From: Bryopsis sp. KO-2023
Lineage: Eukaryota; Chlorophyta; Ulvophyceae; Bryopsidales; Bryopsidaceae
Length of the DNA stretch: 64,000 nt
Direction of reading: 5' to 3'
Assembly (NCBI GenBank): GCA_030272585.1
Contig: BSYQ01000005.1
Location: 2,604,001-2,668,000, forward strand
Shown here: piece by piece, positions 1 through 64,000 of the stretch
How the letters are laid out: each line of letters begins with the position of its first letter
Numbering within the stretch: the first letter of the stretch is position 1
The notes under the pieces: model-generated
The model's input: only the letters and a program-made list of their open reading frames with translations
What the model was told of the DNA's origin: nothing
Database searches by the model: none
Translations under genes and position numbers: made by a program

Positions 1-1
1 A

Positions 2-163
2 TCCGACGACGGTGACGATGCGGTCGCGACTGCGAACGCCAACGCCGCCATCATCACGAACCAAAAGCAATTCAACAGGTTCAGAAGGAGGTACAACCGC
101 GGCCTGCGCGCCGCCACCGTGACCGGGAGCAATTCATTCATCGTTTCTGAAACGATCGAGTGA
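2..163 (+). CDS. 3' end of an unidentified gene (partial)
   Basis: An open frame enters from the left edge and ends at TGA 161-163, giving 53 C-terminal residues. The tail starts Ser/Asp-rich, passes through an Ala/Asn run and a basic stretch (RFRRRYNRGLR), and ends in SETIE. The G+C-rich, well-mixed codon usage contrasts with the T-rich sequence right after the stop, which looks like a 3' UTR. No domain is recognisable in so short a piece, and I cannot say whether it is one exon or several. No function is proposed. Confidence 0.55.
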   Translation, partial: SDDGDDAVATANANAAIITNQKQFNRFRRRYNRGLRAATVTGSNSFIVSETIE

Positions 164-1485
164 CCGGTTGGAAATAACGATGGAACCCTGGGGGTAGTTT
201 TTTTGGTGGTGGTGGTGTGGTGGCGTTCGGGGACGTTGTGAATTCTTGCCTCCGATCGTGATCAATTGATGTGATCGAACGGGGTTAATGGAAACCCTGC
301 TGAGGAGGAGAGAAATTAATAAAAATGCGATTTGGGGAAGGGAAAAAATAGAAGGAAAAAAACAAACAAAAAAGAACCGCAGTGTCATGGATTTTAAAAA
401 GCTACTTTTCAAAATTGTCATGAAAAAAGAAAAGCATCGAGGAATGTTCCGATGGGAAATATGTTTTTTCTTTTTTTTTTGTCTACGAATATTTTCTACA
501 GATATTTACCGAGTTTGGTTTGCTATGTATTGTTCTGCTTTTTTTTTTTTTGACTTTGGGAAATAATAGTCGTTGGGTGAAGGATGTGTTTTAACTGATA
601 AAAAGAAAAAACACTTGAGGAGAAAAAACACACAGAAAAAACCAAAGAAAAAACCAAAAAACTCAACTGCAGGTTGATGATGGAGCGAGGGGGGTTGCTT
701 GTTTGTTTCTTCTTTTCGGGGACGTTTTTTTCAGTTACAATGCATTCGTATTCCAGTGTTTTTGTTCGAGGGGTTGTTTCCCCCCTATTAGGCAATAAAG
801 GAGTGTTGTGGGTGTGGGAATGTATTTCACCACACAAATGCTGGTCTTTTATGAATCTTTCCATATGTCAGAAATATATGTGTAAAGTGTATTTTTGACG
901 GGGATGTGCGTTTGTTTGGTTTGGTGTGGATCTGGGATTGTAAATTAAAAAATTATGAAAAGGAAGGGTAAGTATCAATGAATCAGTATGTATCTGTCCA
1001 GATCCAGTTCCTTTATGTTTGGCTGTTGAACCTTGTGGTTAATTTGCGGCCCCAATCAGTTCGAAAAAATGAGAATGTGGCCCCAACTAATCACAAAGTT
1101 TTGAACACAAGATTAATTTCTCTGTGGAGTTCTATGAAATCCTCAATTGTTTTCAAGGATGTGGCCCTTTTGTTGGCCCCAAATCGTCTTTGAAAAAAAA
1201 AACGTTTTAACCCTTTTGTGGCTCAAAAAACTGCCATAAACACAACAAGACTCCTGGTGGCCAGCAATATAATTTAATAGCATTCATCAATAGAACATAC
1301 TATAGTGAGAAAGGTTGGCTCAAAAAAGTTAGGTGGTGGTATGTTTTTTCCTGTGAGAATCTGTGAAAGGGTATGCGACAACAGCAAGCGCCACCGCGAG
1401 GTTGTGAACGCAAAGCTTCAGCCAGCATGACATACTATGCATTACGTACATTGGCAATGCGATTCCAAAAACACAACTTTCATTT
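164..1485. other. Intergenic, T/A-rich; holds a dispersed repeat
   Basis: Downstream of the partial gene the sequence is rich in T and A homopolymers with only short frames that lack coding character. The only structure I see is the gtggcccc repeat at 1038-1240, listed separately. No RNA gene was recognised. Confidence 0.6.
1038..1240 (+). repeat. Dispersed gtggcccc-rich repeat, copy 1
   Basis: This stretch contains several gtggcccc/gtggccct words separated by AT-rich spacers and ends with an aaacgtttt...cccttttgtggc segment. A similar arrangement in the same order lies at 52195-52435 on the same strand. It has no coding frame. It may be a short interspersed or decayed mobile element. Confidence 0.55.
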
Positions 1486-1862
1486 TCAGGTTTCTGACTG
1501 AGCATCCTTTACATTGGCCATTGTTGTTTTTGTTGATGTTGGACCGTCGACGGCCGAAGCCCTTTTTGCAAATACCACAACATAATCCATCACGCTTGCC
1601 CCCGTCCAACACACATAAAAGAGAACAGCTCCCGTCACGGTCAGGTCCAAATGCAAGGTGCGTTGATACCACTCACAGACGTGGTTCAACAAATTGGCTT
1701 TCCACCGCTTTTCAAGTGGATTCCGCCCTCAGGTTCACTTCTCCACGAAGGAGGTGAACGATACTCGTGTGTGCCCGAAATTATACAAGATCCTCTGGTT
1801 GGTGTTCCATATGCTGCTGCCCCACCATCATGATATATGAGAATGGAGCCACGAAAGCTGTG

Positions 1863-3254
1863 CTAGTAGCAGAAGCACTGCGGCACCGACGATCCCAAGG
1901 GGAAAATCAGCAGATTGTGGTTGGGGTCGAAAGAGGCCCCGCTTCGCAGCCCATTCTTTGCGCATCTATCCAAAACACGAACACAGTTCATAATCAACAC
2001 AGATGGACAGATTTCTCAAAGAAACACTCCACCATCAGCTGACTGTTCTCACCCTGGGGCATCCCAGCAGCACGAGTACTCTGCAACCGTGGAGCAAACT
2101 GGGATCTGGGCGCCGGCCGTGGTCGAGGAGGAGTCAGATTCAGCACTTCCGTCGCCGCTTGTCACAGGAACTGGGTCATCGACCCCGCCGCCGTTGGCGT
2201 TGATCGCGGTGGAGCTTCCCTCCACGTCGACTCCGCATTCGGAGTTGGCATTCAGTTCGCCTGTGAACAAGACCCTCAGGTTCTACCAAATAGATACATG
2301 CATATGGTCGAGCAGTGGGGCCAACACCAAGCCAACAAACCTGTGCAAACTTCTGAAGTCGCGATCGCCAACGCGTCAGCGATGGCCGTTGTTGCGGAAA
2401 GAACAAACTCGGAGCGGAATGCTTCGGCTGTTCCGCTGCCTTCGACACAGGCTCTTGCACTACCTTCCGCAGCTGCCGCCGCGAATCCCACTGCAATCGC
2501 GGTCAGGTCTCCCATACACACTGCGCTCGAATCGCCACCAGCTGCAACAGCAACGGCTCGAGCGAAAGCTTCTGCATACGCTGTCGCAAAGGAATCTCCG
2601 CGTGCTACACTGAAACCGCATCCGAAACCTTGACCGTCACAGGACACCTGCACGAGCCCAGCAGGAGGTCAATACACGAAAGAGACAAGAAGATTAACTG
2701 AGCAACACACTGAACCTTATCTCGGCTGCACTACCTTTGCCAACGCCTCGAAATACACCGACGCCACCGCAGTCGCTGCCGCCGTTGCTGCGGCTTCCGC
2801 CGTCACGGGACTGCACAGGTCGGTTGTCAGGATTTCCTTCACTTCGCTCTCGAGTTTGGACTCTGCGAATGCAAGAGACTGTGGGCACAGCAACAAGAGT
2901 CAGCGACTTTCTCTGTGCATTTTTTCAGCAAGTTAAAACATAAACACCACCACAAGACGCTCAACACAATTCTCACGTTGCAGCTCGCTCCGGCCCAGCC
3001 CTTGCACGATCCTGATTTCACCACGAGGCTCACGGAGCCAAAGACCTGGCAAGATGTGGTTGAGGTCTGGTAGAGGCGTCGACCTGAAAAAACACATGCG
3101 AATATTCGAGCTCAGACGGCGCACACCAACGAAAGCAAGAAAACGACAACTTGCGCCGACATCCCACAAAACACATGCGCTCCAAACCTGCAAAAGCTTG
3201 CGGCAGCGCCACGAGTGCAAGGAAAGCCAACAAGATTGTAGCGTTCATCGTCAT
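1863..3254 (-). CDS. Secreted Ala-alternating, Cys-rich protein, copy A
   Basis: Six exons on the minus strand: 3254-3188, 3083-2977, 2878-2735, 2647-2341, 2260-2053 and 1965-1863, encoding 311 residues. Residues 1-22 form a clear signal peptide ending in the AFAG region, so the product is secreted or surface-bound. The mature part has three Cys in exon 2, then long stretches in which alanine occupies every second position (for example ATAIADALAIA), broken by single Cys residues. A Ser/Thr/Gly-rich linker follows, and the tail carries a CC pair and ends CFCY. All splice sites are intact, including an exon 6 acceptor that differs from copy B (gatag versus acag). It lies in inverted repeat arm A and is almost identical to copy B. 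Ten Cys are shared with the diverged copy C. I do not recognise the family; a structural extracellular or cell-wall role is only a guess. Confidence 0.82.
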
Positions 3255-3927
3255 TGTGAAAAGGAAAAGTCGAGACAAAACAGTTGGCTGAGAGTAGGAA
3301 GTACGCACACACGGAGAAAACACACAAATCGTTGCTTGTGATGTTTGTGAAACAACTGGTTTTTATGCTGTCGGTTGCAACCTTCCCTGTCCTGCGTGAG
3401 TCACGCCTAACTGTTGGCAGGCCACTGCACTCACACGAGCAGTACCTTTTGTCAACCTTAAGGTCGCAAATACTGGTTCTGTGTGCGTGCAAAATAACAT
3501 AACAATATATTAGGTCCCAAAGAGAGGCTTTGGTGGCCGGTGCGGGTGCCCCTGCCGAAATTGCTGAACTTGAAAAAGGGATTCCGCAAGGTCTACACCC
3601 AGCTTCTAAAGTCTTTTGGAAAAGCACTTCAAATGTATGCAGGATATTGATATATGGAGGGCATCGGGGCAATTGGAATTGTTGAGTCATGGATGAACGA
3701 TAGTATTTCGAACCTCTTCTCCTCATTGAAATTGTTCTCGGCCCTGCAGGAAATCTGACAGACATCCTGAACATCCAGGATGTCTTTAGGAGATGGGGGA
3801 GGGGCATCTATATAAAACCACAAAATACAACAATTCCAATCAATCGATATCAAACAATTTCGTTGAATCAATATTAAACAATTTTCTGGTTCGCTATTTA
3901 CAGCCCTTTGGTTTATTCAACATCCCA
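3255..3927. other. Spacer between copy A and the cysteine synthase gene
   Basis: The first 350 bases are the copy A upstream region within the inverted repeat. They include a short plus-strand frame at about 3515-3605 whose translation is conserved in the other arm (see findings). The rest, up to the cysteine synthase stop, is unremarkable 3' flank. Confidence 0.5.
3360..3403 (-). promoter_or_regulatory. Putative core promoter of copy A
   Basis: On the minus strand a TATA-like ATAAAAA (3360-3366) lies about 106 bases before the start codon. A TGACTCA bZIP-type box (3397-3403) lies upstream of it. Both elements have counterparts at the same spacing before copy B (TGACTCA 47237-47243, ATAAATAT 47274-47281). 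Conservation in the other arm is expected from the duplication, so it is weak support. Confidence 0.3.
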
Positions 3928-6900
3928 TCAATCCATCTGAATGAAATCCAGAGAACCACCTTCCCCTCGGGGTGCCAATCCTGCTCCCTCTAAATACTCC
4001 GGATTGTGAAATTTGCTCAAATGCCTGGCACCCCCATCGCACAGAATCGTGACAATCACATGCCCAGGGCCCAACGATTTCGCAACCTTCACCGCTCCCA
4101 CACAATTCACAGCCGTCGAACTCCCCAGAAACAAACCATCGTTTCTGACCAAGTGCTTCGACATTTCCACCGCTTCTCGATCGGAGCATTTGAAAGCCCC
4201 ATCGATTTTCGCCAGAGAGAAGTTTTGGGTGGTTCGGTTGATCCCGACGCCTTCGGTGATTGTGTCGAATGGATTTCTGAGCCGTTTTCCTTCGGCCTCC
4301 ACAGAATCGTACATCACTCCTCTTGTGACCTGGGAAATGTTACGATTGCTTTCTCTTTCTTTTTTTCTTTTTCAACAAAGTGCTCTATTTTTCGAGTCTG
4401 AAAACCTTATGCAGCCTGTCCACTTTTCGGATGAGCAATATGGGGTAATCTTTCTCAAATAAGTTTAAAAAAAGGGTTGATTTTCTGACTTTCCTGATGG
4501 TTGCAATCATATATTTTGTTTCATCTGCATTCTCCTTTTCATGTTCAAAAAAGCATAAAAAAACGAGAAATTGAACTTTGAAAAAAGCTGACGATGGGCT
4601 CCATCGAGGGCTCGATGCCGGGACTTTTTGCTTGCAACTTTTTCTTTTTCAATATTTTTCCAGGGTGGTTTTTCATTATTCACAAAAAAAAGTGTGTGCT
4701 TTCCCAAACTAGTTCCCATTTGGTTAATACTTGCCTTGTTGTAGAGGCTCGATCCTGGTGGGTCTGACAAGAAAATTTTCACTCTTTCGCTTTTCCCTTT
4801 CAAGTAATTCGAGACGCCAGCAATTGTTCCCCCAGTTCCAGCACCAGATACAAAAGCATCCATTTTTCCATTTGTCTGACTCCACATTTCAGCCCCTCCA
4901 CAAAAGAAAACACGAAAAAGCCATTCATAATTCTTTATTCCCCCAAAAAACCCCTCAGTAACAATTGAAAAAAACCATCACTCTGTAGTCCAGGTGAATG
5001 ATGACTTCTATGATTGATCGTGCCAACGTGGCTTTTTTCTTGGACCTTGGATTGTGGGTTGATCGTTGAATTTGTAAATAAAACAAGCAGATTTTATAAA
5101 AAAATAAAAATCCCCACCTGTTTTCAGATGCGCTCGGAAGTTCGCCAAATTTTCAAACTGATCGGCAAACATCGCACCGTGGGGTCCATTTTTAGATTCT
5201 TCGTTCGCGCGGCGCCTAGCCACATTCACGAAATGATCCGGATGGACTATCGAAACCGGCCGGACCCTTTCAACCACAGCATCTGAATGGAAAAAGATCC
5301 CCCTTTTAAAAAAAACCTGGTAAAACTTAAACAAAAAATGTCTAGGTCTTTATCGCCCCGATCAGCACAGTAACAGAGTTCATGACCAAGTGGGATGGTA
5401 GAAGATCGCAAATCATATATCTCCAGTTTGAATTTGTGTATCACCTGTTTTGTTTTTCACAGTTTGGAGGTGGACCCTTATGCACTTTTTTGAATGAAGC
5501 TTTCTGCCTTTGCTGGAATATGGTCCGCAAAAGAATATGAAAACTTTGAGGAAACTGACAAGAAAAGAAAGCATTGTCCGGGATTACTCTTGATGTTTCA
5601 AAACAACATGACAGTCATGAGGAAACCCACATCTGAACCTGATGGGTCATGCAGCATTCCAAAACTTCCATATATATTTTTAGAATGTTTAAATATTAGC
5701 CATTGAAAGAGATCATGAAAGACATCATGTAATGGTCAAGTCATACATCTAGTGCTGTGTGACGTATCGGCCATTTTCTTTAAAAAACAAAAAAAAACGA
5801 ACCTAAAGCCTCCAGTGTTTGAGCTTTCTCAATAGCAGCATCATCCGGCATCACGATGTGACAGCGACATCCGACAGCTTTTGCCACCTGCCATTGTTTT
5901 GGGAAAAAAAAAAAATCAGACAAAGCATTGTTCGAAGGGAGGGGGTGTTGAGGGTTGGGGGTTGAAACAGCACCAAACCAGAAAAAAACAACGAAAAACA
6001 ACAGCAAATTTTTCGTTTTGAATAAGCATCAAAGAAACGTGTGATGTCCGTTGCTCATCTCTTTCACGAGTTGAAAATAAGCCACCTTTTTTTGCAAGGC
6101 ACTATTCTGCTACTCTGTTTTTTCGTATGTACATGAGGTAAATTTACAAGTTTCACAAATTCATCACAGCAGTAGGGAAAAGAAAAAAAAATTACTGATT
6201 TCTGAAGTCACCTACCATGACTAGACTGACCCCTGTGCTGCCAACAGTACCCTCCGTAATGAGCCCTCCAATATCGAGAGCTCCAGACTTCATTCCCTCC
6301 TCAACCAGCTCCTTGGCGACTCGATCTTTGACACTGCCCCCCGGGTTCAAAAATTCAGCTTTTCCCAAAATCTGCATTCCGCCGGATGCAGTGCCCAAAA
6401 TAACTAAGCGCCCTCGATGCTAAAATATTATTGCACTTTGTGCTGGCTTTTTTTTTTCTCTCTTTGAAAAAAAAGGAAAAGACAACTTTTTTCTTGGCTT
6501 TTTGGAAAGGGGGAGGGGTTAACAGTAGAAAACTATCATTGGCACAGCGAATCAGTTTTGTTTTCGATCCAGTTTGGAGTTTGATAAGCAGATGGCACTA
6601 CCATCGATCGATCGGCTTCATGGCAAGAGTGCCTCCCTCTGCTGGATCTTTTTATAAAAAAAGGATTCTTATTTTTTACTTTTTACTTTTTATTCTAAAA
6701 TAAAATAAATCGAAAATTATACAGGAAGAGAAACGGACCTCGCATCCCGTGGCTTCAGACAAGCTTGCGATTCTAATGAGGGGCGTATTTCCGATAGCAC
6801 CCAAAACACCATCGACCACCTTGTCCATTCGATGACACTGTCCATGACTGACATAGTGCCACACCAACTGATGACACATTTTGCAATTAGCTCAACAATG

Positions 6901-7196
6901 TAAGCCACCACATTTGTTGGGGAAAAAACCCCTCAAATGCCTTGATGTTTCATACGATCCACTCAGGATTAATTTCGACAGCTGGATGGATTGCATGGTA
7001 AAATTTTCACTACATCAAAGAATTAAATCTCAAACATATTGGATTTGCTTTTCGAAAGAGATTCCCAAAGATATTTTGGTTCAACTTCACACGCATCTCT
7101 GTAGTGAAGCTACATTACCTTGTAAATTCCATACGCCGCCAAAGCGCTCCCCGCGCCCAGCATCCAAAACAACGATCGCTGCGATCTCTCGATCAT
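3928..7196 (-). CDS. Cysteine synthase-like PLP enzyme, Mcy1 type, with N-terminal membrane anchor
   Basis: Seven exons: 7196-7119, 6837-6739, 6371-6216, 5887-5803, 5282-5118, 4895-4735 and 4329-3928, giving 381 residues. The protein is a fold-type II pyridoxal-phosphate enzyme. GAIGNTPLIRI lies near residue 50, the Schiff-base lysine is K74 in NPGGSVKDR, the substrate loop is EGTVGSTG (about 99-106), and the phosphate-binding GAGTGGTIAG lies in exon 6. The sequence fits the mitochondrial outer-membrane or desulfhydrase-like branch typified by yeast Mcy1 better than plastid OASTL or cystathionine beta-synthase. Exon 1 supplies a hydrophobic segment (LFWMLGAGSALAAYGIY), consistent with a membrane anchor. 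The exon 6 donor is GC (AAG|GCAAGT), the only non-GT donor in this gene. The start is the first Met in frame with this anchor. It is head to head with the bestrophin gene 288 bases away. Confidence 0.9.
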
Positions 7197-7484
7197 GCTG
7201 GGGGTTCCCCGCAAGAAAACCTCCCTGTCTGTAACGTCCGACAATACAAACACGAGGTTTTATCGCGAAAACTGCCCCAGCGAACGACAGTTAGACGTGG
7301 AATGTGATTAATTGATTTCCTAGTCAATCAGCTGTCACTCTCGCATGGCCTCCCACCCTTTTAACAATCTTTTTGCCCTTTGCATACCAACCTGCTGATC
7401 AACACACCCCACCTGCTCGCGGACGGGAAACTCACGCGCGTTTTGCAAAAACAAATCAAAAGTGCACGCACACCCAACCGTCCA
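7197..7484. promoter_or_regulatory. Shared divergent promoter, cysteine synthase / bestrophin
   Basis: Only 288 bases separate the two divergent start codons, so the 5' UTRs and promoters of both genes must sit here. The stretch is less homopolymeric than the flanking introns. I see no clear TATA box for either gene. Confidence 0.5.
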
Positions 7485-10400
7485 ATGAGTACTCTTTACG
7501 GAAGCACGGGGTCCTCGCTCGGCGGCCAGCGATTGACGCTGTCGCTACCAAAAAGCGCTTGTGCCCCACGTGTCGGTCGAGCCTCGAAGCTCGGGATTCG
7601 GTGCAGCAGCAGCACCGCTCGCCCTGCTGCAGTGATCCGCGACGACGATAAGGAGGAAAGCCGAAAGTATAGGCGATCGGTAAGTGGTAGACCTCCAGGG
7701 CAGCGAGCGTCATTGCTGTTCCTGTACGCGTTGCCTTTCTGCTTCTCTCGACGCTGAATCGTCTCGGTCGGTGAAAATGCGAATCGTTATTTGCGTAGCT
7801 TTGAGTTTGCGCGTGGTTGTGTTTCGCATTATAAACCTCTAACCTGAGGCGTGTTTTTTTTTGGGAACGTAGGTTTTCAACTTCGAGAAGTGGGCAAAGT
7901 TCAGAAGCACCAGTCGATACTACTTCGCCATCAAGACCATCCCCGAGTAAGTAGTAACAGCCAGACAGAAAAATCTTTCGCCGTCGCTGGGGGAGGGGGG
8001 GCAGGGTTGTAGTACTTTGATACTGCGGACGTCATGGTGTCGTGGTGGGAGGCCGCACAGAGACGTCCATAAACACACTTGATTCACACCTGCGTGGAAC
8101 GTCTGAAAAAAGGTTTTAGGAAAGTGTTGTTTCTTTCTTGCTTCGGTTACTACACAACGGGTTGATACTCGTCGTACGGTTTTTTTTTGGGGGGGGGTGG
8201 GGGGAGTTGGCTTGAGTTAGCTTGGGTGTCCAAAAGTCCACTGCAGCAGTAAATTCTGTGGAGGGATTTTTTTAGGGCTTGTGGAGGGGGTGATTTGTAG
8301 GGGTTTGATAATATCCAATTTGAGAGGTGATTGGCTTTTTTAACGGCCAGCCAGACATATTCGTCTGCAGAAATGAGTTAGTTGCTGGATCATATTAGAA
8401 TTTCCAAGTGCACCTGCGATTGAACAGCAATTTGGTGAGGTCACCTTGTGCACGAGGATAAGGTCTGCAGTTTTGATGGTTTTGATATAACATCTAACCG
8501 GCCTTCCGCTTTCTTTTTTGCTTTTTTTCCCCCCTTGCAGATCCCGTATCGTGCGATCGCTGTTTCCTGCAATCTTTTGGGTGGGTGGATTCTCTGCCCT
8601 GGTGGGTGGCTACGAATCGGCAATCACTGACGGTCTTTTGCCGTCTTACCTCCCCACTTTCATGCTTCCCAACCCAACTCCACAAGGATTGACTTCTTTC
8701 GCATTGGCGCTGTTGCTCGTCTTCAGGTGGGCTTGGAGACCATTTCAATATCCCTTTTTTCCTTTGCCCCTTTTCGAATGAACCGACTTTGTTTTCACTA
8801 AAATTTTCATTCGATTCTTACCCCTTACAATTTTTCTTGAAACATCTTAAAACATTTTTTCTGTTTTCCTGCTCCACTCTGTCTCTTTTTTTTACGGACT
8901 TGCTGGAACTGGCTTACGACGACGGTGTACTGTTACTTTTCCTGAATAGGACAAATGCCAGTTACGGTCGGTTTGATGAAGCTCGAAAAATGTGGGGGCT
9001 CCTCCTGAATAGGGGTAGAGACTTGCAAAGACAGGTGAGTGTTTCTTGCCATTCCAATTCATTCTTTTTTCCCTATCCAGTTTTTTTTGGTCCCCATACA
9101 TAGGTAGCGAATCCTTTTCCTCCTGACCCCCACAAATCAGGTGGTCCACAATTGTTCAGATTTTTTTTGCTTTTTTTGCTTTTTGCTTGGAAAATTGTTT
9201 ATGCATGTTTTTCGGTCCGACATTGCAGGTGTTGACTCACCGATACGCTGCCGATCAAGACATGGAGGAATTTTCCGCCCGGTGGATCGCTGCCATGGGT
9301 TACAGTCTGATGTGCCATTTGAGGGACGATCATGACATCAGGGAGGAAGTCAACGATTTGCTTCGCCCCGCCGAGGTTGAAGCTCTGGTGAGTGGGCTTA
9401 AATCTGAATCACTCAATCGAGAAAAATGAGGATATATTCCCACACATGCAGACGTTATCTGTCCCGCGGGGGGGGGGGGGGGGGAACCTGTTTGAGCAAA
9501 ATGTAGCTTTCCACAAAATTTGCACTAGCTTTCCACAAAGTTTGTACAAGTTTGAGAAGCAAATTCGGCTTTGTTCGATTTCTTCCCCAAAGAAATTGTC
9601 TTGTATATATGTATATACTATATATGGTGTACGGTGCACCAACCCAATTTTCAAAATGGTGCAAAAATTGAAATGGGATATGTGTGCATTGTCAGGCTGC
9701 CTCTGAGCATCGCCCCTTGTACTGTATCCAAGTTTTGTCCACCATGGTGAGATCTGCAGAGGCCAATGAAATCGAGCAGCTCCAGATGTTCCAGAACTTG
9801 ACCACTTTCGAAGATATTTTGGGAGGCTGCGAACGACTGTTGTCCACCCCTGTGCCTCTGTCTTACACCAGGTATCCATTCTGATGGTCCCCAAATCTAC
9901 TGTGATTAAATTTTATTTAGGAAAGGGGGGGGGGGGGGTTGGGAAGGGAAGGGGTCATCCTGCTAGATACATTGCCAGAAACAAAGTTTTTTGGCTTACT
10001 TCTCTGCCCTGTGGTTTGTATCTTGAGCTTTCTATGAATGGAGACTGTGTGGGGGATGTCCAGCAATATGCTGGGGGGGGGATTTTCGGTGAGTTTTCAT
10101 TATTTTTAAAAAAAAACTCTTGGCGGTGTTTTTCCACAGGCACACTGCTCGGTTCCTTCTCTTATGGCTGACCTTCTTGCCGTTTGGTTTGTGGACTACC
10201 ATCGGATGGGGAATGGTCCCTTGCAACATCCTCGTCGCTGCCCTGTTGTTGGCTATTGAGGAAATCGGGGTCCAGATTGAAGAGCCCTTCGGGTATGGAC
10301 CTATTTTGCTGGTCTCTAATATTTTTTTGATAGATTTGTATACGTTTTATTTCCTTTTCTGTCCTACTGTGACTGCTTTTTGATGGTCCCAAGTGTTAGT

Positions 10401-10750
10401 ATCTTTGCAACGGGATGAATTGACTCGAGGTTATTAATAAGTTTTACTCTCCCACGATAAGCGAGTGTGGAAAAGCAAACCACACGGAACATTACAGGAC
10501 AGCAACAAATGTATCTGTGCATGGTATGTTTGTTTTTTTTTGAGGATTAGACCACTCTAGCCTGACACATTGGGTTTTTTTTTCACCGTTTTCCAGAATT
10601 TTGGCGCTGGAGGGAATCTGTGCCAAGCTGAGGAAGAATGTGCACGATCTTATCGATGATGCTGGAAGCAGCGAACAAGTGTTCGGCGATATGAAAACCA
10701 TGAATGAATTGTTTGCAGCCGGTGCCAATGGCACCCAGGGCATGAAATGA
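7485..10750 (+). CDS. Plastid bestrophin-family chloride channel
   Basis: Eight exons: 7485-7679, 7873-7946, 8541-8726, 8950-9034, 9229-9387, 9696-9871, 10140-10292 and 10597-10750, encoding 393 residues. Residues 1 to about 60 are Ser/Ala/Arg-rich and poor in acidic residues until the junction, like a chloroplast transit peptide. The rest follows the bestrophin family: VFNFEKWAKFR, a hydrophobic pair in exon 3, the LALLLVFRTNASYGRFDEARKMWG block, CERLLSTPVPLSYTRHTARFL, and LPFGLW before a transmembrane segment and IEEPFG. In land plants such proteins (VCCN1 type) are voltage-dependent thylakoid anion channels that tune proton motive force. In algae some relatives carry bicarbonate into the lumen. 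Which of these applies here cannot be read from the sequence. The C-terminus is short, as in plant members. Confidence 0.93.
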
Positions 10751-13145
10751 AGATGTAGGTGAATTCTCTTGAATTTTCTGTGTGTGCATTTTTTTTTCCC
10801 CGATAAAATTGTGCACATCGGCACTTGTCAACGAGGAATATGTATTGTGCGAGCTCTTGTGGATTTTTTTTCCCCCCGAGAAGCTTGTGGAAGTCCTTAA
10901 TGGGGGGAAAAAGAAAGGGAGGGGAAAAGACTTTAGGTTTTGAAAAAAGGGAGGGAAAAAGACTTAGGTTTTGAAAAAAAAGGGGGGAGGGTGATGGTGA
11001 GAATTTTTTGTTCTCAATTTCAGTTGTGCGTAAAGGTGTGTTGGGAAGTATGGTTTCATTTGCTTTCCGAAAGCAAATTAAAAAAAGTACCTGAGAAGAA
11101 TGGTGAAAAGAATTTCTGTACGTTGGGATTTATGGAGTTTCTTGGTATTTGATCGAATTGGATCGATTTGGGAGAGAGAGAAAAAAACAGAAGCAGTGGG
11201 ATCTGTTCCGACTGTTTTTTGTTTTTTTTCCCTTTTTTGTCTCCACCCCGTTGCTTTTTTCGTCCTCTCCAATATTATGCCCCAAAAAAATACCTGAAAA
11301 ATACGTTTGTACTTTTTTTATGTTTTGAAAATGGGATTCCTTGTTGGGGGACCTCGATGCTGTCCTGGTTGATTGCCATTTTTTTTTATTTTTTTTTGGA
11401 TTTGCTCAGCGATTCAAGAAAAAAAGATTAAAAAAAGAGGTATGAAATCGGGCTGTGAGATTATTGGTGAGGAGAGAATTTTTGGGGGGGTTGGGAAAAT
11501 CGATACGAAAGAAAATGCCATGAGGAACAGGTGGAGGTCTAGGTCCAGTTTGCTGCTCCTTGAAAAAAAAAGAATTGAAATTGGATTTGGGGTTATATAT
11601 ATTCTCAGTGTATAGAATTTTTCTTCGTGCACTTTATTTTTTCCATCCCCTTGTATCAAAGGAGGTGATTTTTTTTCTTTCTAAATATTGGAAATCATAT
11701 TTGCTGTTGGATTGCTTTTGTGTTTTGAAAAAAAAAAAAAGAATTGCCAAAAAAAAAGAAAAATCACGAAGAGAGTGAGGAGAAGAGAAGACATGGGCTG
11801 GGATAAAAAGAAAAGACGAATCTTTTCGGGAGGGGTTTTTTTATTTTACTTTTTGTAAAGAGGAAGCTCCACTTGTAAAGGCCTTTTATGGTATCCATTT
11901 GGAAGTGTTTTTTGTTTCTTTTTTATTTTCTTCTGGAATCTTCGAAATAGACTTGTACATGTATTTTGAGGTATGGGGATTCACCAGTCCATGTATCATG
12001 TTCTCATGGAAAAGATTGGACCCTCGAAAGATCGACAATATTGTGTGGGCCCAACAAAAAAAAGAAGAGAAAAATTGTGGACGCCATACACGAATTATTC
12101 GTCCATACCTAATCAGGAACAAAATCGAATCATATGGTTGCTACGTCCAGCCATGTACTGCCATGTTATGTTTTTGTCTCCTCGTTGGATTGATAGTAAA
12201 GCTACCAAGTTATACTAATTGCTAGTCTACGTGCGGAACAGATTTCGTCTCCAGTCAGGTTGAGACTTCACGTCAGCATTCAAATGTGTTTGCGCGGCTA
12301 TGGTCACGTTGTTGAGAAGTTTCACGCTCGCTCACGAGCGTCTTTAAAACCTTCGACGGAGCCCTGACTGCGCCCCCACCAGTCAAACACGTCCCTGGAG
12401 CTGTCGACTCTCGACCCGCGTGCTTGTGCTCACTTAACGCGGATTTTTCGATGCATCTGTTCCGCCTTCCTTAAACGGGGGCGGATCCAGGATTTTACAG
12501 ACTTGGTGTGCGCGTTCAAAACCGAAAACATTTCTACCAACATTTCACCCCCTCCACTGTGGAGTGGTGCACACACAAAAAACCGAAAAAACTTGTGAGA
12601 CGGGGTTCACTCGCCCCTTGGATCCGCCCCTTTTGATTTGAAAGCAACACTTGATGAAGTCCGTCGATTTCGCGCATGCAGCTCACCCCCTCCCATCCTC
12701 AAAAATTTTAACACTCACAAGAAAAATAGCTGCTCCTGCGAGTATCTGCCCCTCTCTTACACTGCTACTGAAAGTGCCTAGGAAAGCTTGTATAAGCTGT
12801 TGGATAACTTATATATCCAAGTTGTGTGGGAGCAGATTAGTCTTACTACGTGGAATTCAAAAAGAAGAAGTTGAGCGTGGAACTCTCAGAAAAAATCGGT
12901 CGAAGTCGAAGTAGCAGGGTCGGAGTAACGGGCACGAACCGAAAAATCGCCATGTGTCGTCTCAATCTGTGGTTCTTATGACTGGATCAAGACTCGCGCG
13001 CGCGTAACATGCTGGTTAAACCCGCGGCAAAGGGGTGTCCCGTAGTAACTATCCACAAAGAAAGTTTTTCGGATCGGCCGACTCCTCAAGGACAACTTGC
13101 TGCTGTGTGGCAAAGTGTGTGCAGTCCGTGCGCTTAGTGTTTCCG
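10751..13145. other. Spacer: 3' region of bestrophin, then promoter side of nucleoside hydrolase
   Basis: Bases 10751-12235 are dominated by T and A runs with no convincing frame and probably include the bestrophin 3' UTR. From about 12236 the composition becomes more mixed and a small inverted-repeat element sits at 12478-12630. I see no further gene or RNA. Confidence 0.55.
12478..12630. mobile_element. MITE-like element with 12 bp terminal inverted repeats
   Basis: The 153 bp element starts with GGGGCGGATCCA (12478-12489) and ends with its exact reverse complement TGGATCCGCCCC (12619-12630). The interior is non-coding. The length and perfect terminal repeats fit a miniature inverted-repeat transposable element. 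I could not define a target-site duplication with certainty, so the superfamily is left open. Confidence 0.55.
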
Positions 13146-15890
13146 ATGCCGGCGAGCGCCAGGAAGAAGGTCATAATTGATACGGACCCGGGCATCGGTG
13201 AGATATGAAACGAAGGCGACCACTTTGGTGCGCCTCGGCGCGAACAGAACCAAGAAAAAAAAACAACAACAACGCAGCTGGCCATGCAGTCACTAGCTGT
13301 CGAGAACAATTCCAAGATAAAAGAAACCAACCCAAAGAAAAAGGTGCGTTTTTCTTTTTTTTCCGCACGGCACGCCACTCAGTCTTTTCCTGGATATCGG
13401 GGGCTATGTTTATCAGCACATGAACCCGACCATGGCATCTACTTTTGCCAATCCATATTGGAACGAAAAGAAACAAAATTTGGGCAAAACTCGTGTGAAT
13501 GTTGCCCCCACACCATGTCATATATGTAAATATTTACATATATATCTGTCAGAAAAAAGAGAAGCATTGGGACACCCCCTTGCCTCTGTACCGAAATATA
13601 ATTGTTGACTGGACTGTTCTCCAACAGATGATGCCATGGCTATTCTCATTGCCATGGAATCGCCCGAAGTGGAAATTATTGGGCTAACCACCGTCCATGG
13701 AAATCTGCCCACCCGGGAAGCAACCAAAAATGCCCTTCGCTTAATGGAACTCAGTGGGCATGATGATGTGGGTTGTAGTGTCAATTACAAAGGGGCAGTA
13801 CATTTATCATACGCTTTTTCCCCTGGATGCATTTGTTCTCCCCCCAAAAAAAATTGAAAAAATTGAACGATCTGCAGCTAGGTATTTCTCTTGCACCAAA
13901 AGACAGTGGTGAAGTTTCTTTAACACTTTTTTTTTTTTTTTAAACAATCTGGTGCCACCAATGAAAATGATAAAGAAATTAACGCAAAAAAATGCAACTT
14001 GAAAATGGTAAAAATCATAGAGCATATCTCTTTGAACATATATACATAGATGTAAATTCACTTTTGGAATGATAAAATAAACTTAAGAACATGTCAGAGT
14101 TGAATATGGTTACTGAGGATTAGGCCGATCAAATCGACGAAGAATTTCTTTTGTTTATTTATATAATTATTGGAGCTGGGGTGACTTTGCTTGATGTTGT
14201 GTTTTTTTGTTTTTTTTTATTGATTCGGCGGTTGAGCAGGTTCCAGTGGCAGAGGGGAGCAACAAATTGTTTAATGGAGAGGACGTTGTTCATGTGGCAA
14301 GTTTTGTTCATGGTGACGATGGGCTGGGAAATACTAATCAGCCAGAGCCCAAGGTATTATTATTATTTTCCCTGTGAGTTATCAGCAAGTTTGGTTGTGT
14401 TAAAAAACTGTGTTTTTTTTTTCTTGAAGGGGGGTGGGCGTCAGAAACTGCACTTTTTCAGGAATTCATGATGTTATCCATTTATGTTGGTTGATAATTT
14501 TCGTTGAATGATTCTATTTGCTTCTACGCGTGTTTTGTGTTTCTTTGCTGTTGATTTTCTTGATGTCCCTCCTGGCATATTCGTTGGACGGTGCAGTCAA
14601 ACTTAATTCTAATTTTTTTTTTTTGTGTGTGGGTGGTATTTATGCTAGGGGGCAGCAATCGAGGAATCTGCTGTAGATTTCTTGGTAAATACAATTTTGA
14701 GGCATCCAGGAGAAGTGTATGTTTTGGCTCTCGGTCCATTAACAAACGTTGCACTTGCACTTCAAAAAGTGCCCGGGATTGCGAATAAATGGGTAAGGTG
14801 CAAGTATGGAGTGTCACCCCCCCCCCAAAAAAAAAAAAAAAAAAAGTTACAAAATACATCCGATGCACTTCAATTTGTTTGTCTTAGGGATGCTTGTACA
14901 ATATCTCCTTCTTTCTTTCTTTCTTTCTTCGGCGTCTGTTTTTCTTTTTTTCCCTTGAAAATAAAATAAAATACAAAAAAACGCAGTCCTTCACATGCAG
15001 GCAGGCCTGGTGTGCATGGGGGGGGCATTTTTCATGAATGGAAACGTCAATCCAGCCAGCGAAGCCAACATCAGGAGCGATCCCGAGGCCGCCGACTTCG
15101 TTTTCCGGAAAGGAAGCAACATCACCGCCATAGGTTTGGACGTCACGTGCGAATGCATTTTCCACAAGAAGGAAATTCTGGGGTTGAAGGGCAAAGGAAA
15201 ATATGGCGATTTCTTGAGGTCCATCATACAGTTTTACTGGGAATTCTACAGGGAAAACTATTTCGTGGATGGCGTCGTTCCGCACGATGCGGTAGCTCTG
15301 GTTGCTTTGATTTTTGAGGATCTGTTCGAGTTCAGGGAAGGGGGTGTGAGGGTGGCGACGGAGGGGATTTGCCGTGGTCAGACACTCATGGACAGTAAGT
15401 GCTATCTGGCCTTTCCTTCTTTTTATTTTCTTTTTTTCGAGGTCATTAGGAATTATGATGTTTTTCCTGGCCTGCATCACGCATTCACTCATTTCCGCAG
15501 TGGGTGGGGTGCAGAAAGTTCTCAGGGTCGATGTAATTTCTTTAAAGAATGGATAACTAAAACACACAGACATTTTAGGTGGAGACCTGATTTTTTTTTG
15601 GCTTGATGGGGTGGAATGTCTGTATGACCGACTGTGGACGTGCAGACGATTAGACATGTTGATGCGACCATCGATTTTTCCAGTTTCACGAATCAGGCTT
15701 TTTTTTCTCAAGTTTTCATTTTGTTTGTTTTTATTCATTCGGTGTTTTTTCTTTGTTTCGCTTTTTTGAAGGCGGCTGGAAGCATTGGCGAATGAAAACG
15801 GAATGGTCGGATTGTCCCAAAGTGAAGGTTGCATCAGGGGTGAATCATCAAGGGGTCATGGATATTTTCCATGCCAGGATCACTGGATGA
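13146..15890 (+). CDS. Inosine-uridine preferring nucleoside hydrolase
   Basis: Six exons: 13146-13197, 13628-13767, 14240-14353, 14649-14792, 15001-15394 and 15772-15890, giving 320 residues. The calcium-binding signature DTDPGIDDAMA is split by the first intron (residues about 13-23). It is followed by GLTTVHGN, VPVAEGS, FVHGDDGLGN and the LALGPLTNVALAL block. The MGGAFFMNGNVNPASEANI block and a C-terminal PHDAVAL with the active-site histidine also fit the IUNH family. Family enzymes hydrolyse the N-glycosidic bond of purine or pyrimidine ribonucleosides for salvage; plant URH proteins are mostly cytosolic. No targeting peptide is visible. Exon 2 ends before GTGGGT to keep the frame HDD|VPVAEG, a less typical donor. 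Length matches the family. Confidence 0.93.
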
Positions 15891-15915
15891 ACACACACAC
15901 ACACACACACACACA
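15891..15915. repeat. (AC)n microsatellite
   Basis: A pure AC run of about 25 bases begins immediately after the nucleoside hydrolase stop codon, so it would lie at the very start of the 3' UTR. Confidence 0.85.
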
Positions 15916-17197
15916 AAACAAATGGAAAGGGAATGATTAGAAAAGGTGGTGGGAAGTGGGTGTTCAAAATTCAATGTCTGTGGTTGAAATGCCATTTTTT
16001 CCGCTTGTTTTTACCTTATTTCGATTTTATTTCAGCTGTTTTGATCAGTCTTGTCTCTGGGGCAGCCTTATTTTTGCCGGCAGTGATCTTTTGATGGGTG
16101 CAGTGTCGGGCTTTTTGATGGTGATTTCACAAGTAACCAAGTTTTATATGTTCATATGCTTTTTTTATATTCAGGCTACGCTTTCACAGACATGATTTTC
16201 TATTTCATTAGCGTTCCAATCGACAAAATGTTGGTCCAAATAATAGAGGTGAACGATGCTTCGTTGGTTCACTGGCCGGTAAACCTGACAAGAATCCGAG
16301 GCAATGCTGGATATATGGTTTATGGCGGTTTATTTATTTTGTTTTGTAAAGAGAAAAGTGAAGTGATGTTTCAATCGTGTAGAGGTTCGGAAAGAATGGT
16401 AGGGTGCATCAGGGAGGGATATTTCCCCAGATGATTTTGTCACGTTTGATGGGCAGCGATCGAAGTGTGGGCATGTACAAAGTTTGGTTGTATATCAATT
16501 GTTTGAAGAATAATGGGCAATTCTACCGATTTGTGGTGATTCGTTGTTGTTGCTTTTCGTTGCTGCGTTTTCAACCTGTTTTCTGAAGAGACAAATTTGT
16601 CAAACAAACAACCGAACCTTCCGAACCTTCTCATGTTGTGGTAATGTTCAGACCTTTCTCATTCGGACCCTGTTATGAACAAGCCAACCAGCAGAAAATT
16701 AACACAACTAATGGTGAGTTGTCCTTGCAACCCAACCACAGCACCTGGAGTTGAAAGGGAGCAAAATCCCAACGTTCAGCAAGAATGGGGGAAGGGGTTT
16801 TGGATTCAAACCTGCTCCATCTCAAACAGGCCCTCAACCCATGAAATCCTGTGAAACGATTTCGTCCGACATGGACGCAAAATGAAGCAAAGTTCACGCT
16901 TGGCGACCCCAACAGCAGACCATAAACACTCCCACCCAGCTCAAGTGCACGTGCTCAATCCACCCAAGAAACCTCTAATCGACAGGAGCAGGTCAGGAGT
17001 GGTGCGAGGTCTGCTCCGCATGTAATGCTACAGATCCGCTTCTTAATTGAGAAGCGCAGGTTTGGTCGGGCCCTCTGCTTGTGGATTGCTGTCAATCAAA
17101 ATCGCGCGCAAGCCCACATCAGCGGTACAGCTGCGCGCGCAAGTTGTTCCCTGGTTTGCAAGTCCGGGGACCGCCCACGCCAGCACAATACTGAAAA
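15891..17197. other. Spacer with (AC)n run; promoter side of copy C
   Basis: An (AC)n microsatellite of about 25 bases (15891-15915) lies directly after the nucleoside hydrolase stop. T-rich sequence to about 16640 is probably its 3' UTR. From about 16640 to 17197 the sequence is more balanced and should hold the promoter of the next gene. The frames here have no coding support. Confidence 0.5.
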
Positions 17198-18576
17198 ATG
17201 AACTCCATCACTTTTGCTGTCGTCGCATATCTATCGCTGGTGGCTGGAGCGTCCGCAGGTTCGTTTTTATGTTCTGAGTCGTTTTATAGACCAACCCAGA
17301 ACCTTTCGGAATAATGAGCAGGACAGCGCCCTTCGTTCTATTTTTCAAGGCCTGCCATCGAGCCAGTCCAGGGCATCATGCGTATCTGGAGCGATAATCA
17401 AGGTCGATCCGATAAGGGGACCCTGCACGGGAAGTGCAAGGGCGTCGTGCTCGGTGAGTGGTTCCACTTTTCTTAGATTCTTCTACTGCTATCACGAAAA
17501 CTGTGTAACGGATAATGTTTATTGAACTTCCTGTGGACTCGAAAACATCCTCCCAACTTCAATCGATATCGCTTCGTGACCAGGTTAGGGTTGGCGGCAC
17601 CCAAGGGATCGACGAACAAATAAGAGTACTGTTCACGACGGATTTCTGTGACCCAGTTTCTGTGACTAGCGCTGCACAAGCCGTGGCTACAGCCATGGCA
17701 CAAAGTTATAGCCAAGCCCTATCGCAGGTAAGAATATAAGCGAGGAGACCATCCAGCTGACTTCCGCTATTCCTAAAGTGTTGCAAGGGTCACGATCTCG
17801 TAACTGTAAAATTTTGGCGCGCGCGTTCAGATATCTTGTGCCTCTGGGGGTTACGGCTGTGGATACACCTTATCTTCGGAGGACGCAATTGCCGTCGCAC
17901 AAGCTGAAGCTTTGGCGAAAGCGGTGACGGCAGCGTTCCAGGGGGACTCCAGCGCAATCTGCGTGGCTGAACTGAGGTCAGTTGCGACGAGAATAGCGCA
18001 AGCTGCCTCCAGTGGTGTCTCAAAGTCGTGTATTCAAGGAAGAGGCTCGGCGACCGCTTTTCGGTCCGGTTTCGTGTCCGCAGCGGCCACAGCCATCGCG
18101 GAGGCGATCGCTTCCGCGACAGCCCAAGTTTGCAACAGTGAGCATTCCAGACGTTTACATCCAAATTTGAGCACAGAATCTGATGATGAATTTCTAAGAA
18201 ACGCCTTGTATCGGATTGTACTTCACTCAGCAAGAAGCTTCAAAGTGATTAACCACAAACTGAACTTCAATTACCACTGAGTGAATTGTTTTTCTTGTAG
18301 CTTTCCTTGTAGGTGTATGTATATAACCTACAAAGGGCTCAGTGGGTCCTAGTGTCTGGCTTGAGAAGAATTAGAATAAGATGAGAGGCATTGATGCATG
18401 AATAACATATACTCTTTGTGCTGCTTTCATCAGAGCCTGGAGCTGAATGCAAAGCAAAGGTCCAGGGGAGTACCAACAGCAATCCACCCCCCGTTGCCAG
18501 AAGTAGAGATCCTGTGCAGCGGCCCAGAATTTGGCCAAGGCATACCCCCAACAGATCCATATTCAGGGGTGTCTGA
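17198..18576 (+). CDS. Secreted Ala-alternating, Cys-rich protein, copy C (diverged)
   Basis: Five exons: 17198-17258, 17290-17453, 17584-17727, 17831-18137 and 18434-18576, about 272 residues. Residues 1-20 form a signal peptide ending GASA. Exons 3 and 4 are exactly as long as in copies A and B (144 and 307 bases), and intron phases agree. The ten Cys of exons 2-5 align: three in exon 2, TTDFC, SC...GYGCGY, IC, SC, QVC and AEC. Alanines alternate with other residues (for example ATAIAEAIASA). Unlike A and B it seems to lack the final CC/CFCY tail; the frame ends at TGA 18574-18576 after a Pro/Arg-rich stretch. Intron 1 would be only 31 bases, so the exon 1-2 junction and the last exon are less certain. 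Function is unknown. Confidence 0.7.
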
Positions 18577-20395
18577 ACAAGAAATATCGGTTTGCCAGCT
18601 GGACGACTTCCTGAGACGTTTTTTGCAAACTTGAATTGTGGTGTCCAAATATGGGCAAAAATAAAACAAGAAGATTATGAATCATCGGGATTCGTTTTCT
18701 TCCAACAATTTTGGTGAATATTGAGAAATGCACCATCGTGCAATTCGATAAGTCGTTAGGAGATCATTGAATAGGAAATAAATGCCACTCAGGCTTATCA
18801 GAAATTCCTGCTTGGTTCTTGTTTTTGCTTTGGCCTTCCGGATCCAAAAAGGAAGGAATAAATATGATGGGAAAAAAAAACTGATGAGGGGCATGTACAT
18901 AAATTGAGAATTGTGAGTGACTTTGGGAGTCCTTTTTTGTCGTTTCTGCTGCTGTGAAGGAGAATGCCAATGAAATCATATAGCGAACCCTGGTCGAGAC
19001 GTAACACGCTGGGCCAGCAGGATTGTTCTATCAGTGATTCTTAGTGAGGGTTCTGGCTTAGAAAAATCGACTTCCAGGTCTTTGACGGGGCCTCCTCCTG
19101 ACAATCAGCAAAAGGATGTGTGATGGCGGTCCAATCATCATTATAATAATTATAGCAATAATGAGGGTGCATGGTCCTCTGTGGGCAAGTTTGCCTAGTG
19201 TGAATTAAATATTCACGAAGCAATAATACTTGCCAAACATTTACGAATGGTGAAACCATAGTAAACCATGGCATCTGTGGAACATGACCACATGCAGCCT
19301 CTTGCCTGAACCACATTACTCAATCAGCCGCCACCATCAAAAAATATCATGCCAATAATATTTATTGCCACTGGCCTCCAATAAAAAAACCACACAGGGA
19401 GCCATGCCTGTCTTGTGCCGTGCCGTGCGGGCATTTGGAAATAAAGTTTTTGTCCGGCATCTCAGGCAGTGGGAGCTAACTTAGCTTGAAGTTCACTTCA
19501 GCCAGTTGAAACGATCAGACTCCAAGCACGAATCGACGCTAAAAAAAATCAACAAAGTCTCATGAATAATTGAACACCTGCGCTCACACCTACACCTACA
19601 CCTGTATCCTTCCGGACAAATCTAACAGACAGCTTCGGACGCGAAGTCGCAAGTGGCCGATCTTTCCCATACAACTGGTGCAACGTCGTTAACGATATCA
19701 TATTGACGACATCGCTGATGCTCAAGCGGCACGAGGCTCAGCAGGACGTGTGTTCATTGCCATCGAAACCTGTGAGCTTTTGAGTTTTATCAACACCTCA
19801 CCGACCACACCACACCGGTGTTTCCGAAAGAAGGCCGGGCGGCTTATGTGTGTGTAATCTTTTCTTTGTTTCTTTGTTTAAGTTAAACAAATTTGTTTGT
19901 TTGTTTCCGAAGCAAAGAAAGGAAAAAGAGAAGTGATCGTTGGTGATCGTTGTTGGCGGCGGTACTACTAATTTCCGATGGCGAGTAGACTTCCACAAAG
20001 ATATAATTGATACATATTCCCCAGTCACAAAAGGGAACAGATGCTGTTCCTGGAGGCGACCAGAGCGCGAATATCTGTTCAGAAAGGCTGCGAGGGGTGT
20101 TCCAAGAAATTCCCCAGAGGAATCTTGGTCCCATCAGACGGTCGCGGCCACGGGCCCCACCCGTGCAACACACGCGCAGTCTTCGCTGCGCTGGGTGATT
20201 CTGGCTAGACAAAATAACTGGCCCTGTCGATCGATCGTGTGGGAAAAACACCACAGCTGCGTGAAGCAATCTCCAGCCGTTTCTGGTAGTACCCGTCCCT
20301 GCATGAATTTTTTCTGATAATACCTGGCCGTTGTTTGCGTGTGGACGCTCTCCTCGTTCCTTGTTGGGTTTTTCTGGGGTCGATTTGTTGTCGAG
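18577..20395. other. Spacer without recognised genes
   Basis: The sequence is mixed in composition. A few frames reach 100-160 codons on either strand (for example minus 20134-20625), but none has family resemblance or linked splice sites. The last few hundred bases should carry the promoter of the RND permease gene. Nothing else stands out. Confidence 0.5.
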
Positions 20396-23300
20396 ATGTC
20401 AGGGGGAAAGTCGGCGGGGTGTGGGGGCGATCGCGTTGAATTGGGCGAGAAAAAATCTCGGCCCAAGAAAACGCGAGGTGAAAGGGACAGTGTGGCGAAG
20501 GGACGTTTGGAGCGGTTGAGTGCTTTCGTTAACAATGGTGAGCGATTTTGAGCCAAAAAAAAGTTGCCAATTTGTCTGTTTTTGTGCCATGATTTGCCAT
20601 CGCGTCCTTCAACGAAAACCAACACTGCATTTTTTTATTTTTTTTCCCCTACACTGTACACCGGGCTTATTTTCCTTTTCCTTTCTCGACCTAAAACTAT
20701 TTTTTTTCCCTGCTATGATCTGGGGGGTTGAACTTTTTTTTTTTTTTTGGGGGGGGGGGGGGTTCTACATCTTTTTTCATAGAACTGCTATGATGTATGG
20801 GCTGTTCTTCAGGTATTTCTTCATTCTTTTACCAAGAAGGGGTCTTTGTGGCGAAACATCCAGGGCTCGTGGTGGCAGTGTGTTGTCTGCTGACCATATT
20901 GGGCCTGGCGGCTTTTTTCAATCTACACAGAGAAGAAATGGATGCCGAAAGATTGTACACACCGAGCGATGCTCAATCATTCAAAGACAGGGAATACGTC
21001 GATTCAATGTTCGGACATTCGTCTGTCCAGGTGAACCACAGGAATCAAAAAGGATAAAGTATTTGTTTTTTGGAAAAGAGTGACGAAAGAAATAGAAAAA
21101 AAAGAATACCTTCCGATAACACTAGTCTTTTCAAATCGAGATTTCATGGCTGGGATTCGCCAGCTTATTAATTGATTGTGTTGATTGTGTTTCTTTTAAA
21201 AGTGTACAAAGAGGAATATTTTTTATTTTTGTGTGTTGATACACACACACATACTCCAAAAGAAGCTCCTTTTTTTAAACCAAGTTTTTCGGCAAAACTG
21301 GTTTACACCAGAAATATTTTTTGGGGGGGGCCAACTTCGCCAAAGATTTTTACAGAACTTGATTTTGCGGGGAACTATTTTTGAACCATTGGCGAAAATT
21401 AATTCCAGACCCATTCTTCAACCAACACAAATTTGGCAGCTCTGCAAGTTCTTGCAAGAATTATTTTTTTCCGAGAAATTGCGTGTGTGTGTGTTTTTTT
21501 TCCAAAGGATCGCATAATCATTGCTGGGAGGGAAGGCCAGAATCTTCTCGATAAAAACGCTGCAAAATCAAACCTGCTGTCCTTCATGGAACTGTGGGAA
21601 GGCATCGAAAATCAAACCATCCATTACGAAGGCCAGCCTGTTCGATTGATGGATATATGTTATCGACCAATGGAAAGCCTCCCTTGTCGGGTACAAATTT
21701 AATAAAGAAAAACTGTTGAAAAATCCAGACATATTGCAAATGCCAGAAGCAAAGGAAATAAACGTTTTGTAGGCTGATCCATCAGTGTTTTTAATTCTTT
21801 TTTTTTGTAAAGTGAGGGCTAATTTGTGAAAGACAGCTCAAAAAAAGAGGTTTTCTATTGATGTATGTCTGTTTTCTATTTGCCTTTTATGAAATGCTGG
21901 AACTGTGTGCAGCTGTATAGTATTCTTGATGCTTGGGACTACAACAAAACGCTGTTAGAAGAAGATAATGATGTTCTTGGAACCATCAATTCTGGTGAGT
22001 TGGTCAATCCAGAAAAATCCAGAATATCAATGAAACAGAATTCTGCTAAACAATTTATGATTTTTTTTTCTTCTTCCTGAAATGCCTGATTTTTTTGGTA
22101 CTTTTTCTCTTCTGAAAAATAGGGAAAGAGACATTGATGAGGATTGAAGTACACAGTTTTTTTTTAATTTAGTTTTGGACATGTGTTTCTGAAGAAAGAA
22201 GGATGCACCTGGTGGTTTCTTAATGGTTTTCTTTGGGGTCAAACACAGATGTGAAGGATTCGTTCGGCATTAGCATAAATAAAGAGCTGGTGCTGTGGGG
22301 TCTGGAAAAACAGGGAGAGACCATAAGTGGGGCCGAAGTTTTCCTTTTGGCGATTGATTTGCACCATGATCTGGTATTCACCACCAAAAAAAAAAGAAAA
22401 TTGGAAAATGACTCAAAAAAAATTTTGAGGAAAAATAACCATTCATTTTTATGCCGAAGTGTGTCGTCCCCAACCTCGAGGAGAGAAAATGAAAGAAAGA
22501 AAAAAAAACCCTTAATTTTTCAAGCATAAAAACAAAGAGAGATGTCACACTCTTCTGGACCACAGACAAAAACCGGTGCGTTAACAATTCCTCTGGCATC
22601 AAAATGAAAAGTAGAAAACACCCCAGAAAACCTTGACGCTTTTTTTTTCTTCTTTGTTTTTTGTCTCGTTCCAACAGGAGAGAATCGGTGGGGCCAGTCA
22701 AGATCCGAGAGTGAGGGCTTGGGACAACGAACTGGTGGATTCCATCGTGAACAGATGGGATCACCCCCACTTGCGAGGCTATGTCAGCAATTTCCGTGCG
22801 GTGGACATCGAATCCAACATTGCCCTGAACAGCGACATCAAATTTCTGGGGTTGGCCTTCTTGTTGATTGTGATCTACAGCCATGTGGTGCTATTCAGGA
22901 ACAGCCCCATATACTGCAAATCCCAACTGGCACTGGTCAGCGTAATATCAGGTGGGTGAGACTAACCCAGGCAAAAAAAAATTGGATAATCAGAAAATCA
23001 GAAAATTAACAATGATGTACTTTTGTTGACCTCACATTATTTTATTTATTGACCTCGCATTTTGTTTTATTTTATTGATTTTTATTTTATTTTATTCAGT
23101 GACATCGCATTTTTATTTTTTTTATCGATCTCACATTTCATTTTTTCTTACTTTTTTTACAGTGCTGATGTCCATCACCACAGCATTTGGCCTGGCCCTT
23201 TTCTTGAGAGTCGCCATGAACTCCGTGGTGAAAAGCTTGATTTTCCTGCTGCTGGGTCTGGGCATGGACGACACTTTCGTCATAATGGGGTCTTACTTTT

Positions 23301-26300
23301 CAACGGACGAAAACCTGCCGGTGGAGGAGAGAATGGGGTTGACCATGATGAATGCCGGCTCCTCCATTCTGGTCACTTCTGTGACCGATTTCCTTGCGTT
23401 TTGCGTGGGGACTTTCACGAAAATGCCGAGCGTGCAAGTCTTTTGCTTGTATGCAGCCATCGGGATTTTTTTTGATTTTCTCTACCAGGTGACAGATGGG
23501 GTGCTGTAAAAAACCTCGCGATTCAGCAAAGACGGGCAGAGAGAGGCGGGGGGGGAAGAAAAGCAGAAAACTTTGCAAAATATGAGTTTATTGTATGCTG
23601 AAGCATCGGGAGAACTCCTTCAAAAAAACAGCAAAAATTTTGAATCGTGATTCGAGGTCCAATACCCCCCCCCAAAAAAAAAAAGAAAAAAAGCAAATCG
23701 TCAAAATGTGTGTAATATCCTTACTTGCAATCATTTTCTGATACTTTCTTGTGGGTGCTAGGTGACTTTCTTTGTGGCGTTTGTGGCGTGGGATGCTCGC
23801 CGAGAGGAGAGGTGCAGAAGGGGGGCTGTGGCTGGTGCATCCAAACCACCTCCCAAAAAATTGGATTCCAAATCTGCAAAGTCTTGCTCCTCTTCGGAGG
23901 ACGCTGCACTCGGATTCCCCATACCATCGTTTGGTGTAAGCAAGGGGATCAGGTGGACTGAAGTAAGCAGCATTATCTGACTACCAAAAAAAAAGAAAAA
24001 AAAAACTGAAAAAAGAAAAAAAAAGAATTAAAAATTCTAAAAATAAGTAGTTATTAACTAGTTAACTAGTTATTTTAAAGATAACTTAACCACTGATTAT
24101 TAAGGGGTCACGTATAATTGTTTGATATTAAGTTTATTGTTTCGTTATGACTAACTAATATGAGCTGACCGAGGTTGATTCTCTGTGATTCCCTCCTCCA
24201 GAAATTTGGGAGCCCTTCAGTCAACCACATACCATCTGGAATCGACGACAGCGCAAGAAGCATTAAGCCAATAGGGGAGCCCACCGATTTTCCGGAGCCA
24301 TCAAATAATCAAAACCTCAAGAAAATTGTTTCAAACCGACCAGCGGTGCCCAATAAGAAACTGTTCGGTAAAGGGGCGTACGATCCAAAAGCAAAAACTC
24401 TGGCTGCTAGGTAATCGTTGGTTTGTTCATTTGGCCACCCAAAAAGCATTTCATTGCAAAAATTCATGCATCGTTTGTTTCGAACTCATTCACAGAAAGG
24501 CAATCCCCATTTCATATAACCGGTGGGCAGCGTTTGTTTTTTTCTTTTTCTCAGTTTTTTCTATGATATCAAATTTTCTTGCCATGTTTTTTCCGCAGGC
24601 TGGTTGGAGATTGGCTGCCGAACATCTTGCTCAATCCATGGGGCACCTCAGGGGCATTACTAATCGAGATCGCACTCCTGGGATTGGCCGTTCAAGGATG
24701 CTCGAAGGTTTACATGGATTTTCAGTACAGAGATTGGTTCACTCCGGAGGGCTCTTGGCTGCATTCCGCTTTCGAAATCGAAGACAAATTTTTCCACGGG
24801 GAGCAAAATCCTTTTGGAATTTTCACCAGGGAGCCCGCCGATGGGAAGCCGTATTTCGAGCATCAAGATGCCTTGATCAAACTGGCACAGGAAATCAGAA
24901 ACGATCCTTACGTTGCTCCGTTACCTGATGTGGTCAGCTGGTACGGTTTCTAGTTTTACTAATCTTATTCTTTTTTTAAATAATTTTAGCATTATTTACT
25001 GTTATTGTATTATTTTTATTTTATTTTTTTTTTGGGGGGGGGGACGTTGGGAAGTGGGACGTGAGCCTTGGAAATCTATGTATATGTTTCAGAAATGCCA
25101 AAGGAAGCTGCAACAGAAAGAAAAAAATATTCATCAAAGCCTGCAACACTCAGAACAGTGGAAACTGTGGTGGTGGTTCCGACATTGTTCATTTTTTTAT
25201 CCTCCATTCTTCAAGCACCAGTTTTTCTCTTTTTTTTTCCTGAAAAAAAAGGTATGAAGTCTACTCAGATTGGCTGGTGGAGTCGACACACGCACACGAA
25301 CTGGTGGATTTCAGAGCCCCCAATGTCACAGCTTTCAACGAATGGTTGATGGAGTTCCTGCTGACACCTGACGGCCGCCAATTCATGCCGGATGTACGAT
25401 TCGACCCCCAAGGTTCCAAGATCATCGCCACTCGAATCGATGGCTACACCAGAAATATAAAAGACGGATCCTATGCCATCAGGTGCATTTCACCCAGCTC
25501 AAGCTGACATCTACAACTTTTTAAACCATTTTCTTACTCAGAGAAAGAGAATTTATACATATATTCATATGTATAAAGGGGCATGGCCAATCGTCGACTC
25601 GACAGAAGGTCCCCTCACCCTCCAAATAAAGAAACAACAAACCTTTGGTGTGCGTTGAGCATGCATGCATGCAAATCACATCTGAATCAATTTTTTTGTT
25701 TTGTTTTGCAACACGTCTGTTGCGATTTGCATGTATCTAAATTGCTTGTTTTTTTTCCGTTTTCCAATAGATGTGTGGACAGCTTGCGGGAGACCGCCAG
25801 CAGGGCGGCTCCGGAACTGGATCCTGTTGCTTATCATTTCATGTTTCTGTACATCGATGGATTTCGCATCATGAAGTGGGAAACCATCAGAAACGTTATC
25901 ATCGGAGGGGTGGCGGTCTTTGCTGTAACCCTCTTGGTCTTGGCAAACGTCTCGGCTGCGCTGTTGGTGGTTTTGATGGTGGCGCTCACGGATGTCATGC
26001 TACTTGGTAAAGCTGGAAAGATACCCATTAGTTTGTTTTTCGAAGGTGGATTTACGAGAAAAAACAGCTGGATGCAGGGAGAGTGCCCCTGCCAATTTTG
26101 GCTGGAAAAGAAGATCAGACCTTTCGATTGGGCTCAAATGCATTTTGGATGTTTCCTTCTTTTTTTCCTGTCGTTGATCCTTTTTGGTATTACCACCACC
26201 TCAATCGAGATTTGGCTGATGTGTGTGTGTGCGTTTTCGTTGGTTAGGATTCATGTGGTACGCGGATTTAACGTTCAATCCAGTGACATCCATCAACGTG

Positions 26301-26881
26301 GTCATCGCCCTGGGGATCGCGGTTGATTATTCCGCTCATGTGGCGCATTCTTTCCTGGTGGCTGAGGGAAGCAACCGACAGCGTGTTCAAGAATCGCTGT
26401 CCAAAATCGGGGTCGAAGTCTTCAATGGAGGATTCACCACTGGCCTCGCAATGCTGGCGTTACTCGCGGCACGCCATTACGTGTTTCGGGTGTGGAGGGA
26501 AAATCAAAGAATGAGATGTGGAATTGATTGGTGATCCGCCGATTAACAAGAATTAGAAAAAAAATAGAATAAATAAATAAATAGGATTGGTTGAAAGCCA
26601 TATGGAGCCCATCCATCATTTTCTTATGCAAATAAGATAAGAGAAAAATCAAATAATCGAGTTTCACACCCTTCCACCCCACCCCCCTTCCTTGACATCA
26701 AAATTATCAAATTTTAATCTTAAAATAACGATTGCTGTTGTTTTTCGATTTTCCCCTCACCCAGGTGTTCTGCAAAATGATGCTGGTCATAATTGTTGCT
26801 GGCCTCTGGCATGGATTGGTTGTGCTGCCCGTGTTGCTGAGCATCGTTGGTCCAAAATCCTATTCTGCTACTAATCGCTAA
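20396..26881 (+). CDS. Patched/NPC1-like RND permease with sterol-sensing domain
   Basis: Fourteen exons: 20396-20537, 20837-21030, 21508-21690, 21913-21994, 22249-22373, 22678-22951, 23163-23488, 23762-23935, 24202-24410, 24599-24940, 25252-25482, 25771-26006, 26248-26489 and 26765-26881, about 958 residues. The architecture is two RND halves. TM1 (about 58-76) is followed by a large luminal loop and a five-helix sterol-sensing-type block (about 305-460) with GLGMDDTF. A Ser/Lys-rich cytoplasmic linker (about 455-570) precedes TM7, a second loop, and a second five-helix block with GIAVDYSAH. GxxxD in TM4 and TM10 is the proton-relay motif of the family. The protein most resembles patched-domain-containing proteins rather than full NPC1, as the N-terminal sterol-binding domain is missing. 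It probably moves sterols or lipids across an endomembrane. The first acceptor (20837 versus 20840) is ambiguous by one codon. Confidence 0.9.
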
Positions 26882-28992
26882 AAGATCTGAAGAGAAAAAC
26901 AGTAAAAGCCGCCGCCTGCTTTCCCTTCCTAATCCAGACATTATGTGTGTACTAAAAGGGGGGGGGGGGGCTGAAGGGTTTTTCGATTCACAATCTTTCA
27001 ACCATTCGTTTTTTTTTGTTTTTTTTTGTTTTTTTGTTTTGAAAGGGGGAAACATTTGTGATCACTAAAATTTGGGGTGGGGGGTGTTTTGTTTATTATG
27101 GGGGGAAGAGGGGAGGGCATGATGAAAAAGTATGTTTAAAAAGACAAAAAAAAACACATGGATGCATCCATGTTTGCATGTCAGTTTGCGTGCTATTGGT
27201 TTATCGTCATAAGTATTCTTTCTAAAAAAAGAAAAAAAGATTTAAAAGCACCTGGAAGTGCGTGTACCAAAAAAGAAAAAAGAACAAGATGTTTTTTTAA
27301 AAAAGAAATGGGATCCTTTCATCCAGATTCGGGTTTCGATTTTCTGAACAGGATTTCCTGTGGTGGGAAAAAAAAATGGATTCGTTTATTTTTCCTTCTT
27401 GAGCGTCGATATGCAAAGTTTTGTTTTGGCGTGCGGTGTGTTTTTCTTTTCTTTTTCGGTTCAAAGAAAAATCATTCTTCAAGAAGGGAAGGTGAGGGGC
27501 GGGGGGGGGGGGGGTTGGAAAACAGGGCTCAGTTCATTTATCATAAATATGCATCATATTGAAAACCATGTTTTTTTTAATCCTTTGCCTATGTAATGGC
27601 CATTGATATCCGAGATTCCTTATTGACGAATCAAGGGGTGGAGTTCTCGGTAGAGTGAAAAAAAAAGCTTTTGTGGATTTTTGTTTTTTTTCCTTTCCAT
27701 ATCCTCACCACAAAGATTTTACAACAGACAGTTCGCTTGGTAAAATTCGTGTGCAGGTGTTTTTTTTTTTTGAGGGGAAATTTTCTTGCACCAGGCTGGA
27801 GCGATTTGCAGGGAATGCTGGAGGGAATTTGGATTATGTTGTAATGCGAACCTGTTGAGCATTACTCTTGGTGTTTTGTGAAAAAGCCAACATTCTGGAA
27901 ATACTTCCAAAAACGAACTTCGAATAGAAAATTCTCCTGATAAAAAAAATACAATCAACGCAATCAGGAATTCCTTTAATTTTGTGAACAGCTTCTGGCT
28001 GCCCCCCCCTTTCTTCTGCTGCTTCTCTGTGTGTAAGTTTGCATTTCGTGGAAAAAAAACACACACAAACTGATTTTGTTGATCAGGAACAAATGCGGAA
28101 TGCATAAATTGTTGCCTGCTTTGTTTCGTTTGCGCTCGCTTTTTCTTGCTTTTATTCTTTCGACCAAAAACGCTCATGCTCTAATGAGAGTATTTACATA
28201 ATTTCACACCCAGCCCTAACACAGAGCTGCCGAATTTATTCGGTGACATCTTCCAACCTCCTCACATCTCCACAAAAAAGGGGCATCATAAAAATAAAAA
28301 AAAAGGAACCCAAAAAAAAAAAAAAAAAGAATCCAACCGTATCGAGCACTTTTTCTTGTCTCGATATCGTTTTTTTTTTTTTCAATTGCAAAGATAAGTA
28401 AATGTAAGCATTTATCAATTTGTATTTTTGTTTTTGCCTTTTCTCGAAGTTTTTTCTTTTTTCTTTCCTTTTTTTCCATGATGACCCCCTCTCACCCACC
28501 TCCCCTCACCCAAACTCACTTCTCCCTCTGTCCTAGAAACGGCAACTCCAAAATTTTTAGCATATTTCTTTTTCTCTTTGTTTTTTTTTTTTTTGGTTTT
28601 TCTTTTTTCATCCGCGTACAAATCTGAAATCATTTTTATTCAATCAGCTCGATTTTTTGCTCCTTTTTTTTCTGGACAAAATCGATCCTCATGTTTTTCC
28701 TTAGAGCAACAAACAAGCATACACACATGCACACAACAAACCTCAATTCTCCCTCTTGATCCCCCTATAAAACACACAAACACACACACGCACACTCCAT
28801 ATCAAAATGCCAAATCCCCCTGTCTCCTAACCACTGTTTCACTTCATTTTCCCTTTTTCCTTCGGGTGGTTTTTTTCTCATTCGATCAACCCCACCCACC
28901 CATGCACCCTTCATACCCGGCACAATGTATTCGATGAGCTCTAATTATTTCGTCCAGTGTTCTTTTTCCTCTTTCCTGACCTTTTCCTCTCC
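26882..28992. other. Tail-to-tail spacer between RND permease and SUN-like gene
   Basis: Two plus-strand and minus-strand genes converge here, so the 2.1 kb should hold both 3' UTRs. The sequence is full of T, A and G runs, including G13 at 26958 and G14 at 27501. No coding frame or RNA gene is supported. Confidence 0.55.
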
Positions 28993-31900
28993 TTAAGTCG
29001 TTCCCTGCTTGGCATCGATCTGCCTGTTCATGCTGAACATATTCAAGAAGTGCTTGGCAATGCCCGAAACTTTCTCGACGAAATCATCATGCTCATTTGC
29101 CTTGGTTTTGGAAAGGACGACGTATGTGATGGAAAGATCAGGGTCAGTGATAGGGGCTTTCAACAAATTCACTTCGCGACCGCTCTGCGATTCACAAAGG
29201 TCTGTGCTGGAGGAACTGTGAAAAACACACACACACAATCAAACATTCTCAACACATTGACATGAACAAATATCGGAGCATTGCAGCACGAAGCCAACCT
29301 TCTACAATGTACTAAATAGTATGAGAGAGGAGGGACACCCTCACAGTGCTTGGCTTATTATTATGTCGGCTTACCATTTCAACATGACAGTGTAGTCGAG
29401 GTGGTCACTGAGGTCGCCTGCGCGCTGGTTTCGCATGTAACTGAAACGAGACTGGTCTGCATCCTTTGCAGACAGATCCCCAGTTGAGACTATCCAAGGC
29501 AACTCCGTGACCCCACAGGTTCTGGTTTCTGGTGTTCTTCGGCTCAGGTGGTAGTTTCCACCAACCGACAGTTGCAGCTTTTCGCCGGGGCCGATCGAAA
29601 TCCCTGGCATGATTTTCTTTTTGGCATCTGAAAAATCGAGCAAACAAGAGAGCCATCAAATTTGAGAGCGTGTCAAAAGGCATCGTGATGTTGTGATTGA
29701 CAATTCAGGAAAATATCCGAGGAGGAATGATTTATTGGTTGAGTAATCTTGTGTGATTGGCAAACCAACATTCCCAACTGAATTACTGAATGCGAAGGTT
29801 TTTGGCAGAAATGGGGTCATCAAACACCGACCCAGATGTGGACATGCTGGTAAATGATGGGCAGCCTGAATTGGATGCACGATTTCAAGCTGTGTACTTC
29901 ACTATCCCTGTCAGTTGATCAGAGGATCAGCATACCTCTGTCGCAAAGCACGATGGCCTCAGTGAGTTGGTTCTCCAAGTAGACAAAGGAACTATCTGCA
30001 GTCCTGAGTTTACGGCCTGTCCATTCACCCCATTGGCCGGAGTTGTCACCACCCCATTCAGAGGTTGCCCCACTGTGCGTGTGGTAACCCCCTCCATTCG
30101 TAGGCGCACTGGATGCACTGTACTCGTTTGGATCGTACATGTCGAAATACTTCATGGAACTGATGGAGTGGGGGTCGCTCAGGTAGTTCCTGTTTGGATC
30201 CTTGTACATTCCCTCGAATTTGGGCTTCTTGTTGGGAGGGTTGAAAACAAATTTCACGGAGGTGGTGCCAGGGGAAGGTTTCTTCAAAATATCCACCTTC
30301 ACCACATCCGCATTTCGGAACACACCCCCACAGACGCCCCACTCGCTCGACTCACTGGCCACAACAAACAATCACTGTCAGAAAGCCAGGTGTCTCCGCC
30401 AAGGCAGAATATGAGCAAGCACAAATACACCATTTCTGGCAGTGGTCTGATAGAACCATGTATTCAAACAGACTCTATAGACCCATGCCACAAGGGGAGC
30501 AGCCGTTCCAGTAAAAGCGCTGTTGCGGTACCAATTCTGGGGTGCTGACAGGCTCGTCTTAAAATCAACTTACCACTCCAGATCCAGCTCATAGCCCACC
30601 ATATTCATGGGAACTTCACTGTTCGGCTGCTGGTAGTAGTAATGAGTCGAGTACACCACTCCATTGTCTTCGACACCTGAGCCAATTTCATAGGGGAGGA
30701 GAGAGGCACCACTGGGACTAAACTCATCCCAAGTGCATGACTCCATGATATCTGCTCCTGCAAATCCGACGTAAATATCACCGTGCGTGGGACTGGAGTA
30801 AGTAGGTCCGCTCCAGAAGTGCTTGGGTTGAGTTGTGATCATGACTGTTTCCCCAGGCTTCACCAATGTGGGGATAAGGAAAATCTCATGTCCTGTATGT
30901 AGCACAAAGAACCTCTGTTATTTCACTTGATAGACCTTCAGTGAGACTGAAGCTGGGGCCAGGCAAAAGGGTCTGCTCATCCAACTTTCAGAACCGAGAG
31001 TACAGTGAGTGTTGGGATGGAGCACACTATTTCTGGGGGTGTTCTTAGACTGTTATCTTGCCTGGGAACACAGTCTGGCACAGAAACACGTGGGTGTCAA
31101 GGCGGTTCTCTGCGTAGACATAGGTCTCCCCCTGCATGCACAGTGGCTGCTCTGGCATAGCCAAATTGCCGTCTTCCTTGCAGTATACGCCATGCGTGGA
31201 GGTTCCGTAGTCCCAAGTTCCGTCGCAGTGACCGACCTTAGGCCCGTTCACCACGTCGTAGTTGGACGTTTCTGCATCATTGAAAGTCGTCCAGTAGTAA
31301 CCCGGCTCGCAAGCGTACAAGCAGTGGACACCTGGGCGGCACCCTTGGGCCTTGGGATCCAACGCCCAACCCTTGTTCACTGTAGAACCTCTCCTCGAAC
31401 CAGGCAAGCACACGACGTGATCTTGATCTGGGAGCTGGCACTCACTACCGCGGTTATCCCAACACGATTGGAAACCCCTCCGCGGCCACGAAGCATCAGA
31501 CCTGCCCCAGTTGTTCTCCCACCAGTCGTGGTGGTTATGCATGGTTTCATATGTGTTGATACCTTGCTTTCCTTGCGGGCATCCTTCGTACAAACCGACG
31601 AGCTCGAAACCTGACGCGGAAAACCCCAAGTTTCACTTCCAGAGTCTGGTTCAAACATTCTTGGCGTGGCTCCAAGACTACAACGTTCGATATACCTTTA
31701 AGGCTCCTGCTGTTCGGGTTCGTATCGTTCAAACCTTCTCCTCCCACCTGCGAAAAGAAACAAGCCAGAGCGCCTCAAGCAGGTGCGAGGAAAAACATGG
31801 CAGTCATAGCTGTCATTGTACTAATAGAAGAAACGCAGCAGCGCTGGACAAACGCCCCCAGACCGTGAAACACAATATTCATCCAACCAATGCGTCGCAT

Positions 31901-32058
31901 GGTGCCCGTCAGGTGGAACTTGACATTGAGGTTTCAAGAGGTTATCGCATTGTAGAAAAATACTTTCGCATGGGAAATCTGAAAAACATCGGCCTCACCA
32001 GACCAAGCACCGCCAGGAACACCAGCACGGCCACCATATTAAGCACCTTCCACGCCAT
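28993..32058 (-). CDS. SUN-family (GH132-like) secreted protein with long C-terminal extension
   Basis: Seven exons: 32058-31999, 31747-31696, 31610-31062, 30892-30574, 30354-29936, 29627-29375 and 29215-28993, encoding 624 residues. Residues 1-20 form a signal peptide or N-terminal anchor. The SUN signature C-x5-C-x3-C is present at C128, C134 and C138 (CRPGVHCLYAC, then EPGYYW). It is followed by GVYCKEDGNL, PLCMQGETYVY, LCQTVFPGHEIFLIPTLVKPGETV and ESCTWDEFSPSGA, the normal order for yeast Sim1/Uth1/Nca3-type proteins, which act on cell-wall beta-1,3-glucan. Fungal SUN domains end near here. This protein continues for roughly 270 residues (about 350-624) with six or so Cys and no domain I recognise. 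The exon 3 donor is GC (CCAG|GCAAGA), required to keep VFPGHEIF in frame. Upstream Trp/Cys-rich sequence (58-110) is also unassigned. Confidence 0.85.
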
Positions 32059-34476
32059 CTTCACCAGATAAACTCCCACCTAACAACCAGACCAGCACAA
32101 GTATTCAGAACTAAACGAGACGCCACGGTCGCAATCCCTCCCAACAAGGAACCCTGTTTTTCTTGGCAGTACAAGAGAGTAGTACGGTTCCGACACGGCT
32201 GGGTCTCTCATGCCAGATCCCAGAACGCCTATGTCGCCCAGTAGGTTGAAGACGCTAGTTCGAGTGAGGGTTTATCGTTTCATTCAAAGGTTCGCACTAG
32301 TTCCAATCCTTATGCGGCTTTAGCTACTCTCGAACACTGTGGCCGCGAGTCTGTGACACTAAATGAGAAGTTGCGATTTTCCCTGACGTTGGGGACACTG
32401 TAGCAAGACGCTGGAGGATAAGAAATGGCCGGAGAAGCGACTGGGATGCTTGCTCTTTCACTCGAACTCGGGCACTGCAAGGATATTAACGTACTCACCA
32501 AACAGCAGTGTGATACCAAACGCACTCCACCACCAGTGAACACCTAAGTCGGTGTTCTTTCTTCACCCCGCCGTTTAGCGTTTGTTGGAGTCCACCAGCG
32601 CCCCCGGAAATGTCGGAGCAATCAAGGATTTCGGCCGTGCAGGCAAGGCGGGTGTGTATATCCTCACCCGAAGCGTCTGTACGTCACTGCCGCTCTGACG
32701 TGTTGCGCTCGATTCCAAGAACATTGCACAGCACGACGCGTTGCATGTGGAACTCCTTGAGCACTTCCGACCGTTCTCTGGTCATCGCCATGAAAAACTG
32801 GCGGCATGATTGGGATGATGTGTTATGACTGTCATGCGGATCAGGAGGAATCAAAGCACTGATGTAATCAATGCCGAAGGGAAGCATAGAGAGGATTGCA
32901 CTGGGGCTTCCCGAACACCCAGGGGCGATGTTCGCCCATTCCACTTTACTTGGGACCTCTTGAGAACTACGGAGCCACCTATTGCGCGACCAGTGCCTCC
33001 GTCAGACTCCATATCCTTTTCGTGTTGTGTTACTTCGATTTTCGCTGTTACTATCCACTGTATCAATAATCCTCCACATATGTCTTTATAGTTGTGGGGT
33101 TTTCGCTTCAATTTCCTTGTGTTCCAGCATCATAGAGGGTGATGGCTCTCTTTGGCTGGGGGCTGCCAGAGGCGCAGAAATCATCATACGCGCGCAATTG
33201 GTGAGCATTGTGGAAAGCGGCAGTCAAAATCGAAAAACACCTGACGAGCCTGGAGGTGAGCAACTGTTGTCGGCTTGAAGGGCCGATTATGGACTCGAAA
33301 GGTCGTCAATATATTCCTCGACGATAGCATCATGTCGGCAGACACTGTCAAAGTCACTCCACCCAATTCAAGCACGTGCACCTGCTGGTGAATGGTTCAG
33401 CAGCTTTTCTCTGTCTCAGTTCTCTATCTCAGAGCGCCATCAATCCACCCAGGTGTCCACGCTGTTGCACACATAAAGCCTTGGGCTATTGATCCAAAAC
33501 TGCGATCGAATGGGAGGGCGGCCGCAGTTTGTTTCAGAAAGATCCAGAAGAGCAATAGATACACTAACAGATGCAGGGGTTGCCCTTCATGTAGCCGACT
33601 GTTGTGCGGAGAAAAGGTTTGCAGGCTCAGTTCCCGCCGCACACATGCAACGCCCCGTTTAACCACGAGTGGAAGTTCACCGCTAGGCATGTCTTGTGGT
33701 GAAGATGGTGGTGGTTGCCCTGTGTACTCAAACATGCATGCACAGAGAAACGAAACCTGTGCGCTTGGAAAGTATTGATGGAAGGGCGGAAAACCCTCCC
33801 ACCTCGCCGCGCCGCCCTTCCCAGCCAATCCAGCCACCAACCATGCCCAATCACAAGCACGCCAGTTCGTCAGATTTCACCCCGAACTGTTTGTTGCCCT
33901 ATGCACGTGTTTTTAATGGAGATAATGGCGCTAATTTCTTTTCGATCTCCTTGAGGTCATCAACCCCAATTTAGCAGTCATCCCTCTCCCAAGCCCAAAA
34001 TCTGCTTTTGATTTGCTTACGGCTTTCCTTGTTGACAAGTCCATCGCTGCTGGAACTGGGCAAGGCCTGGCCACCCGCTCATCGCAACGATTCTCCCGCA
34101 GACCTCGTCGTCGACGAAAGCCCCCCTTTGTACTTTTGCTCAAAAGGTCTGTCGCACGCGGTCTCGCGTGTGTTATGCGTACGGGAGGTTCCCCCGTTTC
34201 TGAGCATTCCAACTCTTTGAGCAGCGTCTCACGCTTTGATGGTAGTGGGTGCGTGTCACAGTAGATCCACCCAGGTACGTTGCTTGTCCTCGCGCTGGAA
34301 ACTTGCCCACCCGCGTCGAGCCGTGGAGTTCGGCGCTTGTCGTTGTCGAGTTCGAGTCCCCGTTTAAAGAGGCGCGACGTGTCGACTCGCGCGGAATTTC
34401 GTCCGGGAAAAAAACCCCACGGATTACTGTTTGGCGTGACGCGGATCACTTTTTTGTGGGGAAAAGGTTTCCACTG
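32059..34476. other. Spacer upstream of two divergent genes, no recognised gene
   Basis: This 2.4 kb is less homopolymeric and richer in G+C than other spacers and has several 70-170-codon frames on both strands. None shows a known domain, and frames and splice sites do not chain. It should hold the promoters of the SUN-like gene and of starch synthase III. A small unrecognised gene cannot be excluded. Confidence 0.45.
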
Positions 34477-37400
34477 ATGTCTGATTTCGGGTCGGCCTTC
34501 AACCGTTGTTGTGGGACTGGACAGGCTACTATGCGCACCACGGGTTTGGCTAGCGTTTCCGCACGCCGTGTGGCGATGTTCGATCGGATACCGACCCGAC
34601 GAGTCGACTCCAGAGGTGTGTACGAAGTTCTTTTAATTCTCCCGCCCCCTCCTGTTGCTCCACGCCTTGCTTTCGTTGCGAATCTTTTCGCCAGAAGAGA
34701 AAAAAACCAACTTCAGTCGCCAAAAAAAAGTGTAACACAGAAACGGGAAAAGTATTTTAAAAAGGATTGGCCCTTGTTGTTTTGGTGGCGTGCTTGCAGC
34801 GGCTGGGTGGAGAGGATATAACTGTGGTGTCGGGTTCGGTCGCGTTGGCTCGAGCGTTGCAAGGCGACGTTTTCGTCTGGGTTGCGCCGATAAGAAATTG
34901 TTGACGGTGAGTTTCTGTAAGAGGAAAACGACAGGAGGAAAGGAAAAGAATACACTGTCGGGGGGAGACGTGAAACTTTTTCGAGAATCTCGTACAAGAA
35001 AAAAAAATCACCACCTTTTTTGAGGAAAAGAAATTCTGACGCCAAGATAAAAACCATCAAAACCATTGATCCTGCAAGATCTGGTGTGACATTATTACTA
35101 ATGAGATCTTGAGCACAAGAAATCCCCAGTCCTTTGCCAAAAAAAAATAATAGAAAGGAGCGATGCTGTTAACCGGAATTTCACCAAAAAGGATGGGAAA
35201 TGTAGAACCATCCGGAGGTTTGGGGCAGCAGAATCTACCTGATGTTTGCAGGGAGGAAAGTTTTTTTGTTTTTTTTTTGAACAAGGACTCACCTCCCAAA
35301 AAAAATAAAAATCATTGCTGTGAATTCACTGCAGGAGCTGAAGGGGAACGATGCAAAATTGAGGGCAGCCCTCAACGAACCAGAAAGTGAGCATGTCGAT
35401 AGGCTCTCCAAAGAAAATGCAGCTCTCAGAGAGGTATGCTCTGATTCTATAGAAGGGTTTTTTTTTTTTTTAAAGCATCACACATATTTGACACCCAACC
35501 CAAAAAAACCCTGAAATTTCACTTTAGAAAAAAATTACGATTTGTACCCACAGGGGGATATATTCTTGCTGTGGTGATTTTCCAAAAGTCGATTTTTTGG
35601 GGGTCTTTTTTCCACTCTTGAGTGTGGGCAAAGAAATATTTTATGATATTATATTAAATATATATATTTGAGCCCATTAACTATCTAGTTACCTTTTTCT
35701 ATCAATTTTTTTCTTTTTTAAATCTTGTTATTTTATTTTTTATTTTTTTGTTACGCTTTTGAAAAATATCACAGAAATTCAAAGAGAGACTGGAACAGAT
35801 GAGCCAACAAGATCGATCAAAATTTCTGGCGGAGAACAAGGAGCTTGTACAAATAGGAAGAGAGTTCGGTGTGGAAGTGCCTTCCTCCGAAACACAAGTA
35901 TGATTTTAATTTATTCCAAGCCCCTCTCCAAAAATTATTATTATTAATAATAATAATAATAGTTAATCCCATAATTTTCTGGGTGAACACCTCAAATCGC
36001 AGATCTGCTTCCCGTGTGCAAGGTGATCGCTTTCTGATTTTTTTTTCCCTTTTTTAATTCTGAGGCGGTCGGTCGAAACCTGATTTGAGTTTTTTTTTTT
36101 CTTCTTCTCATCATGGGGTCTTTTGAGTCGCATCACAGAAATGTCATCAGATTTGTTTGTTTGTTTATTTTTTGTCCCGAAGAAAAGAATTAAATGTTTT
36201 GACAGGCGAGTTCCTCCAAAACGGAGGAAAAACCTGAGGCGAGTGGCAATGAGGTTGTTTTTGCATTCGAACCTGAGCAAAAAGAGAAAGAAACCACCGC
36301 ACCCTCGGTTGCGCATAACGCAACTGCTGTTCAAGGTGTGATATATAGCTTTGCATTTTTGTGTGATGTCCCCCCCCCCCCCCCCTTTTTTTTTCTTTCT
36401 GGAGGGGCGATGCTATTTCTGAATTTAGTTTGTTGGCGTTTTGTTTCGATTCTGAGGGGCGACCCCCTTTTCCTTTCCCCTGTCTTATTTTGACTGAAGA
36501 GTGTGAAGCAGAACGCGCAGGGTGGTGGAGTGAGCTCTTTTTCATTTTCTGGATTACATAATCATTTCTTAGTGCCACGCACCTGATCCCAGCCCCCCTT
36601 TAGCATCATAAATATGCTAAAAATAGCCAAATTCAGAAACAGTGTCGCCCGTAAAATGTACTGTGGAGAGTCCGAAAGTTTTGCTCACTGTTCACCAGCC
36701 CCGTTCCCTTACTGAAATGAGTAAATAGGTAGAAATCAAAGCAACAGGGATTCCTGTATTTGTTACAACATAGTCATCCAACACATGCTCTTCTGGATTG
36801 CTCAGCACAGATGCGGTTTCCTCCCTTTATGAGTTTTCCTTTTAATTCTTCGAAAGATCTTCAAAACTAAAAACGACCGCCGTGTAAAATTTCCTCATAT
36901 TTCGTCACACGTATTTTTTACAAGTAGTTTCCACAGCTCTTCTCGGAAGGATTGCTCCAGGCAGTTATGGTGTTGTCATTTTTCCCAAGCTGGGGAAAAA
37001 ATATTCTTTTTTGTTCAGGAAAAACGGCTGACAAAGCAGACAGAATGCAGAGTTCGCATACATATATATATATATATATATAAGACCTTCAGTTCTCCTG
37101 AATGCTTGGTTTAGTAATCGGGAAAAAAGGGGAAAGAAAAGAGTATACAGTAGATTGACCCGTCGTCAAACCTACCATAATAAACGTTTTTTTTTTTCTT
37201 CTTTTTTTTTGGTCCCTTTCTTTTTTTTTTTCGAACTCTTCGATATTCACATTTATGGTAGGTTTGACGACTGGGTCACCTTCTGGCCGTTTTCATGTTG
37301 GGGTCTATTCTTTCTCGACATCCACGGTGGAAGAGGCCGGTGGTTCAGGGGTCGATGCTGGAAAAGATGAGGTCAAGCAAGCAGAAGAACGACAAAGAAA

Positions 37401-40400
37401 ACAAGAAGCAGAAGCCAAGGTATGTGTTTTTTTGCGCGCGCGCATGTGTGTGTGTGAAATTTGATTTAAAAAAAAATGAATACAAATTTAAAGGTATTAT
37501 GAGATGTAATTGTTTATATTTTGAATGCTTTGATCTTTTTTTTCTTCTTCTTTTGTGCACTTTGGAGAGCAGCTGAGGACTCGCGTTCAGATGTCCATTT
37601 CCAGAAAAAAAAATCATTTTCATCCGATCAAAAGGGGTGTTTCAAATTAAGTTTATTTTTCCAACTGAGAAAATATTTCGAGTGGAGAATAGAGCAAAAA
37701 AAAAACAAACCCACTGGTACAGCTGCCCCTGGATACTTGCACTGATTTTTTTTCCCCTGATTTTCTTGGAAGGCAAAGCAAAACGACGAGGAAGCAAAGA
37801 GGAGAGCTGTCAGCGCTGCCAAAGCAGAATTGGACGGCCATGATCCAGTGAAAGCTGTGGCCGAAAAATCACATTGGTTGTATTTCATGGTGCCCGAAAC
37901 CCCTGTCGCCGGTGTTAACGCAATGGTCTATTTCAACAGATCCGTCAGTGATGTCCTCAGGTATACTAAGAAAAAAAAGAATAAAATAAAGTGGAATATA
38001 AAATTCTGTCTCAACAAAAAAATAAAAATAAAATGAAATGAAAGAAAATAAAGTAAAATATTAAATTTTCTCTTCCTAAAAAAAAACAAGGTTTGATCAA
38101 TTGACAGGAGGCATCAGTATACTTTGTGAACAGGTATCCATTTATTTATTTATTTATTTATTTTTGGGGGGTGACGGTTTAGAATTTTTTAATTCTATTT
38201 GTACCTGATTCGGAGGGTTAGGAGTTATGTATGAGTAATGGTGCTGGATTCCTTTTGCTGGTGGTTCTCCATCCCTTTCTTTGCTGGGTTGCATCTCTAA
38301 TTATCCAAGAACCACTCGCTCCGTCCCGTATTTTTGAATTCAACTGCTGTTTGATGGAATGTGATGCATGCAGGCACCGTCCCCATGTCCAAATGCACGC
38401 AGGTTTCAACGATTGGGAGCTAGAATGCAAACCTGCAATGCTGAATCTCGCCCAGGCTCCGGTGAGCAGGGACGACGGGTCAGACTGGTGGAGGGTGGAA
38501 TTCGACGTGCCTGAAGAATCGTACGAAATGAACTTCATTTTTTCCGATGGAGAGGGTTGTTTCGATAACAACTATGGGCAGGATTTTCTGTCGGAGGTCG
38601 TCGGAGGTCTAACCAAGGTAGTAAAACATACATGTTTAAAAAAAAAGCCTACAACACATTTCCGTGAACGGGCTGCACTCGGCCTATTGGCTTTGTGTGT
38701 GAAACAATTTCAATGCAATATGTACTAGATATATATTTGAAAAAAAGTCGATTGTTTCGTTAATTTGTATTTTTTTATTTTTATTTTTTTGGGGGGGGGT
38801 GGGATTGGTGGAATATCTTGTTATCCCTCATTATTTTTTATTTTTGCTGTCGTGAAAGAATATTTGGCTTATTTTTCCCTGTTGGCTGGCTGTTCTTGTC
38901 TTGACCAGGAAGAGTGGGCTAGTTGTTCAGCCACCAGAGAGAAGGAAGCTTTGGAAGCCCGGCTGGAGGCCGAAAAGAAAGCCAAAGCGGAGGCCGAAAT
39001 CCAAAGGAGAGAGCAGCTCAAACAGCAAGACATCGATGCAGCCAATTGGAGGATCGGGGAAATGAAAGGCGAATTCGAAAATTGGAGGAAAGGTAGGGGA
39101 AAAGAAGAAAAAAACGACGGATTCTTTTCTTCTTTTTTTTTAAATTAAATAAAGCAGGCAATGAATTTGGAAACATAATTTAATAAAAAATCAACCTTTA
39201 ATAATGAGTGAGCCCTTCTTCATGAGATAAGACGAGTGTTCCTTTCCCAGAGGAATTTTCTTTTCTTTCTTTTTTTCTCGCCCATTCGATCCACAAGCGA
39301 GCGCTACCAGCCAAGTTATTCATTTTTTTTCATTTTTTTTTAAACTAGGTGCTGTGAAGAGCCTGGACTACGATGGCAGAGTGGGGTGGAAGACGGTGCC
39401 AGAAAATCTCGTTCCGGGGCAGCCGGCCAAACTTCTCTACAATGCCAAAGTGGGTCCTTTGGCTTGGATCACTTACGAGGGGGATGCCGCCCCCACCGTG
39501 AAATACGGCCACAACAGCTGGAAAAGCCCCAAGGAATGTGTCATGAGAAGGGTTCCCATCGCCGCTCCCTCCTATGATACCGATGCTGAGGGTGATGCTG
39601 AGGTGGGGTTTCGAAATCGTGTCCAGTGGAGTGCAGGGAGCATTTTTTTAATGTGTTTTTTTGTTTTCCAATGGTTTTTCCGATCAGGACAGACTTGGAG
39701 GGTGCACAGGCCTTATGTCAGTCTACCGGTCGCTGTGTGAATGAGTAATATGTTTTGCAAACCCCCTCACACTCCAAAAAAGATTAAGAATGAAAGAAAG
39801 AAAAAAAGAAAAGAATAAAAGAAGCTCAGCACCAACTGTTTTGAGAAACGAAAAGTGACCCTCACCTGCACTGGATGGCCAAGATTTTGGTTTTTTTTTT
39901 GCCATCTTTTTTCCTTTTTTTGGTATTGGTAGTTTTTCTCGTAACCTGTGCGATCAAAGTGGCTCACTGTGTACATTCTTGTGGCTTTTCTTTTTGCTTT
40001 TGAAGAGAAAAAAGGAATCTTTCCCAAAGCCGAAGGACGATGATGATTGGTGGGAGGGCGATTTGAACGTCCCCGTCGATGCTCTGGTTCTTAATTTTGT
40101 CATTCAATTTTACGACAATTTCGACAACAACAACAGGATGGATCACAAGGTAAACAACCGGTCGAACTGGCTTATTTTCTGCATAGGCGTTTCTGTGTGT
40201 TTCACTGTTAATTTTATTGTTATTATCATTATTTTTTTTTATTTTCCAACGCATATGGTGTGCAAGTGCTTGCTGGTAACCATGTGTCGGAACATGCGTA
40301 TTTAAAAAAATACCGGAGTGTTTTGAAAGCTTCTGAAAAAAAAATGCCATCTAAAAAAAACTGGAAGAACAACTCGACTGAAAACAACGCAAAAAGGAAA

Positions 40401-43400
40401 AATGAACCGATAGATTAAATAAAAATAGAAATATTAATTCAAAATATTGGAGCAATTGCCCTCAGGGAACCTCATGGAGGCAGCTCCCTGGGTGTATTTT
40501 GGATGATTTTTTTTCTTTCTGTTTTTTTCAATTCTTGAAGGTTTTGTGAGGGCTGTTTTATTTTATTTTATTTCATTATTTTATTTTGTTTTGGGGGGGG
40601 GGGGTGCAGATTGTTGTTGGGCCTCCAAAACTACCACCGGACAGTTGGTTCACAGACATGACCGAACTGTTTCGATTGGAGGAAGAAACCCAGAGACTGG
40701 AAAATGAGGCCAAGGAGGCCGAACGGCTGGCGAAAAGAGAAAAAGTCAGAATGGCAGCTCGCGAAAAGACGATGGCCGTCGCTCGGAGACAAATCAAACA
40801 CGTCCTTTTCACGGACCCCCCCGTCATCAAGGCCGGAGAAAAAGTGGATATTTATTACAGGTGCAATATGCAAAAATAATAAATAATAAAAAAAATTAAA
40901 GAACCCTTGAATCATGATCAAAATCGAGTCAATAGTTGGGTCGATCAAACCATCGATTTTGGTTTTGAGGAAAATTTGGAAGAAAAAATTGTTGTCGATT
41001 TTTCATGTTGAATTTTTTGGGGTTGTTTTTTTTCCAGCTCGAACAACACATGCCTGAACGGAAAAGAACAAATCTATATTAACGGAGGCTGGAATCGATG
41101 GACACACAAGAAACCATTTGGGCCATTGAAAATGACCCCACCCTCTGACGGTGATCATTGGAAGGTACAGAAAAATAAATAAAAACTTTGTATTATGTTG
41201 TACCAATTTCTTCAAGTCAAAAAAAAAAAAGTGGTTGCTCCCCTTTCACATGGACTGTTTTTTTTGTGTTTTCCCTGTTGTGTTTTTCCCATAGTGTTTT
41301 TTCTCCTTATCGTTGCGCAACAGTGGTGGAAATATTTTTGCACTGTGAACATAAAGCTTTCACCCTGGATGTCATGCATTTAAATAAAAAAACAGGAAAT
41401 TATAAAAATAGAGCTTTTTATCAGGCATGTCCTGGTAGGAAATTTGATGCAAAAAAGTCGAAAAGTGAAAGAGGATGTGTGTGTGCGTGGTTTGTGTGTA
41501 CTCAGGCTTCAGTCAAGGTGCCAATCGATGCATACAAAATGGACTTTGTGTTTTCGGATGTGGAAGGAGGCGATGGTGTGTACGACAACAGAGGGGTAGG
41601 TTTATCTCCTGCTGTTTTTTCCGTTCAATTTTTCCGTTTTTCAATTTCATCCAAGAATTCTTTCCTTGCCCACCCTGTTTTTTTGGTTTGTTTTTTTTTT
41701 CCAGCTCATTCGTTTTCTTATTTTCGGACCTGGATTTTTTAATTTTTTTTTCCAGCTCATTCGTTTTCTTATTTTTGGACCTGGAGTTTTTGTTGTTGTT
41801 TTTTTTTTAATTCATTTTCTTAATATTGGGCTTGTTGTTTTGTTTTTTTCATTTGTTTCTTCAGGGCTTCGACTATCACATACCTGTGGAAGGTGGAGTT
41901 GCTGAGGAATCCTCGCTTCATGTTGTGCACGTTGCTGTGGAGATGGCACCCATCGCCAAAGTGGGAGGTTTAGGCGATGTTGTCACTGCTCTTGGCAGAG
42001 CTGTCAAGGAACAAGGCCATTTGGTCGAAGTCATCGTGCCGAGGTAATATATATATATATAAGTTATATTATATATAACTTTTTTTTCCCTGTTTGTTCT
42101 GTTTTGACTGACCGAAAATAGAAGGGAAAATAAAAGGTCACCAATAGGTGCATTTTTTTTTGTATGTGTGTGTGTTTAAATCAAAACATGGTGTAACTAT
42201 GTTTTGTTCCAGAATTTTTTTGAAAAAGAACTCCTATTGTTGAGGTCACAGTTTTTGCGATTTGCAGGGTTAAAAAAAAACTTGAAAAGAAAAATTTATT
42301 TTTGAACAGGATTCGATACACATTCTTCTTCTGTAACCCCTTCCCCCCCCAAAATAAATAAAAATAAATAAATAAGTAAATAAATAAAAAATAGAATAAA
42401 ATAAAAAATGTAGGTAAAAAGCATGTTATGCATTTATGAATTCATGTTGTGTTTTTTTGTGCCGGGGAGGTTTTGATCTATATGTGTTTGTTCGAATATG
42501 TAGGTACGATTTCTTTTTGCAATCGCCTGTTTTGAACGACGTGCGATACGAAACGGAATTCGAATGGGGCGGCACTCGAATTTATGTGACCACTCAAATC
42601 GTGGAGGATCTGAGAGTGTTTTTCATCGAGCCGAGGAATGGGTTCTTCAACACTCAATCCGTGTACGGCCGATACGACGATGCAATGCGATTCGAATTTT
42701 TTTGCAAGGTAAAACAAAAAAAAACCAGAAAAAACCAAGATGCTTGATAAAAACTTCTTTCTTTTTTGGGAGCCTTCAGTTTTGGAAAAGATTTGATTTG
42801 CGGAACGGGATGAAAAACGATTTTTGATGTGTCAGAATTTATTGATAAAATAGTGCTTCCCCGTAAATCATGGTTTAAAAAAATATTAATGTAATAAAAA
42901 TAAAAAATAAAAATAAATCATGGATGGACGTCCCCCCTCCCCCTTCTCTTCTCATCCCCACAGATAGTAAACAAACAGTCGAAATTTTTCATTTTAAAAA
43001 GAAGTTGAAACCCTTCTTTTCCCCGGAAACCCAGGCTGCGATGGAATTCCTCTTGCAAAGCGGAAGGCAACCGGATATCCTCCATTGTCACGATTGGTCA
43101 ACGGCTGACGTTGCCAGAGTGTATTGGGATGATTACCATCACTTTGGTCTGTGGAAACCCAAGGTGGTGTTCACCATTCACAACTTAAATTATGGTCAAA
43201 CAAAAATCGGGGAAGCCGCCAGGCACTCTCAGAAATTCACAACGGTGTCCCCGACTTACGCTATGGAGGTTGGAGGTCACCCTGCAGTGGCTCCTCATAG
43301 AGAGAAATTCATGGGCATCAGGTAAATATGTATATCTATATGTAAATATAGATATAAAAAGAGGGAAAAAAATAAACAAGAGAAGAGAAGGGAGAAAAAA

Positions 43401-44973
43401 AACACACGGAGAAACTCAGTATTCAAAGGGTGGGGTTTGCATGCTTTGTGTGGATAGCAATCAATTTCTGTTTTGTTTTTTTTAATTTTCAAAGGAAAAA
43501 AATTGATTTATGAGGGTTCTGTTTTTGGTTTCCTTTCATTTGATTTGTTTTTATATGTTTCTTTCCGTTCCCAGGAACGGAATCGACATGGATCTTTGGG
43601 ACCCCGAAACCGACCAGTTCCTCCCGATGGGCTTCACAGCCTCGAATGTGGTGGAAGGTAAACGAGCCGCCAGGCTGGCTCTGGCCGGCAGACTGGGTGT
43701 CGATGGAGCCAAGGATGCCCCCATGGTCGGCGTCGTTTCACGTCTGACTGGCCAAAAGGGAGTGCATTTGATCAAGCATGCAGCCTGGAAGACGGTGGAT
43801 CGAGGCGGCATTTTCATTCTGTTGGGATCGGCACCCGATCCCGAGATTCAAGGCGAATTCAACACTCTTGCGGAGCAGATGCACGGGCAATACACAGCCT
43901 TCCATTTCGCATATGACGAACCGCTGTCCCACTTGGTGTATGCAGGTAGGAGTTGGCGAAAAGAAATTGGTTGCTTGCTTGTGAAAAGTGTCATTCATAG
44001 GTCAAGCGAGCATTTGTACGTACATCAAATAGTAATATCTGGTCGGGACTTACCCCCCTCCCATAAAAAAAAGAGAAAAATAAACAATCAATCCATAAGT
44101 AAAAAGGATAAGTAAAATGCCATTCTTCTTACATGAGCTCTGGCAAATTCACCTCCATGTTTGTAAAAACAACAAATACACACACACACACATGTATCAT
44201 GTAGCTTTTTTTTTCATATAATTGTGTGAAAATAATTCCACACACACACGCACACAAAGATGGACTTTTAAAAGAATCTAAACTGAGCGACCTCTTGTCT
44301 TGAAACCCGGCAGCTTGTGATTTCATCCTGGTGCCATCGATCTTCGAACCGTGCGGTCTGACCCAAATGATTGCCATGCGGTACGGAGCGGTACCGATCG
44401 TCCGATCCACAGGTGGACTTCACGACACCGTGTTCGATGTCGAGTTTGACAAGCCCCGGGCTGCTTGGGAAATGGAGGGCTCCTCCGACTGGCAGCGAGA
44501 TGGCGTTGACGAAACCAACGGTTTTGCATTCCAGGTAACTGACAATACAATATATATGGTAGCCTGGAATGGAATGAATGCACTGTGTATGGAAATCAAC
44601 TATATTTTGATTTTCGTTATTGTTTTGATGATTTTCCCTGTCATCCGCGCTATATATATATATCCAGGGAGGCGATCTTCTGGAAAACACTGTTTCGCTT
44701 GGGATCCTTATTGAGAACCTTGCTACACCAAACTGGTGTCGATAAACAATGCAGTTGTTTTGACCTCCAATTTTTGGATGTTTTTGTTTTTTTTTGTGAT
44801 AGGGTACCGACACCGGAGGTCTTGATTATGCCATGAACCGAGCAATCGATTCGTTCTGGAATGATCGACAATGGTTCCACGGCCTTCAAAAAAGAGTAAT
44901 GTTGCAAGATTGGAGCTGGAATCGACCTGCACTGGACTACATCGAGCTGTATTATGCCACACTCAAAACCTAA
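34477..44973 (+). CDS. Starch synthase III, plastid, three CBM53 modules
   Basis: Twenty exons: 34477-34615, 34800-34906, 35335-35433, 35775-35897, 36206-36335, 37262-37419, 37773-37960, 38374-38617, 38909-39092, 39349-39602, 40006-40149, 40610-40860, 41038-41164, 41506-41595, 41865-42043, 42504-42708, 43035-43321, 43575-43945, 44314-44534 and 44803-44973, about 1223 residues. It transfers glucose from ADP-glucose to growing alpha-1,4 glucan in the plastid. An Arg-rich transit peptide precedes a coiled-coil region (about 83-150). Three CBM53 modules follow (about 285-395, 485-590 and 655-750; HAGFNDW, YGHNSW and INGGWNRW), joined by Glu/Lys-rich helices. The GT5 domain carries KVGGLGDV (about 778) and the GT1 domain STGGL (about 1125). 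The start is uncertain: in-frame Met codons exist at 34249, 34477 and 34531. Confidence 0.94.
37062..37082. repeat. (TA)n microsatellite
   Basis: An uninterrupted TA dinucleotide run of about 21 bases lies in intron 5 of the starch synthase gene, well upstream of the next acceptor. Confidence 0.8.
41701..41790 (+). repeat. 51 bp intronic tandem duplication
   Basis: Inside intron 14 of the starch synthase gene a unit beginning ccagctcattcgttttctta is present at 41701 and again at 41752, followed by a third, degraded copy after 41810. Each unit carries a pyrimidine tract plus CAG, so the duplication also multiplies acceptor-like sites. Confidence 0.7.
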
Positions 44974-47038
44974 GCGATCTTGTTTTCCTCTTTTTCGATA
45001 TCTCCTTGGTTTTTACTGTCTTTTTTTTATGTTGGAAGGGGGGGGGGGGGCATCCATCTTCTCCCCTTGTTGTTTTTGTCTGTCTTTCCGATGAGTAATA
45101 CGCTTGGGAAAAAAAGAAGATACCAATTAGGATCTTTGTTGTTTTTTTTTGCTTTCGAATGAGAAAAGCTAGTCGCTGTATTTCAGATTGGGGGAAGGGA
45201 AAAAGAAAAAAAAAAGGAAAAAAAAAGAAGAAAACAGGGAGAAGATGAAAAATCGACGAAATCAGGGTTGGAGTGGCAGTGCTAATTTGTTTTAAATCGG
45301 TGTCTTTTTGGGTGGTGCCGTACACTAGATCTTGGAAAAGGTGATTTGGGAAGAAGAAAAAAAAACAAGAAAACAGGAAAAAGGGTGTAATTTGTTGGAT
45401 GATTAGTGAAGTCAGGTTTTGATATTGTGTCGAGAAGAAAAAAAAAAGAAAGAAAGAAAAAAGGATGCGAATCCAATGGATTTTCAGACTTGTTGACATT
45501 GGGCGGTGGTGGGTTTTCGTGTGTTCCATGGTTTCGATTGGTGGGTTGGTGGGTGTGTTTTTTTTCCTCTCTCTGATTATTTCCATATATGATTTTTTTT
45601 CTTTTCTTTTTTTTATCTTGTGGTTGGTTGGCGTGTTCAAATTCTCTTGATTGAATTTTTTGTTTTGTTGGTTTTTGGAATATTTTTGGTGGATATTGAA
45701 GAAAACTTTGGGATACCGTTTGTTTGTTTTTTTAACATCTTTTTTGTTGTTTTTTACCTGACAAACAGACAGAAAAGAAAAATATGCTTGAACCAAATTT
45801 TCAGATTTCGCTTCACAAGCTGATTTTGGGGGGAGGAAAAAAGAAAAAGAAAAAAAAGTTGATCCACGAAAAAAATATTGGAAAAGAAAAGAGGGGGAAA
45901 AGAAATTGACATTGATCTATTGGAATGAAATCTTTTTTTTTTTGTTCTTTCCTAGTCAAGCTGGAATGAAAATTCAGGCCGTATTTATGCATGATGAAAT
46001 TGTTGAATATATATCACAAAAGGAAAGGCGAAGGGAAAAAAAACAAAAAAAAGAGTGAGAGGGGGAGAGAAAGAGAGGATTTAAATTTTTTACTCTCTTT
46101 CGAGATACTGTTGTTTGATGGGGTTTTTTTCCTTTTGATTTTTATAGCAGCTTTTTGCTTTGATTATTTTATGCTCGAAGCTGGGATTCATGAACAGCTC
46201 TTTTGGTATGAAAAAAAAACATGAACAAAAGAAAAAGACTTTGGATAATTTTTTTTTTCTTTTTGTGGCTGCTTGTAATTACCTCATTCTGCCAATTTTA
46301 TCTTTGGCCCTTCAGATTTTTCTCTTTTTTTCCCCGAAAATGAGAGGCGGATTGTTTGATATAGAATATTGATTTGAATCGGAGACATGATTTTCTGTTT
46401 TTATTATTTTCTCCTACTGTCTTGAAGCTACTTTTGTTTTCAAATATATCGGAACATTTATTCAGAGTGGTGGGTGGCTCTGAAAATTTATAGAAGCCTC
46501 AAGTTTAGTAAACCGTCCCAACAATGCTTTTTAACGAAATATTTTGGTGGTGGGATGCTCCCCCATCCTCCTCCCACCCCCACCCCCTTTTCGGCAAGCA
46601 TATATTTCATATTTCTTAACCCAATCGCCAATTGCAAGTGATTTCTGCAGGCTAAACTAGAAGACAAGGATCTTTTCCGACCCACTCCAGAGTTTGTGCG
46701 AGCAATCAATCAATCAATTACATTATAGAAAAAAGAGGCCATCACCCCTGTTTGTGCGAGCAGCAACAAGCAAAAATCAAGCCCATGCACACATACTTTT
46801 TTTGCATATTGAAAATCAATGATATCACACAGGGATTCATTATGGTGTGGCCGTCCGCAAAGACCTGCCCCTTGCAGGTCTTCTCATCCTCAAATTGAGG
46901 GTGGAGCCAGAAAGTTTTCAATTCATCAGTAAGGTTTTTGACGATCCATCCTGCCCCGATCTGAAGCCCCTGCAGTCGATCTCTTGTGTATATTTAAACT
47001 GCTTTTTTAATGGATGCTGGTCTCCAGCAGCACCCATT
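44974..47038. other. Spacer downstream of starch synthase III
   Basis: Long A, T and purine-rich runs dominate, with G13 at 45038-45050 close to the starch synthase stop. Frames here are low-complexity only. The stretch ends where inverted repeat arm B begins. Confidence 0.55.
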
Positions 47039-47109
47039 GGTGTAGACCTTGGGGATTTCCTTTTTCAAGTTCAGCAATTTCCGCAGGGGTACCAGCACTG
47101 GCCACCAAA

Positions 47110-47133
47110 GCCTCTATTTGGCCAAATAGAGGC
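47110..47133. repeat. 24 bp perfect palindrome
   Basis: The sequence from 47110 to 47133 equals its own reverse complement (half-site GCCTCTATTTGG). It lies near the outer edge of inverted repeat arm B. At the matching place in arm A the sequence diverges right after cctct. Confidence 0.8.
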
Positions 47134-47236
47134 CATGGGCCCACTTGCGAATAAGCGCACTGAAGTCTTTGCGATGTTAGAATTCAGAAAAAAGGTACTG
47201 CTCGTGTGAGTGCAGTGGCCTGCCGGCGGTTGAAGG

Positions 47237-47281
47237 TGACTCATGCAGGACAGGGAAGGTTGCAACCAACAGCATAAATAT
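47237..47281 (+). promoter_or_regulatory. Putative core promoter of copy B
   Basis: TGACTCA (47237-47243) and a TATA-like ATAAATAT (47274-47281) precede the start codon by about 145 and 105 bases. Both are retained at equal spacing in arm A. Assignment rests on consensus resemblance only. Confidence 0.3.
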
Positions 47282-47385
47282 CAGTTGTTTCCCAAACACC
47301 ACAAGTATCAACTGGTGTGTTTTCTCTGTGCGTGCGTACTTCCTACTCTCAGCCGACTGTTTTGTTTTGACTTTTCCTTCTCACA

Positions 47386-48770
47386 ATGACGATGAACGCT
47401 ACTGTCATCTTGGCCTTCCTTGCACTCGCGGCGCTGCCCCAAGCTTTGGCAGGTTTGAAGCACATGTTTTTTGCGGGATGTGGGCGCAAGCTGTCATTTT
47501 TTTGCTCTGGTTGTTGTGCGCCGCCTTAGTTTGGCATGTGTTTGTTCAGGTCGACGCCTCTACCAGACCTCAACCACGTCTTGCCAGGTCTTTGGCTCCG
47601 TGAGCCTCGTGGTGAAATCGGGATCGTGCAAGGGCTGGGCCGGAGCGAGCTGCAACGTGAGAATTGTGTTGAACGTCTTGTGGTGGTGTTTATGTTGTAA
47701 CTTGCTGAGAAAATGCACAGAGAAAGTCGCTGACTCTTGTTGCTGTGCCCACAGTCTCTTGCATTCGCAGAGTCCAAACTCGAGAGCGAAGTGAAGGAAA
47801 TCCTGACAACCGACCTGTGCAGTCCTGTGACGGCGGAAGCCGCAGCAACGGCGGCAGCGACTGCGGTGGCGTCGGTGTATTTCGAGGCGTTAGCAAAGGT
47901 AGTGCAGCCGAGATAAGGTTCAGTGTGTTGCTCAGTTAATCTTCTTCTCTTTTTCGTGCATTGAACTCCTGCTGGGATGGTGCAGGTGTCCTGTGACGGT
48001 CAAGGTTTCGGATGCGGTTTCAGTGTAGCACGCGGAGATTCCTTTGCGACAGCGTATGCAGAAGCTTTCGCTCGAGCCGTTGCAGTTGCGGCTGGCGGCG
48101 ATTCGAGCGCAGTATGTATGGGAGACCTGACGGCCATTGCTGTGGGATTCGCGGCGGCAGCTGCGGAAGGTAGTGCAAGAGCCTGTGTCGAAGGCAGTGG
48201 AACAGCCGAAGCATTCCGCTCCGAATTTGTCCTTTCCGCAACAACGGCCATCGCTGACGCGTTGGCGATCGCGACTTCAGAAGTTTGCACAGGTTTGGTG
48301 GTTTCGTGCTGGCCCCACTGCTCGACCATATTCATGCATCCATTTGGCGGAACCTCGTGAGTGTTTTCTTCACAGGCGAACTGAATGCCAACTCCGAGTG
48401 CGGAGTCGACGTGGAGGGAAGCTCCACCGCGATCAACACCAACGGCGGCGGGGTCGACGACCCGGTTCCTGTGACAAGCGGCGACGGAAGCGCTGAATCT
48501 GACTCCTCCTCGACCACGGCCGGCGCCCAGATCCCAGTTTGCTCCACGGTTGCAGAGTACTCGTGCTGCTGGGATGCCCCAGGGTGAGAAGAGTCGAACT
48601 GATAATGGAATTTTTCTCTGAGAAACCTGTTTATCGGTATTGTGAACTGTGTCTTTGTTCTGGACAGGTGCGCAAAGAATGGGCTGCGAAGCGGGGCCTC
48701 TTTCGACCCCAACCACAATCTGCTGATTTTCCCCTTGGGATCGTCGGTGCCGCAGTGCTTCTGCTACTAG
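47386..48770 (+). CDS. Secreted Ala-alternating, Cys-rich protein, copy B
   Basis: Six exons: 47386-47452, 47550-47656, 47755-47898, 47986-48292, 48376-48583 and 48668-48770, 311 residues, all the same lengths as copy A. The signal peptide spans residues 1-22 (ends ALAG). Exon 4, the Ala-alternating core with six Cys including SC...GFGCGF, translates identically in A and B despite several silent base changes. Exon 5 adds a Ser/Asp/Gly-rich linker and SCCWDAPG; exon 6 ends in CFCY. The exon 5 donor follows CCCCAGG, and ignoring it would give an immediate TGA. The even Cys spacing suggests about five or more disulfides in a secreted protein. The alternating small-residue pattern favours stacked strands or a silk-like packing over ordinary helices, but this is inference. 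The family is not recognised. Confidence 0.85.
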
Positions 48771-49653
48771 CACAGCTTTCGTGGCTCCATTCTCATATAT
48801 CACGATGGTGGGGCAGCAGCAAACGGAACACCAACAAGAGGATCTTGTATAATTTCGGGCACACACGAGTATCGTTCATCTCCTTCGTGGAGAAGTGAAC
48901 GTGAGGGCGGAATCCACTTGAAAAGCGGTGGAAAGCCAATTTGTTGAACCACGTCTGTGAGTGGTATCAACGCACCTTGCATTTGGACCCGACCGTGACG
49001 GCAGCTGTTCTCTTTTATGTGTGTTGGACGGGGGCAAGCGCGATGGATTATGTTGTGGTATTTTCAAAAAAGGGCTTCGGCCGTCGACGGTCCGACATCA
49101 ACAAAAACAACAATGGCCAATGTAAAGGATGCTCAGTCAGAAAACTGAATTATTCTGTTTCTTGGGATGTTGAACCACTGGCGCAATCATTGCTTGACAT
49201 CGCCTTGCTTTGTGGAATTGTGCAACCCACTCTTCGTCCACGCACTGTTTTTTAACGTTCGCCTCAAATTTCATATCGCAGTATGAACCCCGTCTGTTCC
49301 CCCCTTACAATTCAATTCAAATTGCTTCTTTCAGCGAACCCACATCTTTCGTGTTTCTCACGAATTCGTGAAATTTGTTCTGTTTTTCGCCGCCAAGTGC
49401 TGGTAAAACAAGTGAGATCAGTGCAGGCCAATTGCTACGAAACGATCCATCAAATTTTGAGACAGGGCATTGTCGTACGGCGAGTCATTTGCCTGTGTAG
49501 GAGCAGGGGTTTGTGTTGACGCTCCCTTCTTTCTGGACAGGTTTTTTAGAGTCGTCTCAGTAAAGCGCTCGCACCCCGGCTGGGCACCTGTTTCTGTGGC
49601 TTTTAACAGAGTGCGTTTCTGGAAGGGAGGGGCAGGACGTGGTTTTTCTCGAG
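48771..49653. other. Spacer between copy B and RTF1
   Basis: The first 380 bases still belong to inverted repeat arm B (3' flank of the copy B gene). The remaining 500 bases are mixed in composition and should contain the RTF1 promoter and 5' UTR. No other gene is seen. Confidence 0.5.
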
Positions 49654-51579
49654 ATGGCTGGAATCGACAAGGAGCTTCTAGAGCTCATAGGCCGGTCAGA
49701 CCAGCCCTCACCTGGGGATGGCGCGGAGATCAAAAAGGAAGAAAGTCCAGAAGTTGTGGAAGGCGATTCAAAGCCTTCCTCGGAGCCAAACCCGCCTGAA
49801 GACGCCAGAGAGGTAGAGGGCCGACGTGATTCCAATCCCGAGCGCGTGCGTCTCTCAGAAAACCCGTCGGGAACGAATAATTTTGCGTGGATTAGTTTGT
49901 TTTTCCAAGAGTGTGAGAAGAGGCAGCTTTTGTAGGGAGGACAGGATGAACCTCCTGCGCGTTCGGAGTGGTCCAACCATGAGGAGGAGGAGCGAGAGGA
50001 GGGGGAGGCCGTGGATGACGACAATGAAGCCCCTGCGATCGAGTTGCGAGAGGATCTCGTGTACGACGAGGACGACAGGGCGAAACTGTTGGGAATGACG
50101 GAGGTGGACCGCGAAATGGTGTACGCGGAGCGCATCGAAACCAAGGAGCGCGAGAAAGACCGGCAGAGGCTGCTGCAACAGAACGAAGAGGAGGATATCA
50201 GGATGAGCTCCAGGCGGGACAAAGACAAAAACAGAAAAGACACTGCCCTCAGGGAACTCCAGAAAAGGAAGGCTCAACAAGAAGCGAAGGAGCATCGGAG
50301 CAAGCAGTCGGTCTGGGAGGAGGGGGGTTCTGATGGGGAGGCGGAGGAGGAAGCTCCTCGGGACGTGGAGTCCGACGACGTTCGGTTGGCGGAAATCTCG
50401 GAGTCGGAGTCCGACAACGAGCGGGGGGGGCACCGGTCTTCCATGCATGCGTGGGGGCCTGCGGATTTGGAGGAAATGGAGGACGAGTATGCCGACAGCA
50501 AAGACGTCCAATCGATTCAAGTCATCCGATCGCAGCTGGAGAGATGGTTCACGGAGCCTCATTTCGAACAGACCATGCCCCAGTGCTTTCTGAGGATGGC
50601 CGAAGCGGACAACAGCTCAGGCACGGTGCAACGGGGGTATCGAATCATGGAGGTGATCGAAGTGGTGGAAAAGGATCGGCCCTACAAATTCGGGGACAGA
50701 CCGCTGCAAACCACGAAATATCTGAGGATGAGGGAGGGGTACAAAGAGTTCATCAGGGAAATCAGCATGGTGTCGAATCAAGCCTTCCTGGCGGTGGAGT
50801 TCGACCGGTGGAGGCAATGCTGCGAGAGGGACAACAGGCCTCCCCTCAGCAAAGCCGGAATCGTGGACACCAGGGCAAAAATCGAAAAGGCGGAAAGGTA
50901 TCGATTCAGTTCGGAAGACGTGAAAAAATTGCTGGAAAGCAAAGGCAAACGACCCATCCGAAACGTCGCCGCCGAGAAAATCAAGCTGGAAAGGCAAAGG
51001 GAGTACTACGAGGAACAGAAGGACACCGCAGAGGTCGAGAAACTGAACCAGCAAATCGCGGAGCTCACCCAGTCGAAGAAATCCTCCGGGAAAGGGAGGA
51101 GCGATGGAATGGCCAGCATCAACAAGCGAAACATCATGCTGAATTTCAAGCAATCGATGGGGAGAGCGTCCCTCGGGGCTGCCAGCGAAAACTTGTTTGA
51201 CGAGGGGTTGGATCCCTTTCAAAGGAGGGCAACCAGACCTAACCAATACTGGAAAACTGGCTCGAAATCCAGTGAAGTTAAAGCGGAAGAGCCTGACAAA
51301 GGAAAGAAGAGGGTGGCACCCAGCAAATCTCCTGCACCAGCACCCCCGAAAAAGCGGCCAATGACAGCGGAAGAGTTCGTTGAGGGGATTCGGGGGATAG
51401 AGATGAATTTGGACTGCAACATTTCTCATCCAACGCCAGCGGAGCTGCTCGTTCGGGACATCCTGCCGGTGAAATTCTCCTTCAGCAACGTGCAGAAGGA
51501 ATTGGAGGCCAGTCTGACCAACGGATCGAAGAAGTCGCTGACGTTGTATGACTACAAGAAACGGCAAGGCCTGGTTTGA
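49654..51579 (+). CDS. RTF1/VIP5-like Plus-3 domain protein of the Paf1 complex
   Basis: Two exons, 49654-49812 and 49936-51579, encode 600 residues. The N-terminus is acidic (Glu/Asp/Pro-rich) and leads into LVYDEDDRAKLLGMTEVDREMVYAERIE, the usual entry to the RTF1 histone-modification region. A charged Lys/Arg/Glu helix follows (about 105-150). The Plus-3 domain runs from about 240 to 350 (IQVIRSQLERWF, GYRIMEVIEVVEKDRPYKFGDRPLQTTKYL). The C-terminus is Lys/Pro-rich. RTF1 binds the Spt5 tail through Plus-3, holds the Paf1 complex on elongating RNA polymerase II and promotes H2B ubiquitination in the nucleus. The length is near that of Arabidopsis VIP5. With only one intron it is an outlier among its intron-dense neighbours, and its G+C-rich exon 2 carries long antisense frames that are not genes. 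Confidence 0.93.
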
Positions 51580-54500
51580 TGGGATGTGGGTTTAATTTTT
51601 GATATTTTTGTTATTCTGGTGGTGGACTGGCAGAGATTCTGTCGATCGCTGGGGATGTGTATAGTAATTCAGATGGTGGGGTGAAATGGTGGAGGGCACG
51701 GAAAAAAGAAACTGGAATATATATATAGATAGGTAGGTCGTTCTTTCGTTTCATGATAGGAGCAAGGTTTGTTTAGAATGTCGCTTCTGTAGCAGATATA
51801 CAAATATGCATCCATCTTCTGTTTTGCTGTGAATTGGACAATACCACTTTGATCAATTCGATCCAATCAATTGGATCCCACGCCATACGACCACCTTTTC
51901 TTGCACTCAGTAGGGATTTCCAGCTAGCTTTTTTTTTGTGGAAATATTGCAATTGACAAATCATAACTCAGAATTGAATCAGAATGTACATGCAAACCTC
52001 CACCCCCCCGTATTCTTTCTCACAAAATATGAACTATATAATAATATTAATATAACATTTTTGGCATGGACTGGGTAAAAAAAATACATAGTAAATACAT
52101 AGTAATAATGATTCCTGGAAGCACCATTGCACCAGTGTATTTTTTTTCGATTTCACTGGCCCCAAAGTGACCATGAATTTGGCCATTTCATCTAGTTGTG
52201 GCCCTAATTTGTCCGGAAAAAATAGAATGTGGCCCCAACGTCAAAAACAGAAATTACAAGGCTTGGTGTTTTTTTTGCATTTACTTAATGTTGGTTTCGA
52301 TTTTTGTGGAAACTCGATTGATTTCTTGGATGTGGCCCAGGCCTTACAAACTTTAGGTGAATGTGGCTCTTGTGTGGCCCCAAAATCATCTTGAAATAAA
52401 ACGTTTTGGCCCTTTTGTGGCCCCAAAATTTGCCATTCTGATTTTTTGGGTGGCCAAAATGGGCCCACAAAAAAATACACTGCATTGCACCCCATTGCAT
52501 TCATTCATTCATTCATCCATTCATTCTCTGGGGTGCGGGATGCATAAACCATAAATGCATGATGGTTAATTCTGGAATTTGCTGAATTTGATCCTTGATG
52601 TCAGGCAATGGCAGACATGCCATCAAACTATTCACCATGTGTGTGTTGTACGACAGCTGCAAACAAAAATCATGAACTTTTTGACACAGAATTATGTCCT
52701 TAAAAATATCACCACTCGATCCCAAAGTGTTGATTGAATATAGACAAAAATCACACCGACCTGACCTAAGAAAAATGAAGGAAAAAAAAAGCATCTACCC
52801 CAATCTATTTTTCCCGTATATATTTTCAAAAATAAGAAAAAAATAGCGATAGCTTGGTGAGTTCTATCCAACAAAAAAAAACCCACAGAATATAATCCCC
52901 CCTTGTCAACTTGTCAAGAATTAAACGACTTGCATACCTTGCCAACAAAAAGAAAACACACACACACACGCACTTCATGCTTTTTTTTATCTTCACATTT
53001 TTTTTTATGCGCTGATTCTTGAGGTGCTGGGATTTGATGTCTACATTCTCTATAAAATTCGTAATTCTGAGAGCATATGACCATTAAATCTATTTCTTTT
53101 TCCCCTTTTCTTCTTGGGCAAGGAAACAAAAAAAATTATCCTTTCCACTCTTTGTCCACCTCTTGAAAAAAAAAAAGCAAAATTTCCACTTGGAAAAACG
53201 ACTCATCTTCAGCCCCCCACCCACATTGGCAAATTAAAAAAAAACAAAAGAGAAAAAATGTTGAATCACCAAGACTGAGTAGAAAAAAAATATATAACAC
53301 TCTTTTCAAGCATCCATCAGCTTTTTGTAACCAAACCAAAAAATCCTGCAGGTGTCCAGTTCTGTGTATTTGCTCCAGAGAGGTAAGACTCACACGAGTA
53401 GAAATCCTCACCGGATATTTCCTTTTATTCGGGAAAATTGATGGGGAAAAAAAAACAAAAACAGACAGCGAAAGTCTATCTACATTGATCGTTTCTCCTT
53501 TCCAAACCCCCTGCTGAAAAAAAAAAAAAGTGGAACAAAAAATCAATCTTTTTCTTTTTCCCCTTTCCACGCCCCCCCCCCCGCCCCCCTCCCACCTTTC
53601 TTGCACTGATAATTTCTTTCTTTTTCATTTCCTTGCTTCTACTCCTCTTTCCTATTTACATAATTTTTTTTTTTTCGTTTCAGTTTCCCTTCCTTTCAAA
53701 TTTAGTTTTAGTTTCAACCCCCGAATCAGACGAACAGAAAAAAACTCCATGACTTACCCCATTTGAAAATTAAAAAAAAAATAAAAAAATTCATGCCATC
53801 TTTGTTCTGTTCCTCTTGGAGTATATGTATATATATATAAAAATAAATGAAGAAATTCAACTACGGAAAAATGTAATGTCTGGAGATTGACAAAAAGAGT
53901 TCCAGACCTGTCTTGAAAGGAAAAGTTTTGATGTAAAAAAAAAAGAAAAGTATATCAACCATTCTCTCCAGAAAAAAAACAGAGAGACAGATAAAACAAA
54001 AAAAAAAAAAAACACAAAAGACAATAATCCCTCTTTTTTTCAAGAGAAACTATACGTATTAACCCGAAAAATATAGCAGTTTTTTTCCCCACCCAGAGAA
54101 AAAAAGTGTCTTCTCTTCCATGAGATTGATTGAATTTTTTTCTAACAGCACCATCTCCAATTTTTCTTTTTTTTATAATTTTTTAATAAAGTCATTCTCT
54201 TTACTTTTCATGCAAATCGTTTTTTTTTTTGTTTTTTTTTTTTTTCGCCATTTTTCAGGCTTCGTTTCACATTTTTTTTTTCAACCCCTTTTTTGCATTT
54301 TTCTTTTTTTTTGGTTTTTTTGTTCTATTTTTTGAAATGATTTTTCCCCAAAAACCCTATCAAGACCCCAACAATATTCGTTTCACCCCTAAATTACTGC
54401 CACAAATTTCCCTCCGGAAAAAATGTGTGAACAATTGTCGTAATATATTATTCACCTCACTTTTTCTCTCTCACTCTTTTTTTGTTTTTCCCTCCATCAA

Positions 54501-56068
54501 CCCAATTGCTTTGAATTCTTCTCCCGCCACATTAAACCTTGAACCATGAAATTAATTTCAAAAACAAAAGATCAGTTTTAAGGAAGAAAAATATCGAAGA
54601 AAATAAAAAAACTTCCTGAATGTGTCCACTACCCCTTCCAATGCCCATCACTTTTTTTTTCCTTTTTTTCTTTTGATTTTCCTTCTGCAAAAAGAAAAAA
54701 CATTTTTTTTTCCCTTTATGCCACGAAACGGATACTCACCCATTTAGGCATGATTCTTCTTCTGTTTTTTTTTTTTGGCTTTTTTTCTTGTCCATTTTAA
54801 GACTAAGCCAGCCAACATTTCCCTGGTGGAAATTTCAGGAGATCCACCCCCCTCCCCAAAGCTTTTGCTCATTTCCCTTTTACCTGAAAAGTTTCCCAAC
54901 CCCCCCTCCTCCTCTCCTTTCATAAAACAGAAAGGGAAAACGCACAATCCCTTTCCACACACGCATACACACAAGCCTACGTATTTTCTGTCAAATGTAT
55001 TTTGACATTCTCTGTCAAAAACAAAAATTCTTCCTAATAATAAAAAAACACACACAAAGAAGAAGAGTTCCTGCCGACTCTTCTCAACTTCCACTTCTCG
55101 AAGTTCTCTTTTGAATTCAATGCAAAAAAAAAAAAATGTGGGGAAAAAAAGGCACCCACATTAAAAAAAACCACATGAATTTTTGACCCCCCACATTTCC
55201 TCCTAAAACTTGGCCCCATTTTCACTTCCTTCCAATTCCAACATTCCAACATACGACTTCTTTCTTTTGTTTTTATACTTTTTTTTTTCTCTCTCTCTCT
55301 CTCCACTTAAAACATCACTTTTTCTTTGTTTTCTTTTTTCGATTTTTTTTTTCTGCCTCCAACCTATTCATTCTCACAAACTTTTTTGCACTAAAATTAT
55401 ATATTTGTGTTGGTTTTTTTTCCTCTCTGGAATTCCCAAATCCCAATATTCAATTGCGTCCGACTTTTTTTTTTAACTACGTCTTATTTTTTTTGTTTTT
55501 TTTTCCTTTGGCAATTCTCTTAATAAACAAAAAGACGCAGCTTATTTTTTTTCCCTGATTCCCCCCCCCCCCCCTTGGTATAGTCCCCATCCACCCTTTT
55601 TCAGATCACATCCTTTTCAAAAACAAACACCACCAATTTCCTCCATACCCCCCCCCCCCCTCTTCCTTTTTTCCCCCAGCACCCCCCAAAAAACAAAGAA
55701 AATTCCTTCCAGGTGCATGTGCAACGGCCCCACCAGCACAATCTCAATCAAAAGAAACAAATTTCCCTCCTGAATATCCAACACACACCCAACCACCTCC
55801 ATTTCAGCCCATCGAACTCCAGATTTCCCCCCAACCAACCAATACATCAAAAATCCGCCCAGCACTCCAAAATCCATCCACCCCCCCCAAACCCCCGAAA
55901 GTCAATCATGAAGCAAAGAAGCGAAAGAAAAAAACAAGGCAACCCCATAAATTACCCAATTTGTATTTTTTTTTTCCGATCAACCCTACAATTCTGTTAT
56001 TACCCGTCCAGAAAAAAAAACCCGTAAATCAAAACCTCTTTTGCTTCGATTGTTGCTTTCATTTTTGG
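51580..56068. other. 4.5 kb homopolymer-rich intergenic region
   Basis: No gene is supported. The region holds the second gtggcccc repeat (52195-52435), a CATT/CATC tetranucleotide run (52497-52526), and from about 52800 a long, strongly pyrimidine-biased plus strand with C and T runs (for example C-rich 53573-53588 and C14 at 55561). The 3' UTRs of RTF1 and the convergent STAT-like gene should lie at its two ends. Confidence 0.55.
52195..52435 (+). repeat. Dispersed gtggcccc-rich repeat, copy 2
   Basis: Repeated gtggcccc/gtggccct words alternate with AT-rich spacers, and the 3' end (ccccaaaatcatcttgaaataaaacgtttt, then cccttttgtggcccc) parallels 1170-1230. It is non-coding and in the same orientation as copy 1. 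Confidence 0.55.
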
Positions 56069-59000
56069 TCATCCCGGCCCCAGTCGAGATCGTTTGGGAG
56101 AGGGGGATTCCGTGGTGGTGTTGTTTGTTTCGGAATTTCTTTCCCTTTTCCCTCTGCTGCTGGTGGCGGCTGTCGGCACCCCGCCGAACAGAAATCCCCC
56201 GCTCAGCTTCGGAACAGCAGCGGTGGAGAGTGGCGGGCCACCGAACAGAAAGCCCCCATTCCCTTTCGGAAGAGCGGCAGTGGAGGGGGGACTCTCTTTC
56301 TGCAACAAGTGAATGTCTATTCCACAGAATCGGGCCAGCTCGGAGACTTGCTCCATCGTGGGGGGCTGCTGGTGCAATTCCGGGGGAGGAGGTTGAGAAG
56401 GCGACGGCAAAGGTTGGGCACCCGAGAGTAAAATTTGATTCAGGCCGCCGGACACATCGAATCCACAATCTGCAGCAAGCTGCAATACCTGTGCAACACA
56501 GGGGGGCAAACACCCAGTTCACAGCGAGTCCTCCAAGCACCTCAGAATTGTTTTTTTTTCAAAGAAAATGCTAGGGCTTCGGAAGGGGCCTACGAAACAC
56601 GATCGAAAGTACCTGTTCAGGGGTGGGTTTTGCTGGGCGTTCCATTGGAATCGGCACGAAGCCACCGAAATCTCCATTACCAAGCAAGCCGGAGGAGCTG
56701 TGCGCGTGCATGAATCCCCCCAGCAAACTCGGCTGCCTGTTCAACAATGTGTTCACTGCTCGTGGCTGCTGCGATGTCGGTGGGGGTGGCGGCGGCGGTG
56801 GCGGCAATAGGGGCGCCAGTGAAAGCATCTGTTCTGGAGGTCTGGGAGCCATCGATTGAGCGGCAGTAGGAACTGGAGTCGAGGACAGCAACGGGATCGG
56901 TAACTCTTGCCGGGTTTGTCCGATGGCTGCCAGTACCACAAATCGTTCGTTTGTTCAATGCTAAAATATGTACATGTATACATTTCAGTTTGGGGGTATT
57001 CTTTTGGAAGAACACTTGGAAAAAAAAATGACACTCTTGCTCTTTGTGGGGATATCCGGAAAGCAGGATTTAAAGAAAAGAAACGACAAAATGGCTGCTT
57101 GGAAATATAAAAAGAAATTTTTCTGAGTGATACAAATATATGTACGAAACGAATAAAAATGGAGATATTTGATCAAATAAAAAGACGATAAATTCACCGG
57201 AGCAAATCTCCATCGAATTCCCCAACAATTCCACACCTTGCATTGCAGGAATTCCACCAGGGAAAACGGTTGATTTGGCAAGCTTTCGTCCCGTCAGCAC
57301 ATCGAGAAAATGTTTCGCATGGCAATGGAGCCCTATCCACATTTCCAGTTTCTGCCGGCGAAGGTCGAGCGCATCCACCAAGTAATGGTGAACTCCAGCG
57401 TCGGCTTCTGTCGTGGGTTCCATCTGATCACAATATTTTCAAAACGAAATTCGTAAAAAAACCCAAAGGAACTCTGAAATCAAAATGGCGAAAAAAGAAA
57501 TTAGAAAAACAAAGCGAGTCGAAGAAAAATCTCCCCCCCCCCCTTTTTTCAAAAAAAACAGAAACCCACAAAAGTGATTTTTTTTACCTTCACGGATATG
57601 GCGAAACCCCCAGGTTCAGAGCACAGTCTGACGACAAAGGTGCCGAAGGGCTCGTCTTGCAACAAGTCCTCCGCTATGGCCCTGTCCACCGTGAAATCGC
57701 AGATTTTCATGGGGCGGACGCAGCCCCACAGTTGCTCCTCCTGCTTCAAGCTCCTCAAGCAGACCAGGAACCAGTGCTGGAAATCCGACCAGTCCCGAGA
57801 CTTGTCGAATTCTCCATAGTTCCCAGCCTCTGCAATGTTCGAACCCACCCACAGAAAAAAAAACAAACAGACAGACATACAGTCAGCATCCAATGGGGCT
57901 GGTCGACATTGAATTTTAACAGAGACCCAACGAACATCCCAAAACCGATAAAAGGCTGAAGAGATGAAAAACACCAAAACAAAAAGATGGGCTGAGCAAT
58001 TTCAGCTGAGATTCCATATTTATACAGACAGACATATATGCCAGAATTCCACCAACTTAGCGTTGACAGGTTGCACTTCAATCAATCACATCAGTTAAAT
58101 CAATTAAACTCCCCCCCAGCAAAACAAACAGATACAAATGTAGGGAAAATGATCAACACATCGTTTTTGCTTCACCTCGTCGTCCGTAGTGGGAGCAGGC
58201 CTTGGTCTCCAAGTACATCAGGTCATGCTCGGACAAAATCCGACACATGCCTGCTGCACCGTATTTCTCGGAGATCCAAGCCTTGACGTAGGCTGGCTTC
58301 TTGGGGGATTGGGGCGACCATGCCTCTCCGCTAGGCACAGCCCCGCCATTGACATCCACCCCTGGAAACAAAAAAAATGGGAAAATATAGTCCAGTCAGG
58401 TCAAAACAAAAGGAATTACTGTACACGTTTTTATGAACGCCTTCAAAATCTGTTATCAACATGACCTGCAGCCGCCCTCCCTGATAAGGAGCGAAATCAA
58501 AAAAGCAGAAACAAACAGAAATAGCATCGACCCTTGGCTTTTTTACGGTGATCTTTTTCTTGTGGATGTCGACTTGATATGTAAGATTTTTTTTGGGGGG
58601 TGCAAAGGACAGGGAACAGGTTGTTGCAGAAAAGGTACTCACTGGTGACAATGGGCGGCAAGGCGAAGAGCCCCTCTCCCCCCAGCAGCGGTGCAGCTGC
58701 TGCTCCGCCAGCCTCCCGTTCATTTGCTGGCCCGCCCTCCACCAAAGCCAATCCCAGACCAGGCGTTCTCATCCCCTTTTTTTGGAGAATCGAACTGGCC
58801 TTGTCGAACTGGTCAGTTTTCCTACACCACAGGTAAAAAAACAAAACAAATCCTCTTTCAGACGATAAACAAAACAGGGAAGCTTCTCGAACGATGCCCT
58901 GTTTCAAAGGCCAAAACAGAGTTACTGTTAAACAAAAAACCAGAAAGCATTTGAGGACGTTTTCTTTGATCTTTCGAGTTCTATATAAACAGTGGAGAGT

Positions 59001-60649
59001 GAGGAAAAGCAAACACCACTTGCAGAAGTTGCAGTACCTGGAGAGGACGATGGTGGGGAGCTTGTACAGCAAATAAACGACGTCCCTCCCCAGCCGACAG
59101 GAGAACAGAATCCATCTCCTGTGCATCCTGGAGCTCTTACCGAACCGAAGGTCGGTGAACTCCAGGTCCTCCGCGCACAGATGGATTTCTGCCGGCGTCC
59201 CCAGCCCATTCAGCGCGTCATGCGTCTACAAAAACCCAACCAAATTGATTTTGAGCAACATTTTCCACCAAAGTCAACAAAAGACCACCACAAATTGCCA
59301 ACCAATTTTTTATTTGGCTTTCCCAGCTCCACCGATTTCCCGTGCAGCGGCAGAGTCAATTAAACAGCGGGTTTCAGCATGTACGAGGTCAACAAGTTGA
59401 TGGTTGGCATTTCAGAAAAATCGATAAATCGATAAATGTGCAGCGGTGGATGATGATTCAGCAGAAGAGCTTACCTGGATGCATGACGATATACAGGAGT
59501 GCTCGAGCTCCTGCTGCTGTGGGAGGCTTGGCAAGGCAGCCAAGGGTGCGCCCTCCTTGTGCATTGCGGAGAGCTGTTCCACCACTTGCTCCGTCAATGC
59601 ACAAGCCTCCAGTTTCACAGGCAGCTGGAGGCTCCCTGTATAACGCAGGTCAAGCCGCACCTGCACCAAAAAAAACCATCTAACTTGTTTTTTCTTTTCC
59701 CCACTTATTTTATGATGTGCATTCATTTACACTGCTTCCATTTTTTTTTTTGCCAAATCACCAGAGACACGGAACACCGCCCGATGATCAGGAAAATTTC
59801 AGAAATGCATTTGCATGCAATTTTTTGCAAGCCGATCGAAGCTGGACCCCCCCCCCAAAAAAATAAAATAAGGTACTTGAAAGAGTGGTGAGATTTCCAG
59901 TGGAAATGAGGTCAAGGTGGTTTCGATTTGATTTGCTAAATTGAAACCCAAAGCTCATGGCAGCTTTCCACACAGAAGCATCAGCATCGTCCTTGTGATT
60001 ACTAAGACGACGTTACTAAGGCTCGCAGACGTCACGCGGCACCGACAGTCCGAAACCAAACGGAACGAAAGACAAGGAAAAAAAGATGGTCACCTTGAAG
60101 GGCGGCTTGAAGGGCTTCTTCTGCGTGATGGGCTCGCAGAAGCACGCTGGGGCCTGGACGATGTTCAAGGTCGCCTGGGCCAGATTGGAGGGCGCGGGGG
60201 GAGCCCCCAGTTCACCACCACTGGACACCCCAGAAGCCCCCGCCCTGACGCTCTCGGCGTAGCTCCATTCGCCGCTCCATCGAACTGAAGACGCACACAC
60301 AAACAAGCGTCAGGCGCCGTGGGAGAGAGAGAGAGTGGCATCGCGGCCTGGGGAGGCCCCGATTACTGTAGCGAGAGCTCATAGACGTCAGGTCGTCAAA
60401 TGAGTGTTGGGACTCGAAACCGTGTTCGCGACTTACCTCTGCGGTCCCCGTGGTATACCACGAATCGCAGCTGCTGGCTCTGCAATTCCTCCTGACCTAC
60501 CGCCACAGCTGCCTGCTCGGAGGAGAATCACAACACAGTTTCGGGTCAGGAGCAGACACTCAAGAAAAGCGTTGACTTTCAATAGAGACGCCAAAGAGAG
60601 CAACTTCGGAACGAATTTCTCTCAAAATGCTCACCTGTTCTGCCGCCAT
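56069..60649 (-). CDS. STAT-type linker/SH2 domain protein (plant SHA/SHB-like)
   Basis: Eleven exons: 60649-60635, 60512-60437, 60284-60094, 59660-59475, 59225-59038, 58821-58643, 58361-58176, 57829-57588, 57423-57237, 56926-56613 and 56488-56069, giving 727 residues. The N-terminal half (about 12-280) resembles the immunoglobulin-like DNA-binding fold region of STATs (LRFVVYHGDR, RFGKSSRMHRRWILFS, RKTDQFDKASSILQKKG). A linker follows, then the SH2 domain (about 375-485) with ICDFTVDRAIAEDLL and GTFVVRLCSEPGGFAISVK; the phosphotyrosine-binding arginine is about R408. HHYLVDALDL closes the SH2. The C-terminus is Pro/Gly-rich with a P9 run and two FLFGG repeats, ending in a basic cluster (PKRSR) that could be a nuclear signal. 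Plant SHA/SHB proteins share this linker-SH2 order. Exon 1 codes for only five residues (MAAEQ). Confidence 0.85.
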
Positions 60650-62212
60650 CGCGCCGTCGCTACCTGCGCAAAAATAGAAGCAACCGAGGGAAAATGGTCA
60701 GGTTCCGGCAAAACTTTGACAACCCCCAATTGAAGAGGTGAACAATTAAACCATTCCATGGATACAGCCCCAAGAGCGAGGTTCCTCCACAGCCGCAGGT
60801 ATGGCTATCGAACCCAGTCAACCCCAAAACAAGCGCGCGCGTGCACACAACCTCCGCCCCCCAAAATAAAACCCAAACAGTGTGAGACGAAAAAAGACGG
60901 AATCCCTGAAATACTAGCGCAAACTTATCCTACCCTCCACTCTTTTCCCTAACGTTCTCTTTCGTCAGCGCACCCTGCCCCTCCGACACAAACCGAACCA
61001 GGAATTACACGCGTAGATCCCGGAAGTGGGAGGTACGTTTCGAAAGAACTTCGGACGGACGCAGGCACAGGCCGACAGAGCAAAGAGCCCGTCTCGTCGT
61101 ACTTCGCGCAAGGAAAAAGAAAAAAAAAAAAAAACAGCTCCAGTTTTAGTCGTGGAGAAGCAGTGTTGTCACTACCCACCTCGTATCCTTGCAGCCCAAA
61201 AAAACTCTTTATCAGGCACCGCGGTTTGTGCGAGTTTTCGACTCCCCCCCCCAACAAAAAAAGATGCCGGCGGAAGCACAAGGCCAGGTTTATGCGGCGT
61301 ATTCGTGTCGTTCTGTAAAGAAGAAAAAAGTCCCGCGTCTCTGTTGTTCGTTTGGCCCCCGCTATTCTTTGCTGTTTTTTGCGGCAACAGGTGTCATCAT
61401 TTCCATGCAGAAAACTTTAAAAAACGGGGTGCACCACTTTCGGGTTTGTCATGCTCGACCCTCGAATCGTCCTTGACGTGTTCTGCCGACTATCACACAT
61501 GACTGTCCCTTGCGCTCCAGATTTCAGCGTGTGATTGCCGAAAGCTCCAGCAAGGTGGCCACGCTGGCGGCATGACATGCGAGAACCGAATCCACTCATC
61601 TGGGCGCTTCGCCGCCCACTGGCCGCCAGCGAGCTTATGTAGGGATTAACCAATCCAATACGTCCGTGGAAATGTGTAACGCTCACAACTCCAGGGCGAG
61701 AGTCACACCCAGCTCAGGATTTTCTCGTGGAAAGTTCACTGGAAGGTCAAAGGTTTCCTCGTGTAATCATCAGCCCCAGTTCTTATCCCTGCCTGGTTTT
61801 CAGTGTTACTTCTCGCTTCACTCGCTGACTTGCTCTGTGCTCCCTTCCTGTCACTGGGAAAAAGAGTGTGGGGGGGGGATACCCTTGCGGAGCACGAGCA
61901 GGCCTACTTGGCCGTGCATGCGCCAATCGAATTTAACGCATGGTCCAGCAAGGAGAATTCTCCTCGAAACTAGGTCAGATTTCTGCAGCGCAGCCAAGAA
62001 AGAGTTCTTTGGACGGAGCGTCACCGTCGGCGGCCGTTCACATGTCGTTTCGTTGGGCCTGCGCGCGACAACTCCGCGCCCCGAAAAACAAATTCTGATT
62101 TCTGCCACCCTGCCCCATCAAGAACAAGAATGACTAACGCTCGAAGGTGCATTGAATCTGCGGATTTTCTGTAGTTGGAGAGCACTGGGCTCCAAGAAAG
62201 CGTCAGGAGGCG
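60650..62212. promoter_or_regulatory. Divergent intergenic region, STAT-like / MSH3
   Basis: The 1.56 kb between two divergent start codons has balanced composition and several overlapping frames of 80-158 codons without family resemblance. The promoters of both genes must lie here. I found no tRNA, snRNA or further gene. Confidence 0.45.
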
Positions 62213-64000
62213 ATGAAGAAACGTCAGAATGAACGACCTCGCGGCGGACAGTTGCCGATAAGCGCTTTTTTTGCTCCCACCGACCGAAACGCCGTATCCC
62301 GCCGCCAAGCAGAGTCCGTGGGGGACCGGCGTCCAAAGCGACCGCGAACGGAATCACCAACTGCGGCTGGACCGAGGGAAGATCCGTTTTCGTCGGCGTC
62401 GATTCAGCAAAGGAGGCTTCAGACTTCAGTGGAAGGGGGGTCAAACCATGGGATACCCGATAGAAAACCTCATCGTCGGGCGCTTGCGCAGCGGAAACTG
62501 GTGGAAACGACAGAGCACAGATGGGAAGGGGGTGTGGACGGTGGGGAAAGAAGCGACAGTCGAAAGCCGCGGTCGAGGGGGCAATACACTCCGTTGGAAA
62601 AGCAAGTCGTCAAGCTGAAAGAGGAGAACCCAGGGGTCGTGTTGCTTATCGAGGTGGGGGGTGGAAGATTTGGAAAGTGGAAATTCAACACTGGATAATT
62701 TTTGGCCAATGGAATTCGGGCTGGAAATTAGTCGGTAGATTAGAAATAGGGATTGGGAGCACTCAGTTGTGCTGTGGATGGGGGCTTTTCGGCCTCCAAG
62801 TGATTCTTCCCAAAAAATAAAAGTGTAAATGAAGACACTTCCAATACATTCTGAGAGGGAATTATATTTTTTTAATTAATGAAAAAACATTTTACTATGG
62901 AAAAAAAACTGTATTCCGTTCTTTTCTTGTTTTTTCTTTCTCCAAAAAAATGCTGTTGGGCGTTTCCAGGATGGACTTTTTTTCTGGGCAGTTAATTCTT
63001 TTTCTTTTTCTTCTTGCTATTCTGAATATTAAAAATATTGCCTTGTTTTTTCTTCTTCTTTTTCAATTTTGTTTGTCGGCTGGCAGGTCGGATACAAGAT
63101 GAGATTTTTTGGTGAAGATGCTGAAATCGCTGCAAAGGTGTTCATTAGTTTTGTTTCTTTCCTATTTTTGGTATTATCAACTTTTTTTTTTTTTTGCCCT
63201 GTTCGATCAAAAGTGCACCACAATTCACTGCAGAGACTTTGAAATTTTGTCATTATGGAAATGGTGGAAAACTTTGTGTCATTTTTTTACCCCTGTTTTT
63301 TGGTGGAATGGGATTAGGAAGGCCGCATTCAAGCGATTATTGTTATCTTGTTGTTGACTGAGATTTCTCCAGCATGCGATTGAAATTAAAAATTAAATTC
63401 AATTTCTTTGCAGTGCTGCAACATTTATTGTTATCCGGACCACAATTTCATGACGGCTTCTTTCCCTGTACCCCGACTGCCAATTCACGTTCGAAGGTGG
63501 GGGTTTCTTCATGAACGAGTGAAAAGTCAGACATTGGTGGAAAAGAATTAACAATTGTTTTTGTAAGGATAGCCCAGAATGTCCCGTGTCGCATTGGTTG
63601 GGCTGGCAATATCAGGGGGAAAAAAGAATTAAGAAAACAAGATTAGAAAGAAAGTATGGAATTCTGTGTGTGCGTTGGTTGTGCACTTGACTGGTTTACT
63701 CTTAATCCCGTATTTCAGCGGATTTTTCTGATTTTTTTTTTCATCCCTTGTTCTTGAAATAGACTGTCTTAAAAGATCAATTCATTTTTGTTCTTCTTGC
63801 GAAAATTTTCAAAATTGAACAGACTGGTGGAAAATGGCCACAAAGTTGGAGTGGTTCGACAAACGGAATCCGCGGCAGCCAAAGCCGTCAGTCAAAACAA
63901 AAACTCCGTTTTCGAGAGGAAACTGGTGGCCATGCACACCAGGGCCACGCTGGACGGCGGAGAAGTGTTTGAAAATGGGATGGACTATGGCCAAGGGGAC
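62213..64000 (+). CDS. MSH3: DNA mismatch repair protein MSH3, 5' part
   Basis: Four exons are seen before the window ends: 62213-62653, 63087-63137, 63414-63496 and 63823 onward, about 251 residues. Near the N-terminus QLPISAFF (Q13 to F20) is a canonical PCNA-interacting box. A disordered basic segment follows (including PKRPR). The MutS domain I starts with [19 protein letters not shown] and continues [39 protein letters not shown] and [17 protein letters not shown]. This order and wording is typical of MSH3 rather than MSH6 or MSH2. MSH3 pairs with MSH2 (MutS-beta) to bind insertion-deletion loops in the nucleus. The frame is open at the right edge, so connector, clamp and ATPase domains lie outside. 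Confidence 0.93.

Follow-up and report, generated by a model that had tools for sequence, protein, structure and literature searches.

A large family of apparently secreted, cysteine-rich proteins with a strongly conserved mature sequence in the green alga Bryopsis sp. KO-2023

The genome of the green alga Bryopsis sp. KO-2023 carries a large, dispersed gene family for apparently secreted, cysteine-rich proteins with an alanine-rich core, for which the family libraries searched here gave no convincing match; in dozens of copies the silent sites have drifted while the protein has stayed nearly unchanged, and purifying selection on the mature protein is strong. Three members, designated genes A, B and C, lie in the window, the stretch of 64,000 nucleotides analyzed here (contig C5, positions 2604001-2668000), and the genome searched comprises 91,088,769 bases on 28 contigs. 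Judged by these sequence patterns, the product of the family may be a secreted structural protein, cross-linked by disulfides and required in high dosage, in a wall, a matrix or a wound plug; we give this reading an even chance of being correct.

Results

Gene structure in the window

Rebuilding genes A and B exon by exon yielded GT/AG borders at all five introns and an open coding sequence of 936 nt in each, with exon lengths of 67, 107, 144, 307, 208 and 103 nt in both genes (Table 1); the splicing to two products of 311 residues that an earlier note on this DNA had proposed is thus confirmed at the level of sequence. The two coding sequences differ at 28 nucleotides and the two proteins at five residues, four of which are located in the signal peptide; the signal peptide of the family is putative and was judged by eye. 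The diverged gene C is less sharply defined: a protein of 272 residues, as originally described, results from the exon-2 acceptor at 17290, and one of 252 residues from the acceptor at 17350, with which exon 2 measures 104 nt, nearer to the 107 nt of gene A; a third exon-2 acceptor also leaves an open frame, of 238 residues with nine Cys. Exons 3 and 4 of gene C measure 144 and 307 nt, the same as in A and B, just as the earlier note had observed, and its exon 4 is 49% identical to that of A. Gene A encodes 16 Cys and gene C ten (in its 272- and 252-residue forms); the six additional Cys of A constitute a C-terminal module that gene C lacks. The proposed alignment of ten Cys holds for the five of exon 4, which align in all ten sequences compared, whereas for exons 2, 3 and 5 of gene C the correspondence to the Cys of A was judged by eye.

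Table 1. Positions of the family members and associated features in the window
Feature	Position	Strand	Details
Gene A	1863..3254	-	Exons 3254-3188, 3083-2977, 2878-2735, 2647-2341, 2260-2053, 1965-1863; 311 aa
Gene B	47386..48770	+	Exons 47386-47452, 47550-47656, 47755-47898, 47986-48292, 48376-48583, 48668-48770; 311 aa
Gene C, diverged member	17198..18576	+	Exons 17198-17258, 17290 (or 17350)-17453, 17584-17727, 17831-18137, 18434-18576
Exon 4 of A	2341..2647	-	Ala-rich core domain with five Cys; served as the main query in the genome-wide counts
C-terminal 6-Cys module of A	1863..2111	-	End of exon 5, intron and exon 6
Extent of A/B DNA similarity	A: 1485..3599; B: 47039-49149	A: -	91.7% identical over about 2.1 kb; inverted copies
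CATAAA, TATA-like	3362..3367	-	113 nt ahead of the start codon of A; equivalent in B at 47273-47278
TGTAA, likely poly(A) signal	1509..1513	-	349 nt downstream of the A stop codon; in B at 49121-49125

The window contains a range of other genes. A PLP-dependent enzyme, cysteine-synthase-like by reading, was noted at 4507-4977, a bestrophin-like match just below the cut-off at 8491-8781, a nucleoside hydrolase at 14965-15606, a Patched/sterol-sensing domain at 23030-23509, and a Plus-3 (Rtf1-like) domain at 49936-51579. On the minus strand, two open stretches at 30570-31632 match the Pfam beta-glucosidase SUN family (E 3e-7 and 3e-16), which is mainly fungal, and an SH2 domain is matched at 57549-58001 (E 6e-6), here in a green alga. 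Also present are the catalytic domain of a starch synthase and a CBM53 domain; this pairing is typical of the starch synthase III of the green lineage.

Family size and genomic distribution

The exon-4 query of A (110 residues, including seven read from the preceding intron) returned at least 142 matches in the genome at E <= 1e-3, and the exon-4 query of C at least 132 at E <= 0.01, adding two new places on contigs C14 and C15. The 144 exon-4 matches merge into at least 142 loci on 18 contigs, a lower bound that includes fragments, possible pseudogenes and several matches shorter than 160 nt; 126 of the 144 are at least 270 nt long. The three members counted in the earlier note were therefore a large underestimate. 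A-like loci, with 93-100% protein identity to exon 4 of A, number 39, and 14 of them are located on contig C5. At E <= 0.01, the exon-3 query found at least 58 matches and the exon-2 query at least 66, of which 30 are 100% identical over all 35 residues.

The C-terminal module was matched at least 109 times (E <= 0.01), often twice per gene. Some of these matches are distant from any exon-4 match, by more than 100 kb at C2:5606078 (E 1.9e-5) and by more than 1 Mb at C5:821044 (E 0.0017); judging from this distribution, other genes, which may form a group of their own, seem to carry the module too. Another six-Cys module, at C2:7945328, likewise has no exon-4 match nearby.

Neighboring A-like genes tend to be arranged divergently, in all five pairs within 5 kb and in eight of nine within 20 kb; the tendency weakens with distance, and among neighbors up to 60 kb apart nine of 13 pairs are divergent and four convergent. 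Both members of a pair were modeled in three regions, and their starts there lie 472, 422 and 2287 nt apart. The close pairs of other family members (within 5 kb) are all tandem, on the same strand in 14 of 14 cases, and two-gene tandem units of diverged members at C4:1227472-1268560 and C4:1887467-1926710 form mirror images about 35-40 kb apart. Four places (C6:2523999, C4:3722676, C11:3842610 and C2:3108254) match residues 5-42 of the exon-4 query with equal score and lie in open frames of 85 residues; they are perhaps a dispersed repeat that carries a captured fragment. The genome also contains telomere-type TTTAGGG arrays, one of them at the very start of contig C1.

Lectin-like sequences occur in the vicinity of some members. 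Bryohealin/BPL lectins form a heavily duplicated, multi-copy family in Bryopsis sp. KO-2023; 79 matches to the F5/F8 type C_2 domain were found in the genome, and long open frames of 1169-2201 residues with many such lectin-like domains occupy C12:2513466-2534889 and 2831585-2835847. By coordinates, two members on contig C2 are located about 2 kb downstream of lectin-like matches. A fused lectin gene was considered and rejected, since the C2 member in region L049 has its own ATG and a signal-peptide-like start at L049:1482, which indicates separate genes.

Conservation and selection

Copies were sampled in 40 regions, comprising the A-like tier and some of the tiers that follow it, together with one region of contig C2 and the window. 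A tblastn search of the 40 regions and the window gave 49 exon-4 hits (two of them in L043); the 46 full-length hits represent 41 distinct DNA sequences. The exons of A were projected on 48 of the 49 hits, gene C being left out, so that mostly the best-matching tiers are represented; 34 of the 48, including A itself, keep all six exon lengths without an internal stop; ATG stands at the projected start in 30 of these models, and the other four have Met at codon two or three. The other 14 hits were set aside before conservation was counted: exons are displaced as if by insertions in L010, L031 and the minus copy of L023; in L032 and the minus copy of L040 the projection broke down at one exon edge; L042 and L044-L048 belong to diverged types that the A template aligns poorly; and L041 and the two hits of L043 looked degraded, two residues of exon 4 being absent in L041 and exon 4 being interrupted in L043.

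Across the 34 models, 221 of 311 residues are invariant, including all 16 Cys. Pooled omega values, obtained for this family alone from the 31 distinct coding sequences of the 34 models, are 0.42 for the signal peptide, 0.019 for exon 2, 0.047 for exon 3, 0.040 for exon 4, 0.30 for exon 5, which holds the linker, and 0.085 for exon 6; the median omega is 0.033 in 715 exon-4 pairs with 0.05 < dS < 1.5. Between exon 4 of A and its A-like copies, dS ranges from 0.14 to 1.17 and dN from 0 to 0.041, and the identity of the proteins is thus not only a product of recent copying: this silent divergence rules out recent duplication as the sole cause, and gene conversion alone would have homogenized the silent sites too. 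Conversion may nevertheless act in some inverted pairs; an identical coding sequence is found in both genes of such a pair in region L013.

Mostly conserved signals flank the coding sequence. A CATAAA or TATAAA motif occurs at -112 to -122 in 26 of the 34 models, with none found there in the remaining eight, and TGTAA, the usual poly(A) signal of green algae, follows the stop codon by 323-359 nt in 33 of 34. In blastn comparisons of A with many silent-diverged copies, similarity is bounded approximately by the TATA-like box on one side and the vicinity of the poly(A) region on the other (query 1430-3261); in closer copies it reaches beyond this span.

Alanine pattern and predicted fold

Exons 3 and 4 encode 41 Ala in 151 residues. 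Ala pairs at lag 2 number 25, compared to a mean of 10.8 in shuffled sequences, none of which reached 25 in 5000 trials; weaker excesses appear at lags 4 and 6. The alternation of Ala over about 100 residues, as claimed by the earlier note, is an overstatement: the lag-2 excess is strong, yet strict alternation does not extend beyond eight A-x repeats, or 16 residues (ATAYAEAFARAVAVAA). An AlphaFold2 model of exon 4, built from three sequences of the window (two of them identical), has low confidence (pLDDT 50.4, pTM 0.35) and consists of three helices and two strands, with the Ala segments in helices. Hydrophobicity has a helical period of 85-100 degrees in the first Ala segment, 140-155 degrees in the second, and 90 and 60 degrees in the third, where 180 degrees is also strong; the corresponding conservation periods peak at 105, 170-180 and 90-100 degrees. 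On the model and these periods, helices are weakly favored for the Ala-rich core, and the second segment speaks against them.

Search for relatives

No convincing match was found in Pfam (A and C at full length, the C-terminal module and the exon-4 frames), in NCBIfam (A only) or in PHROGs (ten exon-4 sequences); the weak profile matches that did appear (E 0.014-0.12) each occurred in a single sequence, one of them at 13.6 bits against a cut-off of 25.5. In the PDB, A had no match up to E 10, and the exon-4 profile retrieved only 3qs2_A (E 0.61). Scans with two peptide patterns produced 14 pattern matches in viruses and 212 in prokaryotes; neither confirmed a relative, and a prokaryotic or viral origin was dropped from consideration. 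The view that the family is an unrecognized one is upheld by these searches. A literature search of limited coverage found no such family named, which does not establish its absence from print.

Particular protein types were sought as well. An F5/F8 type C domain, characteristic of F-type lectins such as Bryohealin, was absent from full-length A, full-length C and the exon-4 frame of B; hydroxyproline-rich or arabinogalactan features were not found in A, which has nine Pro in 311 residues and two Ala/Ser/Thr-Pro pairs; and in place of the long tandem repeats of silk fibroin or spidroins, positions 1800-3300 of the window contain one short array with a 12-nt unit in 2.1 copies.

Discussion

Dozens of copies with a near-unchanged protein suggest a building material that is needed in bulk, and the combination of a putative signal peptide with 16 invariant Cys makes a secreted, cross-linked structural protein the most likely reading. 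Histones and tubulins provide analogies: numerous gene copies whose protein stays fixed as their silent sites drift resemble the genes for such abundant, assembling proteins. As a structural protein, the product would be exported by its putative signal peptide; the Ala-rich core would fold as short helices pinned by disulfides, and a variable Ser/Thr/Gly/Asp linker would connect it to the C-terminal six-Cys module. Packing and cross-linking of many near-identical subunits would yield a matrix outside the cell or in the vacuole, for example a wall layer, mucilage, a septum or a wound plug; dosage would be provided by many promoters, several of them head-to-head, and the protein could not drift, since every subunit would have to fit the same assembly. 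The wall-structural role raised by the earlier note accords with copy number and constraint and, at the level of sequence, remains a fit; overall, the original observation is partly confirmed and its interpretation partly supported. The conservation could also be compatible with a role in storage or as an enzyme.

Storage proteins usually leave room for drift in sequence and for the expansion of repeats; in the Bryopsis family, by contrast, exon lengths are fixed in the 34 intact models and more than two thirds of the residues are invariant among them. This makes it unlikely that the family is a vacuolar or ER storage protein in the manner of cereal prolamins, Cys-linked, multi-copy and kept for nitrogen, even though it is itself multi-copy, apparently secretory and Cys-rich. 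Two papers describe insoluble prolamin polymers (PMC4097401, PMC4973428), and inter-chain disulfides are named in the first of them (PMC4097401).

About as doubtful is a secreted defense or microbe-facing protein, antimicrobial or surface-binding in function. The apparent secretion, the Cys content and the many copies would suit this role, as would the position of two C2 members downstream of lectin-like matches in a genome where lectin-like domains are numerous too; however, at the single C2 locus examined the lectin is a separate gene, and defense families normally diversify between copies, whereas the copies studied here are held nearly identical.

Tightly packed strands of an ice-binding or silk-like type, as the earlier note had envisaged, are improbable to a greater degree. 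The strong lag-2 Ala signal points in this direction, and the second Ala segment is strand-like in both hydrophobicity (140-155 degrees) and conservation (180 degrees); against it stand the short reach of strict alternation, the low-confidence model that places the Ala segments in helices, and the helical hydrophobic period of the first segment, the other segments being mixed.

The notion that the copy number reflects selfish spread, with the family as cargo or amplification product of a mobile element, was judged weak and is the least probable of all: dispersal over 18 contigs, inverted copies and the four identically scoring fragments on C2, C4, C6 and C11 speak for it, but at many loci A and its silent-diverged A-like copies are similar over roughly the interval bounded by the TATA-like box and the vicinity of the poly(A) region, and the coding sequence is under purifying selection.

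Within the preferred reading as a structural protein, wound sealing is a more specific option. PMC3252328 describes wound repair and protoplast formation in Bryopsis, and its reference list includes a 1972 title on a Bryopsis "wound-healing protein." The family might conceivably be this protein, a self-assembling, disulfide-hardened Ala-helix material that is encoded by dozens to about 140 copies and acts with the amplified lectins to seal a giant cell after cutting; we regard this identity as a long shot, and the tie to the older protein as a guess. A protein this constant over dozens of dispersed copies is in any case unusual and points to a major cell material, one that is contained in no family library tested here. 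For Bryopsis, it would offer a defined gene set for studying wall construction or wound sealing in a giant single cell, and it may represent a new natural Cys-crosslinked biomaterial.

Comparison with known systems

Spider tubuliform and aciniform spidroins place Ala at alternate positions with Ser, Tyr and Phe, and have helical domains that assemble into material; the Bryopsis family would resemble them in its alternate Ala and in material assembly. In contrast to spidroins, which are repeat proteins of very large size and contain few Cys, its members are compact, with 16 Cys in 311 residues and without a long tandem repeat. Cereal prolamins are likewise multi-copy, secretory and Cys-rich, polymerization by disulfides being a prolamin feature; the family differs from them by the lack of a convincing Pfam match and by a length that is fixed in the 34 models instead of repeat-variable. 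Bryohealin/BPL lectins share the multi-copy state in the same host, without their lectin domain having a counterpart in full-length A and C or in the exon-4 frame of B. The green-algal wall glycoproteins, HRGPs and AGPs, are secreted proteins of the algal matrix, as the members of the Bryopsis family would be; they are described as hydroxyproline-rich (PMC10762512), in contrast to the low Pro content of A (nine in 311 residues).
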